Shown here: piece by piece, positions 1-64,000 of the stretch | How the letters are laid out: each line of letters starts with the position of its first letter | Numbering within the stretch: position 1 is the stretch's first letter | Source of the DNA: Myotis daubentonii | Taxonomy: Eukaryota; Chordata; Mammalia; Chiroptera; Vespertilionidae | Assembly (NCBI RefSeq): GCF_963259705.1 | Contig: NC_081851.1 | Span: 14,296,145-14,360,144 of the forward strand | DNA length: 64,000 nt | Reading direction: 5' to 3' | Made by a program: the position numbers and the translations under genes | Notes under the pieces: model-generated | Seen by the model: the letters and a program-made list of their open reading frames with translations, nothing else | Database searches by the model: none | What the model was told of the DNA's origin: nothing

Positions 1-1112
1 TAATGCTGGCAGTGTATAATAAATTGTTTGATTTCCTTTTTACATGGCAGGCTATGTAATATTGTTAAACTATTGAAAGGATGGTCAGCTCAAGATGTGC
101 AGTTTTATCCCAGAACTGGTATAGTTTTTCCCTTAACATCATGGTCTAGAACAGCATTGTTGGATATTTGAGATACTAGAGAATAGAGAAGTGAGGTTTG
201 ACGCTGTTTCACTGATGGGGAGGGATGTAAGGAGGGGGCAGGCATGTGCGAAGGGAATAGTGTAGATTTCCTTAGTTTGGGCACCAGACAAGCCATTGTA
301 TACTGAGCCAACACTTTGAATAAGGACAAGGAGAAGTCTGAATGGGGATTTTCTCTCAAAACTTTCTAATCCTGGCAAGAAAAACAGAAGCTGATGTTAA
401 ATTTAAGTTTGGATTGGGGGGGTGGTGTGAATGGTGGTCGCAGACATGAGGAACAGGGTGGTCACAGTCATGAGGATCAGGATGTTGTGTTAGTGCTGGC
501 AGTGTATAAATATGACTTTGATTTCCTTTTTACATGGTAAACTATTGACTGTAGTTAAACTATTGAAAGGATGGTCAGCTCAATATCTGAAGTTTTATGC
601 CACATCAGGTCCAGTTTTTCCTTTAACAACTTGGTCTAGAACATCATTGATGTATATTTGAGATGCTAGAGAAGTGAGGTTTCACTCTGTTTCTTTGATG
701 ATTCACTTATGTTTACATTTTCCCCTTACATAAGTAAGATATTAGTAATAAGGGAAATTGGGTATGGTGTACATGGTTACTATCTTCACAATTTTTCTGT
801 AAATCTGGAACTATTCTAAAACAAGACATCCATTAATACAACACTCAAATCCCTAGGAAATCATAGCAATGGAACATAGTGGAATCGACCACTGGAATGA
901 CGGGGGAGTATGGGAATTGTCTTAGAGGTAACACCACCTCCCTGCCATATGCTGGACTGTAATGGAACTAGAGGAATTGAGAGAGAGAGAGGTCAGTTTA
1001 GGAAATAATTTTTGGAGTGAAGAGGAAGTTCTCTGTTCTATAACCAATTTGTCTGAGATTTCTGCATCCTCTGCCACCCCCGCCCCTCCTGGATGGTCAA
1101 GCTGAGGCTTTG

Positions 1113-1201
1113 TGATGTCAAGCCAAACCATGGCAACCACAGATTTTGGGCAAACAGAGCTGAAGTGATTGGCTCCTCCTTAACCTAAAGAGAATATATA
1201 G
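1113..1201 (+). promoter_or_regulatory. Promoter-like module of the satellite unit (representative copy)
   Basis: Motifs in order: CRE-like TGATGTCA (1113-1120), ATGGCAACC containing the RFX right half-site GGCAAC (~1129-1137), inverted CCAAT ATTGG (1168-1172) and TATA ATATATAG (~1194-1201). The ATG of the short ORF lies about 110 bp downstream. The TATA recurs at the same place in nearly every unit (for example near 2595, 3995, 5395, 6795, 8197, 9599, 11350, 12753, 14149, 15549, 16948, 19757, 21507, 22911, 24308). It is lost near 25,711 and altered near 27,075. The CRE-like site is mutated (TTATGTCA) in a subset such as 2513 and 6713. CRE plus X-box plus TATA resembles testis promoters of the CREM/RFX2 type. 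Function is inferred only. Confidence 0.5.
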
Positions 1202-1305
1202 AGGCCAGGATCCTTTAAGTAGTGTCTCTTGCCTTAAATTAGCTAAAATTAGTAAGATGATATTGAAGAATAGTAGAGATAAGGAAAAAGACACTACACA
1301 CAAGG

Positions 1306-1476
1306 ATGGATGAAGAAACTGCAAGTACAAAAGTGAATTTATGTTTGTATTGGGGGCAGGGGGGGAAGGATGGTGGTGGTCGCAGCCATGAGGAACAGAG
1401 TGTTGTGTTAATGCCGGCAGTGTATAATAAATTGTTTGATTTCCTTTTTACATGGCAGGCTATTGAATATTGTTAA
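1306..1476 (+). other. Short conserved ORF (56 codons) in each satellite unit; coding status doubtful
   Basis: ATG in good Kozak context (A at -3, G at +4), 56 codons then TAA. The same start and frame are kept in units starting 2706, 4106, 5506, 6906, 8308, 9710, 12864, 15662 and 17061. The frame breaks in the G-run in 11461, 14260, 18460 and 24418, and elsewhere in 25822. The peptide has a Gly-rich middle followed by SHEEQ and FDFLFTW. No known domain is recognised. Subrepeat B carries a related frame (for example 1743-1940) ending NNEFDFLFT. Between the first and the most diverged unit (27193) most codon differences change the amino acid, so protein-level constraint is not supported. It is probably an open frame without a protein function. 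Confidence 0.3.
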
Positions 1477-1625
1477 ACGATTGAAAGGATGGTCAGCTCA
1501 AGATGTGCAGCTTTATCCCACAACTGGTATGGTTTTTCCTTTAACATCATGGTCTAGAACAGCATTTTTGGATATTTGAGATACTAGAGAAGTGAGGTTT
1601 GACGCTGTTTCACTGATGGGGAGGG
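1335..1625 (+). repeat. Subrepeat A of the macrosatellite unit (representative)
   Basis: Runs from the G-rich stretch through SHEEQ-encoding DNA, the stretch TGATTTCCTTTTTACATGG, GGATGGTCAGCTCAAGAT, TGGTCTAGAACA and GAAGTGAGGTTT. The same ordered landmarks recur about 480 bp later as subrepeat B. This shows that the 1.4-kb unit contains an older internal duplication. Confidence 0.8.
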
Positions 1626-1809
1626 ATGTAAGGAGGGGGCAGGCATGTGAGAAGGGAATAGTGTAGATTTCTTTAGTTGGGGCACCAGACAAGCCATTGT
1701 ATACTGAGCCAACACTTTGAATAAGGACAAGGAGAAGTCTGAATGGGGATTTTCTCTCAAAACTTTCTAATACTGGCAAGGAAAAAAGAAGCTGATGTTA
1801 AATTTAAGT

Positions 1810-2110
1810 TTGGATTTGGGGGTGTTATGGATGGTGGTAGCAGTCATGAGCAACAGGGTGGTCGCAGTCATGAGGAACATGGTGTTGTGTTAGTGCTGGG
1901 AGTGTATAATAATGAATTTGATTTCCTTTTTACAAGGTAGACTGTTGAGTATTGTTAAACTATTGAAAGGATGGTCAGCTCAAGATCTGAACTTTTATAC
2001 CACATCAAGTCCAGTTTTTCCTCTAACAACTTGGTCTAGAACATCATTGCTGTATATTTGAGATGCTAAAGAAGTGAGGTTTCACTCTGTTTCTTTGATG
2101 ATTCACTTAT
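1810..2110 (+). repeat. Subrepeat B of the macrosatellite unit (representative)
   Basis: Diverged homologue of subrepeat A, with the same landmarks in the same order (GTGTTGTGTTA, GATTTCCTTTTTACA, GGATGGTCAGCTCAAGAT, TTGGTCTAGAACATCATTG, GAAGTGAGGTTTCACTCTG). It also has an internal 24-bp direct duplication of the GGTGGTCGCAGTCATGAG type. One copy (17498-17815) lost the usual stop after FLFT and reads on for 105 codons, which shows how the open frame varies by chance. Confidence 0.8.
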
Positions 2111-2140
2111 GTTTACATTTGCCCCTTACATAAGTAAGAT

Positions 2141-2225
2141 ATTAGTAATAAGGGAAATTGGGTATGGTGTACATGGTTACTATCTTCACAATTTTTCTGT
2201 AAATCTGGAACTATTCTAAAACAAG
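2141..2225 (+). repeat. L1 3'-end-like segment inside each satellite unit (representative)
   Basis: The order GGGAAATTGGGTATGG, ...TACTATCTTCACAATTTTTC, TGTAAATCTGGAACTATTCT matches the conserved 3' UTR end of mammalian L1M/L1MA elements as known from the family. Equivalent positions are 741-825, 3541-3625 and so on in every unit. It was therefore part of the founder unit before amplification. The terminal AATAAA is degenerate (CTAAAACAAG). Confidence 0.65.
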
Positions 2226-5200
2226 ACATCCATTAATACAACACTCAAAACCCTAGGAACTGGTAGCAACTGAACATAGTGGAATGGACCACTGGAATGA
2301 CAGGGGAGTATGGGAATTGTCTTAGAGGTAAAACCACCTCCCTGTCATATGCTGGACTATAATGGAACTAGAGGAATTGAGAGAGAGAGAGGTCAGTTTA
2401 GGAAAAAATTTTAGGAGTGAAGAGGAAGGTCTCTGTTCTTTAACCAGTTTGTCTGAGATTTCTGCATCCTCTGCCACCCCCGCCCCTCCTGGATGGTCAA
2501 GCTGAGGCTTTGTTATGTCAAGCCACACCATGAAAACCTCAGATTTTGGGCAAACAGAGCTGAAGTGATTGGCTCCTCCTTAACCTAAAGAGAATATATA
2601 GAGGCCAGGATCCTTTAAGTAGTGTCTCTTGCCTTAAATTAGCCAAAATTAGTAAAATGATATTGAAGACTAGTAGAGATAAGTAAAAAGACACTACACA
2701 CAAGGATGGATGAAGAAACTGCAAGTACAAAAGTGAATTTATGTTTGTATTGGGGGCAGGGGGGGAAGGATGGTGGTGGTCGCAGCCATGAGGAACAGAG
2801 TGTTGTGTTAATGCCGGCAGTGTATAATAAATTGTTTGATTTCCTTTTTACATGGCAGGCTATTGAATATTGTTAAACGATTGAAAGGATGGTCAGCTCA
2901 AGATGTGCAGCTTTATCCCACAACTGGTATGGTTTTTCCTTTAACATCATGGTCTAGAACAGCATTTTTGGATATTTGAGATACTAGAGAAGTGAGGTTT
3001 GACGCTGTTTCACTGATGGGGAGGGATGTAAGGAGGGGGCAGGCATGTGAGAAGGGAATAGTGTAGATTTCTTTAGTTGGGGCACCAGACAAGCCATTGT
3101 ATACTGAGCCAACACTTTGAATAAGGACAAGGAGAAGTCTGAATGGGGATTTTCTCTCAAAACTTTCTAATACTGGCAAGGAAAAAAGAAGCTGATGTTA
3201 AATTTAAGTTTGGATTTGGGGGTGTTATGGATGGTGGTAGCAGTCATGAGCAACGGGGTGGTCGAAGTCATGAGGAACATGGTGTTGTGTTAGTGCTTGG
3301 AGTGTATAATAATGAATTTGATTTCCTTTTTACATGGTAGACTGTTGAGTATTGTTAAACTATTGAAAAGATGGTCAGCTCAAGACTGAACTTTTATACC
3401 ACATCAAGTCCAGTTTTTCCTCTAACAACTTGGTCTAGAACATCATTGCTGTATATTTGAGATGCTAAAGAAGTGAGGTTTCACTCTGTTTCTTTGATGA
3501 TTCACTTCTTTTTACATTCGCCCCTTACATAAGTAAGATATTAGTAATCAGGGAAATTGGGTATGGTGTACATGGTTACTATCTTCACAATTTTTCTGTA
3601 AATCTGGAACTATTCTAAAACAAGACATCCATTAATACAACACTCAAAACCCTAGGAAATGGTAGCAACTGAACATAGTGGAATCGACCACTGGAATGAC
3701 GGGGGAGTATGAGAATTGTCTTAGATGTAACACCACGTCCCTGTCATATGCTGGACTATAATGGAACTAAAGGAATTGAGAGAGAGAGAGGTCAGTTTAG
3801 AAAATAATTTTTGGAGTGAAGAGGAAGTTCTCTGTTCTATAACCAATTTGTCTGAGATTTCTGCATCCTCTGCCACAGCCCGCCCCTCCTGGATGGTCAA
3901 GCTGAGGCTTTGTGATGTCAAGCCACACCATGGCAACCACAGATTTTGGGCAAACAGAGCTGAAGTGATTGGCTCCTCCTTAACCTAACGAGAATATATA
4001 GAGGCCAGGATCCTTTAAGTAGTGTCTCTTGCCTTAAATTAGCTAAAATTAGTAAGATGATATTGAAGACTAGTAGAGATACGGAAAAAGACACTACACA
4101 CAAGGATGGATGAAGAAACTGCAAGTACAAAAGTGAATTTATGTTTGTATTGGGGGCAGGGGGGGAAGGATGGTGGTGGTCGCAGCCATGAGGAACAGAG
4201 TGTTGTGTTAATGCCGGCAGTGTATAATAAATTGTTTGATTTCCTTTTTACATGGCAGGCTATTGAATATTGTTAAACGATTGAAAGGATGGTCAGCTCA
4301 AGATGTGCAGCTTTATCCCACAACTGGTATGGTTTTTCCTTTAACATCATGGTCTAGAACAGCATTTTTGGATATTTGAGATACTAGAGAAGTGAGGTTT
4401 GACGCTGTTTCACTGATGGGGAGGGATGTAAGGAGGGGGCAGGCATGTGAGAAGGGAATAGTGTAGATTTCTTTAGTTGGGGCACCAGACAAGCCATTGT
4501 ATACTGAGCCAACACTTTGAATAAGGACAAGGAGAAGTCTGAATGGGGATTTTCTCTCAAAACTTTCTAATACTGGCAAGGAAAAAAGAAGCTGATGTTA
4601 AATTTAAGTTTGGATTTGGGGGTGTTATGGATGGTGGTAGCAGTCATGAGCAACGGGGTGGTCGAAGTCATGAGGAACATGGTGTTGTGTTAGTGCTTGG
4701 AGTGTATAATAATGAATTTGATTTCCTTTTTACATGGTAGACTGTTGAGTATTGTTAAACTATTGAAAAGATGGTCAGCTCAAGACTGAACTTTTATACC
4801 ACATCAAGTCCAGTTTTTCCTCTAACAACTTGGTCTAGAACATCATTGCTGTATATTTGAGATGCTAAAGAAGTGAGGTTTCACTCTGTTTCTTTGATGA
4901 TTCACTTCTTTTTACATTCGCCCCTTACATAAGTAAGATATTAGTAATCAGGGAAATTGGGTATGGTGTACATGGTTACTATCTTCACAATTTTTCTGTA
5001 AATCTGGAACTATTCTAAAACAAGACATCCATTAATACAACACTCAAAACCCTAGGAAATGGTAGCAACTGAACATAGTGGAATCGACCACTGGAATGAC
5101 GGGGGAGTATGAGAATTGTCTTAGATGTAACACCACGTCCCTGTCATATGCTGGACTATAATGGAACTAAAGGAATTGAGAGAGAGAGAGGTCAGTTTAG

Positions 5201-8200
5201 GAAATAATTTTTGGAGTGAAGAGGAAGTTCTCTGTTCTATAACCAATTTGTCTGAGATTTCTGCATCCTCTGCCACAGCCCGCCCCTCCTGGATGGTCAA
5301 GCTGAGGCTTTGTGATGTCAAGCCACACCATGGCAACCACAGATTTTGGGCAAACAGAGCTGAAGTGATTGGCTCCTCCTTAACCTAACGAGAATATATA
5401 GAGGCCAGGATCCTTTAAGTAGTGTCTCTTGCCTTAAATTAGCTAAAATTAGTAAGATGATATTGAAGACTAGTAGAGATACGGAAAAAGACACTACACA
5501 CAAGGATGGATGAAGAAACTGCAAGTACAAAAGTGAATTTATGTTTGTATTGGGGGCAGGGGGGGAAGGATGGTGGTGGTCGCAGCCATGAGGAACAGAG
5601 TGTTGTGTTAATGCCGGCAGTGTATAATAAATTGTTTGATTTCCTTTTTACATGGCAGGCTATTGAATATTGTTAAACGATTGAAAGGATGGTCAGCTCA
5701 AGATGTGCAGCTTTATCCCACAACTGGTATGGTTTTTCCTTTAACATCATGGTCTAGAACAGCATTTTTGGATATTTGAGATACTAGAGAAGTGAGGTTT
5801 GACGCTGTTTCACTGATGGGGAGGGATGTAAGGAGGGGGCAGGCATGTGAGAAGGGAATAGTGTAGATTTCTTTAGTTGGGGCACCAGACAAGCCATTGT
5901 ATACTGAGCCAACACTTTGAATAAGGACAAGGAGAAGTCTGAATGGGGATTTTCTCTCAAAACTTTCTAATACTGGCAAGGAAAAAAGAAGCTGATGTTA
6001 AATTTAAGTTTGGATTTGGGGGTGTTATGGATGGTGGTAGCAGTCATGAGCAACGGGGTGGTCGAAGTCATGAGGAACATGGTGTTGTGTTAGTGCTTGG
6101 AGTGTATAATAATGAATTTGATTTCCTTTTTACATGGTAGACTGTTGAATATTGTTAAACTATTGAAAAGATGGTCAGCTCAAGATCTGAACTTTTATAC
6201 CACATCAAGTCCAATTTTTCCTCTAACAACTTGGTCTAGAACATCATTGCTGTATATTTGAGATGCTAAAGAAGTGAGGTTTCACTCTGATTCTTTGATG
6301 ATTCACTTCTTTTTACATTTGCCCCTTACATAAGTAAGATATTAGTAATAAGGGAAATTGGGTATGGTGTACATGGTTATAATCTTCACAATTTTTCTGT
6401 AAATCTGGAACTATTCTAAAATAAGAAATCCATTAATACAACACTCAAAACCCTAGGAACTGGTAGCAACTGAACATAGTGGAATGGACCACTGAAATGA
6501 CAGGGGAGTATGGGAATTGTCTTAGAGGAAACACCACCTCCCTGCCATATGCTGGACTGTAATGGAACTAGAGGAATTGAGAGAGAGAGAGGTCAGTTTA
6601 GGAAAAAATTTTAGGAGTGAAGAGGAAGGTCTCTGTTCTTTAACCAGTTTGTCTGAGATTTCTGCATCCTCTGCCACCCCCGCCCCTCCTGGATGGTCAA
6701 GCTGAGGCTTTGTTATGTCAAGCCACACCATGACAACCTCAGATTTTGGGCAAACAGAGCTGAAGTGATTGGCTCCTCCTTAACCTAAAGAGAATATATA
6801 GAGGCCAGGATCCTTTAAGTAGTGTCTCTTGCCTTAAATTAGCCAAAATTAGTAAAATGATATTGAAGACTAGTAGAGATAAGGAAAAAGACACTACACA
6901 CAAGGATGGATGAAGAAACTGCAAGTACAAAAGTGAATTTATGTTTGTATTGGGGGCAGGGGGGGAAGGATGGTGGTGGTCGCAGCCATGAGGAACAGAG
7001 TGTTGTGTTAATGCCGGCAGTGTATAATAAATTGTTTGATTTCCTTTTTACATGGCAGGCTATTGAATATTGTTAAACGATTGAAAGGATGGTCAGCTCA
7101 AGATGTGCAGCTTTATCCCACAACTGGTATGGTTTTTCCTTTAACATCATGGTCTAGAACAGCATTTTTGGATATTTGAGATACTAGAGAAGTGAGGTTT
7201 GACGCTGTTTCACTGATGGGGAGGGATGTAAGGAGGGGGCAGGCATGTGAGAAGGGAATAGTGTAGATTTCTTTAGTTGGGGCACCAGACAAGCCATTGT
7301 ATACTGAGCCAACACTTTGAATAAGGACAAGGAGAAGTCTGAATGGGGATTTTCTCTCAAAACTTTCTAATACTGGCAAGGAAAAAAGAAGCTGATGTTA
7401 AATTTAAGTTTGGATTTGGGGGTGTTATGGATGGTGGTAGCAGTCATGAGCAACAGGGTGGTCGCAGTCATGAGGAACATGGTGTTGTGTTAGTGCTGGG
7501 AGTGTATAATAATGAATTTGATTTCCTTTTTACAAGGTAGACTGTTGAGTATTGTTAAACTATTGAAAGGATGGTCAGCTCAAGATCTGAACTTTTATAC
7601 CACATCAAGTCCAGTTTTTCCTCTAACAACTTGGTCTAGAACATCATTGCTGTATATTTGAGATGCTAAAGAAGTGAGGTTTCACTCTGTTTCTTTGATG
7701 ATTCACTTATGTTTACATTTGCCCCTTACATAAGTAAGATATTAGTAATAAGGGAAATTGGATATGGTGTACATGGTTACTATCTTCACAATTTTTCTGT
7801 AAATCTGGAACTATTCTAAAACAAGACATCCATTAATACAACACTCAAAACCCTAGGAAATGGTAGCAACTGAACATAGTGGAATCGACCACTGGAATGA
7901 CGGGGGAGTATGAGAATTGTCTTAGATGTAACACCACGTCCCTGTCATATGCTGGACTATAATGGAACTAAAGGAATTGAGAGAGAGAGAGAGGTCAGTT
8001 TAGGAAATAATTTTTGGAGTGAAGAGGAAGTTCTCTGTTCTATAACCAATTTGTCTGAGATTTCTGCATCCTCTGCCACCCCCGCCCCTCCTGGATGGTC
8101 AAGCTGAGGCTTTGTGATGTCAAGCCACACCATGGCAACCACAGATTTTGGGCAAACAGAGCTGAAGTGATTGGCTCCTCCTTAACCTAACGAGAATATA

Positions 8201-9910
8201 TAGAGGCCAGGATCCTTTAAGTAGTGTCTCTTGCCTTAAATTAGCTAAAATTAGTAAGATGATATTGAAGACTAGTAGAGATACGGAAAAAGACACTACA
8301 CACAAGGATGGATGAAGAAACTGCAAGTACAAAAGTGAATTTATGTTTGTATTGGGGGCAGGGGGGGAAGGATGGTGGTGGTCGCAGCCATGAGGAACAG
8401 AGTGTTGTGTTAATGCCGGCAGTGTATAATAAATTGTTTGATTTCCTTTTTACATGGCAGGCTATTGAATATTCTTAAACGATTGAAAGGATGGTCAGCT
8501 CAAGATGTGCAGCTTTATCCCACAACTGGTATGGTTTTTCCTTTAACATCATGGTCTAGAACAGCATTTTTGGATATTTGAGATACTAGAGAAGTGAGGT
8601 TTGACGCTGTTTCACTGATGGGGAGGGATGTAAGGAGGGGGCAGGCATGTGAGAAGGGAATAGTGTAGATTTCTTTAGTTGGGGCACCAGACAAGCCATT
8701 GTATACTGAGCCAACACTTTGAATAAGGACAAGGAGAAGTCTGAATGGGGATTTTTTTTCTCAAAACTTTCTAATACTGGCAAGGAAAAAAGAAGCTGAT
8801 GTTAAATTTAAGTTTGGATTTGGGGGTGTTATGGATGGTGGTAGCAGTCATGAGCAACGGGGTGGTCGAAGTCATGAGGAACATGGTGTTGTGTTAGTGC
8901 TTGGAGTGTATAATAATGAATTTGATTTCCTTTTTACATGGTAGACTGTTGAGTATTGTTAAACTATTGAAAAGATGGTCAGCTCAAGACTGAACTTTTA
9001 TACCACATCAAGTCCAGTTTTTCCTCTAACAACTTGGTCTAGAACATCATTGCTGTATATTTGAGATGCTAAAGAAGTGAGGTTTCACTCTGTTTCTTTG
9101 ATGATTCACTTCTTTTTACATTCGCCCCTTACATAAGTAAGATATTAGTAATCAGGGAAATTGGGTATGGTGTACATGGTTACTATCTTCACAATTTTTC
9201 TGTAAATCTGGAACTATTCTAAAACAAGACATCCATTAATACAACACTCAAAACCCTAGGAAATGGTAGCAACTGAACATAGTGGAATCGACCACTGGAA
9301 TGACGGGGGAGTATGAGAATTGTCTTAGATGTAACACCACGTCCCTGTCATATGCTGGACTATAATGGAACTAAAGGAATTGAGAGAGAGAGAGGTCAGT
9401 TTAGGAAATAATTTTTGGAGTGAAGAGGAAGTTCTCTGTTCTATAACCAATTTGTCTGAGATTTCTGCATCCTCTGCCACAGCCCGCCCCTCCTGGATGG
9501 TCAAGCTGAGGCTTTGTGATGTCAAGCCACACCATGGCAACCACAGATTTTGGGCAAACAGAGCTGAAGTGATTGGCTCCTCCTTAACCTAACGAGAATA
9601 TATAGAGGCCAGGATCCTTTAAGTAGTGTCTCTTGCCTTAAATTAGCTAAAATTAGTAAGATGATATTGAAGACTAGTAGAGATACGGAAAAAGACACTA
9701 CACACAAGGATGGATGAAGAAACTGCAAGTACAAAAGTGAATTTATGTTTGTATTGGGGGCAGGGGGGGAAGGATGGTGGTGGTCGCAGCCATGAGGAAC
9801 AGAGTGTTGTGTTAATGCCGGCAGTGTATAATAAATTGTTTGATTTCCTTTTTACATGGCAGGCTATTGAATATTCTTAAACGATTGAAAGGATGGTCAG
9901 CTCAAGATGT

Positions 9911-10429
9911 GCAGCTTTATCCCACAACTGGTATGGTTTTTCCTTTAACATCATGGTCTAGAACAGCATTTTTGGATATTTGAGATACTAGGGAAGTGAG
10001 GTTTGACGCTGTTTCACTGATGGAGAGGGATATAAGGAGGGAGCAGGCATGTGAGAAGGGAATACTGTAGATTTCTTTAGTTGGAAGTTTTATCCCACAA
10101 CTGGTATAGTTTTTCCTTTAACATCATGGTCTAGAACAGCATTGTTCGATATTTGATATACTAGAGATGTGAGGTTTGACGCTCTGTCACTGATGGGGAG
10201 GGATGTAAGGAGGGGGCAGGCATGTGAGAAGGGAATACTGTAGATTTCTTTAGTTGGAAGTTTTATCCCACAACTGGTATAGTTTTTCCTTTAACATCAT
10301 GGTCTAGAACAGCATTGTTGGATATTTGAGATACTAGAGATGTGAGGTTTGACGCTCTGTCACTGATGGGGAGGGATGTAAGGAGGGGGCAGGCATGTGA
10401 GAAGGGAATAGTGTAGATTTCTTTAGTTG
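9911..10429 (+). repeat. Three tandem copies of a 173-bp piece of subrepeat A
   Basis: GAAG/GCAG-TTTTATCCCAC restarts at 9911, 10084 and 10257, exactly 173 bp apart. Each copy runs through TGGTCTAGAACAGCATT, GAGGTTTGACGCT and GCAGGCATGTGAGAAGGGA. Two extra copies (346 bp) account for the enlarged 1751-bp unit. Confidence 0.93.
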
Positions 10430-13400
10430 GGGCACCAGACAAGCCATTGTATACTGAGCCAACACTTTGAATAAGGACAAGGAGAAGTCTGACTGGGGAT
10501 TTTTTTTCTCAAAACTTTCTAATACTGGCAAAGAAAAAAGAAGCTGATGTTAAATTTAAGTTTGGATTGGGGGGGGTGGCATGGATGGTGGTCGCAGACA
10601 TGAGGAACAGGGTGGTCGCAGTTATGAGGAACAGGGTGTTGTGTTAGTGCTGGCAGTGTATAAATATGACTTTGATTTCCTCTTTACATGGTAGACTATT
10701 GAATATAGTTAAACTATTGAAAGGATGGTCAGCTCAATATCTGAAGTTTTATGCCACATCAGCTCCAGTTTTTCCTTTAACAACTTGGTCTAGATCATCA
10801 TTGCTGTATATTTGAGATGCTAGAGAAGTGAGGTTTCACTCTGTTTCTTTGATGATTCACTTCATGTTACATTTGCCCCTTACATAAGTCAGATATTAGT
10901 AATAAGGGAAATTGGGTATGGTGTACATGGTTATTATCTTTACAGTTTTTCTGTAAGTCTGGAACATTTCTAAAACAAAACATCCAGTAAAACAACACTC
11001 AAAACCCTAGGAAATGGTAGCAACTGAACATAGTGGAATGGACCACTGAAATGACGGGGGAGTATGGGAATTGTTTTAGAGGAAACACCACCTCCCTGCC
11101 ATATGCTGGACTATAATGAATCTAGAGGAATTGAGAGAGAGAGAGGTCAGTTTAGGAAATAATTTTTGGAGTGAAGAGGAAGTTCTCTGTTCTATAACCA
11201 GTTTGTCCGAGATTTCTGCATCCTCTGCCACCCCGGCCCCTCCTGGATGGTCAAGCTGAGGCTTTGTGATGTCAAGCCACACCATGGCAACCATAGATTT
11301 TCGGGAAAACAGAGCTGAAGTGATTAGCTCCTCCTTAACCCAAAGAGAATATATAGAGGCCAGGATCCTTTAAGTAGTGTCTCTTGCCTTAAATTAGCTA
11401 AAATTCGTAAGTTGATATTGAAGAATAGTAGAGATAAGGAAAAAGACTCTACACACAAGGATGGATGAAGAAACTACATGTACAAAAGTGAATTTATGTT
11501 TTTATTGGGCGGGGAGGGGGGGATGGATGGTGGTGGTCGCAGCCATGAGGAACAGATTGTTGTTTTAATGCCGGCAGTGTATAATAAATTGTTTGAATTC
11601 CTTTTTACATGGCAGGCTATTTAATATTGTTAAACTATTGAAAAAATGGTCAGCTCAAGATGTGAAATTTTATCCCAGAATTGGTATAGTATTTCCTTTA
11701 ACATCATGGTCTAGAACAGCATTGTTGGATATTTGAGATACTAGAGAAGTGAGGTTTGAAGCTGTTTCACTGATGGGGAGGGATTTAAGGAGGGGACAGG
11801 CATGTGAGTAGGGAATAGTGTAGATTTCTTTAGTTGGGGCACTAGACAAGCCATTCTATACTGAGCCAACACTTTGAATAAGGACAAGGAGAATTCTGAA
11901 TGGGGATTTTTTTCTCAATACTTTCTAATACTGGCAAGAAAAAAGAAGCTGATGTTAAATTTAAGTTGGGTTGGGGGGGGTGGTGTGAATGGTGGTCGCA
12001 GACATGAGGAACAGGTTGGTCACAGTCATGAGGATCAGGATGTTGTGTTAGTGCTGGCAATGTATAAATATGACTTTTATTTCCTTTTTACATGGTAGAC
12101 TATTGAATGTAGTTAAACTATTGAAAGGATGGTCAGCTCAATATCTGAAGTTTTATGCCACATCAGGTCCAGTTTTTCCTATAACAACTTGGTCTAGAAC
12201 ATCATTGATGTATATTTGAGATGCTATAGAAGTGAGGTTTCACTCTGTTTCTTTGATGATTCACTTCATGTTACATTTGCCCCTTACATAGGTAAGATAT
12301 TAATAATAAGGGAAATTGGGTATGGTGTACATGGTTATTATCTTCACAGTTTTTCTGTAAATCTGGAACTATTCTAAAACAAGACATCCATTAAAACAAC
12401 ACTGAAAATCCTAGGAAATGGAAGCAACTGAACATAGTGGAATGGACCACTGAAATGACGGGGGAGTATGGGAATTGTCTTAGAGGAAACACCACCTCCC
12501 TGCCATATGCTGGACTATAATGGAACTAGAGGAATTGAGAGAGAGAGAGGTCAGTTTAGGAAAAAATTTTAGGAGTGAAGAGGAAGGTCTCTGTTCTATA
12601 ACCATTGTGTCTGAGATTTCTGCATTCTCTGCCACCCCGGCCCCTCCTGGATGGTCAAGCTGAGGCTTTGTGATGTCAAGCCACACCATGGCAACCACAG
12701 ATTTTGGGCAAACAGAGCTGACGTGATTGGCTCCTCCTTAACCTAAAGAGAATATATAGAGGCCAGGATCTGTTAAGTAGTGTCTCTTGCCTTAAATTAG
12801 CTAAAATTAGTAAGATGATATTGAAGACTAGTAGAGATAAGGAAAATGACTCTACACACAAGGATGGATGAAGAAACTGCAAGTACAAAAGTGAATTTAT
12901 GTTTGTATTGGGGGGGAAGGGGGGTGAATGGTGGTGGTCACAGCCATGAGGAACAGAGTGTTGTGTTAATGCTGGCAGTGTATAATAAATTGTTTGATTT
13001 CCTTTTTACATGGCAGGCTATTGAATATTGTTAAACTATTGAAAGGATGGTCAGCTCAAGATGTGCAGTTTTAGCCAACAACTGGTATAGTTTTTCCTTT
13101 AACATCATGGTCTAGAACAGCATTGTTGGATATTTGATATACTAGAGAAGTGAGGTTTGACGCTGTTTCACTGATGGGGAGCGATGTAAGGAGGGGGCAG
13201 GCATGTGAGAAGGGAATAGTGTAGATTTTCTTAGTTGGGGCACCAGACAAGCCATTGTATACTGAGCCAACACTTTGAATAAGGACATGGAGAAGTCTGA
13301 ATGGGGATTTTTTTCTCATAACTTTCTAATACTGGCAAGGAAAACAGAAACTGATGTTAAATTTGTTTGGATTGGGGAGGTGGTGTGAATGGTGGTCGCA

Positions 13401-14770
13401 GACATGAGGAACAGGGTGGTCACAGTCATGAGGAACAGGGTGTTGTGTTAGTGCTGGCAGTGTATAAATATGACTTTGATTTCCTTTTTACATGGTAGAC
13501 TATTGAATGTAGTTAAACTATTGAAAGGATGGTCAGCTCAATATCTGAACTTTTATGCCATATCAGGTCTAGTTTTTCCTTTAACAACTTGGTCTAGAAC
13601 ATCATTGCTGTATATTTGAGATGCTAGAGAAGTTAGGTTTCACTCTGTTTCTTTGATGATTCACTTATTTTTACATTTGCCCTTCCATAAGTAAGATATT
13701 AGTAATAAGGGAAATTGGGTATTGTGTACATGGTTACTATCTTCACAATTTTTCTGTAAATCTGGAACTATTCTAAAATAAGACATCCATTAATACAACA
13801 CTCAAAACTCTAGGAAATGGTAGCAACTGAACATAGTGGAATCGACCACTGAAATGACGGGGGAGTATGGGAATTGTCTTAGAGGTAACACCACCTCCCT
13901 GCCATAACCTGGACTAATGGAACTAGAGGAATTGAGAGACAGAGAGGTCAGTTTAGGAAAAAAATTTTGGAGTGAAGAGGAAGTTCTCTGTTCTATAACC
14001 AGTTTGTCTGAGATTTCTGCATCCTCTGCCACCCCCGCCCCTCCTGGATGGTCAAGCTGAGGCTTTGTGATGTCAAGCCACACCATGGCAACCACAGATT
14101 TTGGGCAAACAGAGCTGAAGTGATTGGCTCCTCCTTAACCTAAAGAGAATATATAGAGCCCAGGATCCTTTAAGTAGTGTCTCTTGCCTTAAATTAGCTA
14201 AAATTAGTAAGATGATATTGAAGACTAGTAGAGATAAGGAAAAAGACTCTACAACAAGAATGGATGAAGAAACTGCAAGTACAAAAGTGAATTTCTGTTT
14301 GTATTGGGGGGCAGGGGGGGAAGCATGGCGGTGGTCGCAGCCATGAGGAACAGAGTGTTGTGTTAATACCGGCAGTGTATAATAAATTGTTTGATTTCCT
14401 TTTTACATGGCAGGCTATTGAATATTGTTAAACGATTGAAAGGATGGTCAGCTCAAGATGTGCAGTTTTATCCCACAACTGGTATGGTTTTTCCTTTAAC
14501 ATCATGGTCTAGAACAGCATTGTTGGATATTTGAGATACTAGAGAAGTGAGGTTTGGCGCTGTTTCACTGATGGGGAGGGATGTAAGGAGGGGGCAGGCA
14601 TGTGAGAAGGGAATAGTGTAGATTTCTTTAGTTGGGGCACCAGACAAGCCATTGTATACTGAGCCAACACTTTGAATAAGGACAAGGAGAAGTCTGAATG
14701 GGGATTTTTTTTCTCAAACCTTTCTAATACTGGCAAGGAAAAAAGAAGCTGATGTTAAATTTAAGTTTGG
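9985..14770 (+). repeat. Recent duplication block, left copy (~4.78 kb)
   Basis: Collinear with 20142-24928 at a constant offset of 10,157-10,158. Differences noticed are very few: 10338 versus 20495, ~10766 versus 20923, a one-base T-run change near 11905, 11983 versus 22143, and 13326 versus 23487. Identity ends at about 14770, where the sequence switches to a different subtype. It carries the 173-bp triplication and three unit starts. Confidence 0.9.
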
Positions 14771-17700
14771 ATTTGGGGGTGTTATGGATGGTGGTAGCAG
14801 TCATGAGCAACGGGGTGGTCGAAGTCATGAGGAACATGGTGTTGTGTTAGTGCTTGGAGTGTATAATAATGAATTTGATTTCCTTTTTACATGGTAGACT
14901 GTTGAGTATTGTTAAACTATTGAAAAGATGGTCAGCTCAAGACTGAACTTTTATACCACATCAAGTCCAGTTTTTCCTCTAACAACTTGGCCTAGAACAT
15001 CATTGCTGTATATTTGAGATGCTAAAGAAGTGAGGTTTCACTCTGTTTCTTTGATGATTCACTTCTTTTTACATTTGCCCCTTACATAAGTAAGATATTA
15101 GTAATAAGGGAAATTGGGTATGGTGTACATGGTTACTATCTTCACAATTTTTCTGTAAATCTGGAACTATTCTAAAACAAGACATCCATTAATACAACAC
15201 TCAAAACCCTAGGAAATGGTAGCAACTGAACATAGTGGAACGGACCACTGAAATGACGGGGGAGTATGGGAATTGTCTTAGAGGAAACACCACCTCCCTG
15301 CCATATGCTGGACTGTAATGGAACTAGAGGAATTGAGAGAGAGAGAGGTCAGTTTAGGACAAAATTTTAGGAGTGAAGAGGAAGGTCTCTGTTCTTTAAC
15401 CAGTTTGTCTGAGATTTCTGCATCCTCTGCCACCCCCGCCCCTCCTGGATGGTCAAGCTGAGGCTTTGTTATGTCAAGCCACACCATGAAAACCTCAGAT
15501 TTTGGGCAAACAGAGCTGAAGTGATTGGCTCCTCCTTAACCTAAAGAGAATATATAGAGGCCAGGATCCTTTAAGTAGTGTCTCTTGCCTTAAATTAGCC
15601 AAAATTAGTAAAATCATATTGAAGACTAGTAGAGATAAGGAAAAAGACACTACACACAAGGATGGATGAAGAAACTGCAAGTACAAAAGTGAATTTATGT
15701 TTGTATTGGGGGCAGGGGGGGAAGGATGGTGGTGGTCGCAGCCATGAGGAACAGAGTGTTGTGTTAATGCCGGCAGTGTATAATAAATTGTTTGATTTCC
15801 TTTTTACATGGCAGGCTATTGAATATTGTTAAACGATTGAAAGGATGGTCAGCTCAAGATGTGCAGCTTTATCCCACAACTGGTATGGCTTTTCCTTTAA
15901 CATCATGGTCTAGAACAGCATTTTTGGATATTTGAGATACTAGAGAAGTGAGGTTTGACGCTGTTTCACTGATGGGGAGGGATGTAAGGAGGGGGCAGGC
16001 ATGTGAGAAGGGAATAGTGTAGATTTCTTTAGTTGGGGCACCAGACAAGCCATTGTATACTGAGCCAACACTTTGAATAAGGACAAGGAGAAGTCTGAAT
16101 GGGGATTTTCTCTCAAAACTTTCTAATACTGGCAAGGATAAAAGAAGCTGATGTTAAATTTAAGTTTGGATTTGGGGGTGTTATGGATGGTGGTAGCAGT
16201 CATGAGCAACGGGGTGGTCGAAGTCATGAGGAACATGGTGTTGTGTTAGTGCTTGGAGTGTATAATAATGAATTTGATTTCCTTTTTACATGGTAGACTG
16301 TTGAGTATTGTTAAACTATTGAAAAGATGGTCAGCTCAAGACTTAACTTTTATACCACATCAAGTCCAGTTTTTCCTCTAACAACTTGGTCTAGAACATC
16401 ATTGCTGTATATTTGAGATGCTAAAGTAGTGAGGTTTCACTCTGTTTCTTTGATGATTCACTTCTTTTTACATTTGCCCCTTACATAAGTAAGATATTAG
16501 TAATAAGGGAAATTGGGTATGGTGTACATGGTTATAATCTTCACAATTTTTCTGTAAATCTGGAACTATTCTAAAATAAGAAATCCATTAATACAACACT
16601 CAAAACCCTAGGAACTGGTAGCAACTGAACATAGTGGAACGGACCACTGAAATGACGGGGGAGTATGGGAATTGTCTTAGAGGAAACACCACCTCCCTGC
16701 CATATGCTGGACTGTAATGGAACTAGAGGAATTGAGAGAGAGAGAGGTCAGTTTAGGAAAAAATTTTAGGAGTGAAAAGGAAGGTCTCTGTTCTTTAACC
16801 AGTTTGTCTGAGATTTCTGCATCCTCTGCCACCCCCGCCCCTCCTGGATGGTCAAGCTGAGGCTTTGTTATGTCAAGCCACACCATGACAACCTCAGATT
16901 TTGGGCAAACAGAGCTGAAGTGATTGGCTCCTCCTTAACCTAAAGAGAATATATAGAGGCCAGGATCCTTTAAGTAGTGTCTCTTGCCTTAAATTAGCCA
17001 AAATTAGTAAAATGATATTGAAGACTAGTAGAGATAAGTAAAAAGACACTACACACAAGGATGGATGAAGAAACTGCAAGTACAAAAGTGAATTTATGTT
17101 TGTATTGGGGGCAGGGGGGGAAGGATGGTGGTGGTCGCAGCCATGAGGAACAGAGTGTTGTGTTAATGCCGGCAGTGTATAATAAATTGTTTGATTTCCT
17201 TTTTACATGGCAGGCTATTGAATATTGTTAAACGATTGAAAGGATGGTCAGCTCAAGATGTGCAGCTTTATCCCACAACTGGTATGGTTTTTCCTTTAAC
17301 ATCATGGTCTAGAACAGCATTTTTGGATATTTGAGATACTAGAGAAGTGAGGTTTGACGCTGCTTCACTGATGGGGAGGGATGTAAGGAGGGGGCAGGCA
17401 TGTGAGAAGGGAATAGTGTAGATTTCTTTAGTTGGGGCACCAGACAAGCCATTGTATACTGAGCCAACACTTTGAATAAGGACAAGGAGAAGTCTGAATG
17501 GGGATTTTCTCTCAAAACTTTCTAATACTGGCAAGGAAAAAAGAAGCTGATGTTAAATTTAAGTTTGGATTTGGGGGTGTTATGGATGGTGGTAGCAGTC
17601 ATGAGCAACAGGGTGGTCGCAGTCATGAGGAACATGGTGTTGTGTTAGTGCTGGGAGTGTATAATAATGAATTTGATTTCCTTTTTACATTTAGACTGTT

Positions 17701-20067
17701 GAATATTGTTAAACTATTGAAAGGATGGTCAGCTCAAGACCTGAACTTTTATACCACATCAAGTCCAGTTTTTCCTCTAACAACTTGGTCTAGAACATCA
17801 TTGCTGTATATTTGAGATGCTAAAGAAGTGAGGTTTCACTCTGTTTCTTTGATGATTCACTTCTTTTTTACATTTGCCCCTTACATAAGTAAGATATTAG
17901 TAATAAGGGAAATTGGGTATGGTGTACATGGTTACTATCTTCACAATTTTTCTGTAAATCTGGAACTATTCTAAAACAAGACATCCATTAATACAACACT
18001 CAAAACCCTAGGAAATGGTAGCAACTGAACATAGTGGAATCGACCACTGGAATGACGGGGGAGTATGGGAATTGTCTTAGAGGTAACACCACCTCCCTGT
18101 CATATGCTGGACTGTAATGGAACTAGAGGAATTGAGAGAGAGAGAGGTCAGTTTAGGAAAAAATTTTAGGAGTGAAGAGGAAGGTCTCTGTTCTTTAACC
18201 AGTTTGTCTGAGATTTCTGCATCCTCTGCCACCCCCGCCCCTCCTGGATGGTCAAGCTGAGGCTTGTTATGTCAAGCCACACCATGACAACCTCAGATTT
18301 TGGGCAAACAGAGCTGAAGTGATTGGCTCCTCCTTAACCTAAAGAGAATATATAGATGCCAGGATCCTTTAAGTAGTGTCTCTTGCCTTAAATTAGCTAA
18401 AATTAGTAAGATGATATTGAAGACTAGTAGAGATAAGTAAAAAGACTCTACACACAAGGATGGATGAAGAAACTGCAAGTATAAAAGTGAATTTATGTTT
18501 GTATTGGGGGGCAGGGGGGGAAGGATGGTGTTGGTCGCAGCCATGAGGAACAGAGTGTTGTGTTAATGCCGGCAGTGTATAATAAATTGTTTGATTTCCT
18601 TTTTACATGGCAGGCTATTGAATATTGTTAAGCTATTGAAAGGATGGTCAGCTCAAGATATGCAGTTTTATCCCACAAGTGCTATGGTTTTTCCTTTAAC
18701 ATCATTGTCTAGAACAGCATTGTTGGATATTTGAGATACTAGAGAATAGAGAAGTGAGGTTTGACGCTGTTTCACTGATGGGGATGGATGTAAAGAGGGG
18801 GCAGGCATGTGAGAAGGGAATAGTGTAGATTTCCTTAGTTGGGGCACCAGACAAGCCATTGTATACTGAGCCAACACTTTGAATAAGGACAAGGAGAAGT
18901 CTGAATGGGGATTTTCTCTCAAAACTTTCTAATACTGGCAAGGAAAAAAGAAGCTGATGTTAAATTTAAGTTTGGATTTGGGGGTGTTATGGATGGTGGT
19001 AGCAGTCATGAGCAACAGGGTGGTCGCAGTCATGAGGAACATGGTGTTGTGTTAGTGCTGGGAGTGTATAATAATGAATTAGATTTCCTTTTTACATGGT
19101 AGACTGTTGAATATTGTTAAACTATTGAAAGGATGGTCAGCTCAAGATCTGAACTTTTATACCACATCAAGTCCAGTTTTTCCCTTAACAACTTGGTCTG
19201 GAACATCATTGCTGTATATTTGAGATGCTAAAGAAGTGAGGTTTCACTCTATTTCTTTCATGATTCACTTCTTTTTACATTTGCCCCTTTCATAAGTAAG
19301 ATATTAGTAATAAGGGAAATTGGGTATGGTGTACATGGTTATAATCTTCACAATTTTTCTGTAAATCTGGAACTATTCTAAAATAAGAAATCCATTAATA
19401 CAACACTCAAAACCCTAGGAACTGGTAGCAACTGAACATAGTGGAATGGACCACTGAAATGACGGGGGAGTATGGGAATTGTCTTATAGAAAACACCACC
19501 TCCCTGCCATATGCTGGGCTGTAATGGAACTAGAGGAATTGAGAGAGAAGGAGGTCAGTTTAGGAAAAGATTTTAGGAGTGAAGAGGAAGGTCTCTGTTC
19601 TATAACCAGTGTGTCTGAGATTTCTACATCCTCTGCCACCCTGGCCCCTCCTGGATGGTCAAGCTGAGGCTTTGTGATGTCAAGCCACACCATGACAACC
19701 ACAGATTTTGGGCAAACAGAGCTGAAGTGATTGGCTCCTCCTTAACCTAAAGAGAATATATAGAGGCCAGGATCATTTAAGTAGTGTCTCTTGCCTAAAA
19801 TTAGCTAAAATTAGTAAGATGATATTGAAGACTAGCAGAGATAGGGAAAAAGACTCTACACACAAGGATGGATGAAGAAACTGCAAGTACAGAAGTGAAT
19901 TTATGTTTGTTTTGGGGGTAGGGGGGATGGATCGTGGTGGTCGCAGCCATGAGGAACAGAGTGTTGTGTTAATGCCGGCAGTGTATAATAAATTGTTTGA
20001 TTTCCTTTTTACATGGCAGGCTATTGAATATTGTTAAACTATTGAAAGGATGGTCAGCTCAAGATGT

Positions 20068-20586
20068 GAAGTTTTATCGCACAACTGGTATAGTTTTTCC
20101 TTTAACATCATGCTCTAGAACAGCATTGTTGGATATTTGAGATACTAGAGAAGTGAGGTTTGACGCTGTTTCACTGATGGAGAGGGATATAAGGAGGGAG
20201 CAGGCATGTGAGAAGGGAATACTGTAGATTTCTTTAGTTGGAAGTTTTATCCCACAACTGGTATAGTTTTTCCTTTAACATCATGGTCTAGAACAGCATT
20301 GTTCGATATTTGATATACTAGAGATGTGAGGTTTGACGCTCTGTCACTGATGGGGAGGGATGTAAGGAGGGGGCAGGCATGTGAGAAGGGAATACTGTAG
20401 ATTTCTTTAGTTGGAAGTTTTATCCCACAACTGGTATAGTTTTTCCTTTAACATCATGGTCTAGAACAGCATTGTTGGATATTTGAGATACTAGAGATAT
20501 GAGGTTTGACGCTCTGTCACTGATGGGGAGGGATGTAAGGAGGGGGCAGGCATGTGAGAAGGGAATAGTGTAGATTTCTTTAGTTG
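20068..20586 (+). repeat. Second 173-bp triplication
   Basis: Copies start at 20068, 20241 and 20414 (period 173). Same variants as the 9.9-10.4 kb triplication, including the CATTGTTCGATATTTGATATAC variant in the middle copy. It belongs to the 10.157-kb-spaced duplicated block. Confidence 0.93.
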
Positions 20587-23500
20587 GGGCACCAGACAAG
20601 CCATTGTATACTGAGCCAACACTTTGAATAAGGACAAGGAGAAGTCTGACTGGGGATTTTTTTTCTCAAAACTTTCTAATACTGGCAAAGAAAAAAGAAG
20701 CTGATGTTAAATTTAAGTTTGGATTGGGGGGGGTGGCATGGATGGTGGTCGCAGACATGAGGAACAGGGTGGTCGCAGTTATGAGGAACAGGGTGTTGTG
20801 TTAGTGCTGGCAGTGTATAAATATGACTTTGATTTCCTCTTTACATGGTAGACTATTGAATATAGTTAAACTATTGAAAGGATGGTCAGCTCAATATCTG
20901 AAGTTTTATGCCACATCAGCTCCAGGTTTTCCTTTAACAACTTGGTCTAGATCATCATTGCTGTATATTTGAGATGCTAGAGAAGTGAGGTTTCACTCTG
21001 TTTCTTTGATGATTCACTTCATGTTACATTTGCCCCTTACATAAGTCAGATATTAGTAATAAGGGAAATTGGGTATGGTGTACATGGTTATTATCTTTAC
21101 AGTTTTTCTGTAAGTCTGGAACATTTCTAAAACAAAACATCCAGTAAAACAACACTCAAAACCCTAGGAAATGGTAGCAACTGAACATAGTGGAATGGAC
21201 CACTGAAATGACGGGGGAGTATGGGAATTGTTTTAGAGGAAACACCACCTCCCTGCCATATGCTGGACTATAATGAATCTAGAGGAATTGAGAGAGAGAG
21301 AGGTCAGTTTAGGAAATAATTTTTGGAGTGAAGAGGAAGTTCTCTGTTCTATAACCAGTTTGTCCGAGATTTCTGCATCCTCTGCCACCCCGGCCCCTCC
21401 TGGATGGTCAAGCTGAGGCTTTGTGATGTCAAGCCACACCATGGCAACCATAGATTTTCGGGAAAACAGAGCTGAAGTGATTAGCTCCTCCTTAACCCAA
21501 AGAGAATATATAGAGGCCAGGATCCTTTAAGTAGTGTCTCTTGCCTTAAATTAGCTAAAATTCGTAAGTTGATATTGAAGAATAGTAGAGATAAGGAAAA
21601 AGACTCTACACACAAGGATGGATGAAGAAACTACATGTACAAAAGTGAATTTATGTTTTTATTGGGCGGGGAGGGGGGGATGGATGGTGGTGGTCGCAGC
21701 CATGAGGAACAGATTGTTGTTTTAATGCCGGCAGTGTATAATAAATTGTTTGAATTCCTTTTTACATGGCAGGCTATTTAATATTGTTAAACTATTGAAA
21801 AAATGGTCAGCTCAAGATGTGAAATTTTATCCCAGAATTGGTATAGTATTTCCTTTAACATCATGGTCTAGAACAGCATTGTTGGATATTTGAGATACTA
21901 GAGAAGTGAGGTTTGAAGCTGTTTCACTGATGGGGAGGGATTTAAGGAGGGGACAGGCATGTGAGTAGGGAATAGTGTAGATTTCTTTAGTTGGGGCACT
22001 AGACAAGCCATTCTATACTGAGCCAACACTTTGAATAAGGACAAGGAGAATTCTGAATGGGGATTTTTTTTCTCAATACTTTCTAATACTGGCAAGAAAA
22101 AAGAAGCTGATGTTAAATTTAAGTTGGGTTGGGGGGGGTGGTTTGAATGGTGGTCGCAGACATGAGGAACAGGTTGGTCACAGTCATGAGGATCAGGATG
22201 TTGTGTTAGTGCTGGCAATGTATAAATATGACTTTTATTTCCTTTTTACATGGTAGACTATTGAATGTAGTTAAACTATTGAAAGGATGGTCAGCTCAAT
22301 ATCTGAAGTTTTATGCCACATCAGGTCCAGTTTTTCCTATAACAACTTGGTCTAGAACATCATTGATGTATATTTGAGATGCTATAGAAGTGAGGTTTCA
22401 CTCTGTTTCTTTGATGATTCACTTCATGTTACATTTGCCCCTTACATAGGTAAGATATTAATAATAAGGGAAATTGGGTATGGTGTACATGGTTATTATC
22501 TTCACAGTTTTTCTGTAAATCTGGAACTATTCTAAAACAAGACATCCATTAAAACAACACTGAAAATCCTAGGAAATGGAAGCAACTGAACATAGTGGAA
22601 TGGACCACTGAAATGACGGGGGAGTATGGGAATTGTCTTAGAGGAAACACCACCTCCCTGCCATATGCTGGACTATAATGGAACTAGAGGAATTGAGAGA
22701 GAGAGAGGTCAGTTTAGGAAAAAATTTTAGGAGTGAAGAGGAAGGTCTCTGTTCTATAACCATTGTGTCTGAGATTTCTGCATTCTCTGCCACCCCGGCC
22801 CCTCCTGGATGGTCAAGCTGAGGCTTTGTGATGTCAAGCCACACCATGGCAACCACAGATTTTGGGCAAACAGAGCTGACGTGATTGGCTCCTCCTTAAC
22901 CTAAAGAGAATATATAGAGGCCAGGATCTGTTAAGTAGTGTCTCTTGCCTTAAATTAGCTAAAATTAGTAAGATGATATTGAAGACTAGTAGAGATAAGG
23001 AAAATGACTCTACACACAAGGATGGATGAAGAAACTGCAAGTACAAAAGTGAATTTATGTTTGTATTGGGGGGGAAGGGGGGTGAATGGTGGTGGTCACA
23101 GCCATGAGGAACAGAGTGTTGTGTTAATGCTGGCAGTGTATAATAAATTGTTTGATTTCCTTTTTACATGGCAGGCTATTGAATATTGTTAAACTATTGA
23201 AAGGATGGTCAGCTCAAGATGTGCAGTTTTAGCCAACAACTGGTATAGTTTTTCCTTTAACATCATGGTCTAGAACAGCATTGTTGGATATTTGATATAC
23301 TAGAGAAGTGAGGTTTGACGCTGTTTCACTGATGGGGAGCGATGTAAGGAGGGGGCAGGCATGTGAGAAGGGAATAGTGTAGATTTTCTTAGTTGGGGCA
23401 CCAGACAAGCCATTGTATACTGAGCCAACACTTTGAATAAGGACATGGAGAAGTCTGAATGGGGATTTTTTTCTCATAACTTTCTATTACTGGCAAGGAA

Positions 23501-24928
23501 AACAGAAACTGATGTTAAATTTGTTTGGATTGGGGAGGTGGTGTGAATGGTGGTCGCAGACATGAGGAACAGGGTGGTCACAGTCATGAGGAACAGGGTG
23601 TTGTGTTAGTGCTGGCAGTGTATAAATATGACTTTGATTTCCTTTTTACATGGTAGACTATTGAATGTAGTTAAACTATTGAAAGGATGGTCAGCTCAAT
23701 ATCTGAACTTTTATGCCATATCAGGTCTAGTTTTTCCTTTAACAACTTGGTCTAGAACATCATTGCTGTATATTTGAGATGCTAGAGAAGTTAGGTTTCA
23801 CTCTGTTTCTTTGATGATTCACTTATTTTTACATTTGCCCTTCCATAAGTAAGATATTAGTAATAAGGGAAATTGGGTATTGTGTACATGGTTACTATCT
23901 TCACAATTTTTCTGTAAATCTGGAACTATTCTAAAATAAGACATCCATTAATACAACACTCAAAACTCTAGGAAATGGTAGCAACTGAACATAGTGGAAT
24001 CGACCACTGAAATGACGGGGGAGTATGGGAATTGTCTTAGAGGTAACACCACCTCCCTGCCATAACCTGGACTAATGGAACTAGAGGAATTGAGAGACAG
24101 AGAGGTCAGTTTAGGAAAAAAATTTTGGAGTGAAGAGGAAGTTCTCTGTTCTATAACCAGTTTGTCTGAGATTTCTGCATCCTCTGCCACCCCCGCCCCT
24201 CCTGGATGGTCAAGCTGAGGCTTTGTGATGTCAAGCCACACCATGGCAACCACAGATTTTGGGCAAACAGAGCTGAAGTGATTGGCTCCTCCTTAACCTA
24301 AAGAGAATATATAGAGCCCAGGATCCTTTAAGTAGTGTCTCTTGCCTTAAATTAGCTAAAATTAGTAAGATGATATTGAAGACTAGTAGAGATAAGGAAA
24401 AAGACTCTACAACAAGAATGGATGAAGAAACTGCAAGTACAAAAGTGAATTTCTGTTTGTATTGGGGGGCAGGGGGGGAAGCATGGCGGTGGTCGCAGCC
24501 ATGAGGAACAGAGTGTTGTGTTAATACCGGCAGTGTATAATAAATTGTTTGATTTCCTTTTTACATGGCAGGCTATTGAATATTGTTAAACGATTGAAAG
24601 GATGGTCAGCTCAAGATGTGCAGTTTTATCCCACAACTGGTATGGTTTTTCCTTTAACATCATGGTCTAGAACAGCATTGTTGGATATTTGAGATACTAG
24701 AGAAGTGAGGTTTGGCGCTGTTTCACTGATGGGGAGGGATGTAAGGAGGGGGCAGGCATGTGAGAAGGGAATAGTGTAGATTTCTTTAGTTGGGGCACCA
24801 GACAAGCCATTGTATACTGAGCCAACACTTTGAATAAGGACAAGGAGAAGTCTGAATGGGGATTTTTTTTCTCAAACCTTTCTAATACTGGCAAGGAAAA
24901 AAGAAGCTGATGTTAAATTTAAGTTTGG
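20142..24928 (+). repeat. Recent duplication block, right copy (~4.78 kb)
   Basis: Near-identical partner of 9985-14770. Upstream of ~20142 and downstream of ~24928 the two loci follow different subtypes. The breakpoints therefore lie within satellite DNA, as expected of unequal exchange or gene conversion. Confidence 0.9.
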
Positions 24929-27900
24929 ATTGGGGAGGTGGTGTGGATGGTGGTCGAAGACATGAGGAACAGGGTGGTCTCAGTCATGAGGAACAGGGTG
25001 TTGTTTTAGTGCTGGCAGTGTATAATAATGAATTTAATTTCCTTTTTACATGGTAGACTATTGAATATTGTTAAACTATTGAAAGGATGGTCAGCTCAAG
25101 ATCTGAAGTTTGATGCCACATCAGGTCCAGTTTTTCCTTTAACAACTTGGTCTAGAACATCATTGCTGGATATTTGAGATATCAGAGAAGTGAGGTTTCA
25201 CTCTGTTTCACTGATGTTTCACTTCATGTTACATTTGCCCCATACATAATTAAGATATTAGTAATAAGGGAAATTCGGTATGGTGTACATGATTATTATC
25301 CTCACAATTTTTTCTTTAAATCTGGAACTATTCTAAAATAAAAAATCCATTAAAACAACACTCAAAATCCTAGGAAATGGTAGCAACTGAACATAGTGGA
25401 ATCGACCACTGAAATGACTGGGGAGTATGGGAATTGTCTTAGAGGAAACACCACCTCCCTGCCATATGCTGGACTGTAATGGAACTAGAGGAATTGAGAG
25501 AGAGAGAGGTCAGTTTAGTAAAAAATTTTAGGAGTGAAGAGGAAGGTGTCTGTTTTATATCCAGAGTTTCTGAGATTTCTGCATCCTCTCCCACCCCCGC
25601 CCCTCCTGGATGGTCAAGCTGAGGCTTTGTGATGTCAAGCCACACCATGGCAACCACAGATTTTGGGCAAACAGAGCTGAAGTGATTCGCTCCTCCTTAA
25701 CTTAAGAGAAAATATTGAGGCCAGGACCCTTTCAGTAGTGTCTGTTGCCTTAAATTAGCTTAAATTAATAAGATGATATTGAAGACTAGTAGAGAGAAGG
25801 AAAAAGACTCCACACACAAGGATGGATGCAGAAACTGCAAGTACAAAAGTGAATTTATGTTTGTATGGGTTGGGGGATGCATGGTGGTGGTCGCTGTCAT
25901 GAGGAACAGTTCGTTCTGTTAATGCTGGCATTGTATAATAAATTATTTAATTTCCTTTGTACATGGCAGACTATTAAATATTGTAAAACTATTGATAGGA
26001 TGGCCGGCTAAAGATGTGAAGTTTTATCCCAAAACTGGTATAGTTTTTCTATAACATCATGGTCTATATCAGCATTGTTGGATATTTGATATACTAGAGA
26101 AGTGAGGTTTGACTCTGTTTCACTGATGGGGCGGTATCTAATGAGGGGCTTTGCATGTGAGAAGGGAGTAATGTAGATTTCTCCAGTTGGGGCACCACAC
26201 AAGCCATTGCATACCGAGCTAACACTTTGGATAAGGACAAGAAGTCTGAATGGGGATTTTTTTTCTCAACACTTTCTAATACTGGCAAGGAAAAAAGAAG
26301 CTGATGTTTAATTTAGGTTTGGATTGGGGGTGGTATGGATGGTGGTCGCAGTCATGAGGAACAGGGTGTTGTTTTAGTGCTGGCAGTGTATAATAATGAA
26401 TTTAATTTCCTTTTTACATGGTAGACTATTGAATATTGTTAAACTATTGAAAGGATGCTCAGCTCAAGATCTGAAGTTTGATGCCACATCAGGTCCAGTT
26501 TTTCCTTTACCAACTTGGTCTAGAACATCATTGCTGGATATTTGAGATATCAGAGAAGTGAGGTTTCACTCTGTTTCACTGATGATTCACTTCATGTTAC
26601 ATTTGCCCCATACATAAGTAAGATATTAGTAATAAGGGAAATTCGGTATGGTGTACATGATTATTATTCTCACAATTTTTTCTGTAAATCTGGAACTATT
26701 CTAAAATAAAAAATCCATTTAAATAACACTCAAAATCTTAGGAAATGTTAGCAACTGAACATAGTAGAATGGACCACTCACATGATGGTCGAGTATGGGA
26801 ATTGTCTTAGAGGAAACACCACCTCCCTGCCATATTCTGGAGTATAATGGAACTAGAGGAATGGAGAGAGAGAGAGAGGATAGTTTGAGAAAAATTTTAG
26901 GAGTTAAGTGGAAGGTCTCTGTTCTATAAACAGAATCTCTAAGATTTCTGCATGCTCACCCACCCCCGCCCCTCCTTGATTGTCAAGCTGAGGCTTTGTA
27001 ATGTCAATCCCCAACATGGCAATCACTGATTTTGGGCAAACAGAGCTGAAGCGAGTGGCTCTCCATTAACCTAAAGAGTGTATATAGAAGTCCAGAACCC
27101 TTTGAGTAGTGTCTGTTGTTTCAAGATAGTGAATCTTAATAAGACTATATTGTATTCTAGTAGAGATAAGTAATAAGACTCCAAACACAAGGATGGAAAA
27201 AGAAACTGCAAGTCCAAAAGTGAATTTATGTTTGTATTGGTGCAGGGGGATGGATGGTGTTGGTCGCAGTCATGAGGGACGGGGTGTTGTGCTAGTGCTG
27301 GAAGTGTATAATAATGAATTTGATTTCCTTTTTACGTGGTAGACTATTGAATATTGTTAAACTAATGAAAGTTTGGTCAGCTCAAGATGTGACGTTTTAT
27401 GCCACAACTGGTAAAGTTTTCCTTTAACATCATCGTCTAGAACAGCAATGTTTGATATTCGAGATACTAGAGAACTCAGGTTTGACTGTTTCACCAATGG
27501 GCACGGATCTAAGGGGGCAGAAGTCATGTGAGAAGGGAGTAATGTAGATTTCTTTAATTGGGGCACCAGACAAGCCATTCCATACTGAGCCAGACACTTA
27601 GAATAAGGACAAGGAGAAGTCTGGAATGGGATCTTTTTCCCAACACTTTCTCATACCTGCAAAGAAATAAAACACTGATATTTAATATAGGTTTGGATTG
27701 GGGAGGTGGGATGGATGGTGTTGGTCGTAGTCATGAGGAACAGGGTGTTGTGTTAGTGCTTGCTGTGTATAATAATGAATTTGATTCCCTTTTTACATGA
27801 CAGACTACTGAATATTTGTACACTATTGAAAGGATGGTCAGCTCAAGATCTGAAGTTTTATGCCACATCGTGTCCAGTTTTTCCTTCAACAACTTGGTCT

Positions 27901-28095
27901 AGAACAGCATTGTTGGATATTGGAGTTACTAGGGAAGTGAGGTTTCACTCTCTTTCACTGATGATTTACTTCATGTTACATTTGCCTCAACCATAAGTAA
28001 GGTATTAGTAATAAGGGTAATTGGGTATGGTGTACATGGTTATTATCTTCATAATTTTTCTGTAAATCTGGAACTATTCTAAAATTAAACATCCA
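24929..28095 (+). repeat. Diverged right edge of the macrosatellite
   Basis: Units starting 25822 and 27193 remain alignable throughout but carry many substitutions and small deletions. The TATA is lost near 25,711, the short ORF of 25822 is broken, and one interval shrinks to 1371 bp. Interior units differ from each other far less. The last recognisable satellite base is about 28,095, just after the L1-3'-end-like segment. Confidence 0.9.
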
Positions 28096-28459
28096 GATTT
28101 TCAATCCCAGCAACAGCACAATGCGTGTAACTATTAAGGAACCAGCTCTGGGCCGTCGACTTCCCCACACAAGTTTTTAGTGCAATAGAGATTATAAACC
28201 CAAGGTACTGGATCTAGAGGCCCTATAGCCTCAGAGGCCAACCCAAAAACACTGCCACCCAGATGCTGAGCCACAAACTGACTCTTAGCTAAATACAAAT
28301 TAAGCTAATCTGGGAAACAAATAGGGCCTGCTTTAAAATCAGGACTGCGGTTTACAACAGGGAGGAACAGTGTATCGCAGGGAAATTCAAGAGTCTCCTG
28401 AATTCCTGACAGGACTAAGGCAAGCCAGACTGACGAGTAGAAGAACCAAAGGACCTTCA

Positions 28460-29440
28460 CTACTGCAATTTTTTTTTCTTTTTTCTTTTTTCACCTTGTA
28501 ACTAAGAAACCATTTATTTTTCTTTTTTTTCCATCGCCTGATTTTACCCTTTTAATTACTACATTTTTATTTTTTAACCGGTATTATTACTGGTACCATT
28601 TTACCATTTTTTAAAGTGCCATTTTACTTTCTCTTTATTTTATTTTGGGATTAGAGTTCTCTATTCTGTTTTCATCATTCCTTTAGCATCAATTTTCCCT
28701 ACCTCAATTTTACCTGTATGCTAAAACCCTTTCCCTCACTTTTCTCCTTTTCTTGTCCTGTTTCTCTTACCCTATTCCTGCTTTAGATTTTCTCTATTCC
28801 TTCTGTTTACCTCCTGTCAAATTTTCACCCTACTTATAGATCCTATTTCCAAACCACTGCTCTAAATCCTTATACATATATCCCTTATTTTTGTTCACTA
28901 TCCAAATTTTTTTCTTCTTTTATCTTTCTGTTGTTTTGTTGCTGTTTGCTTTATTGTTGAGTATATTGTTTTTTTTGTTGTTGTTGTTATTTTTTGTGTG
29001 TGTGTGTCTCTGTGTGTGTGTGTGTGTTTAGGACTGGTTGTGAGGCTGTTTTTCTTTTTCTTTTTCTTTTTTTCTTTTGGTTTTTACCCTCTCTCTACCC
29101 CCCACCCTGGTTATGTTTGTGCTTCTGTTTTCCCTTGCCTCTCTGGATATTATTGGTTGTTTCTAGTTTGCATTCATCTCCAGGAAGCTGTTGCTGGAGT
29201 TTGTTGAGATTAGTGGCAGTTCTATAGGAGTTTTCTCCTCATATACATAGCCTCTTCCCCTCTTCTACTTCATTCTCTCTTTTTACTCTTTTTTTTCCCC
29301 TCTTTTCTTTCCCACTCCTTTTTCCCAATTTCATTTTTGCACTACTTTTGTTTTTCTTTCTTCCCTACTTTTCTTTTCTTCTCTTTTTTTCTCTTTTATC
29401 TTTTTCTCTCCTTTCTTCCTTGTCCCCTAATTCTCTTAAT
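28460..29440 (+). other. Pyrimidine-rich tract in L1 5' UTR, with (TG)n
   Basis: About 1 kb is dominated by C and T with long T runs. A short (TG)n/(TC) microsatellite lies at ~28,997-29,028. It ends before the CAGC-rich sequence that precedes ORF1. The apparent Phe/Leu/Ser-rich open frames here are compositional artefacts. Confidence 0.75.
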
Positions 29441-29798
29441 TTGGGTGGTCACCTTTATTTGGGGTTAATAATATCGTGAATATATTTGTGTTTAGTGCCT
29501 GGTATGTGGTGCCTTGTTTTGTTTATTTTGTGCCTTTAACTCAATGCAGCAGATCCAAGTAACAGCAGCTTCCTGAGCACCACACCCTCTGAGGAACAGC
29601 AGCCGTACGTGAAGCCTCCCCCCACCAGCCAGAAGAGCCACCACAGCTGTGAACAACACCCACCAGAGGAACTGCTCCCAACTGAGGAGCAGCTACTACC
29701 ACAACCGCCCGTGGAGCAACCACAGCCCAAGGAGCCACTGCCCCACAGGGAGCAGCCACTGAATGACTCAATGTCTAGATATTTTAGTGAGATCAATC

Positions 29799-30711
29799 AT
29801 GGGTAGACAAAGAAACCCCCAAATGAAAGAGGAAGAGGACTCTCCAGAAAAGCAGCTAAGTAATACAGAGGCATGCAACTTGACAGAAAAAGAATTCAGA
29901 ATAAGGGTCCTAGAGTGCATAAACCGGATGGAGGAAAAAATCAACAACCTCTGCAAGAAGCTAGAAGAAACAGATGAAAAAGTCAACTACCTTTGCAAGA
30001 AGCAAGAAGAAACAGATGAAAAAATCAATAACATATGGAAGAAGCTAGAAGAAACAGATGAAAAAATCAACAACTTAAGTAAGACCCAAGAAGAAATGAA
30101 GAGTGATATAGCTGCAATAAAAAACACCATTGAAAGTATCAACAGTAGACTAGGAGAATCGGAGGACCGAATTAGTGAATTAGAGGACAAGGAATTAAAA
30201 CACTCAAAATGTACTACAATTGCAGAAAAAAATTAAAAGACAAGAGGAGAGCCTAAGGGAGCTTTGGGACAACATGAAACGAAACAACATACGAATAATA
30301 GGGGTGCCGGAACAACAGAAAGAGGAACAAGGAATAGAAAACTTACTAGAAGAAATATCAGAAAACTTCCCTGAGGTGGGAAAGAAAAAAGGAACACAAG
30401 CCCAGAGATTCCCAAACAAGGTGAACCCGAAAAGTCCCACACCAAGACACATCATAATTACCATGGCAAATGTTCAGGACAAAGAGAGAATCTTACAGGC
30501 TGCAAGAGAGAGACGGAAAGTTACATACAAGGGATCTCCCATTAGATTATCAAATGACTTCTCAACAGAAACACATCAGGCCAGAAAAGAATGGACGGAA
30601 ATTTACAAAGTGATGCAAAGCAAAGGACTGAATCCAAGAATACTCTATCCGGCAAGGCTATCATTCAAAATTGAAGGGGAAATAAGAAGCTTCACAGACA
30701 AAAAAGACTAA
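29799..30711 (+). pseudogene. L1 ORF1p (RNA-binding chaperone), one frameshift
   Basis: ORF1p forms coiled-coil trimers that bind L1 RNA. The start chosen is the ATG at 29,799 (MGRQRNP), the usual position after the 5' UTR. The first part reads to 30,236 and the second, in another frame, from about 30,220 to 30,711, so a single frameshift lies near 30,205-30,235. The N-terminal half is a coiled coil with four 14-residue repeats (29,949-30,116; pattern LCKKLEETDEKVNY). The C-terminal half has the RRM/CTD landmarks NNIRIIGVPE, KERILQAARE and FSTETHQARKEW. Total length about 300 residues is normal for L1 ORF1p. Confidence 0.92.
29949..30116 (+). repeat. 42-bp tandem repeats coding the ORF1 coiled coil
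   Basis: Copies at 29,949, 29,991, 30,033 and 30,075, each 42 bp (14 residues, two heptads). The first three are highly similar; the fourth is diverged (LSKTQEEMKSDIAA). Confidence 0.9.
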
Positions 30712-30822
30712 GGAAGTTTATCACCACCAACCCAGCAATGCAAGAAATGCTAAAAGGGACTGGTGTAAAAAGAAGAAATAAAAAGTTCAGAAAGAAAACA
30801 GCCACACACACAAAAAAAAGAA

Positions 30823-33800
30823 ATGGCTACAAACAAGTACCTTTCAATCATAACTTTAAACGTAAACGGACTAAATGCTCCAACCAAAAAACATCGAGTG
30901 GCTGAATGGATGAAAAACATGACCCATCCATCTGCTGTCTACAAGAAACCCACCTCCTTAGAAGGGACTCACAGAGACTGAAAGTGAAGGGATGGAAAAA
31001 TATCTTTCAGGCAAATAGAAAGGAAAAAGAAAGCTGGGGTAGCAATACTTACATCGGACAAAATAGACCTCAAAGTGAAGGCCATAACAAGAGATAAGGC
31101 CACTTCATAATACTAAAGGGATCAATCCAACAAGAAGAAATAACTCTGGTAAACATATATGCACCCAATGCAGGAGCACCCAAATTCATAAAAAAAACTC
31201 CTGGAAGATATCAAAGGAGAGATCGACAACAATACAATCATAGTAGGGGACTTAAATACACCACTGACATCACTGGATAAGTCCTCTAGACAAACAATCA
31301 GCAAAGATACAGCAATCCTAAATGACTCACTAGATCAGATTCACTTAATAGACATCTTCAGAACAATTCACCCCAAAGCCAGGGAATATACATTCTACTC
31401 AAATGCTCATAAGACATATTCAAAAATAGACCATATATTGGAACACAAGCAAAGTATCCCCAAATTCAAGAAGATTGAAATCATAAAAAGCATCTTCGCA
31501 GACCACGATGGCATAATATTAGAAATAAACTACAATAAAAACAACCCAAAATACTCAAACACCTAGAAGCTGAATAGCATGCTATTAAATATTGATTGGG
31601 TTACCAATGAGATCAAAGAAGAAATTAAAAACATCCTGGAAACTAATGACAATGAAAACACATCAATCCAAAACCTATGGGACACAATGAAGGCAGTCCT
31701 GAGAGTGACATTTATAGCTCTACAGGCCTATCTCAAAAAAACAAGAAAAAATGGTAATAAATCATCTAACTCTACAACTCAAAGAATTAGAAAGAGATCA
31801 ACAAGAAAACCCCAGAGTGAGCAAAAGGAAGGAGATAATAAAGATTAGAGCAGAAATAAATGACATAGAGACCAAAAAAACAATACAGAAAATCAATGAA
31901 ACCAAGAGCTGGTTCTTTGAAAGGATAAACAAGATTGACAAACCTCTAGCCAGACTCACCAAGAAGCAGACAGAGAGAGGACCCAAATAAACAAAATCAG
32001 AAACGATAGAGGCGAAATAATAACAGACCCCACAGAAATACGAATGATTGTTAGAAAATACAATGGACAGCTCTAGTCCAATAAACTAGACAACCTGGAG
32101 GAAATGGACAAATTCCTAGAAAAATATAACATTCCAAAACTCAATCAGGAATAATCTAAAAACCTCAACAGGCCAATAACTATGGAAGAAATTGAAGCAG
32201 TCATCAAAAAGCTTCCATCAAACAAAATCCCAGGACCAGATGGCTTCACAGGGGAGTTCTACCAAACATTCAAGGAAGAACTAAAACCTATCCTCAGACT
32301 ACTAGAAAAAATTCAAGAGGAAGGAGCACTTCCAAGCTCATTCTATGAAGCCAGCATCACCCTAATACCAAAACCAGGTAAAGACAACACAATGAAAGAG
32401 AATTACAGGCCAATATCCCTCATGAACATAGATGCCAAAATCCTCAACAAAATCTTAGCAAATCGGATCCAGCAGTACATCAGAAAGATCATACACCATG
32501 ACCAAGTAGGATTTATCCCAGTGATGTAAGGATGGTACAATATCCGCAAATCAATAAACGTGATACATCACATAAACAAATGGAAAGAAAAAAAAAACAC
32601 ATGGTCATATCAATTGATGCATAAAAAGCATTTGACAAAATTCAACACCCAGTTTTGATAACAACTCTCAGTAAGGCGGGAGTAGAAGGATCATACCTCA
32701 ACATAATAAAAGCCATATATGACAGGCCCACAGCCAGCATCATACTCAATGGACAAAAACTAACACCATTTCCCCTAAGAACAGGAACAAGACAGGGATA
32801 CCCCCTCTCACCACTCCTGTTCAACATAGTACTGGAAGTGTTAGCCATTGCAATTAGGCAAGAAGAAGAAATAAAAGGCATCCAAATTGCAAACGAGGAA
32901 GTAAAACTGTCCTTATTTGCAGACGACATGATATTATACATACAAAACCCTAGAGACTCCTTCAAAAAGATACTAGACTTAATACATGAATTTGGCAATG
33001 TAGCAGGATACAAAGTTAACCCCAAGAAATCTGAGGCATTTCTATACACCAATAGTGAACTTTCAGAAACAGAGATTATAAAAACAATTCCATTCACCGT
33101 CGCACCAAAAAAATTAAGCTACCTAGGAATAAACTTAACTAAAGAGGTAAAACACCTGTACTCAGAAAACTACAGGATGTTGAAAAAAGATGTAGAGGAA
33201 GACATAAACAGATGGAAGAACATACCATGTTCATGGATTGGTAGAATCAACATCATCAAAATGTCCATACTACCCAAATCAATCTATAAATTCAATGCAC
33301 TTCCCATTAAAATACCAATGGCATACTTCATAGATCTAGAACGAACTTTCCAAAAATTCATCTGGAATAAAAAAAGACCCTGAATAGCTGCAGCAATCCT
33401 GAAAAAGAACAAAGTAGGTGGGATCTCAATACCAGATATCAAGATGTATTACAAAGCCACTGTTCTCAAAACTGCCTGGTAATGGCACAAGAATAGGCAT
33501 ATAGATCAATGGAATAGAATAGAGAGCCCAGAAATGGGCCCGAACCAATATGCTCAATTAATATTTGACAAAGGAGGCAAGAACATACAATGGAGTCAAG
33601 ATAGTCTCTTCAATAAATGGTGTTGGGAAAATTGGACAGATATATGCAAGAAAATAAAACTAGACCACCAACTTACATGATACACAAAAATAAACTCAAA
33701 ATGGATAAAGGACTTAAATGTACGACAGGAAACCATAAAAATTCTAGAAGAATCCAAAGGCAAGAAAATCTCAGACATATGCCGAAGCAATTTCTTCACT

Positions 33801-35291
33801 GATACAGCTCCTAGGGCACTTGAAACGAAAGAGAAAATGAACAAATGGGACTATATCAAAATAAAAAGCTTCTGCACAACACAAGAACCCATCAACAAAA
33901 CAACGAGAACACCCACTGTGTGGGAAAATATATTTGCCAATGTCATATCTGATAAGGGCCTAATCTCCAAAATTTATAGGGAACTCATACAACTTAACAA
34001 AAGGAAGAAAAACAATCCAATCAAAAAATGGGCAAAGGACCTAAATAGACACCTTTCAAAAGAGGACATTCAGAAAGCCAAGAGACATATGAAAACACTA
34101 GGGTGTTTTCATTCATGCACCGGGTGTGTGTGGGGGGGGAGTGTCCCTCAGCCCAGCCTGCCCCCTCTCACATACTGGGAGCCCTCAGGCGTTGACCCTC
34201 ATCACCCACCAATCGCAGGATCGGCCCCTTGCCCAGGCCTGACGCCTCTGGCCTAGGCGTCCGGCCTGGGCAGCGGGGACCCGCAGTTGCAGCGGCCCCA
34301 CGATCGTGGGCTTCGCTTTAGGCCCAGGCAAGGGACCCCTAGCTCCTGGGACTGCCAGCTTCGACTGTGCCCAGCTCCCATTGCTGGCTCCACCCCTACT
34401 TCCTGCTAACACTGGCCAGGGCGGAAAAGGCACCTGATTCTCCGATCATGGCTGAGGGGCAGGGCAAAGGCGGCGGGGCAGGGCAAAGGTGGCGGGGCCG
34501 GGCCGCCTTTGCCCTGCCCCCCAGCTCTTAGCTCCCCCCTGGGTTTCTGATCACTGTCCGTGGCAGGGGGCTTCTTACTGCTTTCCCTTTCGCCTCCCTG
34601 CATTGTGCCTATGTATGCAAATTAACCGCCATCTTGTTGTCAGTTAACTGCCAATCTTAGTTGGCAGTTAATTTGCATATAGCCCTGATTAGCCAATGAA
34701 AAGGGTAGCTCGTACGCCAATTACCATTTTTCTCTTTTATTAGTGTTGATGCTCAAAGTCACTAATCATCCGAGAAATGCAAATCAAAACAACAGTGAGG
34801 TACCATATCACACCTGTCAGACTGGCTATCATCAACAAATCAACAAAGACAAGTGCTGGAGAGGATGTGGAGAAAAAGGAACACTTGTGCACTGCTGGTG
34901 GGAATGCAGACTGGTGCAGCCACTATGGAAGACAGTATGGAGTTTCCTCAAAAAACTGAAAATGGCACTCCCATTTATCCCTGTGATCCCACTTCTAGGA
35001 ATATATCCCAAGAAACCAGAAACACCAATCAGAAAGGATATATGCAACCCTATGTTCATAGCAGCACAATTCACCATAGCTAAGATCTGGAAACAGCCTA
35101 AGTGCCCATCAGTAGATGAATGGATTAGAAAACAGTGGTACATCTACACGATGGAATACTATGCTGCTCTAAAAAGGAAGGAACTCTTACCATTTGCAAC
35201 AGCATGGATGGAACTGGAGAGCGTTATGCTAAGTGAAATAAGCCAGTCAATGAAGGAAAAATACCACATGATCTCACTCATTCTTGGATAA
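30823..35291 (+). pseudogene. L1 ORF2p (endonuclease / reverse transcriptase), frameshifted and interrupted
   Basis: ORF2p nicks target DNA and reverse-transcribes L1 RNA. The start is the ATG at 30,823, just after an A-rich spacer. Endonuclease landmarks: NVNGLNAP, LQETHL (~30,940), GDLNT (~31,250) and the ADHDG histidine (~31,500). RT landmarks: [13 protein letters not shown] (~32,230), YRPISLMN (~32,405), [14 protein letters not shown] (~32,795) and the catalytic FADD at 32,916-32,927. The C-terminal Cys-rich motif CWRGCG...HCWWEC is at ~34,855-34,910. Frameshifts or stops occur near 30,912, 31,030, 31,195, 32,095, 32,528, 32,595 and 33,384. The Helitron at 34,098-34,749 splits the region between the RT/thumb and the Cys-rich domain. 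The stop is at 35,289-35,291. Confidence 0.92.
34098..34749 (-). mobile_element. HeliBat-type non-autonomous Helitron inserted in L1 ORF2
   Basis: Read on the minus strand it starts TCAACACTAATAAAAGAG and ends CACCCTAG. The flanks are A (34,097) and T (34,750) on the plus strand, so it sits between A and T with no target duplication, as Helitrons do. Joining the flanks gives continuous L1 sequence (...GAAAACA/TGCTCAAAG...). The interior is GC-rich with AAAGGCGGC-type inverted repeats near 34,460-34,520. The 3' hairpin is degenerate. Confidence 0.85.
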
Positions 35292-35595
35292 TAGAGACCA
35301 TTATAAACTTTTGAACAATAATAGATACAGGGGCAGAGCTGCCTCAAACAGATTGTCAAACTGCAGTGGGAAGGCCGGGGAGGGTTGAGGGGCAGGAGGT
35401 AGGGGGTAAGAGATCAACGAAAGGACTTGTATGCATGCATATAAGCATAACCAATGGACATAGGACACTGGGGGATAGGGGAGGCTAGGGGACTGTCTAG
35501 GGCGGGGGGGGGGGGAAATGGACACATATGTAATACCCTTTGTAATACTTTAAGCAATAAAAAATAAAAATAAATAAAAATAAATTAAAAAAACC

Positions 35596-35812
35596 AAAAG
35601 TGAAAGTTAGAAACCACAACTAGAGAAATACTTGCAGTAAATACAACATGCATCTAATTGTTCAATGGACACACCAAATTTATCTAATTGTTCTATTGAC
35701 CAACAGAAAAAAATCTTAGAAAATATGCAAAGGACACTAATAAGCAATTTATTGAAAAAGAAATCCAGGAGTTCCACCACATAAAAGAAATGGAGGAAAT
35801 ATAAGTTGAAAT
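35596..35812. other. Unassigned spacer between L1 tail and HAL1
   Basis: AT-rich sequence with no recognised repeat or gene. It contains a short duplicated phrase (ATCTAATTGTTC at ~35,651 and ~35,683). Confidence 0.5.
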
Positions 35813-38437
35813 CATGAATATTTTTCTTTTTTAAAAAATATTTATTGTTTAGGCTATTATAGATTCCCCCCATTTCCCTCCTCCCTATTATCCCCATATA
35901 CTTGGTTCTCATCCCACCCCAGGCCTTTAACACCTTATTGTCTGTGTCCATAAGTAATGTATATGTGCATGTAAGATCTTTAGCTAATTTGTGCCCAACC
36001 ACTCTCCCTGCTTCCCTCTGAGATTCATCAGCCTGTTCCATATTTCTATGCCTCTGATTCTATTGTATTCACCAGTATATTCTGTTCATTAGATTTATTG
36101 CTCATTTATTTTGTTTCATAGATTCAATTGTTGATAGATATGTACTTATTGCCATTTTCATGTTCACATTTCTTCTTCTTCTTGAATACCCTTCAACATT
36201 TCATGTTCAGTAGTGATGAACTCCTTTAGCTTTTTCTTGTCTGTGAAGCTCTTTATCTTCCCTTCAATTCTAAATGATAGCTTTGCTGGTAGAATAATCT
36301 TGGTGGTAGGTCCTTGCTTTTCATCACTTTGAATATTTCTTGCAATCTCTTCTGGCCTGCAAAGTTTCTGTTGAGAAATCAGCTGACAGTCGTATGGGTG
36401 CTCCCTTGTAGGTAATTAATTAATTTTCTCTTGCTGCTTCTAAGATTCTCTCTTTGTCTTTAACCCTCGGTCTTCTAATTATGATGTGTCTTGCTATGAG
36501 CCTCTTTAGGTTCCTCTTGTTTGGGACTGTCTGTGCTTCCTGGACTTGTAAGACTATTTCTTTCACCAGGTAGTGGAAATTTTCTGTCATTATTTATTCA
36601 AATAGGTTTTCAATATCTTCCTCTCTCTCATCTCCTCCAGCATTCCCATAATGCGAATGTTGGTACGCTTGAAGTTGTCCCAGAGGCTCCTTACACTATC
36701 TTCATTTTTTTAGTTCTTTTGGCTTTTTGCTCTTCTGATTGGGTGTTCTTTGCTTCCTCATATTACAGGCTGTTGATTTGATTATCAGAATCATCTACTC
36801 TACTATTGCATCCTTATAAGTTATTCTTTATTTCGGTTAGTGTATGCTTAATTTCTGACTGGTCCTTTTTCATGTCTTTGACATTCTCACTAAGATCCTT
36901 GAAAGTCTCACTAAGTCCCTTGAAGCTCTCATTAAGATCCTTGAGTAACCTTAGAACCATTGTTTTGAATTCTGCATCCAGTAGTTTTCTTGCTTCCATT
37001 TCTTTCATGTGAGATGTTTCTTTGTCTCTGCATTTGGTTGCTTCCTTGTGTTTATTTCCATGTATTAGCTAGAACAGCTATGACTCCTGGAATTGGTAGA
37101 GTGGTCTTGTGTAATAGGTGTTCTGTAGGCCCAGTGGTTCAGTCTCCCTAGTCTGGGAACTCCAGGTATACCCCTGTGCAGCCTGTGTACACTCTCTTGT
37201 AGTTGAACCTTGATTGCTGCTGGTGTCACTGGCAGGAATTGACATCCAGACCAAATGGCTGTGAGGACAAGCCATGATTACAGTGGGAGAGCAGCTGTGC
37301 AGAAGATATCCCTATGGAACAAGACTTGCTTCAGTGGGGCTTTGGTGCTGAGTCTGCCCCTTGGGTGTGCCACTTGTGGATGTGTAGAGTTGTAATCTGG
37401 TATGGTCTGAAGCTGTCCACCAGGTGCACTGGCTCTAGGTTCTCCCAGGAGGTACAAAGTTAGCCACTGTCTGGGACTACCCAGTAGGGACTACAGAGAG
37501 GTCTGCAGATGGCTGCTACTTGTATTGGGCTTGTCAAGTGCCCAGGTGAGGCCCAGCTGTGTACCAAGGCAGGCTGGTGCTAGTGCCAGATCTTGGCTCT
37601 TTTATTGATAGGTTTGGGGCATGTTGACTCTACCTGATGATTGTTTGAAAGATTTTAGCAAAGTCTGATGCCTGAGCTAGGACAGGCCTTTCATATGGAA
37701 AAGGTGCTGCAAACAGCTTGGATGGGGCTGCAAACTGGATGGGGTAGGATCTCAGGGAATCACAAGGGTGGAGCAAACAGTGTGAGCTAGACTGATGGAA
37801 ATTCAGATATGACTATCAGTCAGCTCTGCCATGTGGGAGGTCCCAGCACAGAAACAGTGACCCCTGAGAGGACCCTTGTCTTGGAGAAATCCACCCCCTA
37901 GTTCCTGCTCAGAAGTCAGACAATCCAGTTCCTCCAGTATGTCCCTGGGCCCCCCAAAGCCACCCAGCACTGGAGCTCGAGGGATGGAGTTCGAGTAAGT
38001 TCATGTGCAGGCCCTTTAAGAGGAACACCTGAGTCTACAGCTGCCCCTGGGTCACTCAGCTACAATTCCCACTGGCTTTTAAAGACTGAAGCTACAGGGA
38101 CTTCTCTTCCCAGGTCTGGAACTCTGGGTTGGGGGACTGGTGTGAGGTTGGGACCCCTTGCTCCTCATGGCAGCCTCTGCAGCTGAGATATCCCTCTCAA
38201 TTAAAAAAACAGCACACATGAGTGTCAGATCAGCCCATTCAGCACCTCTGCCCATCCTACCAGTCTCAGTGTGCTTTCTTCTTTACTTCTCTAAAGAAGG
38301 ACTTCCATTCAGCCAGATTTCAGGCAATTCTGAATGATGGTTGTTTTGTATTTTAGTTGTAATTTTGATGTGGTTGTGGGGTGTGGCGAGTACTGGCGTT
38401 TACCTATGTATGCTGACATCTTGGTTCTCCATGAATA
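35813..38437 (-). mobile_element. Full-length HAL1 (half-L1) element with target duplication
   Basis: On the minus strand it begins GGAGAACCAAGATG (5' end at 38,430), the canonical L1-type 5' start. It continues through a ~1.4-kb 5' UTR, ORF1 (about 37,010 down to 36,200) and directly into the 3' UTR, ending in an A tail (T run at ~35,821-35,835). There is no ORF2, which defines HAL1 elements. CATGAATA flanks both sides (35,813-35,820 and 38,430-38,437, the first C shared with the element end), a target duplication of 7-8 bp. Element core 35,821-38,430, about 2.6 kb. Confidence 0.87.
36195..37010 (-). pseudogene. HAL1 ORF1p remnant (antisense)
   Basis: An open segment 36,814-37,008 on the minus strand encodes a coiled coil with ~7-residue periodicity (LNESFKGLSETFKDLSENVK), then KKDQSEIKHTLTEIK, typical of L1/HAL1 ORF1p. 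Downstream the equivalents of the RNA-binding domain (PEVTRREWQE-like and TETLQARR-like regions near 36,350) can be followed with frame breaks. The protein would be an RNA-binding chaperone. The copy is inactive. Confidence 0.8.
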
Positions 38438-38579
38438 CCATTTTTTATCTATCAGAGGCATCGGGTAATATTTCAAGATCAGTAAAGTTAGATAATACAC
38501 CAGGACTTGGAAAAGGCATTTCCATACATTGATGGTGGGAGTATGAGTCTGACTATCTTTAGAGGGCAACTAGGCAATA

Positions 38580-38614
38580 ACTTTCATTGATTTAGAGAGA
38601 AAGAGAAACATAAA
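38580..38614 (-). mobile_element. VES SINE fragment
   Basis: ATTGATTTAGAGAGAAAGAG resembles the A/G-rich 3' part of a bat VES SINE in antisense. It stops abruptly where the L1 fragment begins. Confidence 0.45.
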
Positions 38615-39061
38615 TGTGACAAAGAGAAAATCTTACAGGCGGCAAGAGAGAGACGGAAAGTCACATACAAAGGCTCTCCCATTCGATTATCAAATGATTT
38701 CTCAACAGAAACACATCAGGCCAGAAAAGAATGGACGGAAATTTACAAAGTGATGCAAAGCAAAGGACTGAATCCAAGAATACTCTATCCAGCAAGGGTA
38801 TCATTCAAAATTGAAGAGGAAATAAGAAGCTTCACAGACAAAAAAAGACTAAGGGAGTTTATCACCACCAAGCCAGCAATGCAAGAAATGCTAAAGGGAC
38901 TGGTGTAAAAAGAAGAAATAAAAAGCTCAGAAAGAAAACAGCCACACACAAAAAGAAATGGCTACAAACAAGTACCTTTCAATAATAACTTTAAAGGTAA
39001 ACGGACTAAATGCTCCAACCAAAAGATATCAAGTGGCTGAATGGATAAAAAAACATGACCC
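38615..39061 (+). mobile_element. L1 fragment: ORF1 C-terminus to ORF2 start
   Basis: Almost identical to 30,478-30,920 of the neighbouring L1, including the ORF1 stop, the A-rich spacer and the ORF2 ATG with NLNGLNAP-type sequence. It is missing both the L1 5' part and everything after the ORF2 start, with no A tail. Confidence 0.9.
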
Positions 39062-39439
39062 AGTGTATCCTTAATTGGCTCCCCAAACACAGCCTTAACT
39101 TTCAGTAGAGTTCATCCCTCAGATGGAGTCAGGCTGACTTCTTTGTCCCACAGACATGCTAATTTTTCCAGACCTAGTAGCTTCACCAAAGAGTTTTCCT
39201 CTTCAACCCTCCAGACCTAAAATGTTTCTTTCAGGCCTTTCCTTGGACAATACAGCATGTTTGTGGGCTCAAGCCTTCAAAGCACAATGGCATGTTTATA
39301 TTTTATCTTAGCCCTGGCAATGTTTTACTTTATAACCCAAAAAACTCATTTTTCTCTTTCCTTCTCCATTTTCCTTTCAATCCCACAATGAACGGAAAAG
39401 AGAGAAAAAAAAATAATTACATGGAGGGGGAAAAAAGAA
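39062..39439. other. Unassigned sequence
   Basis: Moderate-GC single-copy-looking DNA. No exon, RNA gene or repeat is recognised. Confidence 0.4.
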
Positions 39440-39625
39440 GGAACAAATCACATAGAGGAAGGAAGCAATCGGAGGGGGAGAAGGGAATGAACCAATCACA
39501 GGCAGGGGAAGAAGAGAAGGAACCAATCACATGGAGGGGGAGCAGAGAAGGAAGCCATCACATGCAGGGGAGAAGAGAAGGAACCAATCACATGCAAGGA
39601 GGGAAGAGAAGAAACCAACCCTACT
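39440..39625 (+). repeat. Minisatellite with repeated CCAATCACATG
   Basis: Imperfect ~35-40-bp purine-rich repeats of the form AGAAGGAACCAATCACATG followed by GAGGGGGAGAAGAG, about five copies, each with a CCAAT motif. Confidence 0.75.
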
Positions 39626-40689
39626 GTATGGGAGTGATTTACACCTCCCACTGGCCACAATGTGGTATGTTGGGCAGTTCTTTTACTAAAGGCAGCAAAA
39701 ATTAAATATTAAGTTAAAGTCTCCAAAGGTCAAGGTCACCATTATGCAAGGAAAGTTTTACTATAGGAACTGTGTGTTTGTTTTATTTGTGCGAATGTGA
39801 GCTGTAGGTCTATAATGGCTTTTAGTTCTATAATTACCTTTGTGATTTTAAATATATTAAGATGTCTGTTTCTGGGCACACACCAAATTTATGTAGTGTC
39901 TTTATACACTATCAGACTCTCTGCAATGAAAAATGAGAACATTTTTCTCTTACATTTTCTCACATATTCTGGTTCACATTTCCAAATTTGTCATAGGGAG
40001 GTAAAAATGTACTTCTCAAACATATAGAAAATGTAACTTCATTTTAAATAACTGAGCTCATTTTATCCTAGAGTCTCCATTTCTACTCAGTAGTAAAATA
40101 TAAAACTAAATGAAACAACAGTAAACAATGTTAATAAAATAAGACTTCCAATGCAAAATATCCAAATCCTGTTTCTCCCAAAGAATCTTACACATATTCA
40201 TTCTAGGTGTGGTCGGTCAATGCAATTTACCATAAAACAGTCTCTGTGCGGTATGGTTACCCACAAGGGGATTATCTGGGGTATATCACTTTGTTCCACC
40301 GCTGCAGCCATGGGTGAGGGAGGCACCAAGCTGGTCAATCCTACAAAACCACACAGTTGGGAAATTGTCAGAGGGAGGGGTATGTTTTTTCCAAAACATG
40401 TGACAATATTTGCCGATTGTCTTTTACCCTATCAATTTATAGCTCCTGCTGTGTGATAGGTGGTGAAACCTTTCAAAACCTGCTGGTTTCCCAGCCTGTC
40501 TGGAATTCAATCAAACCCTTGCCCTCCTTGCTCTCAGCCACAAGTCTTTGCAGTTCCTCCAAAATACCAGGCATGATGTGCTATCAGAGCGTTTTCACAC
40601 CCCGTTTTCTCTGAGGAGCACGTTTCCTATGATATTGACACCCTCTCTTTATTGAGCTCCTGCCTCCGGAGTCACCCAGGGCTTCAATA
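39626..40689. other. Unassigned sequence
   Basis: No confident gene or repeat. The open frames present (for example 40,151-40,456) show no recognisable domain, codon pattern or splice context. Confidence 0.4.
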
Positions 40690-40925
40690 ACTACCCTGTC
40701 TGAAATGGCACCTTCCTGTTCCCCCATCACTATGGTCTCCTTGCCCAGCTTTAGTTCTCTTCACCGCATGCATGCCTGTTGTTATTGGATATACTTATTC
40801 ATTGCCTGTCTCCTGTCCTGGAAAAGACATTCCATGAAGTCAAAGACATTATCTTATCCCTGTATCCCTTGTACCCAGAACAGTGTTCAGCACCCATTAG
40901 TCCCTCGATAAACTTGTTGAGCAAA
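40690..40925 (+). mobile_element. L2 LINE 3'-end fragment
   Basis: The order CTTATCCCTGTATCCCTTG, CCCAGAACAGTGTTCAGCAC, CGATAAACTTGTTGAGC parallels the L2 3' end (TATCCCTAGCACCTAGCACA...CAATAAATGTTTGTTGA). Old and diverged. Confidence 0.6.
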
Positions 40926-41362
40926 CTGGATATCCCAGGCATGAGTGAGCTCTCCTTTCCCCAAGGAGCTGCTGCATGTTTTATCTGCACTCATTTGGCA
41001 GGAAGTGCTGCCGTGGATGACTGCATGCCTTGTGTCTGCTTCAGGCTGCCAGTCAATGGCAGATGCCTCAAGAACAGGGCCTGTGCTCTATGCTCTTCCG
41101 AAGCGCACAGTTCTCTACCCAGTGAAGAGTCAAATGTGTGTTTATTGTTGTGTAGTGACTTTGGTTTCCTTCTCCTTCCTATGTCAGCATTTCTCAAAGA
41201 AGGTTTACTAACCTCCAACCAAATTGTCGTCTCAAGATTGGTACGTTGAAGACTGCTCGCATACAATAGTCATGTGAGAGGGCTCTCTCGAGAGAAACAA
41301 GAGGGAACTGTGGAGTCAAATTCCAGTGTGCTGGACCTCTGTTCTATTCGGGGCGTGGCACG
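40926..41362. other. Unassigned sequence
   Basis: No feature recognised apart from possible continuation of old LINE/SINE material. Confidence 0.35.
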
Positions 41363-42016
41363 TCAGTTGTTCTCAACTGTGTGTGATCCACGACCCCTTT
41401 TAGCAGGTCTAAGAGTATTATTCTCATAATAATACTAAATTGCATGTAAATTTTCAGTGTATTGATATTTGCCTTTATGTTGCAAAAGCAATGGGTTAAA
41501 ACTGCTGGTGTCTTAGTGCCAATCACAGCAATAGAATCCAGCTACACTAGAGGTCACTGGGAAAAGCATTCATGCAATTGACTCACAAACTCAAGGAGCA
41601 GCTTTTTCTCACAGAACACCATTTTTACTGACAGACAAGCTATGGTTATTCAAAGTTGGGCATCTGGCAGACATTTTCTAAAAAACAAAGTGAGCCTGTC
41701 ATTTCAAGAAAAAAAAGTCAAAGTATTTGCCACCAATCATAACATTCAAGCTTTAAAGTGAAAATTAGAAGTTTGGAAAACTTGAATAGCTTCCCAGTAC
41801 TTACAGATTTTTCTGATGAGATCAGTGGTGGTACTAACAAATAGGACTTTTTGATACTGTAAAATGAAATGAATTAGTGTTTGGAAGATCTGTGTAACTC
41901 AGTGAACCAATATTTTCCAAATGACCAATGCATGATGCTGCAAAAAGTAGGCATGGCTGAAAGATCTGGTCAAAATTCAAAACAGACCAGTGATTGTAAT
42001 GTCACAGAATATGATA
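41363..42016 (+). pseudogene. hAT (Charlie-superfamily) transposon remnant with transposase pseudogene
   Basis: It begins CAGTTGTTCTCAACTGTG followed by a GATCCACGACCCC-like segment, close to the hAT terminal consensus CAGTGGTTCTCAACCTGTGG. Inside, plus-strand reading gives TDKLWLFKVGHLADIF (~41,628-41,678), then KLEVWKT (~41,765) and NDQCMMLQK...NVTEY (~41,920-42,013). These are landmarks of the C-terminal half of hAT transposases related to host genes such as ZBED5, FAM200 and SCAND3. Several stops and frameshifts are present. The element is cut at 42,017 by a Helitron, and no 3' end was found beyond it. Confidence 0.75.
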
Positions 42017-42475
42017 CTAGAGGCCCAGTGCATGAATTTGTGCATGGGTAGGGTCCCTCTGGGTGGCCTTCAGGAATCAGGCTGAAACCCCAACTCCAAT
42101 GCTGCCTGCAGCTCCTACCTGCTGCTCAGACTCATCCTGGCCCTACTGTGCCTGCTGCAGGCTAGTGCCCAATCAGTCCCAACTGGGAGAGGCTCCTGCT
42201 GCCACAGCAGCACTCACCAGCCATGACCCCTGCATCTGGTGCCCTCCCAAGTGGGGTGGCCTGCAGGATCGGGCTGAAACCAGCTCTCTGACATCCCCTG
42301 AGGGGTCCTGGATTTTGAGAGGTTGTAGGCCAGGCTGAGGGACTCTAGTGGTGCACAACTGGGCCAGAGAGGGACCGGAGGAGGGCTCCAGGGCATGTCC
42401 AGCCCATCTCGCTCAGTCCCGATCAGCTGGACCCCAGCAGCAAGCTAACCTACGGGTTGAAGCATCTGCCCCAAA
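42017..42475 (-). mobile_element. Helitron (HeliBat type), 5'-truncated
   Basis: Plus strand begins CTAGAGGCCCAGTGCATG with a hairpin partner (GTGCATGAATTTGTGCAT), the reverse complement of a HeliBat 3' end. A precedes the CTAG. The interior has AGCAAGCTAACCTAC as in other copies here. Similarity stops at ~42,475, so the Helitron 5' end is missing. Confidence 0.8.
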
Positions 42476-42479
42476 GCCA

Positions 42480-44085
42480 TTTCCAGTGGTGTTTTCATAC
42501 AAATGACCTCTCTTGCCAAATACTTCTGACTTGCCTAAAGTCTCTCAAACAAGCAGTATCTGGCCTTTGTGTACCTTGTACCTTTTTCTGGTGTACCCAG
42601 TACTAGTTGCATCTAGCCTTGGTTTGCAGCTTGGCTTCCCCTGAACACCTCCAAGCCCAGTCATCTGCAGATTGCTCTGTAGCTAGTGACAGGTGGTCTC
42701 AGGCAGAGCACAGGTGGTGGCTGACCTTGCATATCCAGGGAGGCCCCTGAGCCAGGGCACTCAATGGAAAACTTCAGAACATGCTGGATTACGAGTCTAC
42801 CACCTTCACCAGCAACACACTCAAGGGGCAGACTCAGTGGGAACCAAAGCTCCACTGAAGTAAGTCCTGCTCTGTAGGGTAGGGCCTACACAGCAGCTCT
42901 TTCTTGCAGCTGATCCTTGCAGCAATGGGCCTGGGGGATCAATCGCGCTCAGTGATGTGCCAACATCAATCAAGGCTTAATTACAACAGGTCAGTACACA
43001 CTGCCCACACAAGGGGCATACCTGCAGCACCTAGCTCAGGTGACTGAGGAGGCTGTACCACTGGGTCCTACATGACACCTACTACAGAGGCCACTCTATC
43101 AAGTCTGGAAGATGTAGCAGCTCTACCCAATCATAGAAACAAACACAGAGAAGCAGCCAAAATGAGGAGACAAAGAAACAGGTCCCAAATGAAAGAACAG
43201 GAGAAATCACCAGAAAAAAAAGGCTAAGTGAAACGGAGACAAGCAAAGTACCAGATATAGAGCTAAAAACAATGGCCACAGTAATGCTTAAAGAACTTAG
43301 TGAAAATTTCAAGAGCATAAAAACACACACAGGGACCATAATAAAGAACCAATCAGAAATGAAGGATACACTAATTGAAATGAAGAATAAACTAGAGGCA
43401 ATCAACTGTAGAGTAGCTGAAGCAAAGAATCAAATCAGCAATTTGGAATATAAGGAAGCAAAAAAAAAATACCTTAATCAGAATAACAAAAATAAAAAAT
43501 AATCCACAAAAATGAGGATAGTGTCAGGAGCCTCTGGGACAATTTCAAGCATATCAGCATCTGGGGGTTCCAGGAGAGAGAGAGAACAAGAATTAGAAAA
43601 CTTATTTAAAAAAAACAATGACAGAAAACTTTCCTAACCTGATGAAGTAAATAGATATACAAGTCCAGGAAGTGCAGAATGTCCCAAACAAGATGAACCC
43701 CAAGAGGCCCACACCAAAACACAACATGATGAAAACTCTAAAGGTTAAAGACAAAGAGAGAATCTTAAAAGCAGCAAGAGAAAAGCAATTGGTTACCTAC
43801 AAGGGAGCCCCCATAAGACTGTCAGCTGATTTCTCAGCAGAAACTTTGTAGGCCAGAAGGGATTGGCAAGAAATATTCAAAGTGATGAAAAGCAAGTACC
43901 TACAACCAAGATTACTTTAACCAATAAAGCTATTATTTAGAATCAAAAGACAGATAAAAAGCTTCTGAGACAAGAAAAGACTAAAAGAGTTCATCACCAC
44001 CAAACCAGTACTTTAAGAAATATTAAAGGGTCTTCTTTAAGAAGAAGAAGTAAAAGATAAAAAACATGAATAATAAAGAGCCATA
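42480..44085 (+). mobile_element. HAL1 copy 2 (5'-truncated)
   Basis: Collinear with the antisense HAL1 and with 57.7-59.9 kb: 5' UTR phrases (TCTCAAACAAGCAG, CATCTGCAGATTGCTCTGTAG, GCAACACACTCAAGG), then ORF1 from about 43,150. The open segment 43,272-43,502 encodes the coiled coil (SENFKSIKTHTGTIIKNQSE). Downstream come NVPNKMNPKRPTPK- and SADFSAET-type landmarks with frame breaks. It runs into an L1-like tail fragment after ~44,085. Confidence 0.82.
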
Positions 44086-44246
44086 ACAAACAATGAAATT
44101 TTACCATTTACAACAGCACGGAGGGACCTAGAGTATACTATGATAAGCAAAATAAGTCAGCCAAAGAAAGACAAATATCATATGATTCCACTTATCTGTT
44201 GAATCTAAAGAACAATATAAATGGGGATACTAAACAAACAAAGAGA
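44086..44246 (+). mobile_element. L1 ORF2 3'-end fragment
   Basis: The order CCATTTACAACAGCACGGAG, ATAAGCAAAATAAGTCAG, CATATGATTCCACTTAT is the standard end of L1 ORF2. No clear A tail. Confidence 0.75.
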
Positions 44247-44949
44247 GGAGAAACCAAGATGGTGGCATAGGTAAACACTACCTCCCACAACAACTTCAAA
44301 AATACAACTAAAAGACGGAATGGACATCATCCAGAACCACAGGAAGGCTGGCCGAGTGGAAATTCTACAACTAAAAGGAAAGAGAAAAGCATACCGAGAC
44401 CCAGAGGAGCTTCGGTGTGGAAGTAAAGTACAGAGATAAGGAGGCGCACGCGGAGAGGGCTGACGGCTGAGGACACGGTTGTCTTTTTCAATTGGTAGGG
44501 AGTCTCAAGCTCTGAGCTCCAGTTCCGGGTGAGTCTCTGGGGACCCAGACTCATACGGGAGAAATTGGACTGTCTGGCATCAGTCGGAACTCGAGACCCT
44601 CTAGGTTATGAAAAAGGACCAACTAGAAATTAAGCATACACTGACTGAAATAAAGGATATTATACAGAGTCCCAACACCAGACTAGAGGATCACAAGAAT
44701 CAAGTCAAAGATTTGAAATACGAAGAAGCAAAGAACACCCAACCGGAAAAGCAAAATGAAAAAAGAACCCAAAAATATGAAGATAGTGTAAGGAGCCTCT
44801 GTGGCAGCTTCAAGCATACCAACATCCGAATTATAGGGGTACCAGAAGAAGAGAGAGAGCAAGATATTGAAAACCTATTTGAAGAAATAATGACAGAAAA
44901 CTTCCCCTACCTGCTGAAAGAAATAGACTTACAAATCCAGGAAACCTAA
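44247..44949 (+). mobile_element. L1 5' fragment: 5' end joined to mid-ORF1
   Basis: Starts with the intact L1 beginning GGAGAAACCAAGATGG (44,247), continues ~360 bp of 5' UTR, then jumps into mid ORF1. The open segment 44,608-44,949 contains KKDQLEIKHTLTEIK and NIRIIGVPEEE, ending DLQIQET. It is truncated at ~44,949 without an A tail. The 5' UTR to mid-ORF1 join indicates an internal deletion. Confidence 0.8.
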
Positions 44950-45364
44950 GGTTGGGGGTGATGGGGAGGTAGCCAAGACTGAACTAAGTCTTCCAGGCAG
45001 GGCTGCAGGTGTCTGAAGAGAGCTTTTAACAAGAAGGAACGAGCAGCACTGGGAAGGCTGGATGCTTCTGCAGTCAGGTCTCTGCAGAGAGGCGTCTACC
45101 CTGTTGCGTTTACACTGGGCCTTGGTCCAGCAGCCTCAGAAGCCCAATCCCTCAGTTCTGGGGTTCCTCAGATCTAGATGTGACACCAGCCCACCCTGAC
45201 CAGGCTCACAGGAAAGCGGTCTAATGTCAGAATGCTAACTATTGGCAGATTTAAATACAAATGCCAAGCCACCTGAGTGATTGCCATGGCCTCAGTAGTG
45301 CATTCTCCCAAAAGGCAAACTATAAGCCAAATCTAATGACCAGGACGTTGCTCAGTGATCTTGC
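44950..45364. other. Unassigned sequence
   Basis: No recognised gene or repeat. Confidence 0.35.
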
Positions 45365-45605
45365 AATAAGCCTGTACTGCCAGCTTAACAAAATCATAGT
45401 GACAGCAGGAGCTTCCAGGAGGCCTGCTCTGGGCCAGGCCCTGCGGAAAGCTCTTCACCTGTGTTCTATCTTCTAAAGTCACTGACATCACTTCTACATG
45501 CCCAGCATCTTGAGAACCTGGGCTCCATGTGTCCTTCCTGGTGGAATATCCCTAGTGCCCAGCATCGTGGTGAGAACAATAAAGATGCTGTTGAATGAAA
45601 TGAGT
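45365..45605 (+). mobile_element. Old MIR/L2-like fragments
   Basis: A MIR-like core (CTCTGGGCCAGGCCCTGCGG, AAGCTCTTCACCTGTG; ~45,370-45,470) is followed by an L2-like 3' end (AATATCCCTAGTGCCCAGCA, AATAAAGATGCTGTTGAATG; ~45,535-45,603). Confidence 0.5.
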
Positions 45606-46301
45606 AAGTGGATATGCTCCTGAGTGGAAATGAAAAGAGGAGACACAGTCTGTCTTTGCTGTGGAGAGCGCCACGTCCCTCCTCCAACTCTGCTAACTAA
45701 CGTGGTTTCTCTTGTAAGGTGGCTATTCTTTTTTCTATGGACCCTGGAGCACTAGTGTGTAACACTTTTCAAAAGCTACCAGAGACCCCCCAGCTCACCA
45801 CTGATTAAGCACATTCCATACTACTCCTCCTACTAATTATTGCAACAGCTACAACAAACTGCATGAAACTTGCAGTGCAACAGAAGACAGAGAGGTGTGG
45901 AAGCTGGAAACTACGAGTGAGCTCTGATGACTTCCCTGAGTTCTGGTATTTTAATTTCCTTACATAACCTGTCCTTGGGCTCTTGATCAGCTTACAATCC
46001 AGAACTGCCCACAGACGCAGACCAAGACCTTGCTCCTTCTAGCCAAAGTGTCAGGAAAATAGTGAACAAGCAGGACAGAAGCATTGTCACCATGCTGGTC
46101 CCACTCCAGGCAACACTGCAAAATAGCCATGCACTCAGTGGTCTCCTTCCTCCTGGAGAGCTCTGGTATGGAGCCCTTTGCACTGTGAGAACCAAGTAGG
46201 CCTCCCCTCCCCAATAGAGACCAGGCCAGGCCTGCTCTGCAGAAACTTTGCAGGGGGAGGAGGGCCACTGAGGGGGGCCACTGAGCAACAAGGTTGCCTG
46301 A
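45606..46301. other. Unassigned sequence
   Basis: Non-repetitive-looking DNA. The minus-strand open frames over 45,987-46,651 give no recognisable protein. Confidence 0.35.
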
Positions 46302-46377
46302 TTTCCCCTAACCACCTCTGCCGGCCTGATCACCCCTAACTGTCTCTGCCTCACCCCGCAGCTGCACCAGGCCTCTA
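46302..46377 (+). mobile_element. Helitron 3'-terminal fragment
   Basis: Ends GCACCAGGCCTCTAG followed by T, the HeliBat 3' terminus. The 70 bp upstream (CCTAACCACCTCTGCC...CTGATCACCCCTAACTG) is the reverse complement of the interior of the Helitron at 48,005-48,070. The ~45 bp after its CTAG is repeated after the CTAG at 48,235. Confidence 0.65.
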
Positions 46378-46422
46378 GTATTAAGTAAAAGCATTGTTTA
46401 CTAGAAGAAACAACACAAACAA
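46378..46422 (+). repeat. Duplicated Helitron 3' flank, copy 1
   Basis: AGTAAAAGCATTGTTTACTAG and the following AGAAACAACACAAACAACC match 48,236-48,281 with only one or two differences. Confidence 0.85.
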
Positions 46423-47099
46423 CCTTGTGGCCCCAACCCCCCTCCTCCTCAGGCACTGCAGCTTCACAGATGTGGACAGAAAGCCCTGCTTGCAGTGCCA
46501 GGAGGCAGCCTCCTGCCTTGGTGTGCAGCAGCTGCGCAGGGGCAGGAGCACTGGTTTCCATCCTTGTTCTGCAATAAGGCAGTGTTCCTCTCCCCTTCCC
46601 TACAGCACTACATCCCACCCCCACCCTGCAGTAGCAAGGTAGTAACTCCACTGTCCCAACTAGGAGTGAGGGGAGGAAACAGAGAAATGGAGTTTCTAAG
46701 CATGCAAATGAAATCCTGGGCAGGCCTCAGCAACCCACGTGAGAAATGGACCAGCAGGGGCACAGCAAAAGACCTGAGAACTAAACACTCCTCTGGAACA
46801 CCATTCAGGTCTTGGATTGGCCTCCAGGTTGCACAGAAGTTGAGGCACAACCTCATGATGGGAAACAGACAAAAAATAGGCCCAAGAAATACTGCTGTCC
46901 CTGAATAGCAAAGAACCAGGAAAGGGACAGCCTAACAAGAGAGAAACCTTTGAGACAATAACCAACCTACTCCAGACAAACACCATGGAGAAGCCTGGGC
47001 CCCCCCTCAGCCCTGTCAGCAAAGCCCATGGGCGCCCAGACTCCATGCTCACCAGGCTGTAAATGAGGCACCAGCGTGAGGGAAAGCAATTATGAATGG
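46423..47099. other. Unassigned sequence
   Basis: No recognised gene or repeat family. Open frames here lack domain or splice support. Confidence 0.35.
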
Positions 47100-47267
47100 T
47101 AAGGAAGCATTCAGAACTCTCACTGTGAAAAGCCAAGAGGAAGGGGAGATGTTGTAAACTGGTACAACCTACACTTTGGAAAACTATTTGGCACTACACG
47201 GCCAAGGTGATATGCATATATTCCAGAGGTTAGGGGACATAAATAGAATTTTTAAATGTTGTTTACT
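47100..47267 (+). mobile_element. Old L1 (L1M) ORF2 fragment, 5' piece
   Basis: GGTACAACCTACACTTTGGA and AAACTATTTGGCACTACACG match ancient L1 ORF2 3' sequence. It is split from 48,236 onward by a VES SINE and a Helitron. Confidence 0.6.
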
Positions 47268-47482
47268 GGCCCTCGCCAGGTGGCTCAGTTGGTTGGAGTG
47301 TCATCCCATACACCGTTTGTGGTTCAATTCCTAGTCAGGGCACATACCTAGATTTCAGGTTTGATCCCTGGTCAGGGTGTGTATGGGAAGCAACCAATCA
47401 ATGTTTCTCTCTCACATCTGTGTTTCTCTTTCCCTCCCTTTCTGTCTAAAAATCAATAAACATATCCTCTTTAAAAATAACT
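47268..47482 (+). mobile_element. VES SINE (tRNA-derived, bat)
   Basis: GGCCCTCGCCAGGTGGCTCA followed by GTTGGTTGGAG forms the tRNA-like A-box region. GGTTCAATTCCTAGTC is B-box-like. The element ends AATCAATAAACATATCC, the normal VES tail. Confidence 0.88.
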
Positions 47483-47488
47483 AAATAC

Positions 47489-48235
47489 TCCTATATAAGA
47501 AAGAGCTAATATGCAAATAAACATCACACCCTCACACCCTCAGGCCCTTGCGCCCTCACGCTGGAACTGCTCAGACACTCAACACTGGGGAGAGAAGAAT
47601 GGGGACCAGCCAGGCATAAATGAGCTCATGAGAGAGGAATGGGGACCAGCCAGGCTGCGGCCCAGGAGAGGGATAAACCACCCGCCCCACGATCCCAGGC
47701 ACCAGCAGCTGGGGCTGCACTCTGGGAGAGGGACGAGCTGCCCACTGTATGGTCCCAGGTGCCAGCAGCTGCACCTGTGCCTGCGGCCAGGGAGAGGGAC
47801 AAGGCACCTTCCCCATGGTCCCAGGAGCCAGCGCCTGTGCCTGTGGCCTGGGAAAGGGACAAGCTGCCCGCCCCGTGGTGCCGGGTGCCTGCGGCTGCGG
47901 CTAGCCCAGTCAAAGCCAACCCAGATCCTGGGTTCCTGAGGCCAGCCAGAGGGTGGGAAGCCCAGGTCCTGGGTGCCTGTGACTGGCCTGAGAAGGGAAT
48001 CTTGGGTCCCAGATGCAGGGTGAGGCAAAGGCAGTTAGGGGTGATCAGGCAGGCAGAGGTGGTTAGGGGTGATCAGGCAGAGAGGTAGGCAGGCGAGGAG
48101 TTAGGAGCTAGCAGTCCCAGATTGTGAAAGGCAGTCAGACATCCCCCAAAGGGTTGCAGATGGGAGGGGGTGCAGGCTGGGCTAAGGGACCCCACCCACC
48201 CTCCGGTGCACGAATTTCGTGCACCAGGCCCCTAG
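47489..48235 (+). mobile_element. Near-intact HeliBat non-autonomous Helitron with internal minisatellite
   Basis: The 5' end is TCCTATATAAGAAAGAGC then TAATATGCAAAT. The 3' end has the hairpin GGTGCACGAA/TTCGTGCACC, then CAGGCCCCTAG and T at 48,236. Length 747 bp. The base before TC is C rather than the expected A. The interior carries ~75-bp GC-rich repeats (47,640-47,905). The 149-codon open frame across them encodes imperfect repeats and is not a recognised gene. Confidence 0.88.
47640..47905 (+). repeat. ~75-bp minisatellite in Helitron interior
   Basis: About four imperfect copies of GAGAGGGACAAGCTGCCCGC followed by a GGTCCCAGGTGCCAGCAGCTG-like segment. Confidence 0.7.
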
Positions 48236-48735
48236 TATTAAATAAAAGCATTGTTTACTAGAAGAAACAACACAAACAACCTAGTGACTAGTTAAAGAGT
48301 AAAGGTTTTGGTATCATACAATGGAATAGAATGCAACAGAGAATAACAAACAAAAGCTACCTGACACAGATAAATCTAAAAATAGCACAGTGTTGAGCAA
48401 AAAAATCAAGTCAGAGAAGATCATATGATACGGTATCATTTATATAAAAATTCAAAACGAGAAAAACTAAATAATTCACTCTTTAGTAGGGGTCACTAAA
48501 CAACGAGTAATGAAAATAAGGGACTGAGTCAGGATGGTGTCTATATGAGGGAGGTGGGAAGATGAGGGTACAGTCAGGAAAGACCCCCAGGAGACAAACT
48601 ATACTGGCAGCCCCTATACCTTCACCTGGGTGGAGCTTATATGAATGCTCATGCATTATTCTTTAAACTGTGTGTATGTATTTAAATCTCATCATTTAAA
48701 TTTGTAAAATTTACATGACTGTGTGTGTAAATTTT
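48236..48735 (+). mobile_element. Old L1 (L1M) fragment, 3' piece (includes duplicated flank copy 2)
   Basis: TAAAAGCATTGTTTACTAG through CATACAATGGAATAGAATGC follows ancient L1 ORF2. ATCATTTATATAAAAATTC and later 3' sequence are also L1M-like. The first ~45 bp is duplicated at 46,378-46,422. Confidence 0.6.
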
Positions 48736-49128
48736 ACAACTGATAAAAGACCCAGCCAACGTAGTATACATTTCATATAATGAGTCCTTACAAAACCTCC
48801 GAGATTTAGCAAAGCTGCCCATATGTCAATTTCAAAACTACCTTCCTTGTTAAACTTCAGCTTAACTTTTTAAAAACTATCTACCTGTACCCATTGCTGG
48901 TTCACCATCTGTGCCAGGTTCCCAGTGCCAATCCATCCAAGGCGGTGAGTCTTAGATCTCCAACTTAGGGCCAACCTACATTGGAGACGTCATTTTCAAC
49001 TCTTAGAACACCTTCTACCCAATCCTACAGATAAGTAACAAATATTAAATATAAAACTGAAGCAACATTACCAAGTCATAGCTGAGGAGGCAGTCCCACA
49101 AAGGCACCAAAGGCTGCTTCTGACTCAC
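48736..49128. other. Unassigned sequence, possibly ANAPC1 intron
   Basis: No repeat recognised. It lies immediately 3' (on the minus strand) of the ANAPC1-like exon and could be intronic sequence copied with it. Confidence 0.35.
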
Positions 49129-49400
49129 CCGAACTACTCCGTGTACAGCACGAGGTTGCCACTGCTTTCTGGGACCAACATGGTGTCTATCTTCTGAAAA
49201 AAGGACACATGTTTTATTTTAAAGTCTGAAAATTATGACACATAATGATTTTCAAGTTATCAAGAAGAGTGCCTGCATTTATCTCCATTGGCTCAGCGTC
49301 CTTTGCCTGTATGTTGGTGATGGAGACAAAGATGAGCTGGGTTTTATGATTACTCTCTTGAAACTTAATGCAGTTAAAGATTAAATTACAAAAACACAAA
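49129..49400 (-). pseudogene. ANAPC1: ANAPC1 (APC/C subunit 1) unprocessed pseudogene fragment, two exons
   Basis: Minus strand. The first exon (~49,400-49,283) encodes CIKFQESNHKTQLIF and TNIQAKDAEPME, matching the ANAPC1 segment CVKFQESNDKTQLIF...AKDAAPVE known from mammals. A second exon (49,193-49,129) follows after an 89-bp intron with a good acceptor (CCTTTTTTCAG). It encodes KIDTMLVPESSGNLVLYT and is followed by a strong donor GTGAGT. Two lesions are seen. The donor after exon 1 reads AT instead of GT (49,282-49,281), and one G is missing in the codons after LYT, so exon 2 is 65 bp and runs into a stop. Introns are kept, so this is a genomic duplicate, not a retrocopy. ANAPC1 is the large scaffold subunit of the anaphase-promoting complex. 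No other exon was found in the window. Confidence 0.8.
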
Positions 49401-49504
49401 GTACTGACTCATCCAATAACCTGTAATGATCTCAAGGGTATTATACTGACTGCAAAAATCCCACCTCAAAAGGTTTCATACTGTAGCCTTTGCTTTATAT
49501 AACA

Positions 49505-49956
49505 CTAGAGGTTCAGTGCATGGATTCATGCACATTGATAAGAAGTTAATTGGAAGAAATATTTTACAGCCTGGGGAGGGACCACAGGAGATTGGCTGGC
49601 TGGAGAGGGAATGTGGGAGGGCTCCAGGATATGTCCAGCCCATCTTGCCCAGTCTCAACTGGGACCTATTGGAGCCAATCAGGGTTAATCAGGGCCATCT
49701 TGCCCAGTCCTGATCAGGGCTGATCAGGGCTGTCTGGCTGGGGAGGGACCGCTGGAGGTTGGCTGGCCAGGGAGGGACCACAGGAGGGCTCCAGGGCATG
49801 TACTGCTCATCTTGCCCAGTCCCAATCGGCCAGACCCCAGCAGCAAGCTAACCTACCAGTCAGAGCATCTTCCCTGGTGGTCAGTGCATGTCATAGCGGC
49901 TGGTCGAACAGTTGAATGGTCGGACACTTAGTATATTAGGCTTTTATATATATGGA
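49505..49956 (-). mobile_element. HeliBat Helitron, downstream member of a head-to-tail pair
   Basis: Plus strand begins CTAGAGGTTCAGTGCATG (reverse of the 3' terminus). On the minus strand the 5' end reads TCCATATATATAAAAGCC. Interior: GGGAGGGACCACAGGAG and AGCAAGCTAACCTACC. It abuts another copy at 49,957. Confidence 0.83.
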
Positions 49957-50215
49957 AGTGGCCCAGTGCATGAATTCGTGCACATTGAAAGGAAAGCAAT
50001 TAGAAGAAATATATTAGAGGCCTGGGAGGGACCATGGGAGGTTGGCTCCTGGACATGTCCAGCCTGTCTTGCCCAGTCCTGATTGGCCAGACCCCAGTAG
50101 CAAGCTAACCTACCAGTTGGAGCGTCTGCCCCCTGGTGGTCAGTGCGCATTGTAGCAACTGGTCGAATGGTTGAATGGTCGGACACTTACCATATTAGGC
50201 TTTTAGATATATAGA
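49957..50215 (-). mobile_element. HeliBat Helitron, upstream member of a head-to-tail pair
   Basis: On the minus strand it starts TCTATATATCTAAAAGCC with T at plus-strand 50,216, and ends in GTGCATGAATTCGTGCAC hairpin sequence directly against the 5' TC of the next element. The terminal CTAG is degraded (AGTGGCCC). Contains TGCCCCCTGGTGG (~50,126). Confidence 0.83.
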
Positions 50216-50219
50216 TTTA

Positions 50220-50397
50220 TAAATGACAAAAGTATAGAGATGGAGAACAGGTTAGTGGTCATCAGGGGTAGGGGTGGAAGTGGGGGTGGTGTATGTGATT
50301 ATAAAGGAGAAGCATGAGGGAGAGCTTTAAGGTAATACAGAAGTTCTGTACCTTCACTGTGGTGTCTGCACAAACCTACACACAGAGAACTTCCTGG

Positions 50398-50400
<3 letters not shown>
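50220..50400 (+). mobile_element. Old L1M fragment
   Basis: GATGGAGAACAGGTTAGTGG and AATACAGAAGTTCTGTACC-type phrases match ancient L1 3' ORF2 sequence. Confidence 0.5.

Positions 50401-50442
<42 letters not shown>
50400..50442 (+). repeat. (AC)n microsatellite
   Basis: About 20 uninterrupted AC dinucleotides. Confidence 0.98.
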
Positions 50443-50639
50443 CCATGTAAACTGATAAAACCTGAATAAGGCCTGAATATGATGCCAATTCCTTAGTTTT
50501 GATCATGTACTGAATTATGTACTAAAGTTATGTAAGATGTTACCTCTGGAGCAAAAAGAGTGCAGGACCCCTCTACTATTTTGCAACTTCCTGTGATTTA
50601 TAATTATTTCAAAGTAAAGAGGTAAATAAATGGGCAAAG

Positions 50640-51460
50640 ACATGCATACACATCTCCACTAAGAAGATAAATGAGTGGCTAATAAGCACAAGAGAAGATG
50701 CTCAACATCATAAGTCATTAAGAAAATGCAAATTAAAACCCCTTCACACCCACTGGCATGGCTACATTCAGAGACCAACAATACCGGAACTTGTCAAGGA
50801 GAAGGAAACTGCATCCCTCAGACGTGGCTGGTGGGAATGGAAACAGTCTGGCAATTCCTTAAATAGTTAAATGTGAATTTATCATTTGACCCAACCATTC
50901 TACTCCTAACAATCTCTCCAAGGAAAAAGAAATCACATATGTCCACACACAGACCTTAGCTCCAGTGTTCATAGCGCAGTAACTCACAATGTCAAAAAGT
51001 GGGAACAGAGCAGATGTCCATCAACTGTTGAGGGATAAACCACACGCAGTGCATCTGCACCATGAACAATGGCACAGAGATGACTACAGCATCACAGGCG
51101 CCACACACGGGGCCCAGCAAACATTGTGCTGGTGAGAGAAGCGGGCCACAAAAACTGCATTTCGCTTCTGTAATCTGTCCAGGAAAGGCAACCCCACAAA
51201 GGCCAGAAGCCTGCGGAGTGGCTGCCCGAGGCTGGGAACGGAATAAGACTGACTGCAAACCACATCCGAGGGATCTTCTTAAGATGAGAGGAATTTAAAC
51301 CTGGATTGTGGTGATGGGTGCACAACTCTCTTCATTTACTAAAATCCATAAATCCATTTAATTGCATGCTTAAACATGTCAATTTTATTGCATGCAAGCA
51401 AATTATGGTATTGAAATACAGCTAATTAAGCAGCAAGAAAGATTGAGAGAGAAGGAGGGA
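50640..51460 (+). mobile_element. Old L1M ORF2 3'-end
   Basis: GAAAATGCAAATTAAAACCC, TGGTGGGAATGGAAACAG, ATTTGACCCAACCATTCTAC and AGATGTCCATCAACTG occur in the order of the L1 ORF2 C-terminal region, with many lesions. Confidence 0.7.
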
Positions 51461-51470
51461 GGGAGGGAAG

Positions 51471-51530
<60 letters not shown>
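51450..51530 (+). repeat. (GGGA)n/(GA)n microsatellite
   Basis: A short GGGA stretch followed by about 27 GA dinucleotides. Confidence 0.97.
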
Positions 51531-51533
<3 letters not shown>

Positions 51534-52035
51534 AGCAGCCCTACCTTTATTTACACAGAATCTATGGAGTATACACTTACCATGACTGCAGCTGGGACTC
51601 TACTATAAAGCACAAGAACTTCTGCCTACATCAGTCAGATGTAATGAACACTTTTGAGGACTTGAATTTTTCTCTCTGCCATAGATACATTAAAGAAATA
51701 GCTGTCAGCATTGGTTCAAAAATCTACTATTAAAAGTCATAGAAAATATTCTGCAAGAAACCTAACAACTCAACTCCATGGGCCAAACAATAACCTTGGA
51801 GACCTCAAAACACTTCTAGGATTTGAATTTTATGATCTCTGAGATTACTTTCACTTTGATTCTGAGTCCACTCCACAGCTTTTTTGGGGGTTGGGGGAAG
51901 GAAAATCCAAATAAATTGAATTAACATCACTGGACTTTTTCTTTTACTTCCATATTATGCTAGTCACCTACTGCTAAAGTAATGCATACTTTAATTCTAT
52001 CCCTACAAGGGTCAAGGGACTCAGATGGCTCATAA
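51531..52035. other. Unassigned sequence
   Basis: Single-copy-looking AT-rich DNA, nothing recognised. Confidence 0.4.

Positions 52036-52038
<3 letters not shown>

Positions 52039-52086
<48 letters not shown>
52039..52086 (+). repeat. (TC)n microsatellite
   Basis: About 23 TC dinucleotides. Confidence 0.97.
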
Positions 52087-52088
<2 letters not shown>

Positions 52089-52248
52089 TAGGTTCTACTT
52101 TCTCACTCATTTTAAAACCATGCCACTAATGCCCAAAAATTTCTTCCTGGAGTGGTGCAGAAGACCAGACACCTGTAACAGGGTTATGCAATATATTCAA
52201 CATACCAAGATGGTCTTTAAAGACAGGGTTTTTTTTTATTATTTTATA

Positions 52249-52503
52249 CTAGAGGCCTAGTACATGAAATTCATTCATGGGTAGGGTCCCAAGGCAATCA
52301 GGGCCGATCTGCGGGGTGACCAGTGGGGCAATTGGGGGCCCCCACTGGCACCCACCTTGGCTGGCCTTAGGCCTGAGGGCTGAGGGCAGCTCCTGTGTTG
52401 AGTGCCTGCTCCCTGGTGGTCAGTGCGTGTCATAGCGACTGGTCATTCCACTGGTCATTCTGCTGTTAGGTCGATTTGCATTTTAGGCTTTTATTATTTA
52501 GGA
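52249..52503 (-). mobile_element. Short complete HeliBat Helitron (255 bp)
   Basis: Plus strand starts CTAGAGGCCTAGTACATG with A before it, and ends at TTTATTATTTAGGA (minus-strand 5' end TCCTAAATAATAAAAGCC) with T after it. A|T insertion without target duplication. Contains CTCCCTGGTGGTCAG. Confidence 0.87.
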
Positions 52504-52784
52504 TGTGAGTACCAACACAGAGAAGCTACATCAGCACTGTATTCCCATCTCTCCTCCCCTGCAACCACCCCCTAAGAGCATGCATTTGCCTGCTGTGTCA
52601 CAGCTCAAACCCTGCCTCTGTGTGTGATAAGCACCACCTCCTTTCTCCCCAGGCTAATCTGTCCACCGTCAGTCCCTCTCCCAGAATTTCCAATGCTTTC
52701 CCTGCTGTGGGTGTGGCTCCTTAAAACCTACTCTCTCAATTAAGACAAAGGTCTCAAAATATAAAGGTGGGCTGACTATTATTT
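52504..52784. other. Unassigned sequence
   Basis: No gene or repeat recognised. Confidence 0.35.
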
Positions 52785-53030
52785 TTTAAAAACTTATTGT
52801 TGAAAGTATTACATATATCCCTTTTTTTCCACATTGACCCCTTATAGCCCACCCCTGCCCCCCACCCCAGGCCTCCACCACCCTATTGTCTGTGTCCATG
52901 GGTTATGCATATATGAATATAAGTTTTTGGCTAATCCCTTCCCACCCACCCATCCACTCCCACCCCTTCTGACATTCCACAGTCTGTTCCATGCTCCTGT
53001 GTCTCTGGATCTATTTGGATGGTCTATTAG
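52785..53030 (-). mobile_element. L1/HAL1 3' UTR fragment (antisense)
   Basis: CACCCTATTGTCTGTGTCCA, GGTTATGCATATATGAATAT and GACATTCCACAGTCTGTTCC match the reverse of the 3' UTR at 59,640-59,800 and the sense-strand equivalent at 35,870-36,040. Confidence 0.8.
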
Positions 53031-53479
53031 ATGACAGGGAGGACTCATTGAAAATTGGCGGGTATGACAAGGATGTGTGGTAGGTGAGGAACTGCCCTCA
53101 CTTTTTAAAGACACACGGAGGTATTTGGTCATTAAGACGCATTTTCTTTAAGTAGGTCAGCATACACTAACTCGCCCTTGACCCAGACCTCCGTCCGGCA
53201 AGTTGTGTATCCTCACTGCCAAAGGCAGTCTCCTTAACACAGCCTCTATGTCCATGTTCACTTTCCTTGGCCCATTTACTTCCTCCTCCCACTCCCCTCC
53301 ACCACCTGCTCCCCACGTGTTCTAGCCAAGGTCACTGTGCAACCCATCAGAAGGGGGGGGTCCGCTCTCCATTCTCAGGCCTCAGGACTCCAGAAGGAGG
53401 ATGACTTCCCTGAAGCCTCATCCACAAGGAAGCAGAGATTGGAAAACATTGTTAGAAATTACGATGTCCATTCTTAGTT
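53031..53479. other. Unassigned sequence
   Basis: Nothing recognised; a short G run occurs at ~53,355. Confidence 0.35.
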
Positions 53480-54010
53480 GAGATGGAGGAGAATGGACTC
53501 AGTCGCACATTGCTGAAGGGGGTGTAAATTCCCTCTCTAGAAAAGTCTGGTAGAATCTATACATGCACACACATGTATGAAAGAAGAAACACATATATAT
53601 TTATGTAAAAATCTGGAATAATACCCACACATAAAAACTATTAACATTGGTGAATATGAAGGAGAGGGATTATAGAGAGGACAGGGAAAATTAACTGTTT
53701 GTATATCTTCTTGTTAAGTTTTACTTTTTGCAGTGATTGTACATTATTTTTATAATGTAAAAAATATTGTAATTGAACATAAAACATTCTGATCCTGTAC
53801 TATCAATAACTTAAATAATATTATCAACACCATCATACTTCTTTCCATTTTAAAAAAATTGAGATATAATTGACATATGGCATTATATTAGTTTTGGGTA
53901 TACAACTTAATGATTTTATATTGCATATATTGCAAACGATCACCACAATAAGTCTAGTTAATATCCATTACCACACAGTTATACTTTTTTTCTTGTGGAA
54001 AATACCATAA
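53480..54010. mobile_element. Ancient L1M fragments (both orientations)
   Basis: 53,480-53,790 has L1-like 3' ORF2/UTR phrases. 53,845-54,010 (TTGAGATATAATTGACATAT, CACCACAATAAGTCTAGTTA) is the reverse of a common L1M 3' UTR. Confidence 0.55.
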
Positions 54011-54029
54011 TTCTTAAATCATCAGTTTA

Positions 54030-54600
54030 TTCATTCACTAATTCACCCCATGGGCTCTGCATCCCGTCCATCCATATTCAATGATGCCTGACATATGCTA
54101 CATTATAGGGCACAGCAGCGAACAAAACGGAGCCAGACACCCCCTTCAAGGTCTACAAGGTAGAACAGGTATTAAACTGGTAAAGCATATGAACAGATTG
54201 TGATGAGGCCACAGAATAAAAACAGGGGATCCTGTGAGAAAATCCTAGGGTGCCTATGAAGCTGCTTGGACCGTGTGACCAGGAAAGTCACTCTGAGAAG
54301 AACACGCATAAACTGGGACCCAAAGGTTGAGATGTAACCAGGAGTTGGCCAAGAGCTGAGAGGAGCATGGCCCACTGCTCAGGGGGGACTGGCTGTAAGG
54401 AGCATCTGTTTGAGGTGCACAAGGGATCAGAAGGTCAGCGTGTCTGGAGTCCCCTGAGCAAGGGCAGGCAGAGTGAGAGGAGGTCAGAGAGGGCGGGATC
54501 CCTCAGAGCTATGTGAGCCAGGCAGGAGTTTGGCTCTGGTTGTGAAGGACACAGAAAAGGGTGTCACTCCCAGAGGACTGCCAGGACGGAAGTTATGTTA
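54030..54600 (+). mobile_element. L2 LINE fragment
   Basis: GGGCACAGCAGCGAACAAAA, GTGACCAGGAAAGTCACTCT, AACCAGGAGTTGGCCAAGAG and GGCAGGAGTTTGGCTCTG follow the order of the L2 consensus. Diverged. Confidence 0.55.
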
Positions 54601-55459
54601 TGAGGCAGGTGCCAGTGACACAGCCCCCAACTCTGAGGGCCCCAGCCAAGTGGTGGGGACATCTGAGCAAGTCACTGTGGTGTGGCGCAGACAGAGGTCG
54701 AGGGCACAACCCCTTGTATCCTGAGGCACATCCCCATCGCGTGCCCGCCACCACTTTGAGCCCAGCACCATGGCACAGATGTCCTTCATTGCACATTATT
54801 AGAAGATAAACCTTCCCTCAGTCCTCTGTCCTGGTGTTTCTCACACGGAGCAATGACTTACAGTTTGAAACTATGAATACAAGATTTTATTAAAGAGCAG
54901 ATCTTTCTTTCACCTTTGTACCACAGTCAGGCATTTCTCTAGCCTTCTGAAATCCAATAGTTGTTCTGGCCAAAGACCAAAGTGCCCGGCTGTGGGACAA
55001 GTTGGTCACCCCCAAGTGCCCCTACTGTGTGCTAGGCAGCGTGAGAAAGTACAGAGAGAAAGTGAAATGTAACCCTTTTCCTGGAGACATTACCAGAATG
55101 GGGGGTGGTATTTTTGATGCCCAGGTGCCTTTATCTTTTCATTGCTGTGTATGTGACCGACCCTCACCATCCACAGGCACCCATCTCATGGCAAGGAAGG
55201 GGGTGGTTTTCTTACCTGGGCAAGAGGAATGTGTGTGGTTAGGACTCTGAGAGCAGAAAAGAAGGAAACACATTTGGAATTCAGCTTTTGAGTGCTAACA
55301 CAGAATTAACAAGACAGTATTTTGCAAGTCATACCTTATTAAGATGTGAAATAGACATTCCCTAAGTGCCCGTTACCATAGGAGAAGCCAGACCCGCCTG
55401 ACTTGAAGTGAGAGCCTAGCTCTGCATTCACTGCCATCAGGGGACCAGGCTTCTGAGAG
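54601..55459. other. Unassigned sequence
   Basis: No convincing exon or repeat. Confidence 0.35.
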
Positions 55460-55501
55460 TGGACACACTGTGGCCGCGTTTCCGGGGCTGCGGCCCTCCG
55501 G

Positions 55502-55515
55502 CCAGCAGGGGGCGC
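55502..55515 (+). promoter_or_regulatory. CTCF-binding motif
   Basis: CCAGCAGGGGGCGC matches the CTCF core consensus (CCASYAGRKGGCRC) at every position. Occupancy is inferred. Confidence 0.7.
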
Positions 55516-55532
55516 CACGCCGGCCCTCCCTG

Positions 55533-55640
55533 ATCCCTGCTCTCCCCAGGAAGCTCCGCCCCTCCCTGCTGCCTGCTCTCCCCAGGAAGTCCCGCCCCTT
55601 CCTGCTCCCAGCTTTCCCCAGGAAGTCCCGCCCCTGCAGG
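55533..55640 (+). repeat. Three 36-bp repeats with ETS and GC-box motifs
   Basis: CTCCCCAGGAAG/TTCCCCAGGAAG recurs at 55,541, 55,577 and 55,613 (period 36), each followed by a CTCCGCCCCT/TCCCGCCCCT box. Confidence 0.88.
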
Positions 55641-56430
55641 AAGGTGGAGTCCCTGTCTCTGGAAGATGGTGGCTTTCCAGTGCTCATGGCCTCAGGAAGC
55701 GCGAGGCAGGCATGGGCTGGAGCACAGAAGGCGGCGGTCCGGGTCCTGGAGCCCTGGAGCTGCTAAGCCCGCGGTGAGGAGTCCGTGCTGGTGCCTTCGG
55801 GGCCAGCCCTGTGGCGGAGCAGCGCCCATTGCAGGAGGTGCGTTCCCTCCCCCAGAAGGTGGCCAGGGCTGGGCAGAGCAGGGCAGGCCAGGCTTGGCCC
55901 TCCCGGCGGGGGCACCAGCTGCGTAGGGAGGCGCCTTCTAAGGTCGGGGTTCCCTCCCTCCTCACCTTGCCAGGCCCACTGCTCCCTGCAGGGTGTGATG
56001 GAGCCCTGGCCTTCCTCGAGCCCGTGTGGATCCAGTTTCCCAGCCCCGCCCCCCCCCCCCCCCCCGTGTCAGACTGGGACCCCCCACAGCCACACGGTTC
56101 TGACCAGGACAGGATTGCAGGGAGATGCGGGGACAGCCATGGGCCTGACCACCTAGCAGGTCAGTTCACTGATGGGAACACGGGAAGTTATGGCCACTCC
56201 TCACTTCACCTTCACTCATGGCGTGAAGGGCACCAGCAATGACGGTTCCAGGGAAGCCATTGCGGCGCCTCAGCCCAGGGCAGCCCCTGAAGCCTGTGCC
56301 CAGCGAGGAGCTCTCCCGACGCTGCGCCCATGGAACTCCAGTTCTGTGGGGCCAGGAAGGGCCTCCCGGGAAGAGAGGGGCACGAAGCCCTTGGCGCCAG
56401 TCACTGAGTGGCCCTTGAGTCACTTAAAAA

Positions 56431-57439
56431 TAAAACCAGGTCTCTGCTGATTTGTGTTAAAATCCCATCGAATGAATGTCTGTGCTTAAATAACTTAAGT
56501 AACATAAACGGCATTGCTATTTTTAAATGCTATATTAAGTTATATTTTATTTTGAAGACATCAAATGAATTTAAAATTTGAGAAAATTTGATATAATAAA
56601 ATAATCCCATTCGTGTGTTCAAAACATCCAACCTGAGTGGCTTTTATGAATAATTTTTTTCTTGATATCTAAAGAATTCTAATTTCTCTTTTTTAAGTTA
56701 TATTTGAACATAATATAGTGGCACTTCAGGTTTATCTTTAGTGAAGGGGCTCAAATGGGGAGTTTATAGGTTACATTTATTTATTAACTAAAGAATATTC
56801 CAAGTCTATAGGAGCTGGCCTCTGTGAAGTCATCGTACCATCCTGCCCATTGGTGTTTAGTGTTTGCATTTTGTCAGTGACACATGTATATCCTGTTGAG
56901 CTCACCTGCACCCACACTTTAGCCCTCACTAATCTGCTCTCCCCCCATTTTCTTTTTCCGGCTTTTGTTCCCCAATGTTCAAACCTTTCCCATCAAGTGT
57001 CTGAGTGGCTGGTCACACCTGCTAGTTGTCCGGCACAGCTGTGTTCCTCCAGGTCTAGGTCTCACTTCCTGACTGGACCGTTGACATCCATCCAAGTCAT
57101 CCTACTTCTACCTCTTCCTCCTCCAGTCTCAGCCTGCATTTCAGAATGAGTGCTGTTAGATATGCATTGTTGTGCAGCGTTACAGACAGAGATGCGTTTG
57201 AACACTTCTAACAGTGCTATTTTGCCAGGGGACCAGATGGCTGCTGGCCAAAGCACACCACCTTGTAGGAGACGAGGGGGTGTACTTACAGGGGAGATTT
57301 GAGAGCTGTGGCAGATCGCTCTGTGCTTCATTCACCAGTCCATGCTGTTGTGCATCAATACTGTACACTCAGACTGGTTTGCAAAGATTATGCCCTGTCG
57401 AAGTGTACACCCTATCATATGTATATCTATGTGTTAATT
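56431..57439. other. Unassigned sequence
   Basis: AT-rich then mixed sequence. No gene or repeat recognised. Confidence 0.35.
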
Positions 57440-57648
57440 TTAATATATTTTTGTTGACTTCAGAGAGAAAGGGAGAGGGAGATAGAAACATCAATGATGA
57501 GAAAGAATACCTGATGGGTTACCTCCTACATGCCCCCTATTGGCAATTGAGCCAGAAACCCTGGGCATGTGCCCTGACTGTAATTGAACTGTGACCTCCT
57601 GGTTTATAGTGGAATGTTCAACCACTGAGCGACACTGGCCCGACTTAG
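57440..57648 (-). mobile_element. VES SINE (antisense)
   Basis: TCAGAGAGAAAGGGAGAGGG, then CCTGATGGGTTACCTCC and CATGTGCCCTGACTGTAATT, ending CAACCACTGAGCGACACTGG: a reverse VES. Confidence 0.85.
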
Positions 57649-57699
57649 GCATTAATTTTTCAAGTACTGACTCTTTAAACATAAACATCTAATTTTGTT

Positions 57700-59883
57700 G
57701 AAAAGAAGGATCCCTGAGAGTAACTTGCCAGCATGATTGTCAAGTGTGTGCTTGCAAGGTTCATTGTTCCTGTACTGGGACCTCCCCAGTCACAAAGCTG
57801 ACTGGCAGCCATATCTGAGTTTCCATCAGCGTGGCTCTCACTGTTTTCTCCACCCTGGTTATTCCCTGAGACCTCACCACATCCAATTTGCAGCCCTACC
57901 CAAGCTGGTTGTAGCCAATTTTCCATATGAGTGGCCTATCCTGGCTCAGGCTTCAGACTTTGCTAGAATCTCAAACAAGCAGCAGCTGGCATCGAACCTA
58001 TCAATAAAAGGCCGAAGACACTGCACTAGCACCAGCCTGTTTTGCTTTACAGCTGGGTCTTGCCTGGACACTTCGTAGCCCAAAACAAATAGCAGCCATC
58101 TGCAGATCTCTCTGTAGCTGCTGCTAGGTGGCCCCAGGCAGTGGCTGACTTTGCACCTCCTGGAGGCCCCAAAGCTAATGAATCTGGAGGACAGCTTCAT
58201 ATCATAACAGATTACAGCTCTGCACACCCACAAGCAACACACTCAAGGAGCTGGCTCAGTGAGCACCAAAGCCCCACTGAAACAAGTACTGTTCCATATG
58301 GGTGTCTCCTGCACAGAAGCTCTTCCATTTGGGATGCAGCTGGTCCTCACAGCCCATCAGCCTGGAAATCAATTCCTCCCAGTGATAGCAATAGCAGTCA
58401 ATTCTCAACTACAACAAGACTGTGCACACAGCCCACACAGGAGCACACCTAGAATGCCCTCTCATGTGACTGGGGAGTCTGAGCCACTAGGCCCTACAGG
58501 AAACCTAATATACAAGTTATCTCTACCAATTCCAGGAGACATAGTAGTTCTACCTAATACATAGAAACAAACACAGATACAGGGAAGCTGCCAAAGTACA
58601 GAGACAATGAAACATGTCACAAATGAAAAAAATGGAAGTAAGCAAACTCCTGGAGACAGTGTTCAAAAAAATAGTTCTAAGGTCACTCAAAGATCTTAAT
58701 GAGAGTTTCAAGGGACTTAATGAATGAGAGCTTTAAGGGAATTAATGAGAGATTCAAGGGACTTATTAAGACTTTCAAGGATCTCGGTGAGAATGCCAAA
58801 GACATAAAAATAGGACTAGTGAGAAATTAAGCATATACTAACTGAAATAAAGAATAATTTACAGGAATTCAACAGTAGAATAGAGGATTCTGAGAATCAA
58901 ATAAATGATTTGGAGCATGAGGAAGCAAAGGGCACCTAATAAGAAGAACAAAAGGGAAAAGAATAAAAAGGTATGAAGATAATGTAAGGAGCCTCTGGGA
59001 CAACTTCCAGTGTACCAACATTCCCATTATGGGGGTTCTAGAAGGAGAAGAAAGAGAGAGCAATATCTTGAAAACCTATTTGAATATATAATGACAGAAA
59101 ACGTCCCCCACATGGTGAAAGAAATAGTCTTACAAGTTCAGGAAACACAGTAAGTCCCAAACAGGATGAATCCAAAGAGGTCCACATCGTAATTAAAATG
59201 CCAACCATTAAAGAAAAAGAGAGGATTTTAAAAGCAGCAAGAGAAAAGCAATTAGTTACCTACAAGGGAGTACTCATATGACTGTCAGCTGATTTCTCAA
59301 CAGAAACTTTGCAGGCCAGAAGGGAGTGGCAAGAAATTACGAAAGTGATGAATAGCAAGAACCTATAACCAAGGTTACTCTACCCAGCAAAGCTATCATT
59401 TAGAATTGAACATCAGATAAAGAGCTTCACAGACAAGAAAAAGCTAAAGGTCTTCATCCCCACCAAGCCAGTATTACATGAAATGTTGAAGGGTATTCTT
59501 AAAGAAGAAGAAGAAGAGGCAGAAGAAAAAAAGAAAAAAATATGAACAACAAAATGGCAATAAATACATATCTATAAGAAATTGAATTTAAAAATCAAAA
59601 TAAATGAACAAGAAATCTAATGAACAAAATAAACTGATGAATAAAATAGAATCAGAGGCATGGAAACAGAACAGACTGACAAATCTCAGAGGAAAGGAGT
59701 GAGAGGGGTATGGGAAGATATTAAGGAAAAGTCTTATATGCATATATGCATTACCTAAGGACACAGACAATAGGGTGGTGAAGGTCTGGAGTGGGGTGGG
59801 ATCTGGGTGGATGGGGGCCCTGGAAGGCAAAGGGGGGCATCTGTAGTGCTCTCAGCAATAAAGATTTTCCTAAAAAAAAAAAA
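57700..59883 (+). mobile_element. HAL1 copy 3 (5'-truncated, with 3' UTR and A tail)
   Basis: 5' UTR (57,700-58,600) is collinear with the reverse of 37,870-37,050. ORF1 (about 58,620-59,545) shows the coiled coil with repeated ATGAGAGTTTCAAGGGACTT units (58,695-58,760), IPIMGVLEGEE and KLFHRQEKAK-type landmarks with frame breaks. The 3' UTR follows at once, with TGCATTACCTAAGGACACAG, and ends AATAAAGATTTTCCT plus A12. No ORF2 is present. Confidence 0.87.
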
Positions 59884-59885
59884 GG

Positions 59886-59946
59886 ATATTTAGATGTGCC
59901 CTGACTGTAATCAAACTGAGACCTCCTGGTGTCATAGGTAGATGCT
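59886..59946 (-). mobile_element. VES SINE fragment
   Basis: GATGTGCCCTGACTGTAATC and GAGACCTCCTGGTGTCATAG match internal antisense VES. Confidence 0.65.
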
Positions 59947-60095
59947 AATAAATATATTAAAAATACTTAATTATGATATATACATATATAAATAAAAATA
60001 AAATATGGTCTGTGTTTCATTTATTTCTTTTTAGGTGCTACAATAAATAGCAATCACAATAGAATTAGCTATGTTATCCTAGTCTTTTTATATCA

Positions 60096-60389
60096 TCCTA
60101 TCTAATAAAAGGCTAATATGCAAATTGACCTAATGACAGAAAGACCAAGCTAGGATGCTGTGACACGCACTAACCACCAGGGGGCAAATGCTCAACACAG
60201 GAGCTGCCCTCTGGTGGTCAGTGGGCTCCCACAGGTGGAGCAGCTCAGCCAGAAGCCTGGCTCACAGCTGGCGAGTGCAGAGGCAGTGGCAGTGGCAGGA
60301 GCCCGCCTTTGCAGCAAAGCTAAGGATGTCCAGCTGCCCACAGGGAGCCCCAGACTGTTAGAGGGTGCAGGCCTGGCTCAGGCCTCTAG
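60096..60389 (+). mobile_element. Complete HeliBat Helitron (294 bp)
   Basis: 5' TCCTATCTAATAAAAGG then CTAATATGCAAATTGACC, preceded by A. 3' hairpin GGCCTG-GCT-CAGGCC (60,370-60,384), then TCTAG and T at 60,390. CCACCAGGGGGCA at 60,174-60,186. Textbook Helitron structure. Confidence 0.92.
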
Positions 60390-61312
60390 TAGTTCATAAA
60401 ATATGACCTACAAAATTTCCTATCTCCCACCAGAAACTGTTGCCTGTCATACCTTTTCGATTTGTTGTGTTTGTTCTGTGGCACTACTGAACACATGGCA
60501 CCAGGTACTGTCAGAGGCGGAGATTCAGGACATGACAAGTTATGTTCTGTTTTTGACACATCTTTATATATCGCTATAAACTGTAAAATAAGAATCCTAT
60601 TTAATAACTTAGGTAGAGTTTTCAACAGAGTCCTCTTTCGGGTGTTGCCTTGTCTTTACCTTTTCTCTCCTTTGCTTTGTATACATGAACACATTATGGT
60701 CTCTAGGGTTGTGAGGGAAAAGATGATAGAAAGGTTAGGACATTCTGGATTTCCCTTTTTTCAAGGTTTACTGCTGAGGATCATCTTTTGTTTTATAGAG
60801 TAACACTTTGTTAAAGGAAACTTCAAAAGCAACTAATTCTTCATATAATAATTTTTACATTATCTCCATGAAAAGAATCTGTATCTTGAGCAAAGCACCA
60901 CTGGTAACTCTATATAAAACCAAAATCATTCATTTTCTGTTGCATGGGGCCTGCTCTTTTAGGACTCAGCTGAGCCACAGCACAGTGCAGAGGAGTCACT
61001 GAATGCGCAGACTGTCCACTGCTCCTGTCTGAGTCGCGCTTGATGATTTTGGACAGCGCTTTTTGGCATTATTGATTTTTGTTAGAAAAATACACGGGAC
61101 ATATAGTTGGCTGTGTCACCTTAGGTTGATATTTGCTTTGTAAGAGGGCATTGAAAAAGGAATCTTTCCTATTTTTCATTTTCAATTGTGCTTTTAACTT
61201 TGTAGACATACTGGAGACTTTGTTGATTATCTCTCCCACAGAAATAATCATTGTAACACTCCTTGGAGAAAGAAAATCCAAGATAGTCTCTGTTTTCCTA
61301 AGCCCTCTAAAG
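60390..61312. other. Unassigned sequence
   Basis: No recognised gene. A TATA-like TCTATATAAAACC occurs at ~60,909 but with no supporting coding sequence. Confidence 0.35.
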
Positions 61313-61389
61313 CAACAGTCACCAACCAGTGGCCCACAGACCACTGGTGGTCCGTGAGGTCCAAAAGGTTGGCAACTGCTGCTCTAAAG
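61305..61389. mobile_element. 69-bp hAT MITE with perfect 8-bp target duplication
   Basis: CTCTAAAG occurs at 61,305-61,312 and 61,382-61,389. The element at 61,313-61,381 has terminal inverted repeats CAACAGTCACCAACC and CAGCAGTTGCCAACC (12 of 15 match) and an internal palindrome CCACAGACCACTGGTGGTCC. Non-autonomous hAT. Confidence 0.93.
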
Positions 61390-61534
61390 AGCTCAATTTT
61401 TTCCTTCCCACTTTCTTTGTATTTGCAAAATGAAGGCTGGGAAGAGGCTTTCTAAGTAATTATGTTATAAAATCTAGGTCACATATTTTTATTTCATGAA
61501 TGAAAGGGTACACACCTGTCCAGTTCTTTATCTT

Positions 61535-61760
61535 TTTAAAAAAGTATATATTTTATGGATATTACAAAGAGGAAGGGAAAGGGACAGAGAGTTAGAAACA
61601 TCGATGAGAGAAAAACATCAACCAGCCGCCTCCTGCACGTCCCCTACTGGGGATCGGGCCTACGACCAAGATATATGCCCTTGACTGGAATCTAACCAGA
61701 GAGGGATGCTTTAGTCCGCAGGCCGACTTCCATCCACTGAGCCAAACCAGTTAGGGCTGT
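61535..61760 (-). mobile_element. VES SINE (antisense)
   Basis: AGAGTTAGAAACATCGATGA, CAACCAGCCGCCTCCTGCAC, GACTGGAATCTAACCAGAG and CCACTGAGCCAAACCAG. Confidence 0.87.
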
Positions 61761-62204
61761 CCAGTTGTTAACACTTTTGCTTTATTAATAACTTTCTCCA
61801 AGTAAGGGATTCTGACTTTTTTGTTTCTCACCTCCCCTCTTCCTCATTCTCTTGCAAAATCCCACATGTACAGTCCACATATCTTAAGTGTAGAGATGTT
61901 TGCTAATGACTCATCATGTGTTTAAAGACTATTATTCAAATTTCCACAACTATGAATCTGATTGTAGAGCTGTATCTATTGATTTCCAATCCAACGGCAG
62001 AACGTTCTGAGGGTCTGACTCAGATGGCAGTAAAACTGCTTGTATAAATAAAATAATTGAATTGTTGGTTTAGTTCGAGTCAAGGTATTCTCTGAAACTA
62101 CTGGGAATTTTGATAGGAATTTATAACTATTAAAATTTGGAAATTACTTTCTAAGTTTTCTAAGATTTAATAGAACCATTTTCTTTTCATCCTAACCCGA
62201 GGAT
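61761..62204. other. Unassigned AT-rich sequence
   Basis: Nothing recognised. Confidence 0.35.
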
Positions 62205-62252
62205 ATGCTTATTGATTTTAGAGGGGAGGGGGAAGAGATAGAGAGACAGAGG

Positions 62253-62341
<89 letters not shown>

Positions 62342-62502
62342 CATTTAGGTAAGAGAGCAACATTGATCGGTTGCCTCCCATATACACCCTGACTGGGGAT
62401 TGAACCCACAACCTAGGTATATGGCCTGACTGGAATCAAACCCACAACCTTTCAGTGTATGGAATGATGCTCCAGCCAACTGAGCCATAGCAGCCAGGGC
62501 AT
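62205..62502 (-). mobile_element. VES SINE (antisense) with expanded (GA)n
   Basis: A GA-rich tail (62,254-62,339, about 43 GA units with one break) is followed by GGTTGCCTCCCATATACACC, CTGACTGGGGATTGAACCC, a second GACTGGAATCAAACCC and CAACTGAGCCATAGCAGCC. Confidence 0.88.
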
Positions 62503-64000
62503 GGAACCGGTTTTCAGGAAAGAACACCTTATATTACTCCTAGAATTTCTGCATACCTGAGGTCCAAAGTTCAGCTAAGTCAGTGGGAGTTGATGGAACA
62601 CCTGGAGGCCTTTGAGTTGATTGAATGAGCTATAATGTGTGCAACGTGCTCATCACTGTGCCTGGCTTGCACTCACTCTTGTGGTTTCAGTCTGCCTGAC
62701 CCTGTTTTCTATGTCACCGTTATGTGTTTTCTTTAAAACAGTTCTAGTCCCATAAATTGTGCTGCATTTCTCTGAAACCTTGGCCCTGAAATTTGGAAGC
62801 AGAGAGTTTAAAATTTTAGTATCCAGTTAATATCTCATTGGCATAAGCTCATATAATCAACCATTATTCAAATCCTGATTTGCATAATTATTAAAGAAAT
62901 TCATCAAGAATCTCTAAGTTATATGTAATTTGCTGTGTTCTCAGTTCAGGTAACTACATTTATAAATTTGTTTCCTATTTCGGTCACATTTTGTTTTGCA
63001 TTATTTTAAATCTCATCATGCTTCCCACAAATGAAGGCTGTTAGACTTTTGGTAGGTTTTATAAGAGGAATTGATTTAGGTGAGTATGAAAAAATAACAC
63101 CTGCAGGTGGGCTTTTTTTTTCATTTTTGTTCTTTGACTTTAGGGAATTTGTAATATTTATTGGAGCTGGATAGTTACTAAAAGTGCTAACTGGTACTTT
63201 GTCCCCCCTCTATCATAAGTCCAAAGATTTCATTTACTTAAAAAATTAAATTTATTTTAAATCAAAATAAATTTTTTAGTTAACCAAAATAAAACGATTA
63301 CTAGTTTAGAAAATAATTAAAACACTTCTAGTTCATTGATTGACAACCTAGATGTTTAAATTTGTTCTGACATACCTGCATATCTGTTCTCTAAATGTCT
63401 TTCTTGCATGTGCTAGTTTAATGCTCCTTGTACAGAAAGCTATGCGCAGGCTCTTTTTGTTAAAATATTTCCCAAATATGCAGCTTTATTTTGTTCATTT
63501 TTCTTTCCTCTAAATTACTTACTAGTTAATATTCTATCAAATCGTTTTGTAGGCAGCTGACTGGTGGGTTTAGGTGTTGTAATGTATGAACTACTAACTG
63601 GAGGGTCTCCGTTCACTGTGATGGGAAAGAGAACTCCCAAGCTGAGCTACTAGGTCAGACTTAATAAAACGAATGGCTACTTCAAAGGAACTGATCAAAT
63701 TTCTGCAATTTGGCTGATGGAAAAAATAATTAAAAATGGAGATTGGCAAATTTATGTTGAAGTGGTTAATTTACATTTATAAGTACATAGGATATAGACA
63801 TAGACCTTTTATATTTCCTCATATTTTATGTGCCCAGAATGATTTTAAATTTCATAGGGAGTGTGTCATAATTTTTGTGTATTCCAAAGCACTTAGCATT
63901 GGCCGGGAGCTGCCACAGCCTCTGACCCAGCTGTGTTCCCTGCTAGAGCCCTTTGGAATATGGGTCCCAGAGCAGTTAGGAATACAGGCTCAAGAGCCGT
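62503..64000. other. Unassigned AT-rich sequence
   Basis: About 1.5 kb of single-copy-looking DNA. No open frame over 60 codons, no repeat family and no RNA gene recognised. Confidence 0.4.

What the first reader, a model, noticed from the sequence alone, without database searches (positions are those of the whole stretch)
1..28095. Macrosatellite whose 1.4-kb unit carries a conserved promoter-like module
At least 19 units occur, each with CRE-like, GGCAAC (half X-box), inverted CCAAT and TATA motifs in fixed spacing, about 110 bp upstream of a short ORF. Fixed order across units is seen directly. CRE, X-box and TATA together recall testis promoters driven by CREM/RFX2. I infer the array may be transcribed in the germ line as tandem short transcripts, lncRNA or piRNA precursor, like other transcribed macrosatellites (D4Z4, DXZ4, TSPY arrays).
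Basis: partly seen in the sequence, partly recalled or inferred. Interest (0 to 1): 0.75.

Follow-up and report, generated by a model that had tools for sequence, protein, structure and literature searches.

The report
Bat X-Y-autosome tandem repeat family
The long run of 1.4-kb repeats is one autosomal branch of a family of more than a thousand repeat copies found on the X, the Y and a few autosomes of what is probably a bat; it carries a promoter-like stretch that is real but whose motifs are no better preserved here than their surroundings.

Summary
The array is real: 19 units of ~1.4 kb in the window, 36.8 kb in all, on contig C13, which is not the XIST contig. The inverted CCAAT looks derived; the short ORF is out of frame in about half the units. 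The larger result lies outside the window. The unit belongs to a family with at least 1,099 sites of one 49-base segment, on X (XIST, ZFX-type exons), Y (ZFY-type exons), C17, C3 and 13-16 clusters on C13. Monomers of ~0.92 and ~1.37-1.40 kb recur; C3 alternates them. C13 arrays lie among a multi-copy Daple-like gene. Closest precedent: ETSTY7 of equids, testis-transcribed, on X, Y and autosomes. I read the window array as a largely neutral autosomal branch of an X-Y-autosome macrosatellite; germ-line transcription of sex-linked members is plausible but untested. Oddity: substitutions in the family are transversion-rich (ts/tv mostly 0.5-0.75, against about 1 in flanking duplicates).

The parts
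1..28095 (+). right-hand 28 kb of a tandem array of ~1.4-kb units; the whole array is C13:14287479-14324239
   Evidence: blastn of one unit
3544..4943 (+). one example unit (1,400 bp)
   Evidence: anchor-to-anchor cutting
3913..4001 (+). promoter-like module of that unit: TGATGTCA at 3913, GGCAAC at 3932, ATTGG at 3968, TATATAG at 3995
4106..4276 (+). short ORF of 56 codons, 111 bp after the TATA-like site; frame not conserved between units
4175..4418 (+). first copy (R1) of the internally duplicated segment
4657..4899 (+). second copy (R2) of the internally duplicated segment, about 83% identical
9590..14842 (+). part of a ~10.16-kb block that recurs once in the window; over 5,254 aligned columns the two copies are 99.3% identical
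19748..25000 (+). second copy of that part
25261..28095 (+). two diverged terminal units; the last end is shared at 97-99% by four other array ends on C13
28096..35600 (+). LINE-1-like flank, named by inspection and recall; no repeat library was available
   Evidence: related copies in the flank

Best explanation
The array is an autosomal branch of a lineage-specific macrosatellite family with tandem arrays on X and Y and further sets on C17, C3 and C13. Two monomer sizes recur: ~0.92 kb (promoter-like module, short ORF, one R segment) and ~1.37-1.40 kb (the same plus a second R segment of ~0.46-0.48 kb). The spacings are shown; that the small form has a single R is inferred from lengths. On C13 it spread with segmental duplications, several of which also carry a Daple-like gene, and it evolves by unequal exchange and local homogenisation (duplicated multi-unit blocks, diverged array ends). 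In the C13 units the promoter-like module and the ORF are inherited remnants without detectable constraint of motifs or codons (tested); that they do nothing is inferred. Whether X/Y members are transcribed in the male germ line is open.
For: Copies on C23 (Xist exon 4, ZFX-type exons), C24 (ZFY-type exons), C17, C3 and C13. Spacing: C3 promoter sites alternate 920-922 and 1368-1375 bp, C17 pairs at 1374 bp, Y ORF-start sites at 2, 3 or 4 times ~915 bp in 8 of 8 gaps. Module changes per site 0.62 vs 0.94 for the rest, but motif sites 0.66 vs 0.60 between motifs, shift test p 0.18 (46 units); motif sites 0.94 vs 1.02, p 0.18 (85 units). ORF full length in 16 of 46 units; frame continuous across the G-run in 40 of 85; nonsynonymous/synonymous ratio relative to neutral 2.7 (26 and 2 changes) and 1.2 (62 and 12) in its two parts. 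Four other C13 array ends match the window's last unit at 97-99%. At five arrays a same-orientation Daple-like copy lies 84-124 kb upstream (from listed places).
Against: The module as a whole is a low-divergence window (5% and 10% of windows as low). A CRE-like and a TATA-like site are intact in both X units read. On X, listed exact copies number 33 for the modal promoter 49-mer and 34 for the ORF start, against 15 and 14 for two other segments; those two patterns were weighted to C13 forms, so this may be bias. Most of the C13 clusters seen lack a Daple-like copy in that arrangement. C24 as Y and C23 as X rest on marker genes only.
Confidence: 0.6

Rival explanations
1. X- and Y-linked members are a live male-germ-line ampliconic family (short non-coding transcripts or a ~50-residue peptide), possibly in X-Y conflict like Slx/Sly; the C13 array is spill-over.
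For: Arrays on both assigned sex chromosomes plus autosomes. Gaps of 9,143-9,202 bp on X (4 of 19 gaps under 12 kb) and 9,056-9,152 bp on Y (4 of 5) among scored ORF hits. The ORF is open in one X unit, one codon shorter than in the window. Exact-copy counts on X favour promoter and ORF start. ETSTY7 shows that such families exist (PMC6063916, PMC10656420, passages).
Against: No expression data. Protein searches with two unit ORFs found nothing. Many X and most Y rows carry an in-frame TAG (by inference the stop that shortens the ORF to about 49 codons, as in the last window unit). No Y place is among the promoter sites with 0 or 1 mismatch (that part of the list is complete), although 9 Y places match the ORF start exactly. 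Only one X locus and no Y locus could be read.
Confidence: 0.28
2. One reading: every C13 unit carries a working CREM/RFX2-type testis promoter giving tandem short transcripts or piRNA precursors.
For: Motif order and spacing are fixed and unlikely by composition alone; the stretch is mildly less variable than the unit average.
Against: Motif sites change as fast as the sites between them; all four exact in 39 of 85 units; ATTGG absent from both X units and from the last window unit, so probably derived; no mutation strand asymmetry.
Confidence: 0.12
3. A structural array of the DXZ4 kind (CTCF-bound boundary).
For: Macrosatellite with arrays on X; one minus-strand site in the consensus lies one mismatch from a recalled 12-base CTCF core.
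Against: No other site within 2 mismatches; about 40% GC and CpG-poor, unlike DXZ4 as recalled; many arrays rather than one.
Confidence: 0.05

Closest known systems
ETSTY7 of equids (PMC6063916 and PMC10656420; passages read)
   Same: amplified on X and Y with smaller sets on a few autosomes; no relatives of the bat unit ORFs found in the two searches run
   Different: ETSTY7 units are 2.8-5.7 kb with 3 exons, testis-limited expression shown, horizontal origin proposed; here expression is unknown and monomers are 0.92-1.40 kb; the two were not compared by sequence
SST1 human macrosatellite (PMC3018141; passages read)
   Same: same unit on several chromosomes, inverted arrays, short ORFs, arrays among a gene cluster (zinc-finger genes there, Daple-like copies here)
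   Different: 2.4-2.5 kb, 64% GC with a CpG island, expressed in all tissues examined; here 1.4 kb, about 40% GC, CpG-poor, expression unknown
D4Z4, DXZ4, TSPY arrays (partly passages of PMC3018141, partly recalled)
   Same: tandem units of kilobase size, some sex-linked
   Different: D4Z4 and TSPY carry genes and DXZ4 binds CTCF; no conserved gene was found here and the CTCF scan was inconclusive
Slx/Sly co-amplified families of mouse (abstract starts in the search listing only, PMC7263670, PMC7743899)
   Same: amplification on both X and Y
   Different: those are named genes with reported transmission effects; nothing of the kind is shown here

Membership tests
macrosatellite | head-to-tail units of a kilobase or more in a multi-copy array | tested here: met
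macrosatellite | copy-number polymorphism between individuals | not testable with these tools
   one assembly only
ETSTY7-like X-Y-autosome amplified family | tandem copies on X and on Y | tested here: met
   C23 assigned by Xist exon 4 and ZFX-type exons, C24 by ZFY-type exons; places; spacing
ETSTY7-like X-Y-autosome amplified family | testis-limited transcription | not testable with these tools
   no RNA data held
ETSTY7-like X-Y-autosome amplified family | sequence homology to ETSTY7 | not tested
   ETSTY7 sequence was not fetched
CREM/RFX2-type testis promoter | CRE, X-box and TATA in one short module | tested here: inconclusive
   TGATGTCA (one base off the recalled CRE) and a half X-box; all four motifs in 9 of 19 window units
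CREM/RFX2-type testis promoter | motifs preserved better than neighbouring sequence | tested here: not met
   genome-wide 49-mer counts 644 against 444, 931 and 1,099
DXZ4-type array | CTCF site in each unit | tested here: inconclusive
   recalled core consensus: one minus-strand site with 1 mismatch to the 12-base core, 2 to the 13-base core
TSPY/D4Z4-type gene array | conserved protein-coding gene in each unit | tested here: not met
   C13 only: ORF full length in 16 of 46; no purifying signal; no relative found
piRNA cluster | small RNAs of 24-31 nt | not testable with these tools
   no small-RNA data held

The most novel reading that the evidence does not exclude
A bat-specific X-Y ampliconic system: more than a thousand copies on X, Y and a few autosomes, built on ~0.92-kb monomers with a ~9.1-kb ten-monomer spacing seen among hits on both X and Y; the X copies keep a CRE/half-X-box/TATA module and a ~50-codon ORF (the module on Y is unread and not close to the X form), are expressed in the male germ line and take part in X-Y conflict; and the family mutates with an almost flat, transversion-rich spectrum, as expected if its variation is made mostly by error-prone repair synthesis during exchange between units.
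Probability: 0.23. Interest if true: 0.85.

Novelty: new member of a known kind. Interest (0 to 1): 0.5.

Why it matters
X-Y co-amplified families are suspects in sex-chromosome conflict; PMC10656420 (passage) names rodents, cattle, cat and dog besides equids. One in a bat, with autosomal branches that can serve as comparators, makes a direct test possible: is the promoter-ORF module kept on X and Y but lost on autosomes? If the transversion excess holds up, the arrays would also let one read the mutational signature of unit exchange in a mammalian germ line.

Tried and rejected
Coding gene in the unit: rejected for C13. Known RNA family in the window: none at gathering score. Germ-line transcription read from mutation strand asymmetry: none in six paired classes at four frequency cut-offs, lowest p 0.18; low power. 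CpG depletion as a sign of methylation: array 0.175 and flank 0.27, but flank bins of similar GC have a median of 0.21, so I do not lean on it. X-linkage of the window contig: rejected, Xist exon 4 lies on C23. Unit derived from the neighbouring Daple-like gene: no similarity of the unit consensus to the fetched flank of this array at E 0.01. A larger monomer of 1.83 or 2.29 kb, read at first: dropped, since the denser lists show 0.92 plus 1.37 kb on C3 and multiples of ~0.915 kb on Y. Literature: searches with bat plus ampliconic, macrosatellite, satellite, Daple-like and ZFY terms listed no paper whose title or abstract start names this family; PMC13003292 holds 'ampliconic' 0 times and its tandem-repeat passages concern assembly, centromeres and telomeres (passages). 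This is no proof that it is unpublished. The 49-mer comparison is weak: the promoter pattern was one base off its own modal form and the 101 and 151 controls came from a majority of five sequences, three of them C13.

Full report
Check of the observation. One unit aligned to the window gives tandem copies from base 1 to 28095, with 19 promoter-like anchors. The window is C13:14296145-14360144 of a 2.13-Gb assembly in 121 contigs, and the array runs left to C13:14287479. The unit is about 1,400 bp with an internal duplication, about 83% identical, spaced 482-483 bp. A ~10.16-kb block recurs once; over 5,254 aligned columns its two copies are 99.3% identical. The units at the right end of this array and at one end of a second array are the most diverged. 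Motif spacing is fixed, but all four motifs are intact in only 9 of 19 window units and 39 of 85 units from seven stretches of C13.

Is the module constrained? Parsimony changes per site in 46 units: module 0.62, rest 0.94; 5% of equally long windows are as low; motif sites 0.66 against 0.60 between motifs; shift test p 0.18, random sites p 0.14. In 85 units: 0.99 against 1.30, 10% of windows as low, motif 0.94 against 1.02, p 0.18. Among the 96 most diverged unit pairs the two windows over the module have divergences of 0.109 and 0.155, inside the range of all windows, 0.088-0.194. So there is a mild dip of the whole stretch and no extra preservation of the motifs. In two X units and the last window unit the ATTGG position reads GAGTGG, so the inverted CCAAT is probably derived on C13. 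Of eight 49-base segments compared in five sequences, those over the CCAAT, the TATA and the predicted start vary most. CpG observed/expected is 0.11 in the consensus (6 against 53) and 0.175 in the array, against 0.27 in the flank and a median of 0.21 in 47 flank bins of similar GC, 4 of which are at 0.11 or below.

The ORF. The 56-codon ORF is full length in 16 of 46 units; frame is continuous across a G-run in 40 of 85; nonsynonymous against synonymous variants are 26 to 2 and 62 to 12 in its two parts, 2.7 and 1.2 times the neutral ratio. Two unit ORFs share no three 5-residue words with any of 5.8 billion proteins. There is no evidence of coding on C13.

Where else the family is. A promoter-core pattern of the C13 form has 226 sites. 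The places listed (a part) lie on C13:11.30-14.32 Mb, plus two on C1, where a 1.8-kb piece lies inside a LINE-1-like element and ends at a run of about 200 N, an assembly gap or a withheld stretch. The end of the last window unit finds four other array ends on C13 at 97-99% and longer matches at 83-91% on C17 (6.7-9.6 Mb), C23 (78.6-84.1 Mb), C24 and C13. C23 holds Xist exon 4 over the family cut-off and two sets of ZFX-type exons; C24 holds ZFY-type exons; a copy with many stops is on C1. I take C23 as X and C24 as Y. The ORF peptide of an X unit scores 150 places, of 2,716 candidates: 74 on C13, 51 on X, 10 on C3, 9 on Y, 3 on C119, 2 on C36, 1 on C17. Because only the best were scored, these are not copy numbers. 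Listed places fall into 13 to 16 clusters on C13 by the gap allowed.

Build. Promoter sites on C3 alternate at 920-922 and 1368-1375 bp, C17 sites form pairs at 1374 bp, and ORF-start sites on Y are spaced 2, 3 or 4 times ~915 bp in 8 of 8 gaps. Among scored ORF hits on X, gaps under 12 kb include 918, 919, five of 1833-1835 and four of 9143-9202, but also 948, 953, 973, 1914, 2297, 3649, 4468 and 8179; on Y 918 and four of 9056-9152. 918 is the 1,401-bp consensus less one 483-bp step, so the C13 unit reads as a ~0.92-kb core plus a second R segment.

Copy number. An ORF-start 49-mer has 1,099 sites within 3 mismatches, while only 3 of 100 fetched units, nearly all C13, match it; with the 226 C13-type sites the family has about 1,300 copies or more (inference).

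Genome-wide test of the module. Four 49-mers within 3 mismatches: 444 (consensus 101-149), 931 (151-199), 644 (CRE/half X-box), 1,099 (ORF start); reversed controls gave 0. The promoter segment does not stand out. On X alone the exact copies are 15, 14, 33 (modal form) and 34, which could mean constraint on X of both the CRE/X-box segment and the ORF start; pattern choice was uneven, so this stays a lead. On Y no place is within 1 mismatch of the promoter pattern, against 9 exact places for the ORF start.

Surroundings. A multi-copy Daple-like gene has 21 exon matches at 90% or more (15 on C13, C20 twice, one each on C10, C11, C14, C58), 8 at 70-74% on C13, and two distant ones (31 in all). 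Its closest named relatives are Daple-like proteins of Myotis, which fits a vespertilionid bat; the species itself is not named anywhere in the data. A 22-kb stretch with this gene left of the array is 98.4% identical to one 187 kb to its right. In five arrays a same-orientation copy lies 84-124 kb upstream; other clusters have none in that arrangement.

Mutation spectrum. Low-frequency variants of the array have 282 transitions and 470 transversions; without the four edge units 192:330, away from gaps 145:246, outside homopolymers 227:375. C13 consensus against X is 44:90, X against X 20:43, C13 consensus against the last window unit 78:102, the internal duplicates 18:22 and the two copies of the recurring block 9:26. 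Pairwise ratios are 0.64-0.75 in all divergence classes above 1%; the 15 pairs below 1% give 31:25, so the excess is not seen there. Flanking duplicates without CpG sites give 0.93-1.26 in six identity classes, with them 1.03-1.36. The array against the youngest flank class has p 3e-5 (CpG sites, few in the array, were not removed there). Human segmental duplications show a much smaller shift, 1.78 against 2.06 (PMC10172114, passages). The cause may be recombination-linked synthesis, sequence context or assembly; I cannot tell.

Verdict. A real macrosatellite, but the promoter claim for this array fails its own test. The interesting part is the family on X and Y, of which the window is an autosomal branch. 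Shown: location, spacing, lack of motif-specific and coding constraint on C13.

Noticed in passing
window 1-28095 and related units on C13 and X: Substitutions within the family are transversion-rich (ts/tv mostly 0.47-0.76) against about 1 in flanking duplicates; the youngest 15 unit pairs do not show it.
   Followed up: partly
G000:C24:3042819-3075967: In the ZFY-type gene on C24 two internal exon matches are present 10 times each, 1.7-2.9 kb apart: it looks like tandem amplification inside ZFY.
   Followed up: no
G000:C13:11.7-23.2 Mb, also C10, C11, C14, C20, C58: Amplification of a Daple-like coiled-coil gene, 29 exon matches at 70% or more; the long coiled-coil exon differs in length between two copies.
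   Followed up: partly
L033 2103-3909 (C1:173892103-173893909): A 1.8-kb piece of the array sits inside a LINE-1-like element on another chromosome and ends at a run of about 200 N.
   Followed up: partly
window 1-28000: Constant positive GC skew (0.17-0.30 per 2 kb) across the array, -0.17 to 0.11 outside it.
   Followed up: no
G000:C17:6.70-9.59 Mb: C17 carries small scattered sets, often two promoter sites 1374 bp apart, on both strands, as if carried by segmental duplications.
   Followed up: no
L034 2187-3000: The second X unit is cut off by unrelated sequence that looks like an LTR-type element; not analysed.
   Followed up: no
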